Positions 1-52,634 of a stretch of 52,634 nt of DNA are shown here, one piece after another (the first letter of the stretch is position 1; each line of letters starts with the position of its first letter). The translations under genes and the position numbers were made by a program. This DNA comes from a virus. The notes beneath the pieces are model-generated. The model saw only the letters and a list, made by a program, of their open reading frames with translations, was not told the DNA's origin and did not search any database. Where the stretch lies: the IMG/VR virus record IMGVR_UViG_3300028831_000041, positions 1 through 52,634 of that record; one strand, given 5' to 3'.

Positions 1-233
1 TTACATCTTCTATTATCTAATTGATTACCATTAATATGGTCAACTGGTAATTTACTACTTCTAGTGACACCTAGAATAAATCTATGCAAAAATGCAGATT
101 TACCACAGGTTATATGATTAGAAGAATAAACCCTTCCACCAGAATAGCACCAGTTAATTTTTATACATCTTTCAAAATCTTCATCATCCACCAATGCTTT
201 TTCTTCAGAATTTATTAAACTAATATATTTTAT
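1..233 (-). CDS. HNH-AP2 homing endonuclease, N-terminal part (gene cut by contig edge)
   Basis: Minus-strand reading gives a typical phage HNH endonuclease N-terminus (VDDEDFE, then a Trp/Cys/Tyr-rich strand) followed by the HNH core VDHINGNQLDNRRCN, and runs off position 1 in frame. The rest is at 52311-52566; joined over a shared TTA the gene has 161 codons plus stop. Members of this family nick or cut DNA and spread as selfish elements. The expected start codon reads ATA (233-231) instead of ATG and overlaps the upstream stop as ATAA. The nearest conventional starts are TTG (194-192) or GTG (191-189), which would trim about 13 residues. Family call is secure; the true start and activity are not. 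Confidence 0.88.
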   Translation of the reverse strand, partial: MKYISLINSEEKALVDDEDFERCIKINWCYSGGRVYSSNHITCGKSAFLHRFILGVTRSSKLPVDHINGNQLDNRRC

Positions 234-364
234 TTAGATCCCTTTCCTACATGAGCTTTTCCTTTGTTTCGTTTGTTAAAGGTTTTTGCAGCAATCTCAG
301 TTCCCTTTTTTGTACCATATTCCTTAACCATAGCTTTCTTCATTACTTCGTATCTGTGTGGCAT
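230..364 (-). CDS. small basic hypothetical protein (44 aa)
   Basis: Reads from ATG at 364-362 to TAA at 232-230, giving 44 residues rich in Lys, with MPHRYEVMKKAMVKEYGTKK at the N-terminus and a Lys/Gly-rich end. A purine-rich GGAAAGGAA lies about 6 nt upstream of the ATG, inside the preceding gene. It overlaps the preceding zinc-ribbon gene by 22 nt, and its stop overlaps the expected HNH start. It looks like a small basic phage protein whose members are usually unannotated; no function can be assigned. Confidence 0.65.
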   Translation of the reverse strand: MPHRYEVMKKAMVKEYGTKKGTEIAAKTFNKRNKGKAHVGKGSK

Positions 365-555
365 ATTATTTCCTTTCCATATTGTTTTACTATCCTATCT
401 AATGAATCTATTGCAACTAAATGTGTTAAAACTATAACCAGATTATGTAAACAGTCTCTACAAAGTTTTAATTCATACTTGGTTTCATCTTGATTAAAAG
501 TCTTTTTAAAGAAAGAATTTTTTACTGGCTTAAAACACTTAGTGCATCTGTTCAT
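343..555 (-). CDS. small zinc-ribbon-like protein (70 aa)
   Basis: Seventy residues with CTKC near the N-terminus and CRDC at about residues 33-36, a pair of CxxC knuckles that suggests a four-Cys zinc site. The ATG overlaps the MazG stop by 4 nt, so it is probably translated by coupling in the same leftward operon. Role unknown; small zinc proteins in replication regions of phages often bind nucleic acid or a host protein, but nothing here shows which. Confidence 0.7.
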   Translation of the reverse strand: MNRCTKCFKPVKNSFFKKTFNQDETKYELKLCRDCLHNLVIVLTHLVAIDSLDRIVKQYGKEIICHTDTK

Positions 556-902
556 AGTGTATTTGATTTAAACTCAACATCACCATTGAGACGATTTTTA
601 GTCCAATCTCTTTTCTTTACTTCATGCCAAGTTAAAGCTACTGCTTGTTGAAAGTTAATTCTATTTTTATTACAGTAGTCTGCCAAGTATATTACTATAT
701 CACCAATAGCATCTCTTTTAGCATTTTCATGTTGTTCTGTTGTTCCTCTAATAGATTGTTCCATTTTTAGATGTGCATGTGATAGTTCACCAACTTCTTC
801 TTGTACACCCAAAAGTGGTTGATAAGGTTTAGTGTTTGGAAAGTTCTTAGCTGTCCATTCTTCTACTTCAGATTGTAATTGGTCTAGTGTCATATTAGTC
901 AA
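552..902 (-). CDS. mazG: MazG-like nucleotide pyrophosphohydrolase
   Basis: This 116-residue all-alpha protein carries the MazG/dUTPase-like metal-binding pattern: EEVGELSHAHLKME (EExxE-type) in the first half and GDIVIYLADYC (D-rich second helix) in the second. The family hydrolyses (d)NTPs to monophosphates; phage versions are thought to adjust nucleotide pools or ppGpp. Length is that of the single-domain MazG-like class. It overlaps both neighbours by a few bases, placing it in the cargo between the two halves of the split DNA polymerase. Confidence 0.85.
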   Translation of the reverse strand: MTNMTLDQLQSEVEEWTAKNFPNTKPYQPLLGVQEEVGELSHAHLKMEQSIRGTTEQHENAKRDAIGDIVIYLADYCNKNRINFQQAVALTWHEVKKRDWTKNRLNGDVEFKSNTL

Positions 903-1221
903 TATATCCTATATCTTTAACTGTTGCAAAAAACATATCTGATGGATCAATACATGGTTCCACTTTTATAAATTCAAACTTAAACTTTCTACCACTTATC
1001 ATCTTTGCTATTAATTTATCACCAATTTTTGGAAGAGGAGTTAAATGTCCCATGATTCTTCTTGTTTCATAATCAAAGAATTCTATATTATTTCCCCAAC
1101 TATTATGTTCATCCATGTTCCATACAATTTTAGGATGATTACTGTTTTGTTCTACTTCTAATTTTTGTTGTTCCCTTCTTTTAGCATAACTACTAAATAT
1201 GTTTAGCGAGGATAATCTCAT
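895..1221 (-). CDS. hypothetical protein (108 aa)
   Basis: No recognised family. The N-terminal 25 residues are charged (SSYAKRREQQKLEVEQ); the C-terminal half (PKIGDKLIAKMISGRKFKFEFIKVEPC) reads as beta strands, resembling a small barrel. Its ATG shares one base with the previous stop (TAATG) and its end overlaps mazG by 8 nt, supporting translation in the operon. Confidence 0.6.
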   Translation of the reverse strand: MRLSSLNIFSSYAKRREQQKLEVEQNSNHPKIVWNMDEHNSWGNNIEFFDYETRRIMGHLTPLPKIGDKLIAKMISGRKFKFEFIKVEPCIDPSDMFFATVKDIGYID

Positions 1222-1388
1222 TATTTTAACTTGGTTAATTGTCCATCAATATATAAACTCCACTCTTTAACTTCTGGAAATTGTTTTTGTAGTTTCTTTA
1301 GCATCTGTTTAGCAATCTTTTTAGTTGGAATCTTAACTCCTTCTGTAATGTTAGGAACTTGACTGTACATGTGTGTCATGCTTTTCAT
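1221..1388 (-). CDS. hypothetical protein (55 aa)
   Basis: The open frame reaches 1439, but the ATG at 1388-1386 is preferred because GGAGAC lies 5-6 nt upstream. The product is 55 residues, Lys-rich, ending YIDGQLTKLK. It overlaps the 3-prime end of the polymerase N-terminal gene by 38 nt in another frame. Function unknown. Confidence 0.6.
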   Translation of the reverse strand: MKSMTHMYSQVPNITEGVKIPTKKIAKQMLKKLQKQFPEVKEWSLYIDGQLTKLK

Positions 1389-2919
1389 CTTGTCTCCAAG
1401 GTATAAAATTAAGTGTACTACTTTCTTTTGCCAATTCACGATATGATAGACAAAGATCTATCACAGGATTATGATGTTTTAGTTTTAGTTTAAGCATAGC
1501 TTTCTTTGCTAATGAGGGATTCTTTTTACCGTCTTGTTTTTGTTTACCATAAGCTACAACGGGATACTCTAACATTTCATGAAAGTATGTACAACATTGC
1601 TTGTTAGATGTTGGCATAGAAGATTTAGATTTGCCAGCGATCATCTTTAGATTGTGTTCTCCTACCAAGTAATTAAGTAGTCGTAAATATTGCATCATCA
1701 TTCTATCATTCTCATTGAGAGTCTTTAGCCTTATATTATCATCATACCGTATTCCCATTAAAGAGATAATAAGATATGGTCTTATTGCTTTCATTGCCAT
1801 ATCTATTGATTCTGTTAATCCAGGAATAGTCTTAGCATAAGTAGTGATAGCTTCATGTATTAGGATCATTGTGTAAACATCTTTACCACAATACTGCCAT
1901 GTTGCTTTTGCTTGTTCATAAGTGGAATATCCTGTTCCACCTTCATCTTTATGAAATGATTCAAATGTCCAAAGTGATGTACAATGTCCTAGAGATTTTT
2001 CTACCTCAGGGTAACAACGATGTTGTGCTATCATTGTGTCGTAACATAGTTTACCAAGTGGTATTCTATATTTCCAAGCAAGAATAAAGAAATCAAATGA
2101 TGCTCCATTATGAGCAACTGTGCAATTATCTCTCATTCCGATAGCCAACGAATGAAGTATATTAGGTAGATTAGAATAAGCCCAGGAACAATCGTGTAGA
2201 AATATAGGTATAACGTATATGGGACTATCCATGCCAAAACTAATACCGATACATTTAAGATCACAACTAGGCACAAAAGTTTCAAGATCAAGATAGAGGA
2301 ACTTGCCTTTCGTCTTTGTAAGAGTTTGTATGATTTCTTCTGATTTTGGGTATATAACATACTCTGGATCAAATGATCTTTTAGGGATGAGTCCATTTCT
2401 TTGTATAATTTGTTTACACTTTTCTATATCTTTACTAATCCAAAAACGGTAGTTGCGCCGCTCGGTTAATCCATGTCGTCTTTTTTCTCCTATTACATTA
2501 TCTGAATCAGGAGAATCAAAATCTTGTGAATAGATGTCATTCTGAGGATTGAATTCCTTTTCATGATTTACTACATCAGCTGCATCTTGTGGAAAGAATG
2601 TTGGTATTACTGGTATGTCCTGAAAATTGAATACTGAACCACGTATTTCACCCAATGAATTATCTTCTACTCTAGTTACATATCTCATCGCAGATTCACC
2701 TAGCGTTAAGATACATCTAGTACCAGGTAATAATGGTTCTACTGATAGAGATTCTTTTAGACGTATATCACATTGATAACGATTAAAGTGTGGTCTTAGA
2801 GATTCATCTATTAGACGACCACCTCCAGCAGATAGGAGTTTTATATTGTCGAACCTACTGGGATTACTTAGGACTAATGTTAATCCACAGTAGCTAAATT
2901 GGGGTTTGTGTCGGAGCAT
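1351..2919 (-). CDS. split family A DNA polymerase, N-terminal piece (UDG-like + 3'-5' exonuclease + thumb)
   Basis: Residues 65-125 (TRCILTLGESAMRY, IPVIPTFFPQDAADV) resemble the UDG-like domain fused to some phage PolA proteins. Residues 205-360 are a DnaQ-type proofreading domain with ExoI DLET (D211, E213), ExoII HNGASFDFF (D276) and ExoIII YCGKD (D347). Residues 365-505 match the start of the family A polymerase domain, including the GK-S and SYRELAKESSTL segments. The protein stops at residue 522, before palm motifs A, B and C; these are in a separate gene at 50881-51924. The two products probably assemble into one polymerase. On the circle about 2.0 kb containing an HNH gene separates the halves. 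Confidence 0.88.
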   Translation of the reverse strand: MLRHKPQFSYCGLTLVLSNPSRFDNIKLLSAGGGRLIDESLRPHFNRYQCDIRLKESLSVEPLLPGTRCILTLGESAMRYVTRVEDNSLGEIRGSVFNFQDIPVIPTFFPQDAADVVNHEKEFNPQNDIYSQDFDSPDSDNVIGEKRRHGLTERRNYRFWISKDIEKCKQIIQRNGLIPKRSFDPEYVIYPKSEEIIQTLTKTKGKFLYLDLETFVPSCDLKCIGISFGMDSPIYVIPIFLHDCSWAYSNLPNILHSLAIGMRDNCTVAHNGASFDFFILAWKYRIPLGKLCYDTMIAQHRCYPEVEKSLGHCTSLWTFESFHKDEGGTGYSTYEQAKATWQYCGKDVYTMILIHEAITTYAKTIPGLTESIDMAMKAIRPYLIISLMGIRYDDNIRLKTLNENDRMMMQYLRLLNYLVGEHNLKMIAGKSKSSMPTSNKQCCTYFHEMLEYPVVAYGKQKQDGKKNPSLAKKAMLKLKLKHHNPVIDLCLSYRELAKESSTLNFIPWRQDEKHDTHVQSSS

Positions 2920-3021
2920 TTATCTAGATAAAATAAATCCAAGTAAGATTCCAAATAATACAAATACTGCATAAAAAATTATCTTTAAAATTAGAAGGAT
3001 TTCTTTTATATCTTTTTCCAT
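2920..3021 (-). CDS. small membrane protein (33 aa)
   Basis: ATG at 3021-3019 to TAA at 2922-2920, directly abutting the polymerase ATG. After a charged MEKDIKE the remaining residues form one hydrophobic helix (ILLILKIIFYAVFVLFGILL) ending LSR. A single-span inner-membrane peptide is likely. Too short for family assignment; the position between packed genes and the clean hydrophobic profile support it. Confidence 0.5.
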   Translation of the reverse strand: MEKDIKEILLILKIIFYAVFVLFGILLGFILSR

Positions 3022-3024
3022 ACA

Positions 3025-3195
3025 CTAACTTTCTACTTTCTCAAGTTCAATCTTAGGATAACTGTGATGTGGAAATAGAAGTTCTATCTGAGCATCTATT
3101 TCTCTTTGCCTATTACCACCAACTAGACCAATATACTTTCTAATGCCATTTATTATGGCGTATACTTTGTATACAAATTTGAATTGAATATTCAT
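3025..3195 (-). CDS. hypothetical protein (56 aa)
   Basis: ATG at 3195-3193, TAG at 3027-3025. Its ATG overlaps the upstream stop as ATGA, typical of coupled translation here. The N-terminal half is strand-like (QFKFVYKVYAIINGIRKYIG), the C-terminal half acidic. No family recognised. Confidence 0.55.
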   Translation of the reverse strand: MNIQFKFVYKVYAIINGIRKYIGLVGGNRQREIDAQIELLFPHHSYPKIELEKVES

Positions 3196-3368
3196 TCTTT
3201 AAATCTTTTAAGTAATCGTTTTGCTTTCCTTAATTTTTTATCAAAATCCTTTAATGGTTTTGGATTTGGATTACCAATAAGACTACCGCGCCAATCAGTA
3301 GTATATTTTATGAACCATCTTAATACAGATATAATTTCTTCTTCCTCTTTTGAATCAACTATTCTCAT
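3192..3368 (-). CDS. hypothetical protein (58 aa)
   Basis: ATG at 3368-3366 to TGA at 3194-3192. An acidic N-terminus (SKEEEEII) leads to a Trp-containing helix and a strongly basic tail (KKLRKAKRLLKRFKE). The basic tail could contact nucleic acid, but that is speculation. Upstream (3369-3424) is a 56-nt gap with a small GGATG/CATCC hairpin. Confidence 0.55.
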   Translation of the reverse strand: MRIVDSKEEEEIISVLRWFIKYTTDWRGSLIGNPNPKPLKDFDKKLRKAKRLLKRFKE

Positions 3369-3424
3369 AGAATGAAATTCACTTCTATTTATTCAGGATG
3401 GAAGTGAGAAGCATCCTTATCCTA

Positions 3425-3628
3425 CTATCTTACTTTAGCTATAAGCTCCAGAACTTTAGTTACATTAGGATTAGCTTCCATAGCATCTATACATTCATCA
3501 AGATTATCTAGTCTATCTTGTAATGCATTTCTTTGTGCCTTTAGAGTATCTAATACTGAAACCTTAGACACTTGATTTGCAGCTTGTTTCTCACACATAT
3601 CGGTAGTAATATTTCTTAATTGGTCCAT
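3425..3628 (-). CDS. coiled-coil hypothetical protein (67 aa)
   Basis: Almost wholly helical with heptad character (LKAQRNALQDRLDNLDECID), Cys at two positions and a short C-terminal helix. It begins 7 nt after the ssDNA-binding-type gene and is probably co-transcribed with it. Function unknown; it could be an oligomerising accessory factor. Confidence 0.6.
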   Translation of the reverse strand: MDQLRNITTDMCEKQAANQVSKVSVLDTLKAQRNALQDRLDNLDECIDAMEANPNVTKVLELIAKVR

Positions 3629-3635
3629 AGTATAA

Positions 3636-4193
3636 TTAGTAAGGTCTGCTTACTTCACCATCAAACAATCCATAGATACGTTCAATCTGAGGAACGTACG
3701 TGATGACATCTTTTCCTGTAATTGGATCTTTCAGAATATCTCCAACCTTTTTACCTTGTGCTTTTTGTTCATCTGTGGGTGTCTTATAGGATGGTTGTTC
3801 TTTTCCATAACAACCAGCATAAACAACTTTTCCCTTTAATGATGGAGGATTCTCATCATCCCATCCTTCTGATACATCAATACCACAAGGTATCAGAAAG
3901 CGTTCTTGATATTGTCTGAAGCAATTATTAGACTTATCTTCAGCATCTTCACCTTCCATCACTCTTAGTACAGAATAGGATGTTACTTTGATACCATCGA
4001 ACTCAAAAAGATCTGCACCAATTCTTTTCGGTTCTTGATTAACTATTTCCCACTCTAGTGTAACCATTGGATTTCCATTACTATTTGGAGCAACCTTCTC
4101 AGAGATACATCGTAAGATGTAATTATCCTTTGGGAAGAATGTTCTATTGTTCCAAACGTTTGCCTTAGTTGTATCTACTTTTTTTATTGACAT
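3636..4193 (-). CDS. phage ssDNA-binding-type protein (DUF669-like)
   Basis: A 185-residue protein with the layout of DUF669-like phage proteins found beside Sak4/RecA-like ATPases: an early pair of strands (FFPKDNYILRCISEKVAPNS), GNPMVTLEWEIV, then a loop-rich middle and an acidic, Pro-containing C-terminus (IYGLFDGEVSRPY). This family is thought to coat single-stranded DNA during replication and annealing. The gene directly downstream of the Sak4-like ATPase fits that pairing. Family assignment is from memory of the pattern, not a search. Confidence 0.65.
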   Translation of the reverse strand: MSIKKVDTTKANVWNNRTFFPKDNYILRCISEKVAPNSNGNPMVTLEWEIVNQEPKRIGADLFEFDGIKVTSYSVLRVMEGEDAEDKSNNCFRQYQERFLIPCGIDVSEGWDDENPPSLKGKVVYAGCYGKEQPSYKTPTDEQKAQGKKVGDILKDPITGKDVITYVPQIERIYGLFDGEVSRPY

Positions 4194-4248
4194 ATATGTT
4201 TTTGTTAGTTAATGGTAGGTCATTACCCTATTCTTCGTTATGAAGAAA

Positions 4249-5082
4249 TTATTTTCGCATATACTTTTTGAATGACTCAAAATTAGCAGGGATAAATCTA
4301 GGAAAATTAATCAAAGATGAACACTTTCCATCAAAGATATTATCTGATTCAGTCTGCCAATAGTATATGGTATTGCGAGGATATGTATCACACATCGCGA
4401 TAAACTCAAATCTAGTCATATCCCATTGTTTTAAATACTTTTCATCAAGTTTATTAAAATCAGGTTTATCAGAACTATGTTGTCTAAACCAATCAGTAAA
4501 GTAATTTATTATCTGATCATTAAATTGTCCTGAAAGTAATGGTCTTATTTTCCCAGTGTATTCACCTTGCTTGTCTTTTTTATCTGACTCATGAGAAATA
4601 TAAATAACATTGCATTTAAGCCTTTGAAATCTTTCACATATATCTATGAAGAATGGTATCTTTAATTTATATTCTGCATAATCATCATAAGCTCCAGTTT
4701 TAGTCACAACTTTATTAACTGAATACCATTTATGGTAAGCATTGTTAGTTCCAGTTCCACCATCCCATACAAGGGTTTGATCTTTTTCAAGCTTGGTAGC
4801 TTCATTTGCTAACCATAACATTATTGTATCTTTTAGATTAGTATTATCTTTATGATTAGGATTTATTTTTTTGCAAACCTCAGTGTCATACAGGGCTACT
4901 TCTAATACATCTGATCTTCCTTTATGAGCACCAAGACCTCTATCAATATTAACTACGATTGGATTTGGAAAACCATTTAGTGCTGCATAAGACTTTCCAG
5001 TACCACCATATCCCTGGATACCTAATCTTATTTGTGGATCTTCTGCTTCTGCTAATGTTCTACTGTTTACAGGCTTGTACAT
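4249..5082 (-). CDS. Sak4-like AAA/RecA-type ATPase, putative annealing recombinase
   Basis: Walker A GYGGTGKS at residues 24-31, followed by a RecA-like core (IVVNIDRGLGAH) and a Walker B-type strand TLVWDGG. The VIYISHESDKKD segment is the usual third strand, and LLSGQFNDQIINYFTDWF the C-terminal region of phage nucleotide-binding (AAA_24/Sak4) proteins. These act with an SSB partner in single-strand annealing recombination or replication. It overlaps the dNMP kinase gene by 16 nt and is followed by the DUF669-like gene, the common pairing. Confidence 0.8.
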   Translation of the reverse strand: MYKPVNSRTLAEAEDPQIRLGIQGYGGTGKSYAALNGFPNPIVVNIDRGLGAHKGRSDVLEVALYDTEVCKKINPNHKDNTNLKDTIMLWLANEATKLEKDQTLVWDGGTGTNNAYHKWYSVNKVVTKTGAYDDYAEYKLKIPFFIDICERFQRLKCNVIYISHESDKKDKQGEYTGKIRPLLSGQFNDQIINYFTDWFRQHSSDKPDFNKLDEKYLKQWDMTRFEFIAMCDTYPRNTIYYWQTESDNIFDGKCSSLINFPRFIPANFESFKKYMRK

Positions 5083-5618
5083 TTTATCTTATTTTCATTG
5101 AGGATTTTTGTTAATATAGATTTTACTTTCACATTAAGATGTGCTATTGCACCATTATTTTCAACTGTATATTTAAATGGATAGTTGTCTAATTCGGTTT
5201 CTGAAGAATGAACATCTAAACTATCTGGACTAGCACGATTTCTATTTATTCTAATAAGATGCCCGCCAACTTTATCAATCATGTCTGCTTCATTAAGAAA
5301 TCTCACATCAGGTATTACAACACACTGTACTGATTTATCGAGTTTTGTTATCTGTTGTAGAACACATTGTATCCAATAATCTTGTCGTATTAGATTCCTT
5401 TTGAAATCTGTTCCCCACCATTGATAAATCTTTCGGAATGTTTCCTTGTTAGACTCCATGTATTCTACTGTAACACCACAAGCCTTGCCTATCTCTCTCT
5501 TTAATTCGTCAGCAAATCCTATTCGTTCCACTTTCCACGTGTATAGAATATCTCGTATCATCTCACAAACTGTATCTTTTCCTGACTTACGTTTACCTGA
5601 GATACCAACTATTATCAT
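5067..5618 (-). CDS. deoxynucleoside monophosphate kinase-like protein
   Basis: P-loop GKRKSGKDT at residues 8-16, the signature of phage dNMP kinases (T4 gp1-like). A Trp-rich segment (FRKIYQWWGTDFKR) follows, then VVIPDVRFLNEADMI, the conserved DVR strand in which the Arg sits in the nucleotide pocket, and a final LDNYPFKYTVENNG strand. Length (183 aa) is normal. It would phosphorylate dNMPs to dNDPs for phage DNA synthesis and fits beside MazG and polymerase functions. Confidence 0.85.
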   Translation of the reverse strand: MIIVGISGKRKSGKDTVCEMIRDILYTWKVERIGFADELKREIGKACGVTVEYMESNKETFRKIYQWWGTDFKRNLIRQDYWIQCVLQQITKLDKSVQCVVIPDVRFLNEADMIDKVGGHLIRINRNRASPDSLDVHSSETELDNYPFKYTVENNGAIAHLNVKVKSILTKILNENKIKCTSL

Positions 5619-5624
5619 GATATG

Positions 5625-5798
5625 TTATTTAGGTTGTTTATGAAGTTCACAAACTTTATTTGCTTCAATCTCTATTACATATGAAGCTTTAAAATCTTTT
5701 TGATTAGATAATACACTAACTGCTTTCATTGCTTCTGGTGTATCATGCTGTATTGAAGCAATACTATAATCTTCAAATACTAGAATTGTAATAATCAT
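5625..5798 (-). CDS. hypothetical protein (57 aa)
   Basis: ATG at 5798-5796 overlaps the nuclease stop as ATGA; TAA at 5627-5625. The N-terminus is strand-like (MIITILVFEDYSI), followed by a helix (PEAMKAVSVLSNQ) and another strand, suggesting a small alpha/beta fold. Function unknown; operon position supports it. Confidence 0.55.
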   Translation of the reverse strand: MIITILVFEDYSIASIQHDTPEAMKAVSVLSNQKDFKASYVIEIEANKVCELHKQPK

Positions 5799-6781
5799 TT
5801 TGAGAATTGAAGAGGATCATACTCACGTTTTATAAAATCGTATTGAAGAACCATCTGTTCTGCTATATCATCTTGTGCTGCACATGCATTATAGAATCTG
5901 CATTGAAACTTACCATCATTACATGCACCATTTATTAGGCCTTCTTTTATAAATGTTCTATGACTTCCTTGAACAGATGAAGCCTTCTGTGCATCTATAA
6001 AAGTTTTAATTTTATCATCAAGTAACAATCTAAATTCTCTTATTCGATCTTCTTTAGGAATCCAAATATCAGATCGTTTAAATATAGTTGGTTCTTTACT
6101 ATTTAGAAATACACCATCAATACATACTCCTATGGGTGATGTTCCTATTAATTGTGCTAGTGGAGAACCGTGATTCTTCCTCAGTTCAAGAAGTAAACAA
6201 AACAGATAGAAGTGTAACTGTGTAGATAATTCAAACTTCTTGAAGAATTCTTTTATCTCATTATCACGATACGATGTAGAACCATTTTTTGTTGCTGATG
6301 ACCATAAAGAATGTGTCTTATAGTCACCAATTATAAATATTCCAGAGCTTATCTTTTCTATCTTATCAATAGTTCCAACAAGAAGTACTATAAAATTATC
6401 ATCCTCATAATATGGTATAGCAAAATCAATTTCGACTGCCGCTTTTCCATTAATTACAAGGATAGAACTCTGCACCTTATCTTTATACCATATCCAAAAG
6501 TCTGTACAAGTCTTTATCAAGTGTTCTTGATTGAGGTGCCCCTTCCTATCACGTATCTGCATTGGCTCTGATAGAACTTTAAGAGCCTCATGAATATTGT
6601 CTCCGAACTTATTCTCATCCATTGCCATCAATGCAACAAACTTATGAAAAGCTTTACCATACATTAGATCATTATACGGTAATTTATCTGTATAACCATC
6701 TATGATTATTCTCTTTAGACGCAGCATACAAGCTGACTGAATGAGTGCTGATGCGTCTAATTTGATTATTGTTTTAGGCAT
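5795..6781 (-). CDS. PD-(D/E)XK nuclease (RecB/Cas4-like)
   Basis: The catalytic core reads GTIDKI then IIGDYKTHSLW, i.e. the D and DYK of a PD-(D/E)XK site, near residues 135-160, with QLHFYLFCLLLEL as the conserved Q-Y helix. YGKAFHKFVALMAM near the N-terminus is the usual entry helix carrying the H. Cysteines near the C-terminus (FQCRFYNACA) with an early Cys may form a Cas4-like Fe-S cluster. Such proteins are 5'-3' or ssDNA exonucleases in phage recombination and replication modules, as its Sak4/SSB neighbours suggest. Confidence 0.82.
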   Translation of the reverse strand: MPKTIIKLDASALIQSACMLRLKRIIIDGYTDKLPYNDLMYGKAFHKFVALMAMDENKFGDNIHEALKVLSEPMQIRDRKGHLNQEHLIKTCTDFWIWYKDKVQSSILVINGKAAVEIDFAIPYYEDDNFIVLLVGTIDKIEKISSGIFIIGDYKTHSLWSSATKNGSTSYRDNEIKEFFKKFELSTQLHFYLFCLLLELRKNHGSPLAQLIGTSPIGVCIDGVFLNSKEPTIFKRSDIWIPKEDRIREFRLLLDDKIKTFIDAQKASSVQGSHRTFIKEGLINGACNDGKFQCRFYNACAAQDDIAEQMVLQYDFIKREYDPLQFSK

Positions 6782-7007
6782 GAAGTTTAAACTTTAATTC
6801 TTCTACAGATTTTAATCCTATTGGTGAATGATTAGGATTATCAAAGTCACATCTAGTTATTATTTCCCAAGCTTCTTTGAATGTTAGATTATATAATTTT
6901 CTATACTCTGCAATAATACATCTACCATTATAATTAATACAAGGTCTATTGCATTGTGAACATCCAACTCTATCTGTGCCTTTATTAAAACTTAAGTTTG
7001 AATCCAT
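6774..7007 (-). CDS. Cys-rich hypothetical protein (77 aa)
   Basis: CSQCNRPC near residues 16-23 plus GRCII gives a cluster of four cysteines in the first 30 residues, suggesting a small metal site. The remainder is helical (FKEAWEIITRC). It overlaps neighbours on both sides by 8-23 nt. No family recognised. Confidence 0.6.
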   Translation of the reverse strand: MDSNLSFNKGTDRVGCSQCNRPCINYNGRCIIAEYRKLYNLTFKEAWEIITRCDFDNPNHSPIGLKSVEELKFKLHA

Positions 7008-7215
7008 ATTGTTCTGCTATATGCATAGCTTCTTTTTGTTTGTCAGAGAGGAATGTAGGTTGTTCTAACTTTCGTTTACCATGTCTCATAATGGGTTTCT
7101 CTGCCATCTCAGGACGAGTAATCTTTAAAAGTGGTGAGAACCATTCTTCTATTTGTTTCTGAGTAAGAGATTCCCATTGTTCTACAGGACATTCAAGAAG
7201 TTGTTCTATTGTCAT
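6985..7215 (-). CDS. hypothetical protein (76 aa)
   Basis: The frame is open to 7242, but the ATG at 7215-7213 overlaps the upstream stop as ATGA and has AAGGA just upstream, so it is preferred. The product is helical and Gln/Glu-rich, with a short Pro-containing segment (LLKITRPEMAEKPIMRHGKR). Function unknown. Confidence 0.6.
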   Translation of the reverse strand: MTIEQLLECPVEQWESLTQKQIEEWFSPLLKITRPEMAEKPIMRHGKRKLEQPTFLSDKQKEAMHIAEQYGFKLKF

Positions 7216-7826
7216 TCCTTGATTAGTTTGATTTCGTTGCACTTAATGTTATACATAATATCATTGAGACTAAACAATGTAATCTCAATATCTTCTATCT
7301 CCTCAGGTGACAATGCAAGATTCTTCATATGTAGAACATCTCCAGATTGAGAATTCTTAATGAAGATTTCTATCTTAGATTTCCATTCCTCAGAATTAGT
7401 ATTAGATAGAGTTTGTGCCTTAAAGCCTTCTGGTGTTCCATCTAGTATATTTCTATCTATATCAAGATGAATACCAACACCACGCTTCTTATGTATGTGA
7501 AGTGATTCACAGAATAGAGAATACTTACCATCAGGATCAAGTTTATCTAGTAAGTATTTTTTTGCTTGAAAGAGTTTATTGTAGAGAGTATTACTATTTA
7601 GTCCTGGATGATCCTTATAGAAGATGACTCTGTTTTCACCATCAGCAATCATTTGATCTAGTATTATCTTTATCTCTGCTGCATATTTTGCTCTATAATA
7701 TGGTGCATTAGCAAGACGTGACCAATGCTGAGGTCTATGTTTCTCAAGAGATTGTTTAATCTTAATCTGAGTCTCCTTATCAGATATAAGACCAGTCAAA
7801 GTATCTACTAATTTTTGTTCGTCCAT
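7212..7826 (-). CDS. hypothetical protein (204 aa)
   Basis: Helical N-terminal half (residues 1-75) with an HRPQHWSRLANAPYYRAKYAAE segment split by an aromatic patch. The middle has VIFYKDHPGLNSNTLYNKL, which could be a helix-turn-helix-like DNA contact, and the C-terminal half is mixed alpha/beta. No known family recognised. It starts 2 nt before the next upstream gene ends, in the operon between nuclease and co-chaperonin genes. Confidence 0.6.
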   Translation of the reverse strand: MDEQKLVDTLTGLISDKETQIKIKQSLEKHRPQHWSRLANAPYYRAKYAAEIKIILDQMIADGENRVIFYKDHPGLNSNTLYNKLFQAKKYLLDKLDPDGKYSLFCESLHIHKKRGVGIHLDIDRNILDGTPEGFKAQTLSNTNSEEWKSKIEIFIKNSQSGDVLHMKNLALSPEEIEDIEITLFSLNDIMYNIKCNEIKLIKE

Positions 7827-7827
7827 A

Positions 7828-8184
7828 TTAATCTGTCCACAGTTTTAATGCCAATCCAAAAGCTTCGGCTTTTTGTGAAGCAGATGCATGAGGAATTAAC
7901 CATGTATTTGATGCCCATGCAGTTTTACATATTCTTGCTAAATTATTTAAATAAATTGTCCAAAGCAATTTATTTGAAGCTTCTGGGGTTCTAAGTAGCT
8001 TTTCTGCATCATGCATTGCATTTAAATCTTCAAAGAAATTAGGAAGTTCATTTATATCCCATAAACGTTCTCCATCTGGAGATTCATAATACTCTGGAAC
8101 TGCAACTTCTTGTGAATCATGAGATGGTACAAATTTATATCCGAATACTTCTGCAATTTTAACTCTTTTTTCTTTTAGTGTCAT
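7828..8184 (-). CDS. hypothetical protein (118 aa)
   Basis: Starts MTLKEKRVKIAEVFGYKFVP and contains YYESPDGERLWDINELPNFFEDLNAMHDAEKLL, a pattern common in phage proteins of unknown role encoded near replication genes, in which a short beta hairpin precedes a DLNAMHDAE helix. It is the first gene after the 248-bp non-coding, hairpin-rich stretch, so its transcript may begin there or read through from the co-chaperonin unit. Confidence 0.65.
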   Translation of the reverse strand: MTLKEKRVKIAEVFGYKFVPSHDSQEVAVPEYYESPDGERLWDINELPNFFEDLNAMHDAEKLLRTPEASNKLLWTIYLNNLARICKTAWASNTWLIPHASASQKAEAFGLALKLWTD

Positions 8185-8432
8185 AAATTAAAATGCTTTG
8201 TTTTCCATATCTTATCTTTTTCTCTTTGCGAGGATGCTAAACAAAACTAAAACCTGACTCGCGCAACTGGCATATTACTAACAATTACCAGCTCAAGAAT
8301 ACACTCACAAGTTCACCCACTATCATAATAGTGTAACTATTAGAGAGAAGGATTTAATGAGCAGAGCTTGATTACTGTTGAACAAGCATCTTAACAAGTC
8401 ACTGCTTGGTATAATGGATTATATTCTCTCCA
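8185..8432. other. non-coding, hairpin-rich gap
   Basis: No credible reading frame on either strand, in a region where genes otherwise overlap. It holds a CACTAT/ATAGTG hairpin (8318-8333) with a CATA loop, and TAATGGA/TCCATTA arms (8412-8418, 8429-8435) overlapping the co-chaperonin stop. GCTTG/CAAGC and AAGCA/TGCTT pairs lie between. It may hold a terminator for the co-chaperonin unit, a promoter for 8184, or a small RNA. I could not fold a tRNA from it. Confidence 0.5.
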
Positions 8433-8723
8433 TTAAGCAGAGGCAGGAAATTTCTTAAGAGCATAAATATCTTCTCCATCAAACACAGTTAATTCTGTTC
8501 CATTTGGTTCCCATGATAGTTTTGTTCCTAAGTGACAAGGCACATATACTATGTCATATATACTTACTTCGTTTTTATAACGAAACTTTGAACCAACATG
8601 AAACACTTCAGCTTCCACTAATTGTATTCTTCTGTCTTGTGCTATCTCTGGTATTACTATTGTAGAGGATTCTATCTTTTGTTTTTTTACTTCCACTATT
8701 AGAATATCTCCCAATGCTTTCAT
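8433..8723 (-). CDS. GroES-like co-chaperonin
   Basis: The 96-residue product has the GroES layout: MKALGDILIVEV opening strand, a mobile-loop region (about residues 13-30) with the hydrophobic TIVIP tip that docks on GroEL, a YDIVYVPCHLGTK strand and the closing GEDIYALKKF. It would replace or supplement host GroES in folding phage proteins such as capsid, as T4 gp31 does. A sigma-54-type promoter lies about 40 nt upstream of the ATG, separating its control from the AAA+ activator gene next to it. Sequence is diverged, so the call rests on pattern and length. Confidence 0.78.
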   Translation of the reverse strand: MKALGDILIVEVKKQKIESSTIVIPEIAQDRRIQLVEAEVFHVGSKFRYKNEVSIYDIVYVPCHLGTKLSWEPNGTELTVFDGEDIYALKKFPASA

Positions 8724-8763
8724 AATGTAATTAAATGAATTCTGCTGCCATCTGCCTTATAGA

Positions 8764-8779
8764 AGCAGGTTTCGTGCCA
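8764..8779 (-). promoter_or_regulatory. sigma-54-type promoter (groES-like gene)
   Basis: Minus strand TGGCACGAAACCTGCT: a perfect TGGCAC -24 box and CTGC -12 box with GG and GC in the required phase. Predicted start near 8753, giving a leader of about 30 nt to the co-chaperonin ATG. It is the only intergenic stretch here. Confidence 0.75.
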
Positions 8780-8792
8780 GGATATATACATA

Positions 8793-8984
8793 TTAATTTT
8801 TTATTTTGTTTACAGTTTTACGAAACATTACTTCTATTTGATCATCTGGTCTGTTTATTGCTATTATATATACGTTACCACGACAAAATTCTATCCACAC
8901 AGCAGGATTATCTATTACAACATCTGCCGGTATTCCTAAACCAGACATTCTTTCAACTACTTTATCATATAATTCTTTATTCAT
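8793..8984 (-). CDS. hypothetical protein (63 aa)
   Basis: Begins in ATGA overlap with the AAA+ activator gene and ends just before the promoter of the co-chaperonin gene. The sequence has a helix (YDKVVERMSGLGIPADVV) followed by strands (AVWIEFCRGNVYIIAINR), a small alpha/beta protein. Coupled to the activator gene, it could modulate it, but nothing in the sequence proves this. Confidence 0.6.
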   Translation of the reverse strand: MNKELYDKVVERMSGLGIPADVVIDNPAVWIEFCRGNVYIIAINRPDDQIEVMFRKTVNKIKN

Positions 8985-9853
8985 ATAGGTAATACTCCTA
9001 ATATCTTATGTCTCTTTACATGTTGTTCTAGTGAACGAACATTTAGTTTTGTATCAAGACCTTTATCTCGTAGATTATATGTTACATTATTTTTAAGTAC
9101 TTCAAGAAATTCTTTACCACCATTCATTGACAGAATAATTGGTTCTATATCTTCTGGTCTTTCATCTAGAGGTGTAGTATATATCTCGAATGTACTTATC
9201 CTTGCATATAGATCGAGACGAAAGAGATTCTTATCACACAGAGCTTCAAGATCTTTATTGGTTGCACATACAAATCTACAATCTATTTCTTCTTCACTCA
9301 GGGAACCAACCTTCATAATTTTCTTCTCTTGTAATGCTCTAAGAAATTTACCTTGTGAGTGCATGGGTAATTCTCCAACTTCATCAAGAAAAAATGTTCC
9401 ACCTTTAGCAGCCTTCATAAGACCATCTCTATCTCGTTCTGCTCCAGTGAATGATCCTTTAGTAGAACCAAATAGAATAGACTCTACAAGTGCTTCAGGT
9501 AATCCTGCACAATTCTGTGCAACAAATCTTCCCTCTCTATTACCATGAAATGCTCTTGCCAATATTTCTTTTCCTGTTCCAGTAGGACCACTAATAAGTA
9601 CTGGTTCATTTAGTGGTGCCAATTTAGCAACATTTTGTTTCTCCTTAATCATAGATTCATTCACAGTAATGAATCTACTTAGCCAAGCTTCTGTTGTATT
9701 AGAAAAATCTATAATACGACAATCTTCTCGCTTCCAAGGTAATTTATTGTCTTTGATTATTCTATCTATCTGTTGCTTTGCTAACTCAAGAACTTGTGGA
9801 TCTTTTTGATTGAGTGCCAACTCTAAATCTTCTTTACGAATTTCTTGGCTCAT
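8981..9853 (-). CDS. stand-alone sigma-54-activator AAA+ domain (bEBP-like, no receiver or HTH)
   Basis: Central domain of a bacterial enhancer-binding protein: Walker A GPTGTGKE (89-96), sigma-54-contacting loop GSFTGA (133-138; canonical GAFTGA, with the essential F and T kept), and Walker B GGTFFLDEVGE (151-161). CATNKDL is sensor I, FRLDLYARIS (211-220) holds the arginine-finger block and NVRSLE (271-276) is the sensor II region. The family remodels RpoN-RNA polymerase closed complexes using ATP. The first 75 residues are unrelated to response regulators, and the protein ends 14 residues after sensor II with no helix-turn-helix. It would therefore act from solution, as reported for DNA-binding-domain-less FlgR or CtcC. 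Matching -24/-12 sites occur throughout this genome. Confidence 0.9.
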   Translation of the reverse strand: MSQEIRKEDLELALNQKDPQVLELAKQQIDRIIKDNKLPWKREDCRIIDFSNTTEAWLSRFITVNESMIKEKQNVAKLAPLNEPVLISGPTGTGKEILARAFHGNREGRFVAQNCAGLPEALVESILFGSTKGSFTGAERDRDGLMKAAKGGTFFLDEVGELPMHSQGKFLRALQEKKIMKVGSLSEEEIDCRFVCATNKDLEALCDKNLFRLDLYARISTFEIYTTPLDERPEDIEPIILSMNGGKEFLEVLKNNVTYNLRDKGLDTKLNVRSLEQHVKRHKILGVLPI

Positions 9854-10227
9854 AGTTTATTTAATTCATTCATTAGTTTTGTTACTGTTTCTAAATCGCC
9901 TTTAGTTATTGCTTCATATACTCTCTGTTGCAAAATCTCTCTAGGCACTTGGACAGCGCTATCAACTATGATAGACTTGACTGAATCTCTATGACTTTGT
10001 AAAGTCTTTTCTAAATTGGAGCGCCGCTTCTGTTCATTAATCCAACCAATGACTGGATACCAGATACGCCATATATCATGTTGTGATTCTTCTACATGAC
10101 AATAAACATTATTAGTATCTGTTGCTTTAAATGAAGATGCCATTGATACTGGAAGATCAACATACTCGAACAGTTTATTGTATGTGAGAATATTTAGAAG
10201 TTCTTCTATGTCGCAGGTTATATTCAT
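9850..10227 (-). CDS. hypothetical protein (125 aa)
   Basis: Helical protein: an N-terminal segment (CDIEELLNILTYNKLFEYVDLP), a Trp-rich middle (DIWRIWYPVIGW), then a basic helix (NEQKRRSNLEKTLQSHRD) and a C-terminal helical pair. It overlaps the activator gene by 4 nt (ATGA), so the two are translationally coupled and may work together. No family recognised. Confidence 0.6.
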   Translation of the reverse strand: MNITCDIEELLNILTYNKLFEYVDLPVSMASSFKATDTNNVYCHVEESQHDIWRIWYPVIGWINEQKRRSNLEKTLQSHRDSVKSIIVDSAVQVPREILQQRVYEAITKGDLETVTKLMNELNKL

Positions 10228-10427
10228 TTCAGTAAAGACTTAAGATCATTTATGACATTTTTATAAACTGTAGCCGTTATTAAGTATTCTTTTGCTAAAG
10301 ATTCTTCTCCGTTGTTAAGTGCTTTTAAAGTCCATTCTGAATATTTCTTTTGAAGATCTTTATACGAATCTAGCAGACTTTGTACTAAATCATCTTTAGT
10401 TATTCTTAATTGTTTTAGTTTAGCCAT
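10224..10427 (-). CDS. hypothetical protein (67 aa)
   Basis: Helical (VQSLLDSYKDLQKKYSEW and a closing NDLKSLLK). Two in-frame ATGs exist: 10439 inside the helicase gene and 10427 just after its stop. The latter has GGAAAA a few bases upstream and is preferred, but either is possible. Function unknown. Confidence 0.58.
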   Translation of the reverse strand: MAKLKQLRITKDDLVQSLLDSYKDLQKKYSEWTLKALNNGEESLAKEYLITATVYKNVINDLKSLLK

Positions 10428-10428
10428 A

Positions 10429-12612
10429 TTATTTTCCATTTTCTGTTGTATCTATATCACCTAGTATTTCTTCATCTTCTTCTGTGATAGGTTCTTTCTC
10501 CTCATAAGTATATCCTCCCATGATTATACCTTCCCAAGATTCTTTTTGTTGTACTACCTTTGAGAGACACTTTAATTTCATTGAGACAACTTGAGCAACT
10601 TGTTCTTCAATGGTGCCTGCAAAGAATATTAATTGCTGGGTTGTATCCGACAATGATGTAAGTCTTGGAAATCTACCTAGACCTTGCACCATTTCAATAG
10701 CACTCCATGTTGGTGCTATAAATGACTTACGAGGTCTAGTAAGTATTTTTGAAATATCTTCTTCATAAGCATATCCACTTTCTTTATGTCTGACTTTTTC
10801 TTGACTAAATTCGTCTGTGTGATGTAGTGATAATCCAACACCTCCTGCCCTAAACGTATAGAAACAATACAATGAATCTCCTTTTTGAAATCTATCAATT
10901 TCATTTTGTCTTTCTTTTAATGTTTGTATCCCTAATTTAAGTGTTTCATCATCAAATGATTCTTCTACTTTTGCTTCTACATCTTCAAGAGATAACATAT
11001 CCATTGTGATGCCAGCTTCTTCTAGTGCTTTTAGAAGATCATCTGATCCTTCTATTGCTGCTTTTGTTTTTTGTTTTTCTGTTGCTTTTGTTTGTCCACC
11101 TCCCCAGATTATACTTATCTTCTCTCTAGGAATCTTATAATCTTCACAAAGCATCCTAATACATTTTCGTATTGTAACTTTAAAGTTGACTGCACATCCA
11201 GCAGCATATCCATTATTGGTAGCATTTACCATTTGTTCACACAAGTATTTTATACGATCTGGATTAGATTCTGCTGCTATACGATACTGTAACATTGCTA
11301 CCAATATACAGACATTCTTCTGTCCAGCATTAATTAGTCCTTTTGCTTCCTTTGCTTCTGCTTTAGATTTCTTCTTTAGAAATTCTTCAATAGCTTTATC
11401 ATAGAATTCTTTTCCTTCTTTTGTTTGAAAGTCTATAAGAAGAACAGAATTCTTAGCATGAAATTGTGGCTTAACTCCTTTCACACGTACTATGAAATCA
11501 TTCATTACATCCATTAAACGTTCCATTGCTCCAGGAGAATGTTCGTAGGGATTTGCTGGTGATGCTACATATTCTGCGAAAGTCTTCCAATGTTTATTCT
11601 CTAATTCACATTCTATAAGTGTAGCTTTTGTATTTCTGATGCGTGTTGCCACACAAAAGCACTTTGCTTCTGAAACTTTTGTGAATGGTGTAGCACTTAG
11701 AAAAATTTGATAAGTGTTAGGAAGTTCATTGAATGAAGCTGCTATCTTTGCTTGTTGTGTTCCTTCATTCTTCAGAGCTTGACATTCATCCCAAGCTATA
11801 AAACACGGATTAATCATTGGTCGCCAAGACCATTGTGTGTATTCCATGCCATGTTCTATCTTCAGTTTTTCATCTACAAATAGTTCACCAAACTTAGAAC
11901 GTAATTGATCTATATTAATAACAAGAATATCTTGTGGATGCCTTAGACCAAAAAATTTTTCAAATACTCGTTTTGTTTGTTCTACTACACTAGCCTTTGT
12001 TACGTAAATATAGGGCCAAGGTGCAATAGAACCAACTTTAGTATGCCAGTTTGATTCTCTTAGTCTAGCTATGACCGCACCCATTATGAATGTTTTACCA
12101 TAGCCTGCATTAGCTATTAGGAGCTGACCACGTTTATTATCATTTGTAATACCACTTAATAATTCACGGGCTGCTTTATGTTGAAACCAAAATAAGAAAG
12201 ACTTGTCTTTAGAACAGAATGGTAACTTATAATGTTTCTCTAAATTAATTGATGTATCTATTACAGTTGATAAAGGTTCTTCTGTAAAGATTAACTTAGG
12301 TGTTTCTGATTGTTTTAATAAAGCTTTTTCCTCGTCAGTAAGCTTAATAACTGGAGGATTATTCTTTAACCAAATAGAAGTCTCAAGTTCGATCTCCCTA
12401 TCTTTAAGCCATTCTTTTATTTCATTAAAGGAAATCTTCTCCCCATACTCATGTGGAAAATATTTTTGTTTTATCTGCTCATCACTGTAGCCAACTATTC
12501 GTAGTAGATCATAGAAAGTTTGAATCTTTCCAAAAGTGTAAGCAATTTTAATGCGCTGTGAGATTACCTTTAGATGATCTCTTGCTTTTCTATTCTCCTC
12601 TATGTTTGTCAT
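10429..12612 (-). CDS. SF2 (SNF2-type) helicase/ATPase
   Basis: Walker A ANAGYGKT (167-174), a DEAD-box-type WDECQ (about residue 275), motif III SATPFT, and a C-terminal RecA lobe with FYTFRAGGVGLSLHH and a QGLGRFPRL motif VI-like arginine segment followed by GTIEEQVAQ. This is the motif order of SNF2-like SF2 enzymes, which translocate on duplex DNA. The 727-residue length is large for a phage helicase; the N-terminal 140 residues and an insert with VEESFDDETL are family-specific. Likely roles are replication or recombination DNA unwinding, or DNA remodelling. Confidence 0.85.
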   Translation of the reverse strand: MTNIEENRKARDHLKVISQRIKIAYTFGKIQTFYDLLRIVGYSDEQIKQKYFPHEYGEKISFNEIKEWLKDREIELETSIWLKNNPPVIKLTDEEKALLKQSETPKLIFTEEPLSTVIDTSINLEKHYKLPFCSKDKSFLFWFQHKAARELLSGITNDNKRGQLLIANAGYGKTFIMGAVIARLRESNWHTKVGSIAPWPYIYVTKASVVEQTKRVFEKFFGLRHPQDILVINIDQLRSKFGELFVDEKLKIEHGMEYTQWSWRPMINPCFIAWDECQALKNEGTQQAKIAASFNELPNTYQIFLSATPFTKVSEAKCFCVATRIRNTKATLIECELENKHWKTFAEYVASPANPYEHSPGAMERLMDVMNDFIVRVKGVKPQFHAKNSVLLIDFQTKEGKEFYDKAIEEFLKKKSKAEAKEAKGLINAGQKNVCILVAMLQYRIAAESNPDRIKYLCEQMVNATNNGYAAGCAVNFKVTIRKCIRMLCEDYKIPREKISIIWGGGQTKATEKQKTKAAIEGSDDLLKALEEAGITMDMLSLEDVEAKVEESFDDETLKLGIQTLKERQNEIDRFQKGDSLYCFYTFRAGGVGLSLHHTDEFSQEKVRHKESGYAYEEDISKILTRPRKSFIAPTWSAIEMVQGLGRFPRLTSLSDTTQQLIFFAGTIEEQVAQVVSMKLKCLSKVVQQKESWEGIIMGGYTYEEKEPITEEDEEILGDIDTTENGK

Positions 12613-13040
12613 TCAAGTATAATATTAAGTGTTTCACTAATTTTCTTTTTATCACCTTTAGAAATTATTTGAAGTGCAAGATTCCGCGCATCTTCTTTTG
12701 ATAGTCTTAGCATAGATTGTATCTTATGCGCGATGCTATCATAATTGTGATTGAATTTAATGCTGGAAACTTTTGCTTGCTTCCATCTTGCATGATCCTG
12801 TTTCCAATATTGTAGTCGCCATAGACGAGGCTTTTCAAATTTGATAGTCTGTTTCTCATTACCATCAGAATCTAGATCGTGTTCATAATATTGAATATGA
12901 TACGATAGTGGAAATTCTGGAACACATTCTAGTAAAGTTGCTTGCCACAATTCTATTTCGACATGATCATAATCTTTTAGAAGCAATTTTATATAATGAG
13001 CAAAGGGAATTGTTATATTACTTTCATGTTTTCCTTCCAT
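12609..13040 (-). CDS. hypothetical protein (143 aa)
   Basis: The frame is open to 13091, but its first 17 codons are the arm of a strong hairpin (13059-13092), so the ATG at 13040 (MEGKHESNITIPFAHYIKLL) is chosen. The end has a helix-rich region (LSKEDARNLALQIISKGDKKKI) that could be a small helix-turn-helix. It overlaps the helicase start by 4 nt and may be a helicase partner or DNA-binding protein; unproved. Confidence 0.62.
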   Translation of the reverse strand: MEGKHESNITIPFAHYIKLLLKDYDHVEIELWQATLLECVPEFPLSYHIQYYEHDLDSDGNEKQTIKFEKPRLWRLQYWKQDHARWKQAKVSSIKFNHNYDSIAHKIQSMLRLSKEDARNLALQIISKGDKKKISETLNIILE

Positions 13041-13058
13041 AAGATTAGAAAATAAGGA

Positions 13059-13092
13059 AGTGCTCCGTATATATTGTGATATACGGAGCACT
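13059..13092 (-). terminator. strong hairpin, likely terminator of the 13116-13706 unit
   Basis: Perfect 14-bp inverted repeat: AGTGCTCCGTATAT (13059-13072), 6-nt loop, ATATACGGAGCACT (13079-13092). It lies 23 nt beyond the stop of the 196-residue gene. Downstream on the minus strand the sequence is CTTCCTTATTTTC, a weak U-tract, so it may partly attenuate rather than stop transcription into the helicase operon. Confidence 0.7.
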
Positions 13093-13115
13093 TTTGTGCT
13101 ATATTCTAGTAAGTG

Positions 13116-13706
13116 TTATGCTAGAACCTTAACTCCAGCAGCAGTAGTAGGAGTAGGCTTTTCTGGTTCTTCTTCCTTAGTCTTTTGCTTCAGAATAAGC
13201 TGCTCTTGACAATACTTGATCCGCTCAGCAATTTCTTTGAACTTTGCTTTCTGAGCTTCTGGATCAGTAATAGTTCCAGAAAGAATAATGTTCTTGAATT
13301 CTTCCTGAAGATTACTAAGTTCTTCTCGCAATGATGCCATCGTTTCACCGCGTGCACTGAAGTTAGCAAGACCATCAAGGAAATCCTTAACCGAAAATGC
13401 CTTAGTAGGATCAGTCTGCTTCTCATCAATACTGGACTTAGTGATATTAACACTAGTCTGTGCTACCTTCTGATATGCCAGTTCTAGCACTTGATCAAGA
13501 CCAATCCAAGCAAGGAATTTTTGTTTTCCTTCCTCATCTTTTGGTTTGATAGGCTTCAATGCGAATCTATCAGGAGAATCCTTTTCCAATTTTCTAGTAG
13601 AACTGGCTTCACATGGCCATTCAATTCCATTCCTTGTAGAGATTACACTATCTGGAATGATTGCCTCGATTTTCTTTCCGTCAATTTCTTCGATTGTTTT
13701 TGGCAT
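13116..13706 (-). CDS. hypothetical protein, own sigma-54 promoter (196 aa)
   Basis: A soluble protein with a charged N-terminal third, a coiled coil near residues 120-170 (ASLREELSNLQEEFKN; KAKFKEIAERIKYCQEQL) and a Pro/Thr-rich tail (EKPTPTTAAG). By eye its codons are richer in C/G at third positions than neighbouring genes, as in highly expressed phage proteins. It sits alone between a sigma-54-type promoter at 13864 and the hairpin at 13059, so it is probably an abundant product. No family recognised. Confidence 0.75.
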   Translation of the reverse strand: MPKTIEEIDGKKIEAIIPDSVISTRNGIEWPCEASSTRKLEKDSPDRFALKPIKPKDEEGKQKFLAWIGLDQVLELAYQKVAQTSVNITKSSIDEKQTDPTKAFSVKDFLDGLANFSARGETMASLREELSNLQEEFKNIILSGTITDPEAQKAKFKEIAERIKYCQEQLILKQKTKEEEPEKPTPTTAAGVKVLA

Positions 13707-13800
13707 ATAACTGTTTCTATCTTCTCTAATGGTTTGTTTGGTTTGTTATTAATTCAAAAGCGCCCATTAGAATACACTTTATGAATTAACTTTTCTAGGA

Positions 13801-13819
13801 CACAACTAGACAAGTTGTG
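13801..13819 (-). promoter_or_regulatory. leader hairpin
   Basis: CACAACT/AGTTGTG 7-bp inverted repeat with a 5-nt loop in the leader of the 13116-13706 gene, about 35-50 nt after the predicted transcription start. It may stabilise the mRNA 5-prime end or influence translation. Confidence 0.45.
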
Positions 13820-13862
13820 ACTTAAAATTCTTCTGTGAAAGGAACATCTGGTATATAGTCAT

Positions 13863-13878
13863 AGCATGGAACGTGCCA
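13863..13878 (-). promoter_or_regulatory. sigma-54-type promoter
   Basis: Minus strand TGGCACGTTCCATGCT: consensus -24 box, TGC -12 box, correct phase between GG and GC. Predicted start near 13852 and a leader of about 146 nt to the ATG at 13706. It lies immediately after the stop of the 39-residue gene. Confidence 0.75.
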
Positions 13879-13884
13879 ATGTTA

Positions 13885-14004
13885 TTATTTACAATGATGA
13901 AAACTCAGGTGCAGGGCCATCAATTTCCATCTAATACCTCCTAAGTATTTCTTTCTTGGTTTCCACTTACAAAATGGGCATTTAATTTTTATTCTGGTTT
14001 TCAT
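13885..14004 (-). CDS. small CxxC/His protein (39 aa)
   Basis: ATG at 14004-14002 overlaps the upstream stop as ATGA. The product has CPFC and a closing HLSFHHC, separated by about 25 residues, resembling a degenerate single zinc finger, in a basic background (KWKPRKKY). A DNA- or protein-binding finger is plausible. Ends 7 nt before the sigma-54-type promoter. Confidence 0.55.
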   Translation of the reverse strand: MKTRIKIKCPFCKWKPRKKYLGGIRWKLMALHLSFHHCK

Positions 14005-14228
14005 CCTCTTGTTGCTGTTGCAACTGAAAAGTGTTTCATCTTGGATGAACGCACTCCAGATATTGTTATTATATTATTTTTGTCATCTAAACCTACTATA
14101 GAAGCATAATCTTCACCAAAGAAATCAAGAAGCTTCCTAACTTCTATACGTGCTTCTCTTATTGGCATCTTCAACAGTATTTCCTCATTGGGATTCTTAA
14201 ATCTTACTAGATGTTTTGTTGCTTTCAT
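14001..14228 (-). CDS. hypothetical protein (75 aa)
   Basis: Basic N-terminus (MKATKHLVRFKNPNEEI), a helix (PIREARIEVRKLLDFFG) and a strand pair (IVGLDDKNNIITISG) form a compact alpha/beta protein. Overlaps both neighbours. Function unknown. Confidence 0.58.
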   Translation of the reverse strand: MKATKHLVRFKNPNEEILLKMPIREARIEVRKLLDFFGEDYASIVGLDDKNNIITISGVRSSKMKHFSVATATRG

Positions 14229-14409
14229 TATATTGTTCTGGTAATTTATCTATGTATCCTTCTCTTAGAAGAAATTCCCAACATTCTTTTTCAGAATTTA
14301 ATGCTATTAGAGCATTATTAAAAATACATTTTTCATTAGGTGGTTCTATTGCAAACCAATATTTATAACAATGATCATATTCTATCGTGAATGGTTTAAG
14401 TGTTTTCAT
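14197..14409 (-). CDS. hypothetical protein (70 aa)
   Basis: Strand-rich N-terminus (FTIEYDHCYKYWFAIEPP) and a helical C-terminal half (SEKECWEFLLREGYIDKL). It overlaps the upstream gene by 4 nt and the downstream gene by 32 nt. No family recognised. Confidence 0.55.
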   Translation of the reverse strand: MKTLKPFTIEYDHCYKYWFAIEPPNEKCIFNNALIALNSEKECWEFLLREGYIDKLPEQYNESNKTSSKI

Positions 14410-14588
14410 TTGTATAAATCTCTATTTGTTTTTATATGCTTAATAACACGCTTCATATGCTTGACTGCCTCAGAGATTGTCATTTTATTACCAGTATATC
14501 TATTCCAATGGATATTATAGTTCAGGAGAACTCTTCTAAAACACATGGTTAGTTCTTGTCTTATCCACAACCATTTAGAAGTTTTCAT
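14406..14588 (-). CDS. hypothetical protein (60 aa)
   Basis: Basic, with Trp and His in the N-terminal half and a helix MTISEAVKHMKRVIKHIKTN at the end. Overlaps neighbours by 4 and 14 nt. The internal MTISEAVKH segment could be a minimal DNA-binding helix, but this is not established. Confidence 0.5.
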   Translation of the reverse strand: MKTSKWLWIRQELTMCFRRVLLNYNIHWNRYTGNKMTISEAVKHMKRVIKHIKTNRDLYK

Positions 14589-14823
14589 AAGGTGAATCTA
14601 TTTTTATTCTACCAAGTTTAATATTCTCAGCATATCTTCTTTCTGTATAGGATTGCAATTTACAAAGAAGCTGCTGTAATTCAAAGTATCTTTTATCTCC
14701 CGGAACAATATCAAGCAGTTTCATTATCTGTTCTTTGGTTTTCACGCATCCTCTATTTGCTTCATAGTATTTGTCTTTCATAAAGATTGTACGGACTGAG
14801 TCGCTAAAGCTCCTGCTGTTCAA
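14575..14823 (-). CDS. hypothetical protein (82 aa)
   Basis: Helical protein with a KTKEQIMKLLDIVPGDKRYFELQQLLCKLQSY core. It overlaps the preceding gene by 20 nt. One of a run of small uncharacterised genes between the AAA+ module and the 13-kb control region. Confidence 0.55.
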   Translation of the reverse strand: MNSRSFSDSVRTIFMKDKYYEANRGCVKTKEQIMKLLDIVPGDKRYFELQQLLCKLQSYTERRYAENIKLGRIKIDSPYENF

Positions 14824-15193
14824 TTATCTGAACTGATTCTGAATAATATCCATTACTTTCTCCATACCATCTAAGAACTACTTGTCCTTTCATTGTTGTT
14901 ATACGATAGAATGTCCAAAGAAAACTTTCTGGTGGATAATCTTTTACTACTCCTGATGGATGTTCATTGTGATTGGTTGATTCTTCAGCTTGAAGAATTG
15001 GAGTATCTATAAGATCATTTATATCACCACAAATATCTTCAAGATAAACTGATTCACAGCAGTCTTGTTCATGATACATTTGATATTGCTTACCATCAGA
15101 TGTTACAAATACTATAGAATCTTTTTCATTATTAATACTTATTTTTGTGAATACTTTTCTAATGAATTCTTTTATTTCAATATAGTTTCTCAT
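14804..15193 (-). CDS. hypothetical protein (129 aa)
   Basis: Acidic, mixed alpha/beta. A DGKQYQMYHEQDCCESVYLEDICGDINDL segment and a C-terminal FYRITTMKGQVVLRWYGESN are recurring in small phage proteins of unknown role, with the WYGESNGYYSE ending as the most distinctive stretch. Overlaps the CobT-like-partner gene by 4 nt. Confidence 0.62.
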   Translation of the reverse strand: MRNYIEIKEFIRKVFTKISINNEKDSIVFVTSDGKQYQMYHEQDCCESVYLEDICGDINDLIDTPILQAEESTNHNEHPSGVVKDYPPESFLWTFYRITTMKGQVVLRWYGESNGYYSESVQIIEQQEL

Positions 15194-16083
15194 ATTTTAA
15201 TTTCTGGTGGAACATCTCCATCATGTAATATCTTGTATCCTGTGTATGCTATCCATTTTGCCATCAAATCTAGTTTATCGGTATAAAGCATTGTGGAAAG
15301 TTTGTATTCAGTAAGATCAAATGTTCTAAACCAATCACCACGAATCATTAGATCACATTCTATCTCTGAGACAATACTTGTTCTTGTGTCATTACGTCCA
15401 AGAGACTTATTGACTGCCCAACTAAAAGGAAAATCTTTATATTGCGAAGCTATCCAAAAGTGTAGATTTGTTAAGTCTATTGATGACTCATAATTAAGTT
15501 TGAATAATGTAACACCATCATTTTCTGAGGAGCCAAGCCATCCTTGTTGTATCCAAACTTCTACTGGAGCATAACGTTGCATCAGAACTATAAGTGCACC
15601 AATCACATAAAGATTATCATCAGCATTTCCCCACCAAGCAACATCTGTATTTATCAGTATTCTATATGCTCCATCACCTGTTCCGCGTTTTACTTCTAAT
15701 TCCTCACTAGACTTGCGATTGAAGCAACACTTTTCTTCACCACTTAATATGAGATCTGCCGTAGTTGTAATTCCATTTTCTTCCCTAGTGTATCCTTGTT
15801 TTGATTGTGAGAATGATGGAACTAGATCATCTACCATTCCTAACAATGTTTCAATTCGTTCTTCTGCATCCCTTTGAAATTCAATGTTTCCAGTTGTTAT
15901 ATCTTTACAGGCTTGATCAAGATTATTCTTTAAATTTCCTACCATTGTATCATCTAATCTATAAAATTCTTTTGTATTGAAGAACTTATCTTTTGCATCT
16001 TTAGCTAATTGAATTGCTTGTTCCTGACTATCAAGTATAATTGTGGTGCCACCATTATTTGTTGGTGATTTGTAAGATTTCAT
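15190..16083 (-). CDS. phage DUF7192-like protein, likely partner of the CobS-like ATPase
   Basis: The central stretch DLILSGEEKCCFNRKS is followed about 14 residues later by GAYRILINTDVAWWGNADDNLYVIGALIVLMQRYAPVEVWI. This matches the shape of a phage family (DUF7192-like, from memory) that is usually encoded beside MoxR/CobS ATPases: a Rossmann-like, von Willebrand A-resembling fold. The nearby AAA+ gene fits such a pairing. It might be the adaptor that delivers substrates to the ATPase. The family name was not checked by search. Confidence 0.55.
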   Translation of the reverse strand: MKSYKSPTNNGGTTIILDSQEQAIQLAKDAKDKFFNTKEFYRLDDTMVGNLKNNLDQACKDITTGNIEFQRDAEERIETLLGMVDDLVPSFSQSKQGYTREENGITTTADLILSGEEKCCFNRKSSEELEVKRGTGDGAYRILINTDVAWWGNADDNLYVIGALIVLMQRYAPVEVWIQQGWLGSSENDGVTLFKLNYESSIDLTNLHFWIASQYKDFPFSWAVNKSLGRNDTRTSIVSEIECDLMIRGDWFRTFDLTEYKLSTMLYTDKLDLMAKWIAYTGYKILHDGDVPPEIKI

Positions 16084-16289
16084 AACAGGATTGTTTTCTC
16101 AATTACTTTTGTGTAAATGGCTTTAATGTCTGTTGAACCTGTCATTTTCAATAGTTTTGCTTGTCCTTCTACAAAGTCTTTCAATTCTGATTCTGAGGCA
16201 AATCGCTTCATCACAAATCCACCACATTTATGCCCATTAGGTAACATATAAGTTAGTGTCTTAAGCTTAATGACTTTTATTTCACTCAT
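16080..16289 (-). CDS. hypothetical protein (69 aa)
   Basis: Lys-rich, with strands at both ends and FASESELKDFVEGQAKLL as a helix. Its stop overlaps the next gene's ATG (ATGA). Lies between the CobS-like gene and its presumed partner and could be part of that complex; unproved. Confidence 0.55.
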   Translation of the reverse strand: MSEIKVIKLKTLTYMLPNGHKCGGFVMKRFASESELKDFVEGQAKLLKMTGSTDIKAIYTKVIEKTILL

Positions 16290-16325
16290 ATTGCTTGGTG
16301 CTATTCCCCGCTTGCTTGCGCGTAA

Positions 16326-17600
16326 TCAAATGGAAAACTTTCCGCAATTCTGGAGTATATTAGCCTTCACATCATTGTCAATAAGTTGAAAGATACTTTT
16401 CTCAGCAATCTGTTCAGCAGTAGATTTACCTTGTTTAATAAAGGCTGCTCCACGTCTTATTGCTCGTGTTGTTATGTAAATTGTTCCTGCACAATATTCA
16501 TTACAATATTGTCGCACTCTATGACAATATGTTGACCATTCTATATTACCTGTCATCTGTATTGAAATATCGTGCTCAATGTGTTCATCATAGAAGATCT
16601 CATGCATCGTAAATCTATTGAGCGTAGATGCATCAATCTTATTTCGTATAAAGCCACGTGTACTACCAGTGCCCTTTGTATTATCTGCAACTACAAGATA
16701 GAAATCCTTGTGACGCTCAATGGTTTCATTATTTCCAAACGTGTAGAACTTATTTTCAAGAGCATTACAAGCTCCAGTAATTACCATTGCATCACAAGCA
16801 CAAATTTCATCAATACACAATAGTCCACCATCTTTGTAAGCTTTATATGCAAGTCCAGGTATGAAACTTCCAGTAGCAATATTATTATAGCCAACAATCT
16901 TTCCTTCTGTAACTGTTGGTCCACCTTGAACTGGATACAACGGAACATTTAGTGCTTGTGCAAGATGCTCAAACATCATTGTTTTACCACAACCTGGCGC
17001 TCCATATAGGTAAAGAAATTCAGAATAGCCATTGCTGTTCCGTGCAGTAAGATCATTTACTATCTCAGGGACTTGATAATGATGCCTAGTTAGTGTAATC
17101 TTTTGTTCCTCAGAATCATACTTATGATTAACTATGAGAATCTCAACACGTTTCTTGGTTAATTGATCTCGAAGATCAACCAGTTCATTCTCGCGTTCTG
17201 AGATAGTATTGACTAACTTCTGATTCTCAAGATTTTCATTATTTAGTTTATTCTGAAGCTGATCTAGTTCATTCTTATATAGTTGTTCTAATTCTGAATC
17301 AAAAGCTTTATTTATAGTTTCTTGTGCAGGTTTAATTTCAGCATCCTGATTAATACAAAGTTCAAGAGCTGTTAAGACTTTACTATAATTATGAATTTTT
17401 GTAAGTATGTCAATGCTGAAATCATTATGATACGTCACTAATGATTTATGATTACTGCCAGCACAAATCTTCTCGATTGTCATTATGCGAGATTCTTCAT
17501 CAAGCTTTTGAATCTCTTTTGACAATCTAACAAATAGACCTGTTATATCAAATTTTGTTTTGGTTTGAGTTCCTGTTACTGAAGGAAATGTCTTGTGCAT
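16326..17600 (-). CDS. CobS/MoxR-like AAA+ ATPase
   Basis: A coiled coil at residues 95-155 precedes the AAA+ core. The core has Walker A GAPGCGKT (200-207), a DGGLLCIDEICACD Walker B near 250-262, VVADNTKGTGS as sensor I and FIRNKIDASTLNRF carrying the arginine finger. CobS/MoxR members remodel or insert metal into partner proteins; phage versions are common but their substrates are unknown. The 16080 and 15190 genes, directly downstream, are probable partners. A sigma-54-type promoter lies about 50-65 nt upstream of the ATG. Confidence 0.85.
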   Translation of the reverse strand: MHKTFPSVTGTQTKTKFDITGLFVRLSKEIQKLDEESRIMTIEKICAGSNHKSLVTYHNDFSIDILTKIHNYSKVLTALELCINQDAEIKPAQETINKAFDSELEQLYKNELDQLQNKLNNENLENQKLVNTISERENELVDLRDQLTKKRVEILIVNHKYDSEEQKITLTRHHYQVPEIVNDLTARNSNGYSEFLYLYGAPGCGKTMMFEHLAQALNVPLYPVQGGPTVTEGKIVGYNNIATGSFIPGLAYKAYKDGGLLCIDEICACDAMVITGACNALENKFYTFGNNETIERHKDFYLVVADNTKGTGSTRGFIRNKIDASTLNRFTMHEIFYDEHIEHDISIQMTGNIEWSTYCHRVRQYCNEYCAGTIYITTRAIRRGAAFIKQGKSTAEQIAEKSIFQLIDNDVKANILQNCGKFSI

Positions 17601-17651
17601 AATCTTGTAACACTATCTAAATCCAAAGCGCAGTTGACTATGCCTCAATAA

Positions 17652-17667
17652 AGCAAAAATCGTGCCA
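17652..17667 (-). promoter_or_regulatory. sigma-54-type promoter (CobS-like operon)
   Basis: Minus strand TGGCACGATTTTTGCT is an exact match to TGGCAC-N5-TTGC. Predicted start near 17641, with about 40 nt of leader before the AAA+ ATG. It lies in the only gap (17601-17701) between that gene and its neighbour. Confidence 0.8.
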
Positions 17668-17701
17668 GCAATATATACTAACACGAGCTTTGATTTATTT
17701 C

Positions 17702-17911
17702 TTAAAGGCAAATATTTATTCCGTTGAATGGTTTCCTGATTGTTTTTCTATCCTTATATGCAAAAGGAACTTCGCTTTGCACAGGTTTCTCAAATTTGAT
17801 AGAAAGCATCTGCTGATGTGTTAACTCTGGAGCGCTGTCTAGAAGCATTTTAAAGTCGCCTAGATATGAATTGAATTTACTCTGAGTGACTGTTTTGGAT
17901 TCTTTGTTCAT
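17702..17911 (-). CDS. hypothetical protein (69 aa)
   Basis: Starts MNKESKTVTQSKFNSYLGDF, with an acidic-then-basic helical middle (LTHQQMLSIKFEKP) and KDRKTIRKPFNGI at the end. It is transcribed away from the regulatory gap that holds three sigma-54-like sites. Monocistronic by layout; function unknown. Confidence 0.6.
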   Translation of the reverse strand: MNKESKTVTQSKFNSYLGDFKMLLDSAPELTHQQMLSIKFEKPVQSEVPFAYKDRKTIRKPFNGINICL

Positions 17912-17997
17912 TGTGTTTTTCTCCTATTTTCAATCATGCGGATTGTTTACTGCGTTGCATGACTGAAATTAAAATAAATTTCTAATCAATTCATTTG

Positions 17998-18013
17998 TGG
18001 CACAAAATTAGCT
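17998..18013 (+). promoter_or_regulatory. sigma-54-type promoter, plus strand
   Basis: TGGCACAAAATTAGCT: canonical TGGCAC, and TAGC with GC in phase. It fires toward a minus-strand gene, so it could make an antisense or non-coding RNA. Downstream sequence (AGGGTCGTGATATATTC) is copied at the opposed site at 18245. Confidence 0.6.
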
Positions 18014-18141
18014 CAGGGTCGTGATATATTCCCCCCATTTTCGTTTATCCTTATTTTCTATGAATTATTCTCAATATATATTTGATATATATATAGTATA
18101 GGGGAGATTTAATACGTATATATTCCCTCGCGATTTTTTGC

Positions 18142-18157
18142 AGCTAATTCGATGCCA
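18142..18157 (-). promoter_or_regulatory. sigma-54-type promoter, minus strand
   Basis: Minus strand TGGCATCGAATTAGCT: TGGCAT -24 box and TAGC -12 box, correctly spaced. It would start near 18131 and give a leader of about 220 nt to the ATG at 17911. Shares GGCATCGAAT-AGCTG with the site at 18245. Confidence 0.55.
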
Positions 18158-18243
18158 ATTTTTAGGGTCGTGAGGAGAGCTTTTGAGGGTGTGATTTTTG
18201 AAAACGGCCTAACCGAAATTGCCAAGAATATATCAAAACCCTC

Positions 18244-18259
18244 AGCTTATTCGATGCCA
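18244..18259 (-). promoter_or_regulatory. sigma-54-type promoter, minus strand
   Basis: Minus strand TGGCATCGAATAAGCT: TGGCAT and AAGC in the required phase. Its downstream 17 bases (GAGGGTTTTGATATATTC region) copy the plus-strand unit at 17998, so the two face each other across about 200 bp. Confidence 0.55.
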
Positions 18260-18309
18260 AAATTTTGTTTAATCTTTCAAGATTTTGGTGGGGGTTCCTC
18301 GTTTTTTAC

Positions 18310-18564
18310 TTAAGTGCGATTTGGAAAGTGCTTCTCAATCGGAACATTTGACTTAATCCAACTTTTACGAAGAACTTGTCCATAAGCCATCGCCCTTCCC
18401 TTTACAATAGAACGACCTTGCTTCCAACAAGTAGGACGATTTTTCTTCGCATTATGGAAAGCAAGTAACCTTTGAAATTCTTCACGTCTTGTTGTCTTGT
18501 GGACTGGAGCTTTACGAATTGCTTCCCAGGCTTCTTCTTGTTTTGTCGTTGTCATAGAAGTCAA
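18310..18564 (-). CDS. basic hypothetical protein (84 aa)
   Basis: Ser/Thr-rich N-terminus then helices (KQEEAWEAIRKAPV; TTRREEFQRLLAFHNAKKN) and a basic tail (KHFPNRT). Net strongly positive, so a nucleic-acid role is possible. MTTTKQEE (three codons in) is an alternative start. It is flanked by regulatory gaps on both sides, suggesting its own transcript. Confidence 0.6.
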   Translation of the reverse strand: MTSMTTTKQEEAWEAIRKAPVHKTTRREEFQRLLAFHNAKKNRPTCWKQGRSIVKGRAMAYGQVLRKSWIKSNVPIEKHFPNRT

Positions 18565-18892
18565 CTTATCAGCTGAATTCTATTACAAGAGTCCTTGCAC
18601 TCATCCAATTTAGTTAGCTCTACGGTTACATCATTCCAATGATGCTTTAACTTCCTCAGAAGCCCTGAGCTTTTTCCTTATTTAACTATTAGATTTACAC
18701 AAGGGCAGTGCGTTACTGCGTTTAATAAGTAAGTGATTGCTATCTCCCTTAGCTTACTAGCTTGCTTGCTTACTTTCGTTAATACAGTGTAAGAACTACT
18801 ATTTCAGCATTAAAATTGTCAAAGAGCTTTACAACGAGAAATTGTCTTGGAGTAGTAGAGTATTTCATCTACTACTCCAAGTATGGTCTGGA
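18565..18892. other. non-coding gap between two single-gene units
   Basis: No reading frame with coding character on either strand. Near its left part an imperfect GCAGT/ACTGC repeat (about 18705-18720) is seen; the right end holds the 18846-18881 terminator hairpin. I saw no tRNA. A minus-strand promoter for the 84-residue gene should lie here but I could not identify one confidently. Confidence 0.5.
18846..18881 (-). terminator. strong hairpin downstream of the 148-aa gene
   Basis: Perfect 14-bp inverted repeat CTTGGAGTAGTAGA/TCTACTACTCCAAG with an 8-nt loop, starting 12 nt beyond the stop codon at 18893. Only a weak U-tract follows on the minus strand. Together with 13059-13092 it is the second long hairpin placed directly after a sigma-54-driven gene. 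Confidence 0.68.
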
Positions 18893-19339
18893 CTACTTAG
18901 CCAAAACTTGTTTGGAAGCCCAGTAGGCACACTCATCAGTGTATTTGACAAGTTGTTCCTCAAGAGCAGGAACATTGCGATCTTCCAGCAATCCTTCCAT
19001 GTATAGTGCATCAATTTGTTGACACACACGGACAAGAGACATACTCTTGGTAGTGATGATTTTACCACCCCCACGGATTGTGAGTCTGCTAAAGCCATCC
19101 TTAGCAGCTTTTCCAACTTTAGACGCCAGTTCAGCACTGGAAGCCATAAGGCGACCAATATCAGAACCATAATCCACGGCACATTTGTGAGCGACTTGTT
19201 TATCAATCCCACAATGAACCATTGTCGAGAAAGCATCAGCTTGGAACCTACCAAGCATACCGGCAAACTTGCCGATAATGATAACTTTAGACGGTTCTAC
19301 TTGAGTTTGTGCAACTGGTGCATTTGTGATTTCTGGCAT
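18893..19339 (-). CDS. hypothetical protein, first gene of leftward block (148 aa)
   Basis: Begins MPEITNAPVAQTQVEPSKVI, then helical and Ala/Gly-rich segments (KFAGMLGRFQADAFS; GRLMASSAELASKVGKAAKD) and a C-terminal ECAYWASKQV helix. AAAGGATAG upstream of the ATG is a good ribosome site. Codons are visibly richer in G+C than the surroundings. A sigma-54-type promoter about 145 nt upstream and a hairpin downstream make this a single-gene, probably abundantly expressed unit. No family recognised. Confidence 0.72.
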   Translation of the reverse strand: MPEITNAPVAQTQVEPSKVIIIGKFAGMLGRFQADAFSTMVHCGIDKQVAHKCAVDYGSDIGRLMASSAELASKVGKAAKDGFSRLTIRGGGKIITTKSMSLVRVCQQIDALYMEGLLEDRNVPALEEQLVKYTDECAYWASKQVLAK

Positions 19340-19492
19340 AACTATCCTTTGGTTGACTACACTTTACGGGTGCACCAAACATGGTTACACTTTGCCGTAA
19401 AGTAAAGCAAGCCATAATCACTGTGAAAGCATACGCAATGCATTGCAAGGCGATGCAGTCCAAACTGTATTTCAAAGAACTGCAACACATAG

Positions 19493-19508
19493 AGCAGATC
19501 AGATGCCA
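19493..19508 (-). promoter_or_regulatory. sigma-54-type promoter (148-aa gene)
   Basis: Minus strand TGGCATCTGATCTGCT: TGGCAT -24 box, CTGC -12 box, correct spacing. Predicted start near 19482, leader about 143 nt. Confidence 0.68.
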
Positions 19509-19523
19509 CGTCCAGACCACAAT

Positions 19524-19556
19524 ATATGGTAGTCTTTTATCTTGACTATACCATAT
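19524..19556. other. hairpin in the divergent region
   Basis: ATATGGTA (19524-19531) pairs with TACCATAT (19549-19556) and is extended by GTC/GAC after a 2-nt bulge. It could act as an operator, or as a structured leader element if upstream promoters exist. Confidence 0.45.
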
Positions 19557-19909
19557 GTAGTATGCCAGTGTCTCATTTTTAGAGTCTAACAATGATACAT
19601 GCATAAGTCATTGATTATCAATGAATTAGACTGTCCTATTCGTGGAAGTCTGTTTTGTGGACAATAGTTGACTAGTCATCTACTACGCTTCGCTGGCAAG
19701 TCAAGCGTCTTTGTTTTACTTTGTATTGCAGAGTAATCTGTATCAGAAAGTAGCTTGTGATACAAAGTAGAGAACCGATGTCCAGAAAAAGATTCGAGCG
19801 CCTGCACATATACTCTCTCACAAAATTCCCAAAATCAATTACCCCTATCTCTATATACCTACAATCCTCCACTAAAAGTATAATCTAGAACAACACTATT
19901 AAACAAAGT

Positions 19910-19925
19910 TGGCACAATTCTTGCT
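19910..19925 (+). promoter_or_regulatory. sigma-54-type promoter of the late (rightward) block
   Basis: TGGCACAATTCTTGCT preceded by T, a textbook TTGGCAC-N5-TTGC match. GG at 19911-19912 and GC at 19923-19924 place the start near 19936, next to the first late ATG (19938). Confidence 0.85.
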
Positions 19926-19937
19926 GTCACAACCTTG

Positions 19938-20126
19938 ATGAATAGTATTGCAACTAAAAAACTTGACTCTATTAAATTTGAGGAACAAGAAGAACATTTT
20001 CGCATTAGACAAATTATTGAGTCAACAGGGCTTTACAGTTTGTTAAAGTCCACAGAAAAACTGACAGATGAGGAATTTGATAAAGAATTTACTGTGTTGC
20101 ACAAAGTTGCTAACATTACTGAGTAA
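19938..20126 (+). CDS. first late gene, hypothetical (62 aa), possibly leaderless
   Basis: ATG at 19938 (a TTG lies just before). The product is helical: KFEEQEEHFRIRQIIEST and LKSTEKLTDEEFDKEFTVL. No ribosome-binding site is visible upstream. The predicted sigma-54 start is at about 19936, so the mRNA would be nearly leaderless. Followed by a small hairpin (20131-20151). Function unknown. Confidence 0.6.
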   Translation: MNSIATKKLDSIKFEEQEEHFRIRQIIESTGLYSLLKSTEKLTDEEFDKEFTVLHKVANITE

Positions 20127-20130
20127 GAAG

Positions 20131-20151
20131 TATCATAGCTGTTCTATGATA
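20131..20151 (+). other. short hairpin after first late gene
   Basis: TATCATAG, CTGTT loop, CTATGATA: an 8-bp perfect stem 4 nt after the stop codon. No U-tract follows, so it more likely stabilises or processes the mRNA than terminates it. Confidence 0.45.
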
Positions 20152-20217
20152 TTAAACAAATCGGTTACTTTGCTATTACTCATGTGATTGAGTGCAACAC
20201 AGTATTAAACTTACAAT

Positions 20218-20337
20218 ATGAACTTTTTACGAAAACAAAACTTCTTTAGACCATTTCTAAATGAAGGTATGACAGATTGGGGTGCTCTTATGGTAGCTTG
20301 GTATGGATTTGTGAATGATGCACAGCCAAAGGATTAA
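20218..20337 (+). CDS. small hypothetical protein (39 aa)
   Basis: ATG at 20218, TAA at 20335. Basic start (MNFLRKQNFFRPF), then a Trp-rich segment (MTDWGALMVAWYGFVNDA). Ends 17 nt before the terminase small-subunit-like ATG. Short, but the composition looks coding. Confidence 0.5.
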   Translation: MNFLRKQNFFRPFLNEGMTDWGALMVAWYGFVNDAQPKD

Positions 20338-20354
20338 CATAGGAGATTATTCCT

Positions 20355-20768
20355 ATGACAGCAGCAAATCAACAAATTGTAACAGCATTTGAGGAATTAA
20401 ATCTAACTCCTGAGCAAATCTCAGAAGCATTTGGATTTAATATTCTTGCTGTCAAGTCTGTTCTTTCTCAGTTCTCCTCTAAATTTAAAAGCGCGGTTAA
20501 ATCATCTAAGAATTCTGGATTTACAGATGATGAAGCTGAAGAAATGTATTCCATCATTCTTAATCTTGCACGATATAGTGATGATGAAAATCTTCAGTAT
20601 AAAGCTGCATGTCGTATCATAGATGATAAAAAGGGGCGGCTCGACATTGTAAATAATCAGCCAGGATTGCAAATCAATGTAGTAACATTTAATGAGCAGA
20701 TGCAAAAAGCTCTAAATGCAGAAAGACGTACACTTGAGATAAAAGATGTGGAGGAAGTAGCAGCGTGA
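20355..20768 (+). CDS. putative terminase small subunit
   Basis: 137 residues with an N-terminal helix-turn-helix-like segment (LTPEQISEAFGFNILAVKSVL) and a helical, acidic middle (TDDEAEEMYSIILNLARYSDDENLQYKAACRII), the usual layout of phage TerS, which binds the packaging site. GGAGAT precedes the ATG at good spacing. The large terminase subunit gene follows after two tiny genes. Call is by position and shape. Confidence 0.65.
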   Translation: MTAANQQIVTAFEELNLTPEQISEAFGFNILAVKSVLSQFSSKFKSAVKSSKNSGFTDDEAEEMYSIILNLARYSDDENLQYKAACRIIDDKKGRLDIVNNQPGLQINVVTFNEQMQKALNAERRTLEIKDVEEVAA

Positions 20769-20851
20769 TGATTTTTGGAATAATGTTATTCATTGTGGCT
20801 ATTCTTGTGTATGCTTTTACTTCTGATGATGACACTTATAGAAAGAAGTAA
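20768..20851 (+). CDS. tiny membrane peptide (27 aa)
   Basis: ATG overlaps the terS stop (TGATG) and its own stop overlaps the next ATG (TAATG). The hydrophobic stretch IFGIMLFIVAILVYAF is followed by an acidic end (SDDDTYRKK). A single-span peptide; function unknown. Confidence 0.5.
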   Translation: MIFGIMLFIVAILVYAFTSDDDTYRKK

Positions 20852-20997
20852 TGCAAATAGCATTATCAATCAAGTATAATGCTTTTGATGGTTCAGTTGA
20901 TCTCACTGAACTAAATAAGTACTTAAGTGATGGATGGAAAGTTATTCTTACAGATGTAACAGGATTTACAGTCATAGTAATCCTAGAAACACTTTAG
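20851..20997 (+). CDS. hypothetical protein (48 aa)
   Basis: ATG at 20851, stop directly before the terL ATG. Strand-rich: SIKYNAFDGSVDLTEL, WKVILTDVTGFTVIVILETL, likely a small beta protein. Tight spacing with both neighbours supports it; function unknown. Confidence 0.55.
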   Translation: MQIALSIKYNAFDGSVDLTELNKYLSDGWKVILTDVTGFTVIVILETL

Positions 20998-22716
20998 ATG
21001 GAAAATCAAGTATCAACACTTATCAAGGAGGTGAGGCTAACTCCATCTTTGGTTGACGCTTCTTCTAATAACAAAGGTAATGCTGAGAAAGATTTTCCAT
21101 CTTCTTTTTTATATGATGGTGATAGAGTAGATAATACTCCTCCGCCAACAGGAGAATATCAGAAGTTCGAGTTTCCTAATCCCTTCATTCTAGTTTGCTT
21201 CTTCGATAAATCAATAGCAGATGGTTATGTGACACTTCATCCTTGGCAACGTGATGTCAATGTAGAACTTGCAGAGGCGAAACCTACATCTAAGAATCCA
21301 TGTAAATACGTTCTTCTTGCTAATAATGGCTCAGGAAAAGATAAATTCATAATAGCACCCTTCTCAGTTTGGTTCACACTAACAAAGATTCGTAGTCGCA
21401 TCATTATTACTACTTCATCTGGTGTTCAACTTACTTCTCAAACAGAGCCATATATTAAAGATCTGTGTGAAAAAGTAAATGCACATTTTGGCCAAGAAGT
21501 CTATCGTATAAGACAACGCTACATTAAGTGCATACTTACTGGTTCAGAAATAAGAATGTTTGCAACTGATGAGAAAGGGAAGGCAGAAGGTTATCATCCA
21601 ATAGATGCACACTCTGAGATGGCAATTATTGTAAATGAAGGAAAGAGCGTAACAGAAGATATACATGAAGCTCTACGAAGATGCACTGGTTTCAATTATT
21701 GGATAGAAGTATCATCTGCTGGAGAACCTAAAGGCTTCCTTTATAAAGCAGTAACAGATCCGCGCTTTGGATTTAAGAACAAAAGAATAACATCATACCA
21801 ATGTCCACATCTCAATAAAAATGAAATAGAAACTGATAAACTTGATCTTGGAGAGCATTCTGCTTTCTTTCGTTCTAAGCATCTATCACTATTCACTTCA
21901 ATAGGCGGACAATCAATCATACCCCTAGAATTAATACAACAACTTTTAGATAATCCTCCAGTTCATCAATTTCAGCATTGGCCAAAAAGAGTGGGTATTG
22001 ATCTTGCTGCTGGTGGTGATGAAAATGTAATTTGTATCACACAAGGCAACTATGTAGTAAAAGAAATCTGGTTTCGTGAAACAGATACAACTGTTGCTGC
22101 TATGCGCATTTTCCAGATACTACATGATGAGAAGATAGATAAAAATAGTGAACATATCTATGCTGATGATGGTGGAATAGGTAGAGGTATCATAGATCAA
22201 GTTAATGCTTTTGGATATAATATCAATCGTGTAATGAATCAATGGGCGGCGCTTGGAGATAAAAAACAATTTGGTAATAGAGGAGCATCTAATTGGTTTC
22301 GTGTGAAACGGATACTAGAGGAAAAACTGTTTGATATTTCAGGACTTTCTAAGATTACGCTAGATCAACTTAGTCAGCGCAATTATAAACAAACTCTAAC
22401 TGGTGGACGAATATTTCTTGAAGCAAAGAAAGAAGCTAAAGCACATGGCAGACTATCACCTGATAGAGCTGATGCATTTATACTTTCCCTAACAGGACTT
22501 ACAGTTGAAGATTTTATGAAGAATGATAACAAAGAAGTAGAGACTGAGGCGCGGCAGCGAGGACAACTTCTACCAACACCTGATGCTGTACTTAATTGGT
22601 ATGAAGATAACGAGACGTACTCCAATTACTCAGACAAGATTTTTGATAGTAAACGTTCCAACGTAAAACGTTCCAACGTAAAACGTTCCCTTAAAGAGAC
22701 GCTCCTCAAAATATAA
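20998..22716 (+). CDS. terL: terminase large subunit
   Basis: Walker A-like LLANNGSGKD (residues 106-115) follows HPWQ, the usual adenine-contact entry of large terminases. The translocase strand RIIITTSSGVQL and an acidic VNEGKSVTEDI region follow. The nuclease lobe starts RVGIDLAAGGDENV (about residue 335) with IYADDGGIGRG and SPDRADAFILSL as its later acidic sites. The 572-residue size is normal. It packages DNA into the procapsid through the portal. The C-terminal tail contains a KRSNV tandem repeat. Confidence 0.92.
   Translation: MENQVSTLIKEVRLTPSLVDASSNNKGNAEKDFPSSFLYDGDRVDNTPPPTGEYQKFEFPNPFILVCFFDKSIADGYVTLHPWQRDVNVELAEAKPTSKNPCKYVLLANNGSGKDKFIIAPFSVWFTLTKIRSRIIITTSSGVQLTSQTEPYIKDLCEKVNAHFGQEVYRIRQRYIKCILTGSEIRMFATDEKGKAEGYHPIDAHSEMAIIVNEGKSVTEDIHEALRRCTGFNYWIEVSSAGEPKGFLYKAVTDPRFGFKNKRITSYQCPHLNKNEIETDKLDLGEHSAFFRSKHLSLFTSIGGQSIIPLELIQQLLDNPPVHQFQHWPKRVGIDLAAGGDENVICITQGNYVVKEIWFRETDTTVAAMRIFQILHDEKIDKNSEHIYADDGGIGRGIIDQVNAFGYNINRVMNQWAALGDKKQFGNRGASNWFRVKRILEEKLFDISGLSKITLDQLSQRNYKQTLTGGRIFLEAKKEAKAHGRLSPDRADAFILSLTGLTVEDFMKNDNKEVETEARQRGQLLPTPDAVLNWYEDNETYSNYSDKIFDSKRSNVKRSNVKRSLKETLLKI
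22651..22689 (+). repeat. 15-bp tandem repeat in terL tail
   Basis: AAACGTTCCAACGTA repeated twice and then 9 bases of a third copy. It encodes KRSNV-KRSNV-KRS. Each unit contains the palindrome AACGTT. Could be a packaging site or protein-length variation; not tested. Confidence 0.7.
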
Positions 22717-22720
22717 ATTT

Positions 22721-22993
22721 ATGCCATACAATGATTCTGTTGGTAGTTCTATTCCAATACTAGTAAATCCAAGCAAGACAGAAGTTCCAGAAGAATGTCT
22801 CAAATATTTTGATGAGCATGTGGAAGGTCTTACAATAAGTCAACTTAGAGCATGTTCTAATTATTTCTCGAATAAAGCCGATGAGTTAGAAGATAAAATG
22901 AGAAAGTCAGTCTCAATGGAAGACTTTGACAATATTAAGAAAGAGCCTGAAGAAAAATATGAGCAGGATAATAAAGAGGTAGAGAATGATTAA
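22721..22993 (+). CDS. hypothetical protein (90 aa)
   Basis: Acidic, with a Cys-containing helix (TISQLRACSNYFSNKADELEDKMRK) and a highly charged tail rich in Glu and Lys. It lies between terL and the portal, where small virion or packaging accessory proteins are common. No family recognised. Confidence 0.6.
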   Translation: MPYNDSVGSSIPILVNPSKTEVPEECLKYFDEHVEGLTISQLRACSNYFSNKADELEDKMRKSVSMEDFDNIKKEPEEKYEQDNKEVEND

Positions 22994-23195
22994 TACAGTA
23001 TTTCTTTGTGATACCTGTGGTAAGCAATTTAATCATGACATATCCACAATCTCAATTAGAGGTAATGATGTTCCATCCCAAGCTTTCCCGAAACAAGTTT
23101 ATTCTACCTTTACAATTTGTATAAAATCTAAAGATAAATCTACCGATAGATTAGATTTTTGTTCACAAGAATGTTTCTCAAAGTATAAGATATAA
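22986..23195 (+). CDS. small zinc-finger-like protein (69 aa)
   Basis: CDTCGKQFNHD at the N-terminus and CSQECFSK near the C-terminus form a CxxC ... CxxxC set, an apparent zinc-ribbon. Its start overlaps the preceding gene by 8 nt and its stop shares one base with the portal ATG. Role unknown. Confidence 0.65.
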   Translation: MINTVFLCDTCGKQFNHDISTISIRGNDVPSQAFPKQVYSTFTICIKSKDKSTDRLDFCSQECFSKYKI

Positions 23196-25078
23196 TGGAA
23201 GCAGCAAATATAGCATCTGATTCTGATGGACTAACAAATAGTCCTCTTGTATCAGCTAATCCTACTGATACACAAGTTGATGAACAGGATAAGTTCTTCG
23301 ATTTTACACAAGCTAGACCACATCTAAGGAGACTTATTGACGATTGGCACACTGAGATAGAAGATACAGAAGTTCGTCGCAAGACAAGGAAAGTTGAAAT
23401 TGATATAGAAGGTCTTAGACAGAAAGGAGATCTTGATGAAGATGAAACGATTATTCCAGTGCGTGTTATTGATTCTAATATTCAGCGTGAGCAGCCTCCT
23501 TATATCAATTATCTTAAGAACTCTCGCAGATTAGCAATCTTTGAATGTCTAGATGATCCTACCAAAGATAATGATCTTCTTGAACAAGACTTTACAAAGA
23601 AGTGTACATATACATCTTGGGAAACACCACACTACAAGTGTCTTGATGGTTCACAAGCACATGGATGGGATGCAATAGAAGTAGTGTATGATGAATCTAA
23701 ACCAGGCAATTTCTCTCTTGAACATATAGGTCATGATAAACTTCTATTCCCTAGATCTGCAATAGATATTCAACAGTGTCCTCGCATTATTAGATGCTAT
23801 GATGTATCTATTCTTCAACTGCGCCTTTGGGTTAAGAAGTATGGGTTTGACCCTATTCAGGTGGAGATGATTCTTGCAAAGAGGCGAAATACACAGAAAG
23901 AAGGAGAGACTGAACGAATCTATAAACTGTATTTCAAGAAGGATGGCATAGTTAATGTGTCTTGGTTCTGTATGACAGATGGTGTTTCTGATTGGTTAAA
24001 GAAACCTGTTACACACTATATAGGTATTGATGATACTCAGACAAGACAACCAAAACCTCTCGATATGTATCCCATATTCATACTACCATATCGTGAGACA
24101 GAAGAACCAAAAGTAGTAGATCATAAAGGTCGTTGTTTTCTTGATGAGTTTAAACAAGAAGCACAAACAGCACTTTGGTCCTCTTTTGTAAATGGAATGA
24201 ATCGCGCTAGTAACATTTATGCGTCTCCATCAACAGAAGATGGAACTGGTGCCTCGCTTAAAGAATTACAGAATGTTACTTTGAGGGGCGGTAGAATACT
24301 TAGTAAGCCAATGAACTTTTGGCATACTGAATATCCAGATCCAGTAGTATTACGTACCCTACAGTATGCAGATGTTGCTAATTCTGAAGAAACAAATCAA
24401 GTTAATTTTGCAGCAATTAATCGTGAAGATTCTCGTAAGACTGCAAAAGAGATAGGAGCAGCAGAGCAACAGCAGCAGCTTCTCAACTCTGTACAGCTTA
24501 CATTATTTTCTACCTTCATACGACAAGTATATTCTCTTGTATGGCTAATAGTACAATCCCAGGCAATGCAACAGAAGATAAAGTTTCTTCTTATTCAAAA
24601 AGCACAGCCAGTCATTAATCCAATTACAGGAACTCCTGTAATAGATCAATCAACTGGACAACCAGCAACACAAATCATTTTTACTAATGATATTGATACC
24701 ATCAAACTAACATATTCTATTAGAGCTGCTGGTGATGTTGATGTTGTTCAGAAGCAAGAAATGATTCAAGCAATGCAACAAGATATGCCTCTTGTGATGC
24801 AAACAGCCCTTAAAGATCAATTTATTCTTGATTATTTCAAACTTAAATATCCTGATAGAGCGGAAAGATACGCAGCAGCACTTCAACAAGGAGCACAAAT
24901 GCAACAACTAATAGGACTTGTACAACAACTCTCAACAACACTAGAAGGTGTACTAAAAGATGCTCCACAACTTGTACAAGAACTTCCAGATAATCAACGG
25001 CAACAGCTTGGTAGTATGTTACAGGAAGCTTCACAGTTGACTGGTGCCGCTAATGGAAAACCTCAGCAAAGACAATGA
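23195..25078 (+). CDS. portal protein
   Basis: 627 residues directly after the terminase region. It has long amphipathic stretches, a GMNRASNIYASPS segment, then NREDSRKTAKEIGAAEQQQQ and SVQLTLFSTFIRQVYSLVW, which resembles the helical stem-wing region of podovirus-type portals. A Gln-rich C-terminal tail follows. Portals form the dodecameric DNA gateway. The call rests on size, order between terminase and scaffold/capsid, and composition rather than one diagnostic motif. Confidence 0.78.
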   Translation: MEAANIASDSDGLTNSPLVSANPTDTQVDEQDKFFDFTQARPHLRRLIDDWHTEIEDTEVRRKTRKVEIDIEGLRQKGDLDEDETIIPVRVIDSNIQREQPPYINYLKNSRRLAIFECLDDPTKDNDLLEQDFTKKCTYTSWETPHYKCLDGSQAHGWDAIEVVYDESKPGNFSLEHIGHDKLLFPRSAIDIQQCPRIIRCYDVSILQLRLWVKKYGFDPIQVEMILAKRRNTQKEGETERIYKLYFKKDGIVNVSWFCMTDGVSDWLKKPVTHYIGIDDTQTRQPKPLDMYPIFILPYRETEEPKVVDHKGRCFLDEFKQEAQTALWSSFVNGMNRASNIYASPSTEDGTGASLKELQNVTLRGGRILSKPMNFWHTEYPDPVVLRTLQYADVANSEETNQVNFAAINREDSRKTAKEIGAAEQQQQLLNSVQLTLFSTFIRQVYSLVWLIVQSQAMQQKIKFLLIQKAQPVINPITGTPVIDQSTGQPATQIIFTNDIDTIKLTYSIRAAGDVDVVQKQEMIQAMQQDMPLVMQTALKDQFILDYFKLKYPDRAERYAAALQQGAQMQQLIGLVQQLSTTLEGVLKDAPQLVQELPDNQRQQLGSMLQEASQLTGAANGKPQQRQ

Positions 25079-25374
25079 ATACAGTTAAAATTTATTCGGA
25101 AGCAATAGGTAGAACTGTAATGACTGAAGGATTACCAGAATCTCCAGCAGAAGATGCTGCTAGAAAGCAAATGCTATTTAATTGGTTACAATCCACACCA
25201 ACACAAGAACTGTTTGAATCACTTAAAACTTCAGCAGATTCTCTGATTGAACAAGCCATTAATTTAGCTATCACTTATCATACTCATAAGACTCATGAAC
25301 AAATTCTATCATGTCTTGTGAGAGCACATGAACTAAAGAATGTAATTAAACAACAGACTAAACAATATGCCTGA
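25075..25374 (+). CDS. hypothetical protein (99 aa)
   Basis: Helical protein (SPAEDAARKQMLFNWLQSTP; LIEQAINLAITYHTH) overlapping the portal stop by 4 nt and the scaffold-like start by 8 nt. It could be an assembly factor of the head; no family recognised. Confidence 0.6.
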   Translation: MNTVKIYSEAIGRTVMTEGLPESPAEDAARKQMLFNWLQSTPTQELFESLKTSADSLIEQAINLAITYHTHKTHEQILSCLVRAHELKNVIKQQTKQYA

Positions 25375-26557
25375 AATCGCGCCACTAACACCAACAATTA
25401 CTAATGATGGAGTAATAATACCTCCAGCACCAGGTCTTAATCTTCCTGAACCTAAACAAGAGACTAAAGTAGTTGAGCAACCAAAAACAGAAGTTAAGAC
25501 AGAAGAACCTACTAAAGATGAACTAATAGATTTCTCAGCATTTGCTGATGCTAAATCATTAGTACCTCAGGAAATCCTAAAGAAACAAAGAGAAGATGAA
25601 GCTGCCAAAAAAGAACTTGAAGCTACTCCTCAAGATAAAGGAACAGAGACAACTACTAAAAGTACAAAGAAAGCAGAACGTGATTATTCTGATCTTGAGC
25701 CAGAAGTTGTTCCTCTATTCAAGAGTATGGCTAATGATACTTTTAATAAGTTAAAGCCACTATATCTTGAGCATAAGAAACTAAAGGCAGACATAACAGC
25801 AAAAGAAGCAGAACTAACACAATCTAAGACTGCTCTTGAAGAAGCTCGTAAAGGTATTACAAAAATTCCTGACAACTATTATGAGAATGAAAATGCCTTC
25901 ATATTAACGCCAGACTTTCAACAAGGTGTGAGAAGGCTTAATGTTGCCAATAGTATTTACTCTCATTGGATGGATCAATTACAGAAAGTAAGAGAAGGTG
26001 CCTCAGATTTTGATATGATAGACTTTGATTCAAAGCAAGGACAATTTGTAGTTACTGGTAAAATTAAGGCTGATGACAAGTCTGAACTAAAGCTAATGTC
26101 ATACGTCAATTTTGCTCAGAATCAACTTACACAAGAACAACAGAATGTTCAAGCTATTCAGAACAGTCATAAAACAAAGTATCAACAGAGTGTAGCATCT
26201 CTGCAACAAATAGATCAACAATTCTTTTCAGGGCTAAATAAAGAGGAGAATAAAAAGATCTATGATCCACTAATAGCTGACACGATTAGTAAATTGCCAA
26301 CAGCAGTACAAAATTCTCCATTAGCTCCAGTTACAGCAAAAGCACTTGTTCTATGCACAGTACTTGCTGGTCTATTACAACAAGCTGCCAACAAAATTAA
26401 TGGGGCGCCTCAGCCTAGTACAAATGGTGACAAGTCTACCAATCGTCAAATACAGCCAAGCGCGGCAGAGATTGCAGGTGGTGGGGATGGAAAGTCTAAC
26501 AAAGATACTGATAGTTTTACAATAGATGATTTTAAACGAGTTAAGGAAGGATATTGA
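25367..26557 (+). CDS. scaffold-like capsid assembly protein
   Basis: 396 residues immediately before the capsid module. The N-terminus is Pro-rich and disordered (PAPGLNLPEPKQETKVVEQ). A long, highly charged helical middle contains coiled-coil-type runs (KLKADITAKEAELTQSKTAL) and the C-terminal region is Gln/Asn-rich with a TIDDFKRVKEG helix that could bind the capsid. This is the usual profile of scaffolding proteins. Assigned by position and composition. Confidence 0.65.
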   Translation: MPEIAPLTPTITNDGVIIPPAPGLNLPEPKQETKVVEQPKTEVKTEEPTKDELIDFSAFADAKSLVPQEILKKQREDEAAKKELEATPQDKGTETTTKSTKKAERDYSDLEPEVVPLFKSMANDTFNKLKPLYLEHKKLKADITAKEAELTQSKTALEEARKGITKIPDNYYENENAFILTPDFQQGVRRLNVANSIYSHWMDQLQKVREGASDFDMIDFDSKQGQFVVTGKIKADDKSELKLMSYVNFAQNQLTQEQQNVQAIQNSHKTKYQQSVASLQQIDQQFFSGLNKEENKKIYDPLIADTISKLPTAVQNSPLAPVTAKALVLCTVLAGLLQQAANKINGAPQPSTNGDKSTNRQIQPSAAEIAGGGDGKSNKDTDSFTIDDFKRVKEGY

Positions 26558-26559
26558 TT

Positions 26560-27141
26560 ATGTATCTAATATTTGATACTGAGACAAGTAATCTTCCTAA
26601 ATCTGGTCAATCTATAAAAGATCCATTTTGTGCGCGTATTATTCAGATTGCAGCAATTCTTCTTGATGATAAATTTGAAGAGAAATCGTGCTTCAAGTCT
26701 CTTATACAATTATCAAATCATTATCAAATTTCAGCTGGAGCATTTGATGCACACGGTATAAATCATGAAATGTGTCAAAAATTTGGTATTCCAATAGAAG
26801 CTGCTCTTTGTGTATTTGATTCAATGGCAGTTCTCTCTAAAGTACAAGTTGCTCACAATTTTCATTTTGATTCAAGAATGTTAGAATTTGAAGTTACTAA
26901 TATTCTTGATGGAATGAATTCAACTCTTACAAATCCATTTTGTACTATGTTAGCTTCTACTCCACATTGCAAATTGCCTGGTAGAAATGGACAACAATAT
27001 AAGTGGCCTAAGTTGAGTGAAGCCTATAAGTTTTTTGTTGGTGAAGATTTAGTTGACGCGCATGATGCCCTGAATGATGTGCGTGCAACAGCTAAAGTAT
27101 TTCGTCATTTGGTAGAGAAGGGTTTAGTAACTCTTAACTGA
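26560..27141 (+). CDS. DEDDh 3'-5' exonuclease (DnaQ-like)
   Basis: ATG at 26560 with AAGGAAGGA upstream. ExoI FDTET (D6, E8), ExoII VAHNFHFDSRM and ExoIII HDALNDVRATAKVF (H-x4-D) make a complete DEDDh set, with AHGI in between. It degrades DNA from the 3' end or proofreads. It sits unusually between scaffold and capsid genes. The late sigma-54-type site follows its stop codon directly. Confidence 0.85.
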   Translation: MYLIFDTETSNLPKSGQSIKDPFCARIIQIAAILLDDKFEEKSCFKSLIQLSNHYQISAGAFDAHGINHEMCQKFGIPIEAALCVFDSMAVLSKVQVAHNFHFDSRMLEFEVTNILDGMNSTLTNPFCTMLASTPHCKLPGRNGQQYKWPKLSEAYKFFVGEDLVDAHDALNDVRATAKVFRHLVEKGLVTLN

Positions 27142-27143
27142 GT

Positions 27144-27159
27144 TGGCACGATTTAAGCT
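27144..27159 (+). promoter_or_regulatory. sigma-54-type promoter (capsid unit)
   Basis: TGGCACGATTTAAGCT: exact TGGCACG -24 box, GC in phase at the -12 box (AAGC rather than TTGC). It lies 3 nt beyond the exonuclease stop. Predicted start near 27170 gives a 126-nt capsid leader. Confidence 0.75.
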
Positions 27160-27210
27160 ACAGTTCTCTTGACTCTCCGTAGGGTTGGTCACCTACACTT
27201 GCTTCTAATA

Positions 27211-27261
27211 GTTCCGCGAGCAGGAACAAATGTTCTGGATTACATTCTAGTATTAATCCAG
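27211..27261 (+). promoter_or_regulatory. two hairpins in the capsid mRNA leader
   Basis: GTTCC/GGAAC (27211-27227) and an 8-bp CTGGATTA/TAATCCAG (27235-27261). They lie within the predicted leader of the capsid transcript. They could stabilise it or tune translation. Confidence 0.55.
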
Positions 27262-27295
27262 TTAGATTTGTTTTAAACTTAACTCACAATTAATT

Positions 27296-28630
27296 ATGCC
27301 GTTAGCACAAATTCCTGCGATTGATGCTAATGTCTGTTCTGGATGGACAGAACAAGATGTTAATCTATATAATCGCTTAGACTTCTATCTTGCAAAGATG
27401 CAGGTAGAACGTAGAAAAACATGGGTCACTTGGAATAAGTTTACTGGTAAACGCAAGTGGCAACCAAACATGGGTCCAACAATGCGAGCTGTTACGAAGG
27501 AACCTTCTCCACATATTCGTCAGTTTGCATTTCCAAATGAAATATCACAAGCTCCAAGGAAAGATGTGATGGATGTTAGGGAACGTAGAATTGATGAACA
27601 AGTTTACAGACATCGCTTTGAGAGTAATGTCTTAAATTTTGTACCATCATTTCGTGATTTTCTAACAGATCATGTTGATGCTTGTGGAAAAGATATTATG
27701 GAGAAACAAGAGCGTTTTGAGGATATATTTACTCGTGGACGTATCTTTCATCGTTCTCCTTATATTTGGGTAGTAGGTGCTGCTGTTGATGCAAATGGAG
27801 AAGCAGAACTTAAACATGCTCCAACAGGAATTGGTAATGCTGCTGGAACTGATGGTAAGACTACTGCTTTTCTACAACAGTTAGCTCCTCAAATTGGACC
27901 TGCTGGTAATCTAGGATTTCTCACACTTAACAAACTTGTTACTGCTGCTGAGAATGATATTAGAGCAGTTCCATTTAAAGGTTCAGATCTTCCAAAAGAG
28001 GATCAAGGAATGTCTAATCAATTCTGTCTTGTTTGCTCTTCTGAAGCATATAATCAATTTACATTTGATCCGTATCTTCAGGCAAATAAGAACTGTGCTC
28101 TTGATGTAGTAAATGATCGTTTTCGTGGTTCTTTGTTTGGTCGTATTACTTGTCTTATTGAGGATAGACCACTTAGAATGACTAAAGATGGAACATTTCC
28201 TGCTCCTGAAGTACGTGTTGTAGGTGCTAATCCAGCTCCGCCTAATGCTGGTCCTAATGCTTATGACAATATTGGTGAATCTATTCCAAATGTTGGTTAT
28301 TCATCTCTTGATGATAATAATGGTTGTCCTTACGAGATTGCATTTCTTGTTGGTGCAGAAGGATATGAACAATTAGAAGTTGGTCCTCCTCCTGCTGCAT
28401 TTGCTGGAAATGGTATGCCAAAAGGATTTGGTAAAATGTTTTGGAATGGTGAAGTTGAAATTACCAAGAACTTCCTTGTTCCTTGCTATGATGATGCTGG
28501 TAATCTAGTTTGGGAAACTAACCAATATGGCGAGTATCTTAAGTTCATCTCTCAAGTTACTTATGGACTTCTTACTAAGCAACCTCGTTTCATTATACCA
28601 ATTCTATTTAAGCGAAAGAGGGGTCAATAA
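27296..28630 (+). CDS. major capsid protein
   Basis: The 444-residue product has an N-arm ([17 protein letters not shown]), strongly conserved-looking core strands and a C-terminal strand region. It is placed behind a scaffold-like gene and driven by its own promoter-like element with a structured leader. A terminator-like hairpin closes the unit after one more gene, consistent with the highest-expressed virion protein. The fold was not verified, so HK97-type is only the default expectation. Confidence 0.72.
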
Positions 28631-28663
28631 TCTCCTTAGTTTAAAGAAAGGAAATATAATAAT

Positions 28664-29173
28664 ATGAAGAAACTACTTGTTATTGCTTCTCTACTTGGTC
28701 TTACATTGAATGTAGGTGCTGCTACCATTGCAACTAATATGCCAACAGCGGCATTGCACCTACTTTCAACTAATCGTGCATCTGTGTATAGTATTGAACT
28801 AACGTCAACAAATAGTGCTACAGTCTATCTTTATGATTGTGATCGTGTAGCATATTCAGCTACGGCTGGTAATTGTTGGGGTTATCAATACACAAATGCT
28901 TCCTACATTACAGTTGTTCAACAGCCCTCCACGAATGTACTAAATTATGTTGGCTATAATGGCTACACTAATTGGTACACTAATGTAGGTGCATCTGTTA
29001 CATTCAGTACTAATGCAATTGCTACCAATAATCTTCCCATAATTGGTGCATTTGCAATTGCTCCTAATACCTATGCTGTGTATAACACTGAAATGTTATT
29101 CTCGCGTGGTCTAATAGCAACATCTAGTGCTGCTAATGTTTCGATTGTAGTCAATTACAGGACTGCACAATAA
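28664..29173 (+). CDS. secreted or virion-associated protein with Sec signal (169 aa)
   Basis: N-terminal MKKLLVIASLLGLTLNVGAA is a textbook Sec signal peptide, cleaved near AA/TI. The mature part is rich in Asn, Thr, Ser and Tyr (GYNGYTNWYTNV). It is co-transcribed with the capsid gene and followed by a terminator, so it is probably abundant. It may be a head decoration or an exported protein; the signal peptide favours export or a periplasmic/outer-membrane role. Confidence 0.75.
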   Translation: MKKLLVIASLLGLTLNVGAATIATNMPTAALHLLSTNRASVYSIELTSTNSATVYLYDCDRVAYSATAGNCWGYQYTNASYITVVQQPSTNVLNYVGYNGYTNWYTNVGASVTFSTNAIATNNLPIIGAFAIAPNTYAVYNTEMLFSRGLIATSSAANVSIVVNYRTAQ

Positions 29174-29188
29174 GAAGGATTGGTGGGG

Positions 29189-29227
29189 TCTGGTGCTCTG
29201 CAATAAAATGTGGGGCACCAGATTTTT
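29189..29227 (+). terminator. rho-independent terminator
   Basis: TCTGGTGC (29189-29196) pairs with GCACCAGA (29215-29222) and a T5 tract follows. It ends the capsid plus 169-residue-protein unit seven bases before the next ATG. Confidence 0.78.
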
Positions 29228-29233
29228 ACTACT

Positions 29234-30664
29234 ATGAATAAGATAATTCTCGTACTTCTAATTCTTAGTATTAAGAATCTAAGTTTCGCACAGAGAACAG
29301 AAGGTCCACAGTCTGTTGTTCCACTTGTCAGTGGAGGAACTTCTAGTGGAGGAAGTGCTACTAATGCCATTGCCTTTAATAATGGAAGTGGGACTAACAC
29401 TACGCTATATGGATTAACTCTTGTCAGTAATTCCATAACTTTATGGCATAATGGAACATCTACTCCATATTCTACAATAGATGGAGCATCAACTGCATCT
29501 GCATCAGGAGACAGTATTGTATTAGGACCAGGAACTTATGCTCAAAGTAATAGATTCTATATTCCTACAAACGGTGCTATAATTGGAGCAGGTCCAGGTT
29601 CTACAGTAATTATAAACTATCATACAAATTCTGCTAATGCTCCATATCCTCTGTGTAGGCTTACAGATAATTCTTATCTTAGTAGTCTCACTATAAGCAA
29701 TTTTTACGCAACTAATATTGTAGGAACATTTCCAAATGCAGTTTATCAAGCGTGTTGTGGTGTTCATCGTAATGCTAATGATGGTGCTTATAATGCATCT
29801 ACTCTGTACAATGTAAAATTATTTGGAGGAACTGATGCCATCTATGTAAGACATACTAATACTTGTTCAGGATTACAGGTTATAAGTTGTGTAGTTACTT
29901 CTGGTTGGGATTGTTCTACGTTATTTGATTCGGGTCTACATGACATGAATGTATTCAACTCTATTTTTGTTTCAAGAAAAATACAAGGAATTACTCAAGG
30001 AGGACATTGCATTGCCAATGATACAGATGCAGCACAAATAGTTAGATTTTTTAATTCATATCTCGGCTTGACAAATTCTTCTGGTTCTCAAGTGAATATT
30101 CCTGCGGGTATTAATAATAGATATGAGTTTTATAATTGCACTATAACCAATTCTAGTCCTGGAGCTACTGTTGATATAGATGGTAATCTTGGAAATACTA
30201 TAGTTATACAGAATACTGTTGTAAGTCCAACTCGTATCAATGATGGTGCTGGAGGCATGGTTGGAATTTTATATTCTCCAATGCAAACCACTAAGATACA
30301 ATTTGGAGGAGATGTAGATGATGGTGATGGTCCAACTATTACGACAACATTTCCAACAGCTAGTGATACTATATTTAGTGGTATAATTAAGGGGAATGGT
30401 TCTGGTATTACTAATCTACCATCTACAGCAATATCAACTGGTTCTCATATTGTAGCTGCTGGAACAACTAATCTTACTGCTGGAAAGGCTACTATTAATA
30501 GTGCATTTGCAAATATTACTAATGCTTTTTCCTTGGTATTTTTGCAACGTGACACAACTAATACTACTATTGTTTGTAGTAATATAGTTGCTGATACGTC
30601 ATTTCAAATTGTAGCAGGATCAGCTACAACAAATACAGTATCATGGTCTATTATTAAACCTTGA
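29234..30664 (+). CDS. beta-helix fibre/depolymerase-like protein with signal peptide
   Basis: ATG at 29234 gives MNKIILVLLILSIKNLSFAQ, a Sec signal cleaved after AQ; the upstream in-frame start would cover the terminator. The 476-residue product is a right-handed beta-helix candidate: TIDGASTASASGDSIVLGPG, many Asn/Thr rungs (LYNVKLFGGTDAIYVRHTN) and a C-terminal ...FSGIIKGNGSGITNLPSTAI of the GxGSGxTNL type seen in Verrucomicrobia phage fibres. Likely binds or cleaves surface glycan. Confidence 0.72.
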   Translation: MNKIILVLLILSIKNLSFAQRTEGPQSVVPLVSGGTSSGGSATNAIAFNNGSGTNTTLYGLTLVSNSITLWHNGTSTPYSTIDGASTASASGDSIVLGPGTYAQSNRFYIPTNGAIIGAGPGSTVIINYHTNSANAPYPLCRLTDNSYLSSLTISNFYATNIVGTFPNAVYQACCGVHRNANDGAYNASTLYNVKLFGGTDAIYVRHTNTCSGLQVISCVVTSGWDCSTLFDSGLHDMNVFNSIFVSRKIQGITQGGHCIANDTDAAQIVRFFNSYLGLTNSSGSQVNIPAGINNRYEFYNCTITNSSPGATVDIDGNLGNTIVIQNTVVSPTRINDGAGGMVGILYSPMQTTKIQFGGDVDDGDGPTITTTFPTASDTIFSGIIKGNGSGITNLPSTAISTGSHIVAAGTTNLTAGKATINSAFANITNAFSLVFLQRDTTNTTIVCSNIVADTSFQIVAGSATTNTVSWSIIKP

Positions 30665-31719
30665 AAAAATTCTATACATCTCTAGTAATATTTATTATAG
30701 CTGTGCCTATAGTAATAGCTGCTGCCACATTTTATCAAGATACATTTGTAGGTGATGGTTCACAACTCACTGGACTTACAAATGGTCTAGTAACCTCGGC
30801 AATTACTAATCCATTGCAAAGTGCAGCATATTCTTCAATCACTGCATTTCAACCAGCTAATGCAAATCTTACTAATTGGGCAAATTTGCAGACAAATCAA
30901 GTTGCTTCTACGAATGGTCAGTTTTCAAGTCTTACGGTCACAAATACAATAATAGTTGGAACAAATATTGCTATTGCTTCATCTAATCAATTTGAAGTTT
31001 GGGGAACTAATGTTACAAAACCTGCTTTTGTAGTAAGATCTACAAATGGTTCTGCTAATACAGTTGTTGGTGGACCAAATCTTCTTGAAGCATTTAATGG
31101 AGCTACCAGTGAGTTTAAAGTAGATAACAGTGGTAATGAAACAATAGCAGGTTCTATTACCTCAGGCTTAAATATATCTACAGCAACATCTGGACAATTA
31201 GCATTTGGAGGACGTGGAGGAATAAGTGCATCTAGCGATGGACAGATAATCTTAAAGAATAATGCTGGAACTGGATTTACATTTATTCAAGCTGGACCAA
31301 CTACAACATGGCCTACATTTAATGTTGGTATTGCAACTAATCTACAAATACAAGCAGGAGGGTCAACAAGGATAACCGTAGGCTTTACTGGTACTTATAC
31401 TAATGCTACTAGTTTTCAATATCTTACTAATCCTGTTACTGATGGTGGAAAATTTACAAATACAACAGGAGGTCGTCTTACTGTTTACCTTAGTGTCAAT
31501 CTTACGGACAGTACAATTTCTGGTGCTCCAGGTTATTGTATTACTAATCAAACAAGTGGACAATATCATAATTTTACAAATAGCTTTGTATTATCCGGTT
31601 TAGTAAGTGATCAAGGGACTTTTGATATGTCTCCTAATGATGTGTTAATTACTACTAATAAAAATTCTGGAAGTGCTAGTGCAGCATTAGATCATAGTTT
31701 TGGAGTATACTCTAAATGA
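30661..31719 (+). CDS. fibre-like protein with signal peptide (352 aa)
   Basis: Starts at TTG in TTGA overlap with the previous stop. MKKFYTSLVIFIIAVPIVIA is a Sec signal. The mature part begins with YQDTFVGDGSQLTGLTNGLV, the same GDGSxLTxL phrase, followed by a low-complexity beta-rich body with many Thr/Asn/Gly. Probably a tail-fibre or receptor-binding relative of the two flanking genes. Confidence 0.7.
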   Translation: MKKFYTSLVIFIIAVPIVIAAATFYQDTFVGDGSQLTGLTNGLVTSAITNPLQSAAYSSITAFQPANANLTNWANLQTNQVASTNGQFSSLTVTNTIIVGTNIAIASSNQFEVWGTNVTKPAFVVRSTNGSANTVVGGPNLLEAFNGATSEFKVDNSGNETIAGSITSGLNISTATSGQLAFGGRGGISASSDGQIILKNNAGTGFTFIQAGPTTTWPTFNVGIATNLQIQAGGSTRITVGFTGTYTNATSFQYLTNPVTDGGKFTNTTGGRLTVYLSVNLTDSTISGAPGYCITNQTSGQYHNFTNSFVLSGLVSDQGTFDMSPNDVLITTNKNSGSASAALDHSFGVYSK

Positions 31720-33476
31720 AAAAATTTCTTATAATTTTTCTATTAATTTCTATTTCACTACAGGCACAAACTGTCACAAACTATCTAGTATCTACTAATG
31801 CATTTCCATATTTTCTAACTAATTATCTATCGGCAACACAATTTGATCTCACTAGTTTTCCACTTAAACTTACTAATAATGTTGGTGGTGTAACAAATGT
31901 TCAAGGTCAAGCAACTAATGCAATAGCAAATACTAATGGTATTGGATATAATACAAAATTTCGTAATCTTAGCAGTTCTGAACCTAATAATTTTGCAGTA
32001 TTTACTAACATGGGATTCTATTTTGGTACTGATTATACAAATAGGACTGGTCTTTACTTTGGACCAACTACCAATGATCCTGGTATTTATTTTGATAATC
32101 CTAGTGGTAAGAAAGCTTCTATATTCTGGTTTTCAGATCATGCTGGAGCAGGAGATTTTAGTGTTCCAGAATTGACTTTAAATTCTGATGGACCTATAGC
32201 AGTAGGAATAGCTCTTAATGGAGTTCCTGGAAGTTATGGAACAAGCAGAGGATTACAACTTGGTATTGGTGGAGTACATCAAGAATTTCTCTATTTGCAA
32301 GGATCAGCACTTCAAAGTGCATATAGATTTAAAGCACCAACTGGAGATACTAATCTAGGATATTCAGTTCCATTTCTATTTGGAGTTAATTATCAAAATG
32401 CTGGAGTAGTACATACAATGGCAGGAAATCCAGCTAATCCTGGTGCTACTTATGATTTACCAGCACTTCAAGGATTAGCAACAGCTACTAATGGTTCTGG
32501 TGTTATACGCTTCTGGAATAATTTTACAACAGATATTGCAGCAGATGGCACCAATTATGATTGGCGATTTATGCAACCATCTGTAGATATTTTAGTATCT
32601 CCAACTAATCTTTGGAACTTTGCTAATGGAACTGGCAGAGGAATTAAATCTTGGGGAAACATTTTAACAACTAACAGGGTTCTCATAGGAATTGATGCTG
32701 GTAATGGTTATACAGGATCACAACTAGCTGGAGTTGATATTTGTTCAGGAACATATTTTGATGAGATTTGGGGTTCTGATATATTTGGATACACTCGTAA
32801 TAATAACACTGAGAAGATATTTGGTGTTAGGGGTGCTCCATATTCTACATCAGTAAATCCTCCATTCATATTCTCTTATGATGCAGATGGTGGTAATAAT
32901 ACTTTTCGTTATGGTGGTGGAGGTTCATCTGCTGGAATTACATCACATGATTTCTATGCTGCTACTAATGTTACTGGTGCTGCTGACACTAGGCTGATGC
33001 ATATAGATGTTAATGGTGTTACATTTGATCGTGCTATTGTTGGGAATGGTGCCTTCATTACTAATATTCCAACAAGTGCTATTAATGGGCTAGATAATGC
33101 TCTTACAAATAAAGCTCTTGTATCTTCTAGTGTATATTCTCCTAGTTCTTGTTCATCAGCATGTTCTATTAGTCCTGCTACTTTTTACATATCTCCTGTA
33201 TCATATAGCTTATATATGTTATGTGCAAATAGTACTATGATTAGTGCTCCTGTTTCTACTGGAACTTATACTCTTACTATAACGTACAATGACGATCAAG
33301 GAACAGATACATTAATTCAAACAATTGATCTGTCTAGTTCTAATAGACGCACTAATTTTGTTAAAGCTATAACTTTGGGTGGAAGCGCAGTAACTCAATG
33401 GTCCTATGCTTATACAAGTGTAACTGGAGGATCTGCTCAAGTTAATACTAGAATATCTCTCATAAAAGTTCAATGA
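31716..33476 (+). CDS. fibre-like protein with signal peptide (586 aa)
   Basis: ATG overlaps the preceding stop. MKKFLIIFLLISISLQAQTV is a Sec signal. The rest is beta-rich and Asn/Gly-rich; a GNGAFITNIPTSAINGLDNALTNK segment is close to the C-terminal fibre phrase of the other two proteins. Third member of a three-gene fibre set. Confidence 0.7.
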   Translation: MKKFLIIFLLISISLQAQTVTNYLVSTNAFPYFLTNYLSATQFDLTSFPLKLTNNVGGVTNVQGQATNAIANTNGIGYNTKFRNLSSSEPNNFAVFTNMGFYFGTDYTNRTGLYFGPTTNDPGIYFDNPSGKKASIFWFSDHAGAGDFSVPELTLNSDGPIAVGIALNGVPGSYGTSRGLQLGIGGVHQEFLYLQGSALQSAYRFKAPTGDTNLGYSVPFLFGVNYQNAGVVHTMAGNPANPGATYDLPALQGLATATNGSGVIRFWNNFTTDIAADGTNYDWRFMQPSVDILVSPTNLWNFANGTGRGIKSWGNILTTNRVLIGIDAGNGYTGSQLAGVDICSGTYFDEIWGSDIFGYTRNNNTEKIFGVRGAPYSTSVNPPFIFSYDADGGNNTFRYGGGGSSAGITSHDFYAATNVTGAADTRLMHIDVNGVTFDRAIVGNGAFITNIPTSAINGLDNALTNKALVSSSVYSPSSCSSACSISPATFYISPVSYSLYMLCANSTMISAPVSTGTYTLTITYNDDQGTDTLIQTIDLSSSNRRTNFVKAITLGGSAVTQWSYAYTSVTGGSAQVNTRISLIKVQ

Positions 33477-33483
33477 ATAATGT

Positions 33484-33810
33484 ATGTTTTTTGCTGTTGC
33501 AGATTTTCTCAATTTCACGGTTGGAAATATACTAACTATAACCAGTGTAGTATCTGGGGTAATAATAACATGGCAAAAAATAAAAGATGCACAACAGGTT
33601 ATGCAAGACAAATTGCAGGAGCATGAAACAAAATTAGCTGACTTAGTGAAAGATAAAACAATAATGGCTCTGAATACTGATAGAATAGAGAATTATCATC
33701 AACGACTTAGAAAATTAGAGGCTATGATAGAACAGTTTGTAATAATTGCAAATGATGTAAAATGGATAAAAGGATATATGAGACGAGAAGAACAAGAAGA
33801 AAAAGGATAG
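33484..33810 (+). CDS. membrane plus coiled-coil protein (108 aa), possible lysis component
   Basis: One hydrophobic helix near residues 10-30 (NFTVGNILTITSVVSGVIITW) followed by a long coiled coil (QDKLQEHETKLADL; HQRLRKLEAMIEQF) and a basic end. Position before a holin-like gene suggests a lysis or holin-partner role, but it could equally be a tail-associated membrane protein. Confidence 0.55.
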   Translation: MFFAVADFLNFTVGNILTITSVVSGVIITWQKIKDAQQVMQDKLQEHETKLADLVKDKTIMALNTDRIENYHQRLRKLEAMIEQFVIIANDVKWIKGYMRREEQEEKG

Positions 33811-33813
33811 AAG

Positions 33814-34083
33814 ATGTTAAAGAACCTACTAACAAATTGGAAAACTACTTCAGCAGGTCTTACAATGATAATTGGTGCGACTGTGCATCTTATATTTCAT
33901 GTTCTTGATAAAACTGCTGATGAAGCAACTTGGAAGAATGATTTAATAGGCATTACTGCTGGTATTGGTTTAATGGCTGCTGGTGATAGTGCCGTTACAA
34001 AGAAAGAAGTAGAAAATGTTAAACAAGCTGTAGTAACTGGAGATACATCACACATAACTAAAGAGACTGAAAAGAAAGACTAA
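33814..34083 (+). CDS. holin-like protein (89 aa)
   Basis: Two hydrophobic helices (TSAGLTMIIGATVHLIFHVL; DLIGITAGIGLMAAGDSAV) and a short charged tail, a size and profile typical of phage holins. These permeabilise the inner membrane to start lysis. No endolysin was recognised next to it, so the call is moderate. Confidence 0.6.
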   Translation: MLKNLLTNWKTTSAGLTMIIGATVHLIFHVLDKTADEATWKNDLIGITAGIGLMAAGDSAVTKKEVENVKQAVVTGDTSHITKETEKKD

Positions 34084-34084
34084 T

Positions 34085-34636
34085 ATGAAGAAACTTATAA
34101 TGATCCTTAGTAGTTTACTTATTGTTGGCGCGGCAATCTCACAACCATTAGCATTTCCACCAGGAAGTCCCACTGTTAATAGTAATACTCCGACAGCCAA
34201 TATTCAAAGCATTATTGCGAATATTGATGAGAGTACTAATCTATTCGCCTTTCAAGAAATTGAGGTTCGTGTAGGTGCAGTATATTCACAAAAAACTGGA
34301 GAATTTGGTGAATTACTTGCTATTGAAAAATGGGATCTAGGTATAAAGAATCTAGGGTTGGGCGCCGAAGTTATTACATCTGCCAATGAACAAGCAGCAG
34401 AATTTTTATATTTGGGATATAGGAAAGTGCTTGGTAATGTTGCTGGTTCTTTGTATGTGGGTGGTGGATATTCAGAGATTGATAGATCACCAATGGGTAT
34501 TATTGGTATGCGCCTAGAATATCGTATCAATAAACATCTTGGTATCTTCACATCAGTAAATGAAGGCATTCTTACAAAAGCACAATCCACTAAACGTGGT
34601 CTCCTTACTGGAGTTGGTGTTAGCTATGCTTTCTAA
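34085..34636 (+). CDS. outer-membrane beta-barrel-like protein with signal peptide
   Basis: MKKLIMILSSLLIVGAAISQ is a Sec signal. The mature part alternates polar and hydrophobic residues in strands (EIEVRVGAVYSQKTGEF; AGSLYVGGGYSEI; MGIIGMRLEYRIN) and ends GVGVSYAF. A terminal aromatic residue is the BAM-recognition signature of outer-membrane barrels. It could block superinfection, alter permeability or take part in lysis. Unusual for a phage. Confidence 0.7.
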   Translation: MKKLIMILSSLLIVGAAISQPLAFPPGSPTVNSNTPTANIQSIIANIDESTNLFAFQEIEVRVGAVYSQKTGEFGELLAIEKWDLGIKNLGLGAEVITSANEQAAEFLYLGYRKVLGNVAGSLYVGGGYSEIDRSPMGIIGMRLEYRINKHLGIFTSVNEGILTKAQSTKRGLLTGVGVSYAF

Positions 34637-35300
34637 GAAGATGAGCGACTTCACATCAGTAGTAAAGCATCTTGATATAGTAAAGGCTAGGAAAGCCACT
34701 AGTGATGACCTGCATCGCAGTGGTCCTAATTTTGCTAATCCTGATAAATATCTTTCGGTTGTTACTTCTAGAGCAATTAAGAAGATTCCACTTGTTCTTA
34801 CTATACCAAAACATGTCTATACTTATGCTCAAATAGCACTTTATGGACAACCTAGATTACTATTTCAGTACAATATTTCAATGACTAAGCCTTTCTATCT
34901 GATAAATGCTTATCCTGTTGGTGGTGCATTTGTTAGAGGAGGTTCAGTTTGTATTAAATATAGAAGTGGAACAGATGTATTTCGCTACAGATTAGGGGGA
35001 GCAACTGGAGCTACTAATCAAGGAAATAACATATTCTTTCAAAATTATAATAATCAAAAGATAGGATCTAATTTTTGTATTGAGTTTTGGCTCACTAATG
35101 CATTTCCATTGTTGCCATCCTTTGGAATAATACAGGATATAGTATTACAAACATCTATTCTTTCTAATCCAAATACATCAGATGATATACAGATTAGTGA
35201 TGTTATAACAAGTGATGCTCTTGAAAGAACTGACCTTGGAAACTATTTTCCATCATTTGTACCAATGCAGCAAGATAATCAAGTTTGGTTAGACAATTAA
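34626..35300 (+). CDS. hypothetical virion protein (224 aa)
   Basis: ATG at 34626 preferred (GGAG upstream; overlap of 11 nt with the barrel gene); an ATG at 34641 is the alternative. Beta-rich body (KYRSGTDVFRYRLGGATGAT) with no signal peptide. Its place just before the C1q-tailed protein suggests a receptor-binding or baseplate-like part. Function unknown. Confidence 0.6.
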   Translation: MLSKKMSDFTSVVKHLDIVKARKATSDDLHRSGPNFANPDKYLSVVTSRAIKKIPLVLTIPKHVYTYAQIALYGQPRLLFQYNISMTKPFYLINAYPVGGAFVRGGSVCIKYRSGTDVFRYRLGGATGATNQGNNIFFQNYNNQKIGSNFCIEFWLTNAFPLLPSFGIIQDIVLQTSILSNPNTSDDIQISDVITSDALERTDLGNYFPSFVPMQQDNQVWLDN

Positions 35301-35303
35301 TTT

Positions 35304-36425
35304 ATGGCACTTTCACAGCAAGATATTAGTAAAGGTGCAGATATGACTGGGATTAATCCCTATAATGGGGGTGATCTTAATGTTCTTGTAGATAATGCAC
35401 AACCAGTTGATGATACCAATGGTGAAGGTAAAGGTCTTACTCTTGTTACAAAAGATACTGCTGTAGATACTCCTAATGTTCCTAATGCTACTATTGCTGG
35501 ACAAACAAAATGGAAACGTTACTTTTGGATACGAATACCTTATAATACAGTAGTTGATAAGACTCCTCTAATCTATGCATGGAATGATAATGCTCCAAAT
35601 GATGCCACTTTACTAAAATGGGTAAGACTTCTCATTGATACCACAGTCATTGAAAATCTTGCTAATACAGCACTAGCAAACTCACAGCAAGCAATCACGA
35701 CAGCAAATACTGCCAATACTACTTCTAATGCTGCTAATGTTAGTGCAAATACTGCAAATACAAATGCAAATAATGCTTTAGCACAAGTAGCTGGTGCAAC
35801 TGCTGCCGCCGCTAATGCAGTAACACAAGCTGCCACAGCAAATAGCAATGCAACTAGTGCGCTTAGCAATGCTAATAGTGCTGTAGCTTCTGCTAATAAT
35901 GCAGTAAATATTGCAAATCAAGCAACTAATATCAGTGGTAACTTTGTAAAGATTGTTGAACGAAAGAACAAAGGAGTTGATGCAGCTAATAGTGCTGCTG
36001 GGAAGAATACACGTATCCTTAATTATGTTGAATATGATCCTACTCCACTTATCTCTCTTGATGCTGTAACTGGACATTTTACAGTCCTCACAACTGGATA
36101 TTATAAGATTTGTGCAAAGTGTGCAGTTTGGTTCAATCTGGTAAACTCTACTGAAAATGCTCAACTATTTCTAGTAAAAAATTCTGATGATAGTAATCTC
36201 ATTGAAGGAAATGTTCATACATTTTCTATAGGAATTGCTGCTGGTGTTGTATGTTACTCTGAACTGTATGGAGTCATACAAATTAATGCAAATACAGTTC
36301 TGAGGCTAGATCACTATATTAAGTCAGTCATGGTAAACGGGCTTGGAAAGGCATCAGGATTTACTACAAGTGGTGGAGATGCTCATGAAATCTACTCTAT
36401 TGTAGAAATACAAAAGGTTGGATAA
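35304..36425 (+). CDS. trimeric coiled-coil protein with C1q-like C-terminus (receptor-binding candidate)
   Basis: An N-terminal domain (residues 1-110) is followed by a long Ala/Asn heptad region (about residues 115-210; many NANxA/TANTA repeats), typical of trimeric fibre shafts. The final about 150 residues (YDPTPLISLDAVTGHFTVLTTGYYKICAKCAVWF ...) have the GYY-type pattern of C1q/TNF-like trimeric heads. Likely attaches to the host surface. Confidence 0.7.
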   Translation: MALSQQDISKGADMTGINPYNGGDLNVLVDNAQPVDDTNGEGKGLTLVTKDTAVDTPNVPNATIAGQTKWKRYFWIRIPYNTVVDKTPLIYAWNDNAPNDATLLKWVRLLIDTTVIENLANTALANSQQAITTANTANTTSNAANVSANTANTNANNALAQVAGATAAAANAVTQAATANSNATSALSNANSAVASANNAVNIANQATNISGNFVKIVERKNKGVDAANSAAGKNTRILNYVEYDPTPLISLDAVTGHFTVLTTGYYKICAKCAVWFNLVNSTENAQLFLVKNSDDSNLIEGNVHTFSIGIAAGVVCYSELYGVIQINANTVLRLDHYIKSVMVNGLGKASGFTTSGGDAHEIYSIVEIQKVG

Positions 36426-36427
36426 CT

Positions 36428-37408
36428 ATGCTAATAGATGTTCTAACTAGACTTTCTGCTGATACTGGTCTTTCTGCTGATCAGAAGCGTAATACTTTAT
36501 TACAACTATTGCAAACATCAGCTAGAGAGATGCATAAAGAACTAGAGTGCACTAAGATATACCGTGAGATTACACTTGCTGTTCCAGTAGATAAACTTGT
36601 ATCATTACCATCATTTATTGGTGAATTGCGTGGTACTAGAATGCATACTAATGAATTACCTTTTAATCGTGATTCCATAGGATCACCACGTTATGTAACT
36701 AATACACTAGAGTATAAATTTAAGAATTGGCGTGATCTTGGTGATAGTCCTGTACAAGTTTTACCAGAAGAAATAGGACAGATTACACTTAGTTGTGATT
36801 CTGTTGAAGATACTACAGTCAGTGTTCTAATTGGTGGTGAATCTCCTGGATCATCATTTGTAGAAGAATCTGTTTTAATGAATGCAGTATCTAAGACTAC
36901 AACTAGATTATTTGGACCAATGATTTTTTCTATTGCTTGTGCATCTAAGGATCGCCTATATGACATTACAATTAAGGATGTTATAGGTAATGAATTAGCT
37001 ATTCTTGGAAATAACCAACAAAAGACACGATATAAAATTATAGATGTTTCTCAAGTCTTTTGGACACTTGATACATCTGCTGGTGAATCACTGATTGATG
37101 TTCTCTATAAGTTACCAGCATATAATCTTACACGTGATTCTGATTCATTCTATGCTGGAGATGATTTTGATGAAGCTTGGTATAATATGGCAATGTTCTT
37201 CTTCTTGAAGCCACTTCAGAATCGTTTGCAAGATGCTATGACACACAGAGCTGCGGCGCTTGACTTTGTAAGAAGTGCGAAGGACTCTACTGAAGATGGT
37301 ATAATAAAGAAACTAAGTTTTGGTCGTAACAGATTCTATGGACTATTTAGAAAATATCGTTACTATCCAGGATCAGTAACAAATGTAGATCACAATATAC
37401 AGCCATGA
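36428..37408 (+). CDS. putative head-tail or tail structural protein (326 aa)
   Basis: Helical start (MLIDVLTRLSADTGLSADQKRN), beta-rich middle and a helical C-terminus with FYGLFRKYRYYPG. Size and order after the receptor-binding gene are those of podovirus-type tail tube or adaptor proteins. No diagnostic motif was seen. Confidence 0.5.
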   Translation: MLIDVLTRLSADTGLSADQKRNTLLQLLQTSAREMHKELECTKIYREITLAVPVDKLVSLPSFIGELRGTRMHTNELPFNRDSIGSPRYVTNTLEYKFKNWRDLGDSPVQVLPEEIGQITLSCDSVEDTTVSVLIGGESPGSSFVEESVLMNAVSKTTTRLFGPMIFSIACASKDRLYDITIKDVIGNELAILGNNQQKTRYKIIDVSQVFWTLDTSAGESLIDVLYKLPAYNLTRDSDSFYAGDDFDEAWYNMAMFFFLKPLQNRLQDAMTHRAAALDFVRSAKDSTEDGIIKKLSFGRNRFYGLFRKYRYYPGSVTNVDHNIQP

Positions 37409-37710
37409 AACGTCTTGCCATTATTTCTATAATGTTGCTTTGTATTATCCTAGGAATAATTGCTTACACACAAACTAATGAAGTAAATGGTAAGACAGGA
37501 ATGTTTCCAAATGCTGTTGATTATACACAATATGTTGTGCTTAATTGGCCAGCTACAAATGGCACAGTATATCAGATACAGTATTGTACAAATTCATTTC
37601 TTACAAACTGGACAGTCTATACAAATATAGCTGTTCTTAGTGATGGTTTAGTGCAATACACTTGTTATATGACAATGGGAACAAATGCCACATTTAGAGT
37701 GATGAGATAA
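37405..37710 (+). CDS. secreted fibronectin-like small protein (101 aa)
   Basis: MKRLAIISIMLLCIILGIIA is a signal anchor or Sec signal. The mature domain includes VYQIQYCTNSFLTNWTVYTN, a phrase typical of fibronectin-III-like repeats in Verrucomicrobia secreted proteins. ATG overlaps the previous stop by 4 nt. A cell-surface or virion accessory role is possible. Confidence 0.65.
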   Translation: MKRLAIISIMLLCIILGIIAYTQTNEVNGKTGMFPNAVDYTQYVVLNWPATNGTVYQIQYCTNSFLTNWTVYTNIAVLSDGLVQYTCYMTMGTNATFRVMR

Positions 37711-37711
37711 T

Positions 37712-37993
37712 ATGAACTTAAGAACTTTTTTAAAGTCATTAATTCCGTTAAGTTTGATTCCATTAATTAAGCCGACTAATAAAATTAAAGTTGGTGATAT
37801 AGTTAAATGGAATGAGTGGGCTGCTTATCCAAGTAAAAAACATCTTGTAAGATTATCTATAGTTACTTGTGTGTGGAATGATGGAGTTTTACTTGTAGAT
37901 GATCAAAGAGGAATTCATTCTAATAGTGTTACTGTAGTTGGTCATTGTGATTCTATAACTGCTCGTAGCGGATGGATATGTGATAAAGCATGA
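37712..37993 (+). CDS. hypothetical protein with N-terminal hydrophobic segment (93 aa)
   Basis: Begins MNLRTFLKSLIPLSLIPLIK, an N-terminal hydrophobic stretch like a signal or anchor. The rest is strand-like (KVGDIVKWNEWAAYPSKK; WNDGVLLVDD). Could be an SH3-like small domain. Function unknown. Confidence 0.6.
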   Translation: MNLRTFLKSLIPLSLIPLIKPTNKIKVGDIVKWNEWAAYPSKKHLVRLSIVTCVWNDGVLLVDDQRGIHSNSVTVVGHCDSITARSGWICDKA

Positions 37994-39690
37994 TAGCTCT
38001 ACAGAAATCATTTAGTTCTGGTCTTAATCAGATAGTTGATGATTCTCAGATTGATGAGAATGGTTATGTATGGTTAGTGAATGGTCGTAACAGATTTGGT
38101 CCTATTGAACCAACTAAGAAACATATTGAGATAGAAAATGCTCCATCTGGGATAAAACAAGGTATTATAGCAGTTGGTAATATTCTAGTAATTTTTGTAG
38201 CAGGTAGAGCATATTATCAGAGAGATGGTGATGCTGATTGGACAATGATTCCAAACTTTCAAATGTCTACTACAGAATATCAGTATTGGACACAAACTAT
38301 TCCAGCATCTACATTTAATTTTGCTCGTCGTTTAGATGTTGGTGCTAATATTCATGCTCCAATAATTGCAAATGTTGACTTCAAGTTACAAGGTTCTCCT
38401 GCTGGAATACTTGTTCAGGATGGAATTAATCAACCTTGGCTAATTGAGTATGATAGCACTAATCAGATATTCATGGCTCGAATTACTAAAAGTTTCATAG
38501 AGTGGAATAATCAAGCTGATGATGGTTCTGATAGAGAATATGTTCCAATCGGGAAACAGATGATGTTCATGAATCAGACACTCTTTATAGTGTCAAAAGA
38601 TTATAAAGTTGTGTATAGATCCATTACTGGACGTCCTCTTGATTTCATGATTAATGTTGATGTCAATGGTAATAAGGCACCTACTGAGTCTATTGGTGGC
38701 GCCTTCTCATTATCATTTGCCTTTGATTTTGACGACATTACTTGCATACAAGCATTAGATATTCCAGACTCATTTGTTTATGCTACTGAACATAACACTA
38801 GGATTATTACCGCTGATTATACTCGTACTCTATTTGGCGAACCTACATTTAGAGAAACGGCAAAAATCAGATCAGGAATTGTTAATCAATATTCTTTTTC
38901 TGATAGTTTGGGTGATTATGTACACATCGATTTTGATGGCGTTAAATCGTTTAATGCGGTACAACAGCTTAAGTTCAAGGGTTCAAATAGTATCTTTTCA
39001 TTACAGCTGTCAAAATTGTTACACAATGTACGAACAGGAAAACCAATCAAACAACAATATTGTTCTGTCATAAACTACAATAATTATCTCCTTTTTAATC
39101 TTGATACAACATGGGATAATCTTACTGCTGTATATGATACATTGAAGCAACAATGGGTTGGTCTTGATATAACTGAGGCAGCGAGAGTAAAACAATTTGC
39201 AATAGTGCATACTACAACAGAACAAATACTCTACTGTATCACAAAGCTTAATAAAGTCTTCAAGATGTATTCCTCGGAAATATCAGAAGTTGCTGAATTA
39301 CGAGTAAAAGGATTTGTAGTACAAGAGACAGATGTTGAACACAAGTCTCAATATCTACGACTAATGTTTGATGGCGGTACTTATGACGGTGAAGTTGTCC
39401 TGAGAGAATTTGTGGATCAGCAGGAAAGCTATGGTGCATATACTAGATTGCCTCTAAAGGCAAAAGTTGGTTCCATCAAATATCCTATTATACCACCAGT
39501 TATTCCTGGAACAGAGCAAAGAACTGAGAATCCATCATTCTCACTTACTACTGGACTTACTGGAAAGAAGATTGCCTTCATAGTGAGTTGGACTAATAAT
39601 AGTCTCCTAATTGAATTTAAATTGTCAACATCAGAGATGCAAGATCAAGCATCACAACGACAAAAAGAAAATACATATACAACGAATTAA
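37990..39690 (+). CDS. tail nozzle/stabilisation-type protein (566 aa)
   Basis: Begins SSGLNQIVDDSQIDENGYVWLVNGRNRFG, then repeated beta-rich blades, resembling the propeller-type tail proteins (stabilisation protein, T7 gp12-like) that cap a short tail. Mapped between the smaller tail gene and the internal proteins, the expected order. Assigned by pattern. Confidence 0.6.
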   Translation: MIALQKSFSSGLNQIVDDSQIDENGYVWLVNGRNRFGPIEPTKKHIEIENAPSGIKQGIIAVGNILVIFVAGRAYYQRDGDADWTMIPNFQMSTTEYQYWTQTIPASTFNFARRLDVGANIHAPIIANVDFKLQGSPAGILVQDGINQPWLIEYDSTNQIFMARITKSFIEWNNQADDGSDREYVPIGKQMMFMNQTLFIVSKDYKVVYRSITGRPLDFMINVDVNGNKAPTESIGGAFSLSFAFDFDDITCIQALDIPDSFVYATEHNTRIITADYTRTLFGEPTFRETAKIRSGIVNQYSFSDSLGDYVHIDFDGVKSFNAVQQLKFKGSNSIFSLQLSKLLHNVRTGKPIKQQYCSVINYNNYLLFNLDTTWDNLTAVYDTLKQQWVGLDITEAARVKQFAIVHTTTEQILYCITKLNKVFKMYSSEISEVAELRVKGFVVQETDVEHKSQYLRLMFDGGTYDGEVVLREFVDQQESYGAYTRLPLKAKVGSIKYPIIPPVIPGTEQRTENPSFSLTTGLTGKKIAFIVSWTNNSLLIEFKLSTSEMQDQASQRQKENTYTTN

Positions 39691-39693
39691 TTT

Positions 39694-40020
39694 ATGCCAC
39701 TTGGAGCAACAGTAAATATTTCTGTACCAGACTTACCAGATTCAGACGTTTGGTTCGCAAATGCGGCAGCTTGGAAAAACTATTGGGCAGAAATACCAGC
39801 AGATGTTACTTTAGATCCTATTAACACGACACTATATGTTCCTGTTCCTTATGATAATACATTACAGGCAGCAGCATTTAATGTAGATGGTACTGACTAT
39901 ATTGTTGCTACTAAAGCGATGTTTGATTCATTAAAGGCAAGACTTGATGCACTAGAAGGATCATATCAAGATTTACGCTCACAATTAAAAGATGGTAGTC
40001 TTATAACTAACGCACAATAA
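39694..40020 (+). CDS. hypothetical virion protein (108 aa)
   Basis: N-terminal beta-rich part with YVPVPYDNTLQAAAFNVDGT, then a helix (KAMFDSLKARLDALEGSYQDL) at the end. Compact spacing with neighbours, ending 2 nt before the next ATG. Likely minor tail component; not proven. Confidence 0.55.
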   Translation: MPLGATVNISVPDLPDSDVWFANAAAWKNYWAEIPADVTLDPINTTLYVPVPYDNTLQAAAFNVDGTDYIVATKAMFDSLKARLDALEGSYQDLRSQLKDGSLITNAQ

Positions 40021-40022
40021 TT

Positions 40023-41537
40023 ATGCCAGCAGATCCAGCAACACAACCAGCTTTTGATACAAGTCCATTTATTGATCCAGCTATCTTGCAACAGTTAGCG
40101 GCGCAACTGCCTTATTACAACTATCAAAACTTGCCAAGAACTGGTGGTCAACCTCAGCAGTCTAACAATAATGGTGGAATATTAGGATCATTGGCTAGTT
40201 TTGCTAATCCATTAGCGGGGTTAATTGGTGGAGGCAATCAGAATAATTCTACGATTGGTAATATAGCATCTATTCTTGATCCTATTGGTGGATCATTTCT
40301 TGGAGGATTATTTGGCGGTGGACGTAGAAGTAATCCACCATTTCAACCTTATGTAGATCAGAATGGAAATTATGTTTGGACTAATCCACAGCATGATAAT
40401 CCTGTTCCACTTGCAAATATCCCAGGTGCTCCACTTGCTCCATCTAGACCATATACTGATACTGCTGAGAATATACAGGCAATTACTGATCTTTTACCTT
40501 ATTATAATCAAGCTATTAATCAAGGTATAGTTCCAAATGCTCTAGCACAATTACAAGGTTCTGCTGCAACTAGTCCAGGATATGCGCAGCTAATGACACA
40601 ATTGTATAATCAATTTGGACCACAACTTAATGCTATCGGGAATGAGATTGCACGACGTAATGCAATGTCTCAGGCACAAACTGAGCAAGAAGTATTAGCT
40701 GGTCCAGGACAGCAATTAATTAATCAAGCTTTACAAGCAGCACAAACGTTTGATCAACCATTCTATTCTGGTAGGCAAGTTGCAGGGAATAGATTACAAG
40801 ATTTACTTGGTTCTATTGATTTAAGTGGTGCTCTTAATCCTAATGAGAGAAATGAGATTCAGAAAGGTCTTGCTTTACAGAATGTCAGAACAGGAACAGC
40901 TAATGCTCCATCACAAACACAAACAGTAGCTAATGCACAGCAATTTGGTCAAGCTGGTTATCAGAGACAACAACAAGCAAAGTCTAATCTTTCTGCTGCT
41001 CTTAATAATGCTGCTGCATTTTTACCTGCTAGTAAATCTGGAGTAGATGTATTTCAAGTTGCTACTGGTAGACCTTCTTATGGTCCTAATCAGGGACAAT
41101 CATTATTCCCTGGAATAAACAATACTCAAGGCGCAGGACAACAAGGAGCAGCACTTGGTAATCAAATATTTGGTGGGATAGGATCATTACAACAACAGAA
41201 TTATAATCTTGATCTTACTAAACAATTGAATACAAAAGATTGGCTCGATAAATTTAATCAATTTACTTCTGGACTGGGTAATCTTACATCTATTGGAGCA
41301 GCAGGAATTGCAGCTTGTTGGATTGCTAGAGAAGTGTATGGAGAGCAATCAAAGAAGTGGAAACAGTTCAGACATTACTTATTTGAAAGCGCCCCGGTTT
41401 GGCTATTCAAATTTTATATAAAATATGGCCAAAAAATTGCAAGGACTATATCTAATAAACCATTGGCTAAGAGAACTATTAAATACTTTATGGATTATGC
41501 AATCAGAAAGAACGTTGCACATCAAGAAGGTTATTAA
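40023..41537 (+). CDS. internal/ejection-type virion protein with CWIAREVYG tail (504 aa)
   Basis: Gln/Asn/Gly-rich body (low-complexity runs such as QQLAAQLPYYNYQ) and an Ala-rich helical stretch. The C-terminal about 70 residues are distinct: CWIAREVYGEQSKKWKQFRHYLF then APVWLFKFYIKYGQKIA, a charged-aromatic module seen at C-termini of several phage and bacterial proteins (CFI-box-like). Likely an ejected virion protein. Confidence 0.6.
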   Translation: MPADPATQPAFDTSPFIDPAILQQLAAQLPYYNYQNLPRTGGQPQQSNNNGGILGSLASFANPLAGLIGGGNQNNSTIGNIASILDPIGGSFLGGLFGGGRRSNPPFQPYVDQNGNYVWTNPQHDNPVPLANIPGAPLAPSRPYTDTAENIQAITDLLPYYNQAINQGIVPNALAQLQGSAATSPGYAQLMTQLYNQFGPQLNAIGNEIARRNAMSQAQTEQEVLAGPGQQLINQALQAAQTFDQPFYSGRQVAGNRLQDLLGSIDLSGALNPNERNEIQKGLALQNVRTGTANAPSQTQTVANAQQFGQAGYQRQQQAKSNLSAALNNAAAFLPASKSGVDVFQVATGRPSYGPNQGQSLFPGINNTQGAGQQGAALGNQIFGGIGSLQQQNYNLDLTKQLNTKDWLDKFNQFTSGLGNLTSIGAAGIAACWIAREVYGEQSKKWKQFRHYLFESAPVWLFKFYIKYGQKIARTISNKPLAKRTIKYFMDYAIRKNVAHQEGY

Positions 41538-41715
41538 TGGTAATGCTCCTACAATTTATCTTGAGGGATTAGATGAATTCACACACCAAGAGCTTAGGGA
41601 TTTTGCTGCTCTATTAAACAAACAAGCATTTCAAATCTATAATCTTAATCATAAGATTGAGATTGAACTTGCAGATAATAAGTTACTGAAAGATGAGAAG
41701 AATAATGTTAAATAG
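41497..41715 (+). CDS. small hypothetical protein (72 aa)
   Basis: The frame is open from 41425, but the ATG at 41497 (MQSERTLHIKK) gives a 41-nt overlap with the preceding gene. The body has strands (IYLEGLDEFT) then a charged helix ending KDEKNNVK. No ribosome site is evident. Function unknown. Confidence 0.5.
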   Translation: MQSERTLHIKKVINGNAPTIYLEGLDEFTHQELRDFAALLNKQAFQIYNLNHKIEIELADNKLLKDEKNNVK

Positions 41716-41726
41716 GAGTTAAAGTT

Positions 41727-42056
41727 ATGTTTGATGAAGATAATTTAGATAGTGGTCAGGATACTATTCAATCTGCTGGAGAAGATTCAGGTGGTGGATT
41801 TTCTGATTGGATACATAGATTTGCTAAGAATTATCTTAAGATGAAGCAAGGTGGTGGTCAACAGCAGCAATCAATGATGAAACCATCTGTTAATATTCCA
41901 CAATCTGAACCATTTGGAGGCAAAGCTGCTCCTATGCTAAGTGCTATTCCACCGCAAAATCAATTTTTTGCAGGCAACATGTCTGCCAATAGCAGTCCTG
42001 ATATTAATTCTATATTGGGAATGTTACAACAGATGAACAATTCACAACAAGGATAA
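41727..42056 (+). CDS. small low-complexity virion protein (109 aa)
   Basis: Gly/Gln-rich with a central helix (FSDWIHRFAKNYLKMKQG) and Pro/Ser-rich ends (PQSEPFGGKAAPML). Resembles disordered ejection-associated proteins. Starts 11 nt after the preceding stop with AGGAG upstream. Confidence 0.55.
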   Translation: MFDEDNLDSGQDTIQSAGEDSGGGFSDWIHRFAKNYLKMKQGGGQQQQSMMKPSVNIPQSEPFGGKAAPMLSAIPPQNQFFAGNMSANSSPDINSILGMLQQMNNSQQG

Positions 42057-42058
42057 TT

Positions 42059-42979
42059 ATGTCTAGCAGAACATTAGGAGAACGATATGGAGGTATAGGA
42101 ACTGGAAGTGGAATACGAAGTTATCCATCAGCAGGTGGAACTACATTATTAGATCTTCTATCTGGTAATACTCCATCTAAATTGATGGAGAAACAGTATG
42201 GATTCGAGAAAGATATGGCAGAGACTTTACAAAGGCATCACATGGAAGAATTGCAATTAGCTGCAAAAATTGCAAAAGATAAAGACTTTAGAGATGCTTT
42301 TCTTAAAAGTGCTCCTCCTGGTGCTTTTGATGCAGAAGGAAAACCTACTAAAGTGTATGATGAATTTCTAAATAATACCGCACTTCAAATGGTAAGAAAT
42401 GCATCACAACAAGCAAAATTGGAAGGTATTGCACTAGATACTGAGAAAAATCCAGATATTCAAGGTGCTGCTAATTTTGGTACTAATTTGAGAGCTACTG
42501 GACTTAAACCAGAAGATATATTTAAAACTACTCCAGGATTAGGAGCTACACCATTACCAAATATTGCTGGAGTTACTGGAAATAAAGGATCACCATTTGG
42601 TCTTAATACTGTAACGGGTGGCACTCCTGGAGGACAACAAGCAGTTACAGATAGTTTTGGGCTGATGCACATGTTAAATGCTCCATCTATTCCTGGTAGA
42701 ATTAATCCAGGATTACCTCCAGTTGATCCTAATCTTCGCAAAAGTATTATGAGTGGTGGTGCAGAAGATACTTCTGTTAATAATGGTCCTCTTAATTTTG
42801 GTGGACTTGGGCAATCAACTGACATGCATAATCCTGCTAGTGGACAATTATCTATTGGTGGTTCTAATGTTCCACAACTTAAATCTATTCCTACTCAACA
42901 AGACATTATGAGCCAGGGTGGTATTGGTGAACTACTGAGAAAACTATTTAGTAGTCCTCTGAGTGTTTCTGGATATTAA
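42059..42979 (+). CDS. disordered virion protein (306 aa)
   Basis: Gly/Ser/Pro-rich throughout. One helical segment (KQYGFEKDMAETLQRHHMEEL) near residues 45-75. Directly before the giant ejection-type protein. Probably an internal virion protein; no family recognised. Confidence 0.55.
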   Translation: MSSRTLGERYGGIGTGSGIRSYPSAGGTTLLDLLSGNTPSKLMEKQYGFEKDMAETLQRHHMEELQLAAKIAKDKDFRDAFLKSAPPGAFDAEGKPTKVYDEFLNNTALQMVRNASQQAKLEGIALDTEKNPDIQGAANFGTNLRATGLKPEDIFKTTPGLGATPLPNIAGVTGNKGSPFGLNTVTGGTPGGQQAVTDSFGLMHMLNAPSIPGRINPGLPPVDPNLRKSIMSGGAEDTSVNNGPLNFGGLGQSTDMHNPASGQLSIGGSNVPQLKSIPTQQDIMSQGGIGELLRKLFSSPLSVSGY

Positions 42980-42980
42980 T

Positions 42981-45900
42981 ATGCCAACAGAAGAACAAAA
43001 GAGAGCAATAGTAGTAGCACATGGATTAGATCCTAATAGTGTTACTATTGATGATGATCTACAATCTTTCTCGTATCTTCCTACAAATTTACAACCTACT
43101 GTATCACCACAAGTAATAACACCAAAGCTGCAAGCAACTGGAGATAGTCCACTAACAACTGGTGTTAAATCTTTTGCACAAGGAGCATTACCAGCAGTTG
43201 GTGGTGGAGCAGCAGCAGGATTAGCAGCAGCAGGTCTTGGAGAAGCAGGATTAGGATTAACTGCTACTGGTCCAGGTGCTCTATTAGGAATACCTCTAAT
43301 TGGATTAGCAGCATATCTTGGTTCTAAAGGTGTTGGTAAATTACAACAATCTGTAGAACCACAATCTTGGCAACAAAATGTAGCACAATCAGAACAACAA
43401 AATCCTGTTGCTGCGAGACTAGGGGATATTGCTACAATACCTCTTGGAGGACTTAATCCTTCTCCAACTAGAGCAATAGAAGCTACTGGTACACTCGGCA
43501 AGATTATAGGATCTCTTGGGAGTGCAGAATCTTCTTTAGGTAGAACTCCTTGGAGTAAAGTTGATGAGTTGTCAAATCTAATTAATGTTGGAGCGGGAGC
43601 TGGTCTTGGTGCAGGACAAAATGTTCTTGGTCAACTTGGTAGTAATCAACCATTCTCTATACAAGATCTTCTATTGTCTGGTGGATTGGGCGCTCTATTT
43701 AATAAGCCCAATGCTATTGGACAAAGATTTGGTTTTCATGATATACAACAACCAGACATAAGTGATCTATTACAGGGTCAATTAACCAGAGGAACACCAC
43801 AACAACCACAATTAAGAGCAACTGGTGATGTTACTCCTCCTGGTCCTATTGTTGGACAATTTGGTGATGTTTATGAATTGCCTGGTACTACTATAAAACC
43901 AGGTAAAGGTAAAGTTAAAGCACCAAAACAAGGAAAACCTTATGTTGGAATGGGTGAAGCTGTTACTGGCAAATCTGCTGCTGAAAGTGCAGCAACTATT
44001 GAACAATATTATAAAGATCTTGCTGAACAAGAAAGACAATTAAAGGAACAATTAGGTCAAGAGCAGCTTACTGAAGATAATAGGCAGGAAGCTCTCAAGA
44101 GACTTAATGAATTGTATGACCTGAGAGCACAAGCAGAACAGAGTCGTGCTACTCAAGAACAACAAGTTAATGATCTTTGGCAATCGCTATTACAAAAGAA
44201 GGCGGCGCTTGAATCTACACCAAAGTTTTATGAGTCTAAGAGTGGCATAGGTCCACCACAAGTTCCAAATGCTCCTACAGAAACGCTGAGAACTACACCA
44301 ACTGGTGGTCCAGTGGCAGATTTGCTTGAACATTTAGTAAGCACAGGAATTGAACGTCCTGAAATAATTAAAAGAGTTAGAAGAAAAGGACAACAAGAAG
44401 TCAATCTTTCAGAAGAAACTAAAGCTGAACTTGATGATTTGCAGGCACGTAGAATGGAAGCACAAGCTAGTGGTGAACAAATGCCTAAGTATTCAGAGGA
44501 GAGTAAATTACCAACAGAATCAAAAGGATTACCAGGAAGGTTAACTTTTAGGTCTTGGGTTAAGATGATAGAAAATGCTTTAGCTAATAGAGATTATGCA
44601 CACCAAGACGCTTTAATTAAAAGTTATCCAGATTATAGTAAAATTTATAGACAAGGTATTGCTGGAAGGCCACTTTCTGAAGGTGAAGCATCTTTAGGAC
44701 AAAATCAATCACCCTCAGACATTTCAACTGAAGCTGAGAGACAATTCTTAGAGTCCAACCAACCAAAAGCAGCAACCTCTAAGTGGTACGATATTATCAA
44801 TGAGTGGGCAAAGTCTAAGGGTATCACTATTTCAGATAAAGGTGATCTTGTAGATTCTACTACAGGTAAGCCTATTGCTGGTGCTACCCTTTCAGACATT
44901 GGTGGACTACCTAAAGAGATTCTGATTAATCCAAATAAGGCTGGTGCAGATACACAGATGCATGAGATTGGTCATTGGCTTCTTGGAATACTACGTAATT
45001 CAGATAGACCACGTGATAAGGCATTTGTTAGAAAATTTGAGGACACTGTATCAAAAGATCCGGACTATACTAGATGGAAATCTGAGCGAGACGCCGCAAC
45101 TTTATCATCTACTCCAGAAGAATACATTGCTACAAATAATGGTTATGAATTTCTGAACAGACATCTTAATACTGCAAAAGAAACGCCATTCAAGAAGTGG
45201 ATGAATGATTTCTCTAGTTATTTAAAGACACGTTTTACTAAACATGCTTCTAAAGAGGATTATCAGCGCCTTCTTAATTACAAAATAATGTATGAGCGTA
45301 ATCTTAGTCCTACTAAAATAGGTGGCGCTATTACTACATCACAGCAGCAATCAGAAGAAAGCAAACTATCATCGCCTCTGCGAGAAGAACTTCAGAATCT
45401 AATACCAGCAGTTCAACTAAAGAATGGTAATGTAATTAAGGCTGAATCTGCTGATGACACTCATGGAGATGTTTGGAAAAAAATACAACAATTTCATCCA
45501 ACTGTTCCTGAAATGTTAAAAGCTACACAAGGTTCACAAGAGGGATTCTTTGAACCTAAGAGCGGACAGTTTTATACTCGTGGAGAAGCTCACAACAAAT
45601 ATAAGATATTTACTAGTGCTCAATTGTCAGAACAATCAAAACTAGCATTAGATGATCACAATCTTCGCTATATAGTTGGTGATATTGATCGTATTCGTGA
45701 AGGACTTGAAAATGATGAAATATCTCCAAAAGCAGCAATTAGTGCTAAAGGTGGTCTAGTAGATAATTATGATTGGTCAAATTTACCTCGTACTAAAGAT
45801 TATCTCGATAATTCGATGAGACCACAAAATCATCTTTCTTGGTCAGTTCTGAAGAAGATGCTCATTAATGAGACTGCTTCTAATAAAGGCATTAAAGCAC

Positions 45901-48900
45901 CTCCATTCCAAGAGCAACTAAAACCAAAAGCAGAGTTTAATATTCCAGAAGGTGAAACTCCAGAAAGTCTTAATAAACAGATTGAGGAGCCAGCGCTTCA
46001 AGAACAAGTAAAGTCTGAACCAACTATATCAAAACCTGAAGCGCAGTTCCAGAAGAAATCTGCTGAGGAAGTTTCTAGGAGATTGAAGGAAATACAATTA
46101 GGTAAGACTCCAACTAAGCTTGATTTAGCACAGAAAGCACAAAGTAGAATAGAGAAATTAGCTGCTACTGATCCTGAGTATAAAGCTATTCTTGAACATA
46201 AGTTTCCTAAGACTGTTGAGTTCTACTTACGAGACGAGTATGATAATGCTATTAAACAGTTACGTGAATCAAAATCAGAAGATGAATCGCGTGTAGCATT
46301 AGCTAGGATGAGAGATCTTGAAGCTAAACATGAATCATTAACTGCCTCTAAAGGACTAAATAGATTTGAGTATCCTCCACTTAATGAAACTAAGTATAGT
46401 GAGGAATCTAAATTAAGAAAAGCATCAGGTGAAGGAAAAATTCCTTATCCTTTTAAGATGAGTGAGCTTGAGAAACCAGCTAAGTCTTATATGGATTACA
46501 TAAGAAGTCCAGAAGCTGCTGCTAATGCTAAAGAATATCAATCTATTGTAGATGATCTTAATAAGGATTTAGCTTATAAAACAAAAGCAATCTATTCACC
46601 AGAAGATATTGATTCTATTCTAAATGATCCAGCAGAACATGAAATGCTTAGAAAGCAACTTGGTGATTTAAAGGCTAATGAATTTATAGATCGTTATCAA
46701 AAGTTACTTGAGAAAGAAAAACCAAGCACTAGTCTCTACAATCTTTATCAAGATATAAATAATCCTGAGTCTATTAGAGAACGTCGCCTTAATCAAGAAT
46801 CAAGTAAACTAAAAAATGAACCAAATCTAGGCTCTCGTAATAAGGAGATACAATCATATAAAGGTGAAGCTGGTGCTCTACCTTATTCTACATTTAGACC
46901 AACAGCTACTCAATTATCACAGCTTGAGAGACAAGGACCATCAGGAGAATTAGCAGCTCGTGGAATTGCTACCTATTTACCTTTGAAAGATACAATGTTT
47001 GGTTCTTATTATGCTCCAATACTAAGAGCAAAAGAAGCTAATAAGTTATCTGATGATGACATGAATAAGATAGAACGTATTGGTATTAAGGAATATCGCA
47101 ATGACAAGTTCTATCGTGATGAATTAACTCCACCTCAGCAGAAAGTTTATGATGTAATAAGACAACAACTTCGTAGAAAACAAGAAGAACAAATTGCTGT
47201 TGGACAACCAGTCATTAGATATAAGGGTAATAAGCAAGTATATGATCTTCCAAAGATTGATGAACATTATTGGCCACAACGTATTGCTCCAAATGTGGCA
47301 GATTTTATTTCATCGCATCCACAATCAGAAGTCACACGAAATATTCACGAGGATTTCATTAAACATAATGAAGATATGGGTATTTCAACAGAAGAAGCAG
47401 AAAAGAAATGGGAAGCACTACGTACAGCGTATGACAATAGTGAAATTAATCTCACACGATTCAATGCAAATCGAAAGATGGAAGGAGTTGGATTACCTGA
47501 TAGTATGATGAGAGAAGGAGCAATGAAGAATCTCTTTTCATACTTTAATAGAGTTGCTGCTGACAGAGCTTATCATGATGTGTTTGAAAAGAATCCAGAG
47601 TTATTAAATGCTATCGGAAAAAAGACTGATGCTTGGGGTAAAGATTATGGGTTTGATCCAAATAAAGATATTGGATCATCTGAACCATTAGCTGATATAA
47701 TGGATAAGATTCATGGTGAAGCATTTGATAAAGGTGAAAAGAATTTGAAGGCAACAATGCGTGTAGCATCAGCGGCAATGTTAGGACCACTTACTAATGT
47801 TCATATAATGGGTTCTAGTATTGCTAATAGTACACAATACGCTAAACCCTCAGAATTACCTAGAGCAATGATGGCTGGTCTTAGTAACATTGGAGATTCG
47901 GTAAAAACAATAGTTGAGACAGGTTATCATAAACCACAACTTAGTAAGGCATCTGATATACTTGATAGAACCAATACATCTTTTGAGCGACTACAAGCAC
48001 TTGCAAATACAATAGGCAATCTGTCGGGCCGCGACTTTACAAATAAGTGGACAAAAGCCTATCTACAAGGATTCTTTGAACACATTGTTCCTCTTAGAAT
48101 TGATGAAGCAAACGGTGGAGATAAGTCAGCAGCTAACTTCATGAAACAAGCTGACCCTAATTGGACAGCTAATAAAAACTATAGTGAGTCAGATTTACAG
48201 AAGATTGCCTCTAATATGGCTTCTCTTGTGCATGGAGCGCATGATGCTAGGACGTTGCCTGGATGGATGATGAATGAGACCGCCATACAGCCATTCTTCT
48301 CCTTGGCATCATGGAATATAGCCCAAACGAACGCCTGGATGCGCAATGTATTGACGCCAGCCACAAAGTATGGGAATTACACTCCACTTATAATGTCACT
48401 CTTTGGAACAGCTTTGGGCGGCTACATTATTAAACAAGCGCGTGAAGCGATAGCAGATAAGAAAAGTCCTATTCCTTCACTTGGAGAGATAATAAACTCA
48501 TCGAGAGGAGCAGAAGGAAATCTGAATAATCTTGCTTATAATCTAATAGCATTTCAAGCATACACTGGCTTTGCTGGTGCTCTATCTGTGACAGCAAAAG
48601 CTATAGAAGATGTTATGCACAAGAACATTCCTCAAGGCGCGGCGTTTCCACTTGATGAAGTAATTAGTAATCCCATGCATCGTATTGGTCAAGCTGTTGG
48701 TGCTCTCATTAATGATCCTGCTGCTAATTTTTGGAGTATTGCTCCAAAGTTAGTGCTTGATATTGGTAAAGAGAATGTTCAACTTGCCAGAATAGCTACG
48801 TCATGGCTTGCTAATACAGGGCATCCTGAAGGAGAACACTATCTGAAGGAATTAAATAGAAAAAATCAAGATCTTAGGAGATTTGAAATGGTTGAAAATA

Positions 48901-49265
48901 TGCCTTATGAATGGCAAACTGGTGCAGTAGGTAATCCGTATATGGACATGGAAATGAAGAAATTTAAGAGAACATCAAACATTAGAGAAGCTGCACAAGA
49001 ATTGCCAGTATTAATACAGACTGCATTTCAAGAAGCAAAAGATGCTGGTAATAGCCCTGATGTTCTAAAGAAACAACTACTAAAACTTAAGGAGAATACT
49101 TATGAGACTATGCCATCTCCTGATAGAGTTCCACAAACATTTATTAGGTATCTCACGTTTCTGAATCGAACACAAGGACCAGAAGAAGCCTCAAAGAGAT
49201 ACACTGATTACGTCACTAAGAACTATATCAATAAGGCTAAGTCTGAGATGGTGCCTTCACTTTAA
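42981..49265 (+). CDS. giant ejection-type virion protein with HEIGH zincin motif (2094 aa)
   Basis: ATG at 42981 has GGATAT upstream. A glycine-zipper-like hydrophobic segment lies near residues 70-110 (AAAGLAAAGLGEAGLG). The HExxH zinc-protease motif HEIGHW is at about residue 661 with downstream helices (KAFVRKFEDTVSK). SEESKL-like phrases recur at about residues 505, 791, 883, 1139 and 1272. The C-terminal third has further hydrophobic segments (LIMSLFGTALGGYIIKQ). This is the profile of a large polyvalent or internal virion protein injected with the genome; the protease may act on it or on the cell envelope. Confidence 0.75.
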   Translation: MPTEEQKRAIVVAHGLDPNSVTIDDDLQSFSYLPTNLQPTVSPQVITPKLQATGDSPLTTGVKSFAQGALPAVGGGAAAGLAAAGLGEAGLGLTATGPGALLGIPLIGLAAYLGSKGVGKLQQSVEPQSWQQNVAQSEQQNPVAARLGDIATIPLGGLNPSPTRAIEATGTLGKIIGSLGSAESSLGRTPWSKVDELSNLINVGAGAGLGAGQNVLGQLGSNQPFSIQDLLLSGGLGALFNKPNAIGQRFGFHDIQQPDISDLLQGQLTRGTPQQPQLRATGDVTPPGPIVGQFGDVYELPGTTIKPGKGKVKAPKQGKPYVGMGEAVTGKSAAESAATIEQYYKDLAEQERQLKEQLGQEQLTEDNRQEALKRLNELYDLRAQAEQSRATQEQQVNDLWQSLLQKKAALESTPKFYESKSGIGPPQVPNAPTETLRTTPTGGPVADLLEHLVSTGIERPEIIKRVRRKGQQEVNLSEETKAELDDLQARRMEAQASGEQMPKYSEESKLPTESKGLPGRLTFRSWVKMIENALANRDYAHQDALIKSYPDYSKIYRQGIAGRPLSEGEASLGQNQSPSDISTEAERQFLESNQPKAATSKWYDIINEWAKSKGITISDKGDLVDSTTGKPIAGATLSDIGGLPKEILINPNKAGADTQMHEIGHWLLGILRNSDRPRDKAFVRKFEDTVSKDPDYTRWKSERDAATLSSTPEEYIATNNGYEFLNRHLNTAKETPFKKWMNDFSSYLKTRFTKHASKEDYQRLLNYKIMYERNLSPTKIGGAITTSQQQSEESKLSSPLREELQNLIPAVQLKNGNVIKAESADDTHGDVWKKIQQFHPTVPEMLKATQGSQEGFFEPKSGQFYTRGEAHNKYKIFTSAQLSEQSKLALDDHNLRYIVGDIDRIREGLENDEISPKAAISAKGGLVDNYDWSNLPRTKDYLDNSMRPQNHLSWSVLKKMLINETASNKGIKAPPFQEQLKPKAEFNIPEGETPESLNKQIEEPALQEQVKSEPTISKPEAQFQKKSAEEVSRRLKEIQLGKTPTKLDLAQKAQSRIEKLAATDPEYKAILEHKFPKTVEFYLRDEYDNAIKQLRESKSEDESRVALARMRDLEAKHESLTASKGLNRFEYPPLNETKYSEESKLRKASGEGKIPYPFKMSELEKPAKSYMDYIRSPEAAANAKEYQSIVDDLNKDLAYKTKAIYSPEDIDSILNDPAEHEMLRKQLGDLKANEFIDRYQKLLEKEKPSTSLYNLYQDINNPESIRERRLNQESSKLKNEPNLGSRNKEIQSYKGEAGALPYSTFRPTATQLSQLERQGPSGELAARGIATYLPLKDTMFGSYYAPILRAKEANKLSDDDMNKIERIGIKEYRNDKFYRDELTPPQQKVYDVIRQQLRRKQEEQIAVGQPVIRYKGNKQVYDLPKIDEHYWPQRIAPNVADFISSHPQSEVTRNIHEDFIKHNEDMGISTEEAEKKWEALRTAYDNSEINLTRFNANRKMEGVGLPDSMMREGAMKNLFSYFNRVAADRAYHDVFEKNPELLNAIGKKTDAWGKDYGFDPNKDIGSSEPLADIMDKIHGEAFDKGEKNLKATMRVASAAMLGPLTNVHIMGSSIANSTQYAKPSELPRAMMAGLSNIGDSVKTIVETGYHKPQLSKASDILDRTNTSFERLQALANTIGNLSGRDFTNKWTKAYLQGFFEHIVPLRIDEANGGDKSAANFMKQADPNWTANKNYSESDLQKIASNMASLVHGAHDARTLPGWMMNETAIQPFFSLASWNIAQTNAWMRNVLTPATKYGNYTPLIMSLFGTALGGYIIKQAREAIADKKSPIPSLGEIINSSRGAEGNLNNLAYNLIAFQAYTGFAGALSVTAKAIEDVMHKNIPQGAAFPLDEVISNPMHRIGQAVGALINDPAANFWSIAPKLVLDIGKENVQLARIATSWLANTGHPEGEHYLKELNRKNQDLRRFEMVENMPYEWQTGAVGNPYMDMEMKKFKRTSNIREAAQELPVLIQTAFQEAKDAGNSPDVLKKQLLKLKENTYETMPSPDRVPQTFIRYLTFLNRTQGPEEASKRYTDYVTKNYINKAKSEMVPSL

Positions 49266-49432
49266 TTAGTAGCTTCGGATAGTTGTTTTTCTAGCCTGTT
49301 TACCTGTGCTTGTAATTGCTTAGCATTGAATAGCCAAGAGTCTCTTTCTTCTTTTAAGTTACTAATCAGAGCATGTAACTTAGCTAATCCTATTGCTGAA
49401 TCTTTATTATATTCTTCTTCAAGTTGTGTCAT
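49262..49432 (-). CDS. coiled-coil small protein (56 aa)
   Basis: ATG at 49432-49430 to TAA at 49264-49262. Helical (EEEYNKDSAIGLAKLHALI; QAQVNRLEKQLSE). Its ATG overlaps the upstream stop as ATGA. Its stop overlaps the stop of the convergent 2094-residue gene. Function unknown. Confidence 0.6.
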   Translation of the reverse strand: MTQLEEEYNKDSAIGLAKLHALISNLKEERDSWLFNAKQLQAQVNRLEKQLSEATN

Positions 49433-50805
49433 ATATTTAACATGTAGTACATCATCATCTGTTTATTGAGTGGATGTTCTTTTCTTTCGTGTTTAACTTT
49501 ACCAGTCATTTCAAGATAATCTAGTATATTTCTAAGTGACTCATTCTGATTAGTCCCTGGTAATTCTTCCCAAAACTCTACAAGCAGTTCCTTAAAAGTA
49601 AATGGCTTATTGTGCTGTGCCAAATATTTTATAATTTTCCTAGAAGGAATACTAAGAGGATTAGATGTATCTAGTCCAAGACAATGATGCATCTTTCGTT
49701 CATGTTGTTCAAGAACTTGCATTGCTTTTTCTACAGAATCTTTAGCAATAATCATATTGTCAGTGTGTTCACCAAAATGTACAACCATTGACATCTTTAT
49801 GAGATGTGCCTTTTTACGAGCATAATATGGATTCAATTTTATACTAGCATTAATACGACCATTACCAGTCTGATGCTCTATCCACCATTCATTTAGAAGT
49901 GCTTTAGCCCCAGAAGTAAACTCACATCTTCCATACAATTTTGTTAGTTTATAAATATGATCTATCAGAACTTTCTTATGATCTAATTGTTCAGGAGCAA
50001 GATCAGGTATATCGAAGTCTGTATTTCTATTACGTTCCTCAAATATAAAGAAGCATCTTGATGCAAATCCTTCAGTCAGTAGTCTGTCATCAAATACTTC
50101 TTGTAGAAATCCTGGAGTAGTTCCTCCAAAGAAGTTTAGACAACAACTCATTATACGATCTTTTCCCTGAGTCTTAGTATCATAAGTGTAGTCACCACAA
50201 TCATAAGCCTGTATTAGAAAATGTACAAGATCTTCTGTTCGTTTACGAAACAGAGAACTTATTTCCTCAAGACAAAAACAAAGAGAACTATGAATATATG
50301 GTTCTAATTTGTTCTCACCAGTATCAGGATTTTTCTTTATAACAGAAATAAATCTGAGGCTCTTAGCCATAGCTTTAACAAGAGCTTCATACGTAGTTGC
50401 ATCTGCTGCTACTGGTATCAATAATGGTTTCTCATAGGGAGATGTTCCTGCTTGTCTTTTTAGATCTTTTTCTCGTTCTTCTTCAACTCTTTTGAATTCT
50501 TCATTCTCAAGAATTTGTTGTGTCTTTTCTTCAGGTGTAGCTCCTTGTAATTGTTTCGTTTTAGGATTTTCTAACTTATGATGACGCAAGAAATTTGCTA
50601 CTTGCTTTATCACAAGTCCTTTCCCCACTCCTGGCTCTGCAACTAAAATAGGATATATGTTTCCAAATAATGGATTGTGTGAAGGACCATACCATACTCT
50701 ACGTTGCAAAGATGCTGATATTAAATAATAAAACCCGAAATCCACAAAACTTTCTGGCGAAGCATAACCTGACATATAGGAATGCCATCGTTCAAAGTTT
50801 GTCAT
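49429..50805 (-). CDS. DUF3987-like P-loop ATPase, putative replicative helicase
   Basis: Walker A AEPGVGKG (56-63) followed by a long charged, helical insert, a Walker B-type SLCFCLEEISSLF near residue 175-187 and MSCCLNFFGGTTPGFL, FASRCFFIFEERNR as the later core strands. The C-terminal part looks like a winged-helix (KYLAQHNKPFTFKELLVEFW). This matches the DUF3987 family, which is often found in phage replication modules in place of a DnaB-type helicase. Downstream of the polymerase C-terminal gene, it fits replication. Confidence 0.7.
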   Translation of the reverse strand: MTNFERWHSYMSGYASPESFVDFGFYYLISASLQRRVWYGPSHNPLFGNIYPILVAEPGVGKGLVIKQVANFLRHHKLENPKTKQLQGATPEEKTQQILENEEFKRVEEEREKDLKRQAGTSPYEKPLLIPVAADATTYEALVKAMAKSLRFISVIKKNPDTGENKLEPYIHSSLCFCLEEISSLFRKRTEDLVHFLIQAYDCGDYTYDTKTQGKDRIMSCCLNFFGGTTPGFLQEVFDDRLLTEGFASRCFFIFEERNRNTDFDIPDLAPEQLDHKKVLIDHIYKLTKLYGRCEFTSGAKALLNEWWIEHQTGNGRINASIKLNPYYARKKAHLIKMSMVVHFGEHTDNMIIAKDSVEKAMQVLEQHERKMHHCLGLDTSNPLSIPSRKIIKYLAQHNKPFTFKELLVEFWEELPGTNQNESLRNILDYLEMTGKVKHERKEHPLNKQMMMYYMLNI

Positions 50806-50853
50806 TTTTACTTATATGTTAATTGATTTAGTTCATAATTTACTTTCCCTTTC

Positions 50854-50877
50854 GTGAGGATTTTTGGTGAGGATTTT
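50854..50877 (-). repeat. short direct repeat in intergenic gap
   Basis: GTGAGGATTTT occurs twice (50854-50864 and 50867-50877, plus-strand reading) in the 75-bp gap between the polymerase C-terminal gene and the DUF3987-like gene. A possible operator or leader element. Confidence 0.45.
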
Positions 50878-50880
50878 CCC

Positions 50881-51924
50881 TTAGTCTATAGACTTTAGAC
50901 CTTCTGGATTATTAACTGGATGAAATGGTGCCCAATTATTCCCTATAGCACCTTCTGATCTCATATAAAATTCTGCACCATCATAAGATGATTTTAATTT
51001 CTGTTCTATAAATTGTTTCATAATAATACAACAATCATTAGCTTCGTGGATGGGCGCCTGACATAAGATAGAGTCATGAGTATCTGCTAATATGTCCCAA
51101 TCCTTGCTATTGTTTTCTATAAACTCTTGCAAACCTGAAAGCGCAGTTCGTGTAATCATTGCTACTGTGGATTGTGGTATACAAGAGTAACATTCTTTTA
51201 AAGCGGATTCAGTTTCAAGATCACCAGTGAATGTAATTGGATTACCTAAGAGATTGTATAGTATGCGAGTGGACTTTACTTGTTGCTCTACGCGACTATG
51301 CCAATCTCGTATTTCAGGAAATAGTTCATGATACATTGTTAGAAATGTTTCTGCTTGATCTTTTCGTAAGACTACCTTACCTTTTGATTTCTCTAAGGTG
51401 TTTAAGCAGAACATACCCGCTTTAATTCCATAATTTGACGAATGACAAACTTGCTTGGCAATGTAATAAAATCGTCTCTGTGGTGGCCAATTATCAGATG
51501 ATTTAATAAGTTTGTCAATATCTTTCCACCAAGGATTCTTTTTTAGATCTTCTATTAGTGTTTGACAAAGTTCTTCAATATTGCATTTAATATCAAGCCC
51601 TTGCTTATCAATTTCACTTTGCCAAACTTCCTTAAATAAATGTAACCCAACGAAACAATGAGGTTTTATAACACATTCAAATAATTTGCGAAAATTACCA
51701 GGCTTACAAAGATAAGCAACAATAAGAGCTTCTGCCCCTGATTGGTCAACTTGTATAAGTGCTTTTCCTTCATCAGCGATATACATCTGGCGCATTGATT
51801 TCTCTTTGTTTTGTAGATTACCGCCATAAGTTTGAAAGATTGCTCTTGATGATAAACGAAAGAATTTGGTTCCTGAGATTACATAATTCGTAGAATCACG
51901 CGGTAAGCTTAATGAGTTGACCAT
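50881..51924 (-). CDS. split family A DNA polymerase, C-terminal piece (palm and fingers)
   Basis: Begins within the polymerase domain: YVISGTKFFRLSSR with a TGRLSS-like motif, GGNLQNK, then motif A LIQVDQSGAEAL (D60), motif B RRFYYIAKQVC...YG (K157, Y165) and motif C ADTHDSILC (H283, D284). The catalytic Asp residues are present, although motif C reads HDS rather than HDE. It has no exonuclease domain of its own. Together with the 1351-2919 gene it covers the whole of PolA. Confidence 0.9.
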   Translation of the reverse strand: MVNSLSLPRDSTNYVISGTKFFRLSSRAIFQTYGGNLQNKEKSMRQMYIADEGKALIQVDQSGAEALIVAYLCKPGNFRKLFECVIKPHCFVGLHLFKEVWQSEIDKQGLDIKCNIEELCQTLIEDLKKNPWWKDIDKLIKSSDNWPPQRRFYYIAKQVCHSSNYGIKAGMFCLNTLEKSKGKVVLRKDQAETFLTMYHELFPEIRDWHSRVEQQVKSTRILYNLLGNPITFTGDLETESALKECYSCIPQSTVAMITRTALSGLQEFIENNSKDWDILADTHDSILCQAPIHEANDCCIIMKQFIEQKLKSSYDGAEFYMRSEGAIGNNWAPFHPVNNPEGLKSID

Positions 51925-52304
51925 ACAATATCAGTCGTAGAAACACTTTGTAATAATTTTTGCAAATACTCAAATGCCTTTGGAGCAAACTCACTCATTC
52001 TACTATGTCCAATTCCTATTCCTCTTATTGGAATGATTGCTTTATAAGAGGGACCGCGCTCTCGTATTACTTCTAAAGCGCGGTCATTGATAGAGTTGAT
52101 CTCAAGTAGTTGAGAATCGGAAAAGTATCCCGAAGATTTACACATCTTCCAACATACATAAACTGGTAATGTATTTGGTTCATTATGTGCTATCCAAGCT
52201 TGTCCAAAAGTTCCCTTATTAGCGACATCAAAAGAGTAAATAAATAGCCACTCATTGTGATTCTGTATGAATGTTCTACTGATGCGCCAAGGTAATACTA
52301 TCAT
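51909..52304 (-). CDS. conserved phage hypothetical protein (131 aa)
   Basis: MIVLPWRISRTFIQNHNEWLF start, then FGQAWIAHNEPNTLPVYVCWKMCKSS and RGIGIGHSRMSEFAPKAFEYL. I recall this type of protein (DUF7831-like) from other phage replication regions; the name was not checked. Its stop overlaps the polymerase C-terminal gene by 16 nt. It is cargo between the split polymerase halves. Confidence 0.55.
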   Translation of the reverse strand: MIVLPWRISRTFIQNHNEWLFIYSFDVANKGTFGQAWIAHNEPNTLPVYVCWKMCKSSGYFSDSQLLEINSINDRALEVIRERGPSYKAIIPIRGIGIGHSRMSEFAPKAFEYLQKLLQSVSTTDIVWSTH

Positions 52305-52310
52305 TCTACT

Positions 52311-52566
52311 TTATGCACCATATAAAGGAAAGTTTAATCTTGCAAATTCTCCAAATAATTCTATTGCTTTATCATCATAAGCTATAGCTGCTTCTATCTC
52401 ATTTTTAAATAAACCAAGATGAATATGAATTTTTCTATCTTGAATATAAGCTCTAAACTTTCTTGACTTAGAGTGAAATCCTACTCCTTTATAGATTGAA
52501 GTAGTTCTACATAATCTTTTTTTACTATTTTGAAGATTTCTTCTATGATAACATAATCTTAGATTA
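52311..52566 (-). CDS. HNH-AP2 homing endonuclease, C-terminal part (gene cut by contig edge)
   Basis: Minus-strand reading from 52566 gives NLRLCYHRRNLQNSKK, the second half of the HNH motif, then TTSIYKGVGFHSKSRKF and an AP2-type DNA-binding tail ending AAIAYDDKAIELFGEFARL, stop at 52311-52313. Directly completes the fragment at 1-233. AP2 domains give sequence specificity to HNH enzymes. Confidence 0.9.
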
Positions 52567-52624
52567 AGATCGGAAGAGCGTCGTGTAGGGAAAGAGTGTA
52601 GATCTCGGTGGTCGCCGTATCATT
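52567..52624. other. Illumina adapter sequence (assembly artefact)
   Basis: Begins AGATCGGAAGAGCGTCGTGT and ends GTCGCCGTATCATT, matching the full 58-nt TruSeq universal adapter reverse complement. Not phage DNA. Confidence 0.97.
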
Positions 52625-52634
52625 AAAAAAAAAA
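52625..52634. other. poly-A tail (assembly artefact)
   Basis: Ten A residues after the adapter, as read-through beyond the fragment end typically gives. Should be trimmed with the adapter. Confidence 0.93.

Follow-up and report, generated by a model that had tools for sequence, protein, structure and literature searches.

A 52.6-kb phage contig from IMG/VR (the window, meaning the whole stretch of DNA analysed) very probably encodes a sigma-54 activator (bEBP) that has no DNA-binding domain and that turns on the phage's own sigma-54 promoters using host RpoN. We describe the promoter sites and the activator gene, their joint occurrence in other viral loci, and the circuit they may form.

Nine -24/-12 sites in non-coding DNA

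An earlier note on this DNA had picked out nine -24/-12 matches, all in gaps between genes, and read them as sigma-54 promoters against a chance expectation of about one. Searching the window for TGGCAY-N7-GCT returned exactly those nine at the positions given, compared with a mean of 0.53 and a maximum of 2 in 100 dinucleotide shuffles. Dropping the final T gave 11 matches (shuffle mean 1.53, largest 6), and the two means agree with the estimate of about one. Both added matches, at 35305(+) and 28730-28744(-), fall in coding sequence; the earlier note had reported the first as the only such extra match and had missed the second. Once spurious overlapping ORFs were taken out, non-coding DNA made up only 8.5% of the window, although it contained all nine strict sites, which are 9 of the 11 relaxed matches where about 0.06 would be expected (binomial P ~1e-8). 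With a consensus-weighted matrix for sigma-54, seven of the nine sites scored at least 14.6 bits and the other two (18142 and 18244) below 14. The sites thus withstood the matrix, non-coding and shuffle comparisons against the proposed refutation, namely sites just as dense in coding or shuffled sequence.

We regard six of the sites as firm:

8764..8779, (-) strand: class C site, TGGCACGAAACCTGCT, directly past the bEBP gene and 42 nt ahead of the GroES-like gene and replication genes
13863..13878, (-) strand: class D site, TGGCACGTTCCATGCT, ahead of gene 13116-13706 and the helicase-bEBP gene block
17652..17667, (-) strand: class F site, TGGCACGATTTTTGCT, the top matrix score in the window, 53 nt ahead of the CobS-like AAA+ gene 16326-17600
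19493..19508, (-) strand: class H site, TGGCATCTGATCTGCT, ~155 nt ahead of gene 18893-19339 and divergent from the late block
19910..19925, (+) strand: class B site, TGGCACAATTCTTGCT, ahead of the late block (small-terminase-like gene at 20355, large terminase from 20998 onwards)
27144..27159, (+) strand: class A site, TGGCACGATTTAAGCT, 138 nt ahead of the inferred major capsid gene

The other three are weaker, with AGC in place of TGC at -12:

17998..18013, (+) strand: -24/-12-like site in one arm of an inverted repeat
18142..18157, (-) strand: -24/-12-like site
18244..18259, (-) strand: -24/-12-like site in the other arm of the inverted repeat

The three cannot be counted as independent, because the arms of an imperfect 53-nt inverted repeat (17995-18047 and 18210-18262) contain 17998 and 18244, and a 23-nt direct repeat (second copy 18243-18265) is common to 18142 and 18244. 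None of them proved to be conserved, and a search of the relatives for a clear counterpart of 17998 found none.

The firm sites all have counterparts in the same place in relatives. Classes A to D were scored by synteny in every genome covering the locus: the capsid site (A) was found in 8/8 genomes and in fragment L007 (9/9), ~140-155 nt ahead of the capsid gene, the late-block site (B) in 8/8, and the post-bEBP (C) and helicase-bEBP operon (D) sites in 7/7 each. Class F has roughly corresponding sites in five relatives and class H corresponding sites in four. Flanking sequence was mostly only 30-37% identical. At a further class of site (E), the bEBP gene sits directly behind the site in three relatives. 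Spacing, consensus, non-coding placement, orientation to the downstream genes and conservation together support the promoter reading. Palindromes also occur upstream at nearly constant distances in G005, G006 and G008, with TTCTCA-N4-TGAGAA in the G005-G008 group, and a different palindrome occurs in G002 and G003; the palindromes of the relatives are absent from the window.

Genes behind the sites

Downstream of the sites lie the following genes:

8433..8723, (-) strand: GroES-like (Cpn10) gene downstream of site C, PF00166 (3.5e-6)
10429..12612, (-) strand: helicase gene in the gene block of the bEBP, matching PHROG helicase families and ResIII
13116..13706, (-) strand: first gene past site D, with relatives in G005 and G006
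16326..17600, (-) strand: CobS-like AAA+ gene past site F, phrog_249 (6.3e-41) and PF07728
20998..22716, (+) strand: large terminase gene of the late block, with tblastn matches to annotated terminases (best ~31%, Akkermansia phages)
27296..28630, (+) strand: inferred major capsid gene past site A, named from its location and its conservation (relatives 71-76% identical)

The capsid name is inferred because the gene has no family match; family searches with gene 13116-13706 likewise gave none. Neighbouring genes of the helicase-bEBP block overlap by a few bases, and site D is separated from the helicase-bEBP genes by a terminator-like hairpin of 15 bp (13058-13093); an Rfam search found no RNA family. 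Capsid, packaging, chaperone and replication genes lie behind candidate promoters of the sigma-54 class, a rare one among host promoters.

A probable bare sigma-54 activator encoded by the phage

The earlier note had overlooked the phage's own activator gene, with which the promoter matches make up an almost complete regulatory circuit:

8981..9853, (-) strand: predicted sigma-54 activator (bEBP), 290 aa, PF00158, with an AAA+ core, a GSFTGA loop and arginine fingers

The ORF matched Pfam Sigma54_activat (PF00158) at E=3.2e-54, with Walker A and B motifs, arginine fingers and sensor II in place. Its sequence matches in the PDB were to NtrC, FleQ and PspF, and the best fold matches of its structure model (pLDDT 94) were bEBP AAA+ domains. 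Finding relatives among viral contigs required an alignment as query, a single activator sequence having returned nothing. Across 56 relatives the signature residues, including both arginine fingers, were invariant, and F-T-G, the core of the GAFTGA loop, was almost so; the variable loop residue was S in 32, A in 23 and T in 1, with GSFTGA in the window. The A-to-S variant is functional in LevR (PMC3162934). All six near-full-length relatives (6/6) carry the gene, and all 56 sampled activators match PHROG 7998 ('unknown function'), a family with no recorded function for which we propose that of an activator.

The protein has neither a receiver domain nor the C-terminal DNA-binding domain that is typical of bEBPs without being required: only 14-23 residues follow sensor II in 55/56 relatives, and no HTH family was found in the 56. 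Both the regulatory and the DNA-binding domain are therefore absent, as in FleT of Rhodobacter sphaeroides, the only known bEBP lacking both (PMC7175178). FleT is a cellular flagellar regulator, whereas this protein is encoded by phages that also carry a set of sigma-54 sites. FlgR (Helicobacter) and CtcC (Chlamydia), group 5 bEBPs, share the lack of a DNA-binding domain (PMC7175178, PMC3162934) but retain a receiver driven by a sensor kinase, and FlgR reportedly activates without enhancers, according to a reference cited in PMC3162934. PspF resembles the phage protein in having no receiver, in its AAA+ core with a GAFTGA-type loop and in its fold, but it carries an HTH and binds to sites upstream.

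Sites and activator occur together

The spacing between the two elements peaked sharply in eight genomes, with 60 sites at N6 and 3-13 at any other spacer. A further 52 viral loci with a bEBP gave 118 sites at the expected spacing against 5-20 at others. Strict sites numbered 149 versus 7.75 in the 80 best loci. A site lay no more than 500 nt past the bEBP stop codon in 41/51 of the wider loci, where 4% would be expected, and no spacing peak was present in 11 control phage records that lack this bEBP. The scheme of phage sigma-54 sites with an activator of their own thus seems to recur across many uncultured phages.

Searches of named phages by megablast and capsid tblastn gave no match, and the capsid alignment found no relative in bacterial genomes. 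A terminase search of bacterial genomes retrieved one MAG contig. A MAG with a distant TerL-related phage contig carries rpoN, although binning does not prove it to be the host. Most bEBP matches in the named-phage collection were rejected, as they seem to stem from bacterial contamination of the assemblies. In gut phage MT121960 there is a bEBP-like ORF, but the 38.7 kb that were read contain no sites.

This linkage bears on a first alternative, in which host activators (for example those of nutrient or envelope stress) fire the sites and the main role of the phage bEBP is to reprogram host sigma-54 genes. Our computations do not single out the activator responsible at these sites, host promoters too could be targets of a bEBP that lacks a DNA-binding domain, and this reading is compatible with ours. 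We nevertheless consider it unlikely, since the missing peak in control phages and the physical tie between bEBP gene and site point to a matched pair. Other palindromic elements near the sites in relatives could suggest operators of some other DNA-binding protein whose -24/-12 look is fortuitous. The motif, however, is asymmetric and points toward the downstream gene, both elements match the sigma-54 consensus at one exact spacing, and they co-occur with a sigma-54 activator gene, which makes such operators very unlikely.

MoxR/CobS-like ATPases are common in phages, and the window itself has one. The AAA+ protein, which has weak secondary matches to families of the clamp-loader and MoxR type, might be another phage ATPase rather than a transcription activator. 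This seems highly implausible, as PF00158 is by far the best family, the loop core and arginine fingers are kept in all or nearly all 56 members, and bEBPs are the best folds, while named viral AAA+ proteins match much more weakly. Single matches do occur in coding sequence (28730, 35305) and in shuffles, but the excess in non-coding DNA, the positions kept amid diverged flanks and the decisive spacing control lead us to reject chance for the six conserved sites, though it may still account for one or more of 17998, 18142 and 18244.

A proposed circuit

Under the activator reading that we prefer, much phage gene expression would run on host RNA polymerase carrying sigma-54, which would wait in closed complexes at the phage -24/-12 promoters. 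The activator would form a ring whose GSFTGA loop contacts sigma-54, and the ATP it spends would open the promoter. Because it lacks receiver and DNA-binding domains, it probably acts on all phage promoters, either from solution or via a second, DNA-bound protein; its appearance would therefore be the switch that sets their timing. Its synthesis may feed back positively, since its gene lies downstream of the class D site and, in three relatives, directly behind class E, a route that the hairpin past site D may damp. Against this explanation stand that hairpin, the three weak sites among the nine, and a phage window in which no rpoN was found, so that the host would have to supply it. On the origin of the first activator, a scan of the window with an E. 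coli-like sigma-70 consensus also counts against it, giving 3 strong matches versus 3.3 expected and hence no excess.

A wider view has, in our judgement, about an even chance of being right: that of a large uncultured phage lineage that relies chiefly on sigma-54 for transcription, with -24/-12 promoters ahead of most middle and late operons, a bare AAA+ activator working in a self-reinforcing loop without enhancer binding or via a DNA-bound partner at upstream palindromes, and a marginal role for sigma-70 promoters. The growth of such phages would then hinge on the host's pool of sigma-54 polymerase.

Phage late-gene switches include phage sigma factors, antiterminators and activators of the P2 Ogr or Mu C type. 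Like these, the phage bEBP is proposed to turn on late genes via host RNA polymerase; they use or replace sigma factors of the sigma-70 class, whereas here the proposed target is sigma-54 and the activator an ATP-driven remodeller. The phage transcription switches known to us work via sigma-70, phage sigma factors, antitermination or phage polymerases. We found no description of a phage-encoded bEBP regulon in the open-licence PMC literature, preprints excluded, which is weak evidence of absence. A weak HHpred match in a T7-like Pectobacterium phage is to sigma-54 itself, a different matter from an activator (PMC7693777).

A phage-borne, ATP-driven sigma-54 activator with matching viral promoters would add a new class to the circuits by which viruses control their genes, and would supply a functional assignment for PHROG 7998 as well as for many uncultured phages. 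Such naturally minimal bEBPs would offer material for studies of promoter opening without enhancers. The circuit predicts that these phages would not grow in hosts lacking rpoN, which would narrow the candidates for their host range.

Sigma-54 promoter matches in the window

The window is an IMG/VR virus record 52,634 bases long. An earlier note, made by a model from the sequence alone, listed nine -24/-12 (sigma-54) promoter matches, all placed in gaps: 8764, 13863, 17652, 17998, 18142, 18244, 19493, 19910 and 27144. The pattern TGGCAY-N7-GCT recovered exactly these nine places, against a mean of 0.53 and a maximum of 2 in shuffled sequence. Once ORFs judged spurious were dropped, 8.5% of the window was non-coding, yet all nine sites lay there (0.06 expected; binomial P about 1e-8). 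Dropping the final T added two matches within coding sequence, one at 35305, as the note had reported, and one at 28730 on the minus strand, which it had overlooked.

Scored with a consensus matrix, 17652, 8764, 19910 and 13863 exceeded 18 bits, followed by 17998, 27144 and 19493, with 18142 and 18244 below 14 bits. The sites at 17998, 18142 and 18244 carry AGC as their -12 element. Repeats link the three, and one of these repeats occupies the non-coding stretch separating leftward from rightward genes:

17995-18262: imperfect inverted repeat of 53 nt, arms 162 nt apart, containing sites 17998 and 18244

These three sites may serve as promoters for small transcripts, represent some other element, or be copies that have decayed. 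A perfect hairpin with 14-bp arms (CTTGGAGTAGTAGA / TCTACTACTCCAAG) at 18846-18881, directly 3' of the gene at 18893-19339, is probably the terminator of that gene.

A predicted phage-encoded activator core

The window also encodes a predicted sigma-54 activator (bEBP):

8981-9853, minus strand: activator ORF, separated from the first site by about 200 nt

The ORF matched PF00158 (sigma-54 interaction domain; 3.2e-54) and, among PDB sequences, the AAA+ domains of NtrC, FleQ, NtrC4 and PspF. It has Walker motifs, a GSFTGA loop (a variant functional in LevR; PMC3162934), two arginine fingers and sensor II. Because sensor II lies at residue 273 of 290, leaving only 17 residues, the protein has no DNA-binding domain; receiver, GAF and PAS domains were not found in it. 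Its predicted structure (pLDDT 94) matched the fold of sigma-54 activator domains (E about 1e-21), and among named viral proteins fold comparison returned generic AAA+ proteins (11-19% identity, best E about 2e-9).

Searching with an activator alignment identified 225 viral-contig stretches encoding a relative, the lower-ranked of which may include bacterial DNA. All 56 sampled members matched both PF00158 and PHROG 7998 ('unknown function'), and none of the 56 matched an HTH or receiver family; FleT is the only bEBP known without both domains according to a 2020 review (PMC7175178). A tree split phage activators from 11 bacterial bEBPs with branch support of 98/98. One very divergent bacterial row grouped with a divergent phage row, and this mixed pair, with the small bacterial sample, means that the tree falls short of showing a single origin.

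The window's terminase is about 31% identical to those of Akkermansia phages. A more distant terminase relative (38%) lies on a contig that has its own bare bEBP and is binned in a Deltaproteobacteria MAG having rpoN.

Conservation of the sites in related phages

A search with the protein at the capsid position identified eight viral contigs (71-76% identity), and all six near-full-length relatives encode the activator (48-57%). Grouped into classes by inspection of gene order, the site 5' of the capsid gene (class A, 27144) was kept in 8/8 genomes and fragment L007, and that 5' of the late block (B, 19910) in 8/8. The site directly 3' of the activator gene and 5' of GroES and replication genes (C, 8764) and that 5' of the block running from gene 13116-13706 through the helicase to the activator (D, 13863) were each present in 7/7, and classes F (17652) and H (19493) in most genomes. 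Ungapped within-class flanks were about 28-37% identical; class E, directly before the activator in three genomes (G005, G006 and G008), had a more similar upstream flank (47%). By contrast, the unspecified position directly 5' of GC was T in 41 of 44 sites, and the base after GC was T in 44 of 44; TGGCA, Y and GC are fixed by the search pattern.

Three relatives alone have an extra sigma-54-like site 5' of the g40023 orthologue (G001 17569(+), G002 34691(+), G003 24450(+)), which suggests promoter gain or loss within the lineage. The leader from promoter A to the capsid gene (27159-27295) contains a short element, about CTTGCTTCTACG, found in varying form in relatives. DNA polymerase A appears split into exonuclease-side and polymerase-side ORFs (1351-2919 and 50881-51924 (-), the polymerase side assigned by eye), with a 131-aa ORF (51909-52304) between them if the contig ends adjoin; relatives share this order. 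The Asn/Thr-rich genes at 29210-34560, possibly for host recognition, have no detectable relatives in most compared genomes.

Spacing was sharply constrained. Across the eight genomes, TGGCAY-Nk-TGC occurred 60 times at k=6 versus 3-13 at each other k (0 to 15), and TGGCAY-Nk-TTGCT 31 times at k=5 versus 0-3. In 52 further non-redundant, activator-encoding loci, the peaks were 118 (versus 5-20) and 52 (versus 0-3), respectively. Eleven control phage records totalled 333 kb of mixed G+C; ten had no known bEBP and the other had a divergent bEBP-like ORF. They gave no peak (6 versus 2-7 for TGC; 0 for TTGCT). The 80 best loci held 149 strict sites versus 7.75 in shuffles. A site lay within 500 nt 3' of the activator stop codon in 41 of 51 loci (4% expected), and within 150 nt in 35; 108 sites shared the activator's strand and 15 were opposite.

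In G005, G006 and G008, the palindrome TTCTCA-N4-TGAGAA lies upstream of several sites at nearly fixed distances (about 29 nt from sites of classes C, D and E, and 4 nt from those of class A), a place taken in G002 and G003 by TATACT-N5-AGTATA (these records being loci L016-L033); the window contains neither. Perfect palindromes with 6-bp arms lay upstream of 41, and downstream of 21, of 115 sites in the wider loci. These palindromes could be bound by a separate protein that recruits or represses.

Proposed regulation

We propose that host sigma-54 polymerase would hold the phage promoters in closed form until the phage activator opened them, turning on head, packaging, chaperone and replication genes. 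Having no DNA-binding domain, the activator would reach the promoters from solution, the mode reported for FlgR in work cited in PMC3162934, or with a partner. Class D precedes the activator's gene, as does class E in G005, G006 and G008; this arrangement suggests positive feedback on activator synthesis. In the window, this route may be damped by a hairpin:

13058-13093, minus strand: terminator-like hairpin, 15-bp stem, lying after gene 13116-13706 and ahead of the helicase-bEBP block

As regards synthesis of the first activator molecules, strong sigma-70 matches of the E. coli type were not in excess in the window (3 versus 3.3 expected); the host consensus may diverge, host activators may drive sigma-54 transcription, or the scan may have missed promoters.

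Sigma-54 promoters and bEBPs are known kinds of component; our search of the searchable literature found no viral sigma-54 regulon with a virus-encoded bare activator. The earlier observation was correct and its sigma-54 promoter interpretation is supported, and the system is larger than was then described.

Follow-up and report, generated by a model that had tools for sequence, protein, structure and literature searches.

A stand-alone phage sigma-54 activator and conserved predicted −24/−12 promoters suggest host sigma-54 use by a family of uncultured phages

Closed promoter complexes of the sigma-54 form of RNA polymerase (E-sigma-54) stay shut without the ATPase of a sigma-54 activator (bEBP). 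HTH domains and receiver, GAF or PAS domains are usual in bEBPs but not obligatory, and FlgR of Helicobacter naturally lacks a DNA-binding domain. CtcC of Chlamydia is another such natural bEBP, and activates sigma-54 promoters without enhancer binding of its own (PMC7482065), while the AAA+-only construct DctD250 acts from solution on many sigma-54 promoters with no enhancer present (PMC3844500). The phage protein described here resembles CtcC and FlgR in having no HTH, and resembles DctD250 and PspF(1-275) in being an isolated central domain with neither receiver nor HTH, for which constitutive and promiscuous activation from solution is expected. However, DctD250 and PspF(1-275) are engineered truncations of bacterial proteins, whereas the phage activator is encoded by a natural viral gene and comes with a set of predicted promoters of its own; CtcC and FlgR are cellular proteins that keep a kinase-controlled receiver, whereas the activator studied here is phage-borne and has none.

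Known ways in which phages seize host transcription include polymerases, sigma factors and anti-sigma factors of their own, as well as recruiting activators and antiterminators. The host polymerase is re-targeted, for instance, by gp55/gp33/gp45 and MotA/AsiA of T4, the sigma factors of SPO1, Ogr of P2, Mor and C of Mu, and Q of lambda. As in these systems, a virus product is predicted here to switch the host polymerase to middle or late genes, but they supply a sigma factor, a recruiting activator or an antiterminator, whereas in the present case host sigma-54 would recognise the promoter and the phage would provide only the ATP-driven opening step. Xp10 P7 (PMC5053324) and T7 Ocr (PMC7064336) are also phage proteins that act on host RNA polymerase, including its sigma-54 form, but both inhibit transcription, whereas the protein reported here is predicted to activate it. 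The sigma-54-related phage work found in the open-licence full-text literature concerned these two inhibitors, PspF, and prophage effects on host RtcR, and a description of a phage-encoded sigma-54 activator was not found there. The reading of the protein as an activator of host sigma-54 at phage promoters is largely supported by the sequence comparisons reported below, and a known protein family would then serve in a viral role that we have not seen described in the open-access literature. A single PHROG family, phrog_7998, matched the activator (E=7e-36), and it carries no functional annotation, as a sigma-54 activator or otherwise.

The window, i.e., the whole stretch of DNA analysed (52,634 nt), is a 52.6-kb linear virus record with 35% GC. 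The two genes on which the comparison was built are the following:

8981..9853, (−) strand: stand-alone sigma-54 activator (bEBP) AAA+ protein, 290 aa, ATG start, assigned by PF00158, AlphaFold (AF2), Foldseek and a PDB profile search
20998..22716, (+) strand: terminase large subunit, the query for relatives, assigned by a weak PF17289 match and by alignment with relatives

The preliminary description had read the 8981-9853 (−) frame as a complete bEBP central domain devoid of DNA-binding and receiver domains, and both parts of this reading held. The Sigma54_activat profile (PF00158) matched with 183.6 bits (E=3e-54) against a curated cut-off of 20.2 bits, over profile positions 3-167 of 168, and the domain scored above the cut-off in all 25 aligned members of the family. 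The protein consists of an N-terminal part of about 55 residues, an AAA+ core (approximately residues 60-240) and a short lid with sensor II at its end; the C-terminus lies 17 residues past R273. Domain searches detected no receiver, GAF, PAS or Fis-type HTH (HTH_8) domain in any of the 25 members. The residues required for ATP hydrolysis (Walker A and B, arginine finger, sensor II) are present in the 25-member alignment: G92, G94, K95 and E96 of Walker A, D157 and E158 of Walker B, R218, R273 (sensor II) and the threonine T136 of the loop do not vary, and R212 hardly does. The loop reads GSFTGA in the window, and G133, F135, G137 and A138 are conserved in at least 90% of the members; a few carry altered loops, GAFTDA (G032), GAYTGS (G031) and NSFTGA (G001), so not every member need be active.

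Structure prediction and an HMM search had been proposed among the checks of this assignment, and both placed the protein among sigma-54 activators. All of the top 50 Foldseek matches of the AF2 model (pLDDT 93) in the PDB were sigma-54 activators (best E 7.5e-24), the central domains of FleQ, NtrC4, FlrC and PspF among them. When the family profile was compared with the PDB, FleQ scored 264 bits, with NtrC, ZraR, PspF and other sigma-54 activators also matched, and the best match outside the bEBPs was Lon, with 51 bits. A placement with Clp, MCM, Lon or viral helicases, of which Clp, MCM and viral helicases had been named beforehand as the contrary outcome, is therefore ruled out.

Relatives were gathered by alignment of the terminase, which yielded 38 IMG/VR contigs; a scan with activator peptides alone had returned no close relatives. 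Each of the 26 terminase-found relatives of at least 45 kb carries one activator (26/26), the gene being cut by the contig ends in G033. These 26 relatives and the window make up the 27-genome set used below, whose shared core, as defined by gene clustering, comprises the terminase, the capsid and other structural genes, a helicase, a polymerase, a primase, an exonuclease and the activator. A second search, by alignment of the activator, gave 80 contigs, in which the protein was stand-alone and in a phage context except for four multidomain host-type proteins and one unresolved fragment; a stand-alone activator is present in at least 70 IMG/VR contigs. In a maximum-likelihood tree, which covered the closest bacterial activators of one phylum with limited bacterial sampling and contained long branches, the stand-alone phage proteins lay on one side of a branch supported at 100/100, and the bacterial activators and the four multidomain proteins on the other. 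The bacterial matches listed in that phylum (288 and 194 genomes drawn) had longer open frames, mostly of about 450-650 residues. The activators of a deeply diverged branch, group 2, are 235-243 aa long and lack even the short N-terminal extension, which is thus not essential to the core function.

No phage-encoded RpoN was found when the 27 genomes were searched for Sigma54_DBD, while the E. coli, B. subtilis, Caulobacter and Bacteroides controls were positive. Neither a search by capsid protein nor a megablast with the first 25 kb of the window revealed a related cultured phage. Most tblastn matches to the activator in the phage collection were rejected as relatives, as they fell in bacterial contigs deposited as phages: many INPHARED records, such as those of the CAKLQH/CAKLQF, AGRM, AFYI and OR84-OR85 series, are bacterial chromosome contigs that give spurious bEBP matches. 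The human gut phage MT121960 (MT121960.1) encodes a bEBP-like ORF of 304 aa (19770-20684), but its Walker A is degenerate (GETGTDKE) and it has no sigma-54 sites; it does not belong to the same system and possibly represents a separate or inactive use of such a protein.

A −24/−12 matrix was used to search the window for candidate sigma-54 promoters, of which the following were retained:

8764..8779, (−) strand: site P2, TGGCACGAAACCTGCT, score 20.2, also found de novo
13863..13878, (−) strand: site P1, TGGCACGTTCCATGCT, score 17.9, upstream of the gene run 13706->8981, in which the activator is last
17652..17667, (−) strand: TGGCACGATTTTTGCT, score 20.5 (highest of the window), 52 bp ahead of the AAA_5/phrog_249 gene
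19910..19925, (+) strand: TGGCACAATTCTTGCT, score 18.4, heading the rightward run of terminase and structural genes
27144..27159, (+) strand: sigma-54-like site P3, TGGCACGATTTAAGCT, with a degenerate −12 element, score 13.9, 136 bp upstream of the major capsid gene

The top four sites and the one at 27144 each lie upstream of a gene on the same strand. The sites at 8764, 19910 and 27144 had been pointed out before and are indeed there, the last of them weak in its −12 half; the strong sites at 17652 (−) and 13863 (−) were absent from that first reading. Five sites scored at least 16 (0.35 expected from shuffles) and 10 scored at least 14 (1.5 expected). The fifth site above 16, at 28729, is probably due to chance, as it is wrongly oriented within the capsid gene region. 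The P2 site immediately follows the activator gene, lies 41 bp ahead of a Cpn10-like gene, and overlaps only a spurious antisense ORF. Matches to a sigma-70-type consensus in the region were below the shuffled mean and were set aside. The −24 element of the 17652 site falls in one arm of an 11-pair inverted repeat (17660-17686, (−) strand).

Across the family, sites of this kind are strongly enriched, and we predict them to be sigma-54 promoters. In 31 records, 158 sites scored at least 15, compared with 19 in dinucleotide shuffles. The 27 genomes contained 146 matches to the matrix versus a mean of 8.9 (maximum 15) for 25 column-permuted matrices, and when only intergenic sites within 250 bp upstream of a same-strand gene were counted, the numbers were 67 versus 0.4 (maximum 3). 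Since the matrix had been modelled on the published consensus, an unbiased test was added, in which motifs were discovered by EM with no consensus supplied, in the 260 nt upstream of the capsid (family 4) gene and in the 400 nt downstream of the activator gene. The top motif upstream of the capsid gene was TTGGCAtga.a.tTGCTa (LLR 330 versus 67 in shuffles), and that downstream of the activator gene was tTGGCAcgaatctTGCTa (LLR 287 versus 72); together they can be summarised as TTGGCAYGA..TTGCTA. Both have the invariant GG and GC ten bases apart that define the −24/−12 class (TGGCACR-N4-TTGCW), in the form of TGGCAtga.a.tTGCT and TGGCAcgaatctTGCT, respectively.

Four phages related by the terminase only, which were not among the matches listed in the phage-collection search for the activator, had no upstream site in 149 kb, compared with about 2.4 per 50 kb in the activator-bearing family. 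One member, G023, has weak sites only. The relatives do not count as independent samples; this bears on p-values, but the de novo motif, the permuted-matrix control and the diverged group 2 are unaffected. The proposal of a genome-wide set of promoters matching the activator is thus borne out in the 27 genomes and in group 2 with permutation, shuffle, de novo and unrelated-phage controls.

The position of the sites relative to particular genes is also conserved. The genes concerned in the window are:

7212..7826, (−) strand: 204-aa gene with no assigned function (family 11), head of the replication block behind P2, defined by gene clustering
8433..8723, (−) strand: Cpn10/GroES-like co-chaperonin, the first gene under P2 in the window (PF00166, 27.4 bits, cut-off 21.1; phrog_3188, co-chaperonin GroES)
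10429..12612, (−) strand: superfamily 2 DNA helicase (family 0), a core gene present in 27/27 genomes and upstream in the activator run (PF04851, 2e-8; phrog_62, DNA helicase)
12609..13091, (−) strand: second gene of the activator run, 160 aa, no assigned function (family 19), defined by gene clustering
13116..13706, (−) strand: first gene behind P1, 196 aa, no assigned function (family 30), defined by gene clustering
16326..17600, (−) strand: AAA_5 ATPase under the 17652 site (PF07728, 1.4e-15; phrog_249, 6e-41, annotated 'porphyrin biosynthesis')
27296..28630, (+) strand: major capsid protein (HK97 fold), 444 aa, the P3 target (family 4), identified by AF2 and Foldseek

The capsid assignment comes from an AF2 model built on a 27-member alignment (pLDDT 71), for which Foldseek ranked the major capsid proteins of DEV, N4 and other phages highest (E=2.6e-10). 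A P3 site scoring at least 12.5 precedes this gene in 26 of the 27 genomes by automatic call and, in the 27th, falls just within an ORF start that is over-extended; its distance to the annotated capsid start is about 80-195 bp in essentially all 27. P2 was found within 500 bp behind the activator gene in 21/26 genomes and slightly further away in a few more, and leads into a replication block of families 11-15-9. The family 11 gene occurs in 25/27 genomes and in group 2, and is the next after the activator in nearly all relatives. P1 precedes a gene run of families 29/30-19-0-(21)-activator, with a site scoring at least 12.5 in 17 of the 21 relatives that possess the first gene. In group 2, a site is located 23-35 bp before the gene following the activator in 7/7 contigs and, in four contigs, 87-94 bp before a homologue of the capsid protein (1e-119 to 1e-126).

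DNA polymerase A is encoded by two genes in most of the family (families 8 and 16; 1351-2919 (−) and 50881-51924 (−) in the window), and by a single ORF in group-2 phages; in the window, a homing endonuclease lies between the halves. This HNH (VDHINGN) and AP2-like homing endonuclease gene is seemingly split between positions 1-250 (−) and approximately 52330-52566 (−), i.e., over both contig ends, suggesting a circularly permuted genome of which the contig covers nearly all. The last 68 bases of the window (52567-52634) resemble Illumina adapter read-through (AGATCGGAAGAGCGTCGTGTAGGGAAAGAGTGT... followed by poly-A) and are an assembly artefact.

Taken together, these data make it very likely that a minimal, AAA+-only phage bEBP opens phage promoters held by host E-sigma-54. 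In the mechanism that we propose, host RNA polymerase with host sigma-54 would sit on the phage −24/−12 promoters as closed complexes; the phage activator would hexamerise, its GSFTGA loop would contact sigma-54, and ATP hydrolysis would open the promoters. As E-sigma-54 depends on a bEBP ATPase and AAA+-only constructs work from solution, the phage protein most likely supplies this opening step. Having neither receiver nor DNA-binding domain, it would be expected to be constitutively active once made and to act mainly from solution, as the engineered DctD250 does. The operons turned on would be those behind P2 (into the replication block), P3 (major capsid) and P1 (the run ending in the activator), and further sites would serve the structural run (19910) and the AAA_5 gene (17652). 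As P1 heads the run at the end of which the activator lies, positive feedback is possible. A very stable hairpin of 15 bp (13058-13093, (−) strand, z=−9), which overlaps the annotated start of the 12609..13091 gene, separates the first P1 gene from the remainder of the activator run and may block or limit read-through to the activator, and hence the proposed feedback.

The solution mode has to be weighed against a split bEBP, in which a separate phage DNA-binding protein, bound ahead of the −24 element, would bring in or control the AAA+ ring, so that the activator is not free-acting. A search upstream of the sites found no universal enhancer motif, but it revealed a TTCTCA-N4-TGAGAA palindrome in one sub-clade of four relatives, G003 (L072-L074), G004 (L075-L077), G008 (L084-L086) and G010 (L087-L089), at a fixed spacing of 27-29 bp from the −24 element, or of 4 bp at three capsid promoters, with 25 matches scoring at least 12 upstream of sigma-54 sites against 2 expected. 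A DNA-bound partner or repressor thus probably also acts in this sub-clade, and activation may not be from solution alone. However, the palindrome is absent from the window and from the other relatives, its spacing is very short for a classical enhancer and would suit a repressor operator equally well, and no partner protein was identified; we regard the split arrangement as rather unlikely.

It could also be argued that host activators serve the phage promoters, since all but one of the genomes searched in the tentative host phylum have bEBPs of their own, and that the phage AAA+ protein, whose gene is located in the replication block, does another job, e.g., in replication or packaging. This seems improbable, as purifying selection has maintained the loop that contacts sigma-54 at about 45% identity, gene and promoters co-occur in every complete relative while the promoters are missing from the control phages that have no such gene, and the upstream regions share no enhancer-like motif outside the one sub-clade. 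Slightly less probable still is that the activator mainly switches on host sigma-54 genes (e.g., stress or transport genes) and that the phage promoters are a by-product: an AAA+-only bEBP is promiscuous, DctD250 having up-regulated 16 of 20 predicted Salmonella sigma-54 operons (PMC3844500), but this would not account for the strong phage promoters that keep their positions ahead of the capsid and replication genes. Activation of host sigma-54 genes may rather be a side effect. Finally, the adapter sequence at the contig end and the contamination of the public phage collection with bacterial contigs might suggest a bacterial bEBP gene in a chimeric assembly accompanied by chance promoter matches. 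The likelihood of such an artefact is negligible, and synteny across records already refutes it: in dozens of independent metagenome contigs, this gene has the same flanking genes, the activators form a phage group apart from bacterial bEBPs, and the promoter controls fall far below the observed counts.

The host is only weakly indicated as a member of the Verrucomicrobiota. Three MAG contigs carry related terminases; one was binned with Akkermansiaceae, a second belongs to a MAG drawing on the same phylum, and the nearest cultured terminases are those of Akkermansia phages (26-31%; 31% between the window terminase and annotated ones). The third contig, also of this phage family (L154, JACTVG010000014.1), was binned in an archaeal, Methanoregulaceae MAG, whose best activator match looks phage-type; this placement is most likely a binning error, and such binning is therefore unreliable for host assignment.

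In conclusion, opening of E-sigma-54 promoters by a phage-supplied activator would provide a tight off/on switch, the promoters being occupied but silent until the phage protein appears, and this phage family probably runs its infection programme via host sigma-54. If so, a further route of viral takeover would be added, AAA+-only sigma-54 activators would exist in natural form together with a defined set of promoters, and rpoN would be predicted to be a factor in the host range of a widespread, uncultured family of phages. We give about even chances to a broader reading, according to which the lineage is wired to host sigma-54 through an unregulated, self-amplifying activator that fires the replication and virion operons and also drives the host sigma-54 regulon. 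Were this to be the case, it would be the first phage group with an RpoN-dependent gene programme; infection would then require host rpoN, at which resistance might also arise.

Follow-up and report, generated by a model that had tools for sequence, protein, structure and literature searches.

The window analyzed here, the whole stretch of 52,634 nucleotides of the IMG/VR virus record IMGVR_UViG_3300028831_000041, contains a region (17998-18259) in which two similar sigma-54-like sites face each other and a third lies between them. This arrangement raises the question of whether the phage uses promoters of this class and, if so, what these sites would transcribe. Sequence comparisons make it quite probable that the phage family runs its later genes from the host sigma-54 RNA polymerase with an enhancer-independent activator of its own and that the cluster belongs to this network, in which it would be a modest, unproven part.

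Structure of the site cluster

The plus site, TGGCACAAAATTAGCT (17998-18013, +), scored 12.4 bits and has a predicted start near 18024, and the minus sites TGGCATCGAATTAGCT (18157-18142, -) and TGGCATCGAATAAGCT (18259-18244, -) scored 13.1 bits and below 9 bits, with predicted starts near 18131 and 18233, respectively. The first-pass annotation had counted 26 identities in the first 33 bases of the plus unit and the 18259(-) unit and had listed a third, minus-strand site at 18142. Realignment gave the same count, the third site was present, and the similarity of the two units extended to 53 nt. They belong to an inverted repeat with a left arm at 17995-18047 (+), which holds the plus site, and a right arm at 18210-18262 (-), which holds 18259(-); the arms match at 39/53 nt (74%). 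This repeat is above chance: the best match in 300 dinucleotide shuffles of 17601-18900 was 33/53, and among 79 tiles of the window only this repeat reached at least 37/53. The cores of 18259(-) and 18157(-) are direct repeats (20/23) with a diverged downstream half (5/33), and 17998(+) and 18259(-) are inverted repeats across both the core and the downstream half. Judged from these alignments, the cluster is the product of two overlapping duplications, one direct (18259-/18157-) and one inverted (17998+). All three copies retain TGGCAY-N5-WAGCT; their -24 halves fit, and their -12 boxes are TAGC, TAGC, and AAGC, not TTGC.

The cluster is flanked by ORF 18310-18564(-) and ORF 17702-17911(-). 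The latter, a 69-aa ORF with no homolog in 19 relatives, is the first gene downstream of both minus sites, at distances of 246 and 348 bp. Downstream of the plus site, there is no gene before 19935/20355, and both have a stronger site of their own. Because the late genes have the stronger site 19910(+), no gene is left for the plus site, as the first-pass annotation had remarked. The facing pair could possibly produce overlapping RNAs, with a predicted overlap of about 210 nt; the plus site may be a relic or may serve to make antisense RNA. When the two predicted RNAs were folded, the z values were -2.1 and -2.5, to which we attach no meaning. A terminator scan of 16200-21000 found four candidates compared with 2.4 in shuffled sequences, including a weak plus-strand one at 18287-18303. 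Blastn of the cluster region against the phage collection gave no match, and a tRNA search found none; no Rfam family reached the gathering score in the window, and nothing credible was found in 16000-21000. We also weighed a mobile element bounded by the 53-nt repeats, but inspection by eye showed no convincing target-site duplication at the ends.

The motifs AGGGT..TGATATATTC and AGGGT(C)GTGA could instead be bound by a protein of the phage, and the promoter cores would then be either passengers or targets, although we consider this unlikely. TGATATATTC occurs just twice in the window, once in each repeat arm, and AGGGT(C)GTGA is represented by AGGGTCGTGA at 18015 and 18164, its only two exact occurrences, both inside the cluster, and by AGGGTGTGA at 18186. 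All three copies that had been placed between the facing sites are thus present, but the first is inside the plus unit. However, the 10-mer was not enriched in the window at up to two mismatches (15 found versus 16.8 expected), and AGGGTNNTGATATATTC, which was found in 99 stretches of viral_contigs, was never in register behind a full -24/-12 site, so that these matches look like chance. A replication origin, which had also been proposed, would lie in an AT-rich stretch between inverted repeats; 18050-18125 is indeed 80% A+T, and the GC skew has its minimum near 20 kb. We regard an origin as very improbable: the skew turns where gene direction turns and its signal is therefore confounded, there is no iteron array, and the cluster has no counterpart in the relatives examined.

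Sigma-54-type sites across the window

Sites were scored with a matrix trained on the exact-pattern sites of 19 relatives, with the window left out. The window contained nine sites of at least 12 bits compared with an average of 0.8 in shuffled sequences; the best reached 23-24 bits, and the cluster sites were the weakest of the set. The strong site TGGCACGATTTTTGCT (17652-17667, -; 23.0 bits) lies 67 bp before the AAA_5 ATPase ORF 16326-17600, and the strong site TGGCACAATTCTTGCT (19910-19925, +; 24.4 bits), a probable late promoter, lies 445 bp before the putative terS (20355). TGGCACGAAACCTGCT (8764-8779, -; 17.8 bits) follows the activator gene at a distance of 202 bp from its end, with a GroES-like gene 56 bp further on; TGGCACGTTCCATGCT (13863-13878, -; 14.0 bits) lies 172 bp before ORF 13116-13706, and TGGCACGATTTAAGCT (27144-27159, +; 13.8 bits) 152 bp before the conserved late gene. 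A site that is weak by the matrix, TGGCATCTGATCTGCT (19493-19508, -), stands 169 bp before ORF 18893-19339, which has homologs in the related records G004, G009, and G015; 19508(-) shares the downstream GTTCTTTGAAAT with G008 and G009. Two of the nine sites, 28744(-) and 30957(+), are within late ORFs and may be chance matches. The three cluster sites might likewise be chance look-alikes outside the sigma-54 network of the phage, given the background of the shuffles, and since they are related by duplication they count as about one event. This explanation is improbable in our judgment, because the sites are intergenic, the phage carries an activator, and stronger sites stand on both sides (17667- and 19910+).

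Conserved site positions in relatives

Relatives in viral_contigs were found by terminase and late-gene queries; the late-gene and terminase alignments brought 11 and 38 viral-contig loci, respectively, which overlap. In the window, the terminase large subunit gene (20998-22716, +) was recognized by its similarity to annotated ones. The conserved late gene (27296-28630, +) encodes a putative major capsid protein, a label given by position only. The late gene had no Pfam or PHROG match, its structure model (pLDDT 39.5) was too poor to judge, and neither it nor the portal had phage homologs by tblastn. The labels "capsid" and "portal" therefore stay positional, as does that of the putative terS.

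The exact pattern TGGCAYN5TTGCW had 108 matches in 36 records versus 2 for the reversed pattern, and 31/36 records had at least one match. Site positions were then counted in the window and 19 of the 35 other records, picked for length and spread, with the longest non-overlapping ORFs, uncurated, as genes; G024, G026, G027, G028, G030, G031, and G034, all above 49 kb, are absent from these counts. Judged by shared site sequences, G015/G017, G013/G014, G030/G034, and G032/G033 look like near-duplicate pairs, none of which is paired within the 20. In 20/20 records, the conserved late gene has a site 123-177 bp ahead of it (other strand, 1/20), a count for which the matrix is partly circular in the 19 training relatives; training did not include the late-gene sites in the window, G001, G006, G007, G009, G016, G021, and G032. 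As a check, an untrained consensus at 10/11 letters or better placed a site before the late gene in 19/20 records versus 91/1244 for other genes and 0.45% for shuffled upstream sequences. Within 700 bp after the activator gene, a site in the same direction was present in 19/20 records, with G021 as the exception, and on the other strand in 0/20. Before the putative terS, a site lay within 260 bp in 8/17 records and further out in others, including the window. No site preceded terL (0/19), the portal (0/20), the activator (0/20), or the tail genes (0/20). This pattern suggests that the left arm makes the activator and that sigma-54 promoters then turn on the rest.

In several records, a minus-strand site lies to the left of terS; its -12 box is TAGCT in G007, G008, G020, and G023, and 19508(-) is probably its counterpart in the window. 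Behind this minus site and before the next gene, G006 and G007 share a near-identical stretch of more than 200 nt (L100:11878-12300, -; L103:12176-12600, +), possibly a leader RNA or a regulatory region. The stretch matched no Rfam family, and its predicted fold in G007 was unremarkable (z -0.16).

What is conserved among the relatives examined is the promoter class and not the repeat to which the first-pass annotation had drawn attention. In 19 relatives, none of the tiles compared to the left of terS resembled the inverted repeat (best 28-37/53; one tile each for G013 and G016, whose records begin close to terS), and its 18-nt core had no exact match in viral_contigs. As far as tested, the repeat appears private to the lineage of the window. 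Facing pairs are rare (3/20 records): G032 has an unrelated one in the same region (38746+/38916-), and that of G004 (24450+/24590-) is partly within a late ORF. Within the repeat, identity is about equal in the core (12/16) and after it (25/34), so the core shows no sign of special constraint. By these comparisons, the cluster arose when weaker sites of the sigma-54 class were duplicated in the lineage of the window and, as far as tested, only there. It could also be a recent segmental duplication without function in an otherwise real network, with at most one minus site in use. The weak -12 boxes, the score of 18259(-), the evenly kept core and flank, and the absence of the repeat from the relatives' tiles and of its core from viral_contigs are in favor of such a duplication. 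However, all three copies have kept their -24/-12 pattern, the minus sites lie ahead of an ORF, and TAGCT -12 variants recur left of terS in the four records named above; we therefore hold a functionless duplication to be plausible but doubtful.

The phage-encoded activator

The sigma-54 activator gene of the window (8981-9853, -) encodes a 290-aa AAA+ protein that matches PF00158 (E 3e-54) with 183.6 bits versus a curated cut-off of 20.2. The protein has a GSFTGA loop, which is of the GAFTGA type, and the Walker motifs GPTGTGKE and FFLDE; the loop is retained in most homologs and altered in L004, L087, L081, and L143. A C-terminal HTH is typical of sigma-54 activators and absent in group 5, and a motif at the position of NVRSL precedes the DNA-binding domain in ordinary activators. 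The sequence of the phage protein ends soon after NVRSL, and no HTH family was among the 13 Pfam families matched by the 28 aligned members (that of the window and 27 others), all of which matched PF00158 at E 0.01 or better. The 27 homologs are 245-314 aa long, and about 60 residues without a Pfam match lie ahead of the AAA+ domain in the protein of the window. Its structure model (pLDDT 92.6) matched the AAA+ structures of FleQ, FlrC, NtrC1, and PspF, and the closest in PDB were the FleQ, NtrC-family, and PspF AAA+ domains. The first-pass annotation was thus right about the promoter class: the phage encodes an activator, and genes of the window and of its relatives are preceded by sites that fit better.

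The activator was present in 26/33 relatives' records, namely, all 25 of at least 45 kb and one of 25 kb, and the 7/33 records without it are fragments below 37 kb. Two further records comprise a 53.7-kb one with the activator and a 5.9-kb fragment without it. The sigma-54 gene rpoN was absent from 27/27 records (window and relatives). Activator divergence in 20 records correlated with that of the late gene, portal, and helicase (Spearman 0.36, 0.49, and 0.73, with 2, 0, and 0 of 2000 permutations reaching the observed value, respectively). This parallel divergence suggests that the activator has long resided in the family and was not captured repeatedly. When viral_contigs was searched with the activator or the AAA_5 ATPase as a single protein, no relatives were found. 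Tblastn with the activator against the phage collection hit 65 records, many of which are bacterial contigs or host-like regulators by label; H53, the one inspected, is unannotated. The activators of the window (7e-36) and G001 matched phrog_7998, a family with no function assigned there.

A search of genome_contigs with the late-gene alignment found nothing, and one with the terminase alignment found a single contig, the 49.9-kb L143 (JAKLES010000002.1). It comes from a Deltaproteobacteria MAG that has rpoN, a weak hint at the host. L143 belongs to the phage family and carries the activator and the late gene; its late-gene site scored 27.4 bits, and the contig was outside training.

Proposed regulation and comparison with known systems

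We propose that host sigma-54 RNA polymerase would occupy the -24/-12 sites of the phage and wait there as a closed complex. From the left arm, the phage would express a minimal AAA+ activator that lacks a DNA-binding domain. The activator would open the closed complexes from solution with no need of an enhancer and so switch on the conserved late gene, the terminase operon, and the genes that follow its own. Most likely, the minus copies of the cluster would transcribe ORF 17702-17911 in the same wave, and the plus copy would either give an RNA antisense to the leader of this ORF or be a decaying copy. A bolder version can be put forward tentatively, its chance falling a little short of even: the family would capture host sigma-54 with a one-domain solution activator that fires host sigma-54 promoters along with the phage late promoters, as a side effect or on purpose, and the facing promoters would add antisense RNA only in that wave.

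Sigma-54 normally waits for a host signal, and what was unexpected here is an apparent family-wide sigma-54 network with its own activator. Other phages are known to control late genes through sigma factors or RNA polymerases of their own or through Ogr-like activators. As in those systems, a phage product would turn on the late promoters; here, however, sigma-54 would be borrowed, and the phage would supply only the ATP-driven opener. Among open-licence papers, we found none on phage late genes under sigma-54, an absence that is weak evidence.

According to a review, FlgR and CtcC are bacterial enhancer-binding proteins without a DNA-binding domain, and FleT alone among known activators lacks both side domains (PMC7175178). 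As described there, these proteins and the phage activator are alike in having an AAA+ sigma-54 core with a GAFTGA loop and no HTH. Because its approximately 60 N-terminal residues have no Pfam match, the phage protein would share the architecture given for FleT in that text. Unlike FlgR, CtcC, and FleT, the phage activator is encoded by a phage family, has 245-314 aa with no known regulatory domain, and has phage genes as predicted targets. DctD250, an engineered AAA+-only activator, is reported to fire sigma-54 promoters without enhancers and, like the phage activator, has no regulatory or DNA-binding domain (PMC3844500). By analogy with DctD250 as portrayed there, we infer that the phage activator acts from solution. 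DctD250 is a laboratory truncation, whereas the phage proteins occur in nature and have been conserved. Phage phi1422 also carries a regulator of this kind, a "sigma-54-type regulator" for which co-option of a bacterial gene was proposed; in the portion of that paper available, however, it is the sole carrier in a group otherwise lacking the regulator, and no sigma-54 promoters before phage genes are reported (PMC3391216).

If our reading is correct, the laboratory tool DctD250 would have its equivalent in nature in a phage lineage with an unlocked activator, and sigma-54 would be an added route to middle or late control in phages besides phage sigma factors and RNA polymerases. The sigma-54 status of the host would then be a predicted limit of host range. 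The phage activators would also provide compact proteins for work on enhancer-free sigma-54 opening.

Other genes of the window

The AAA_5 ATPase ORF 16326-17600(-), which matches phrog_249, sits behind the strong site 17667(-) and had no homolog in the 19 relatives analyzed. A GroES-like co-chaperonin gene (8433-8723, -) lies directly behind the sigma-54-type site that follows the activator gene. Two genes from the activator, a 71-aa ORF (10224-10439, -) has a weak, below-cut-off match to PspA/IM30; PspA is the partner of the sigma-54 activator PspF. Two ORFs, 1351-2919(-) and 50881-51924(-), cover different parts of the phrog_17 (DNA polymerase) profile, 628-954 and 968-1231, respectively, as if a DNA polymerase had been split into two genes, and both have homologs in relatives.
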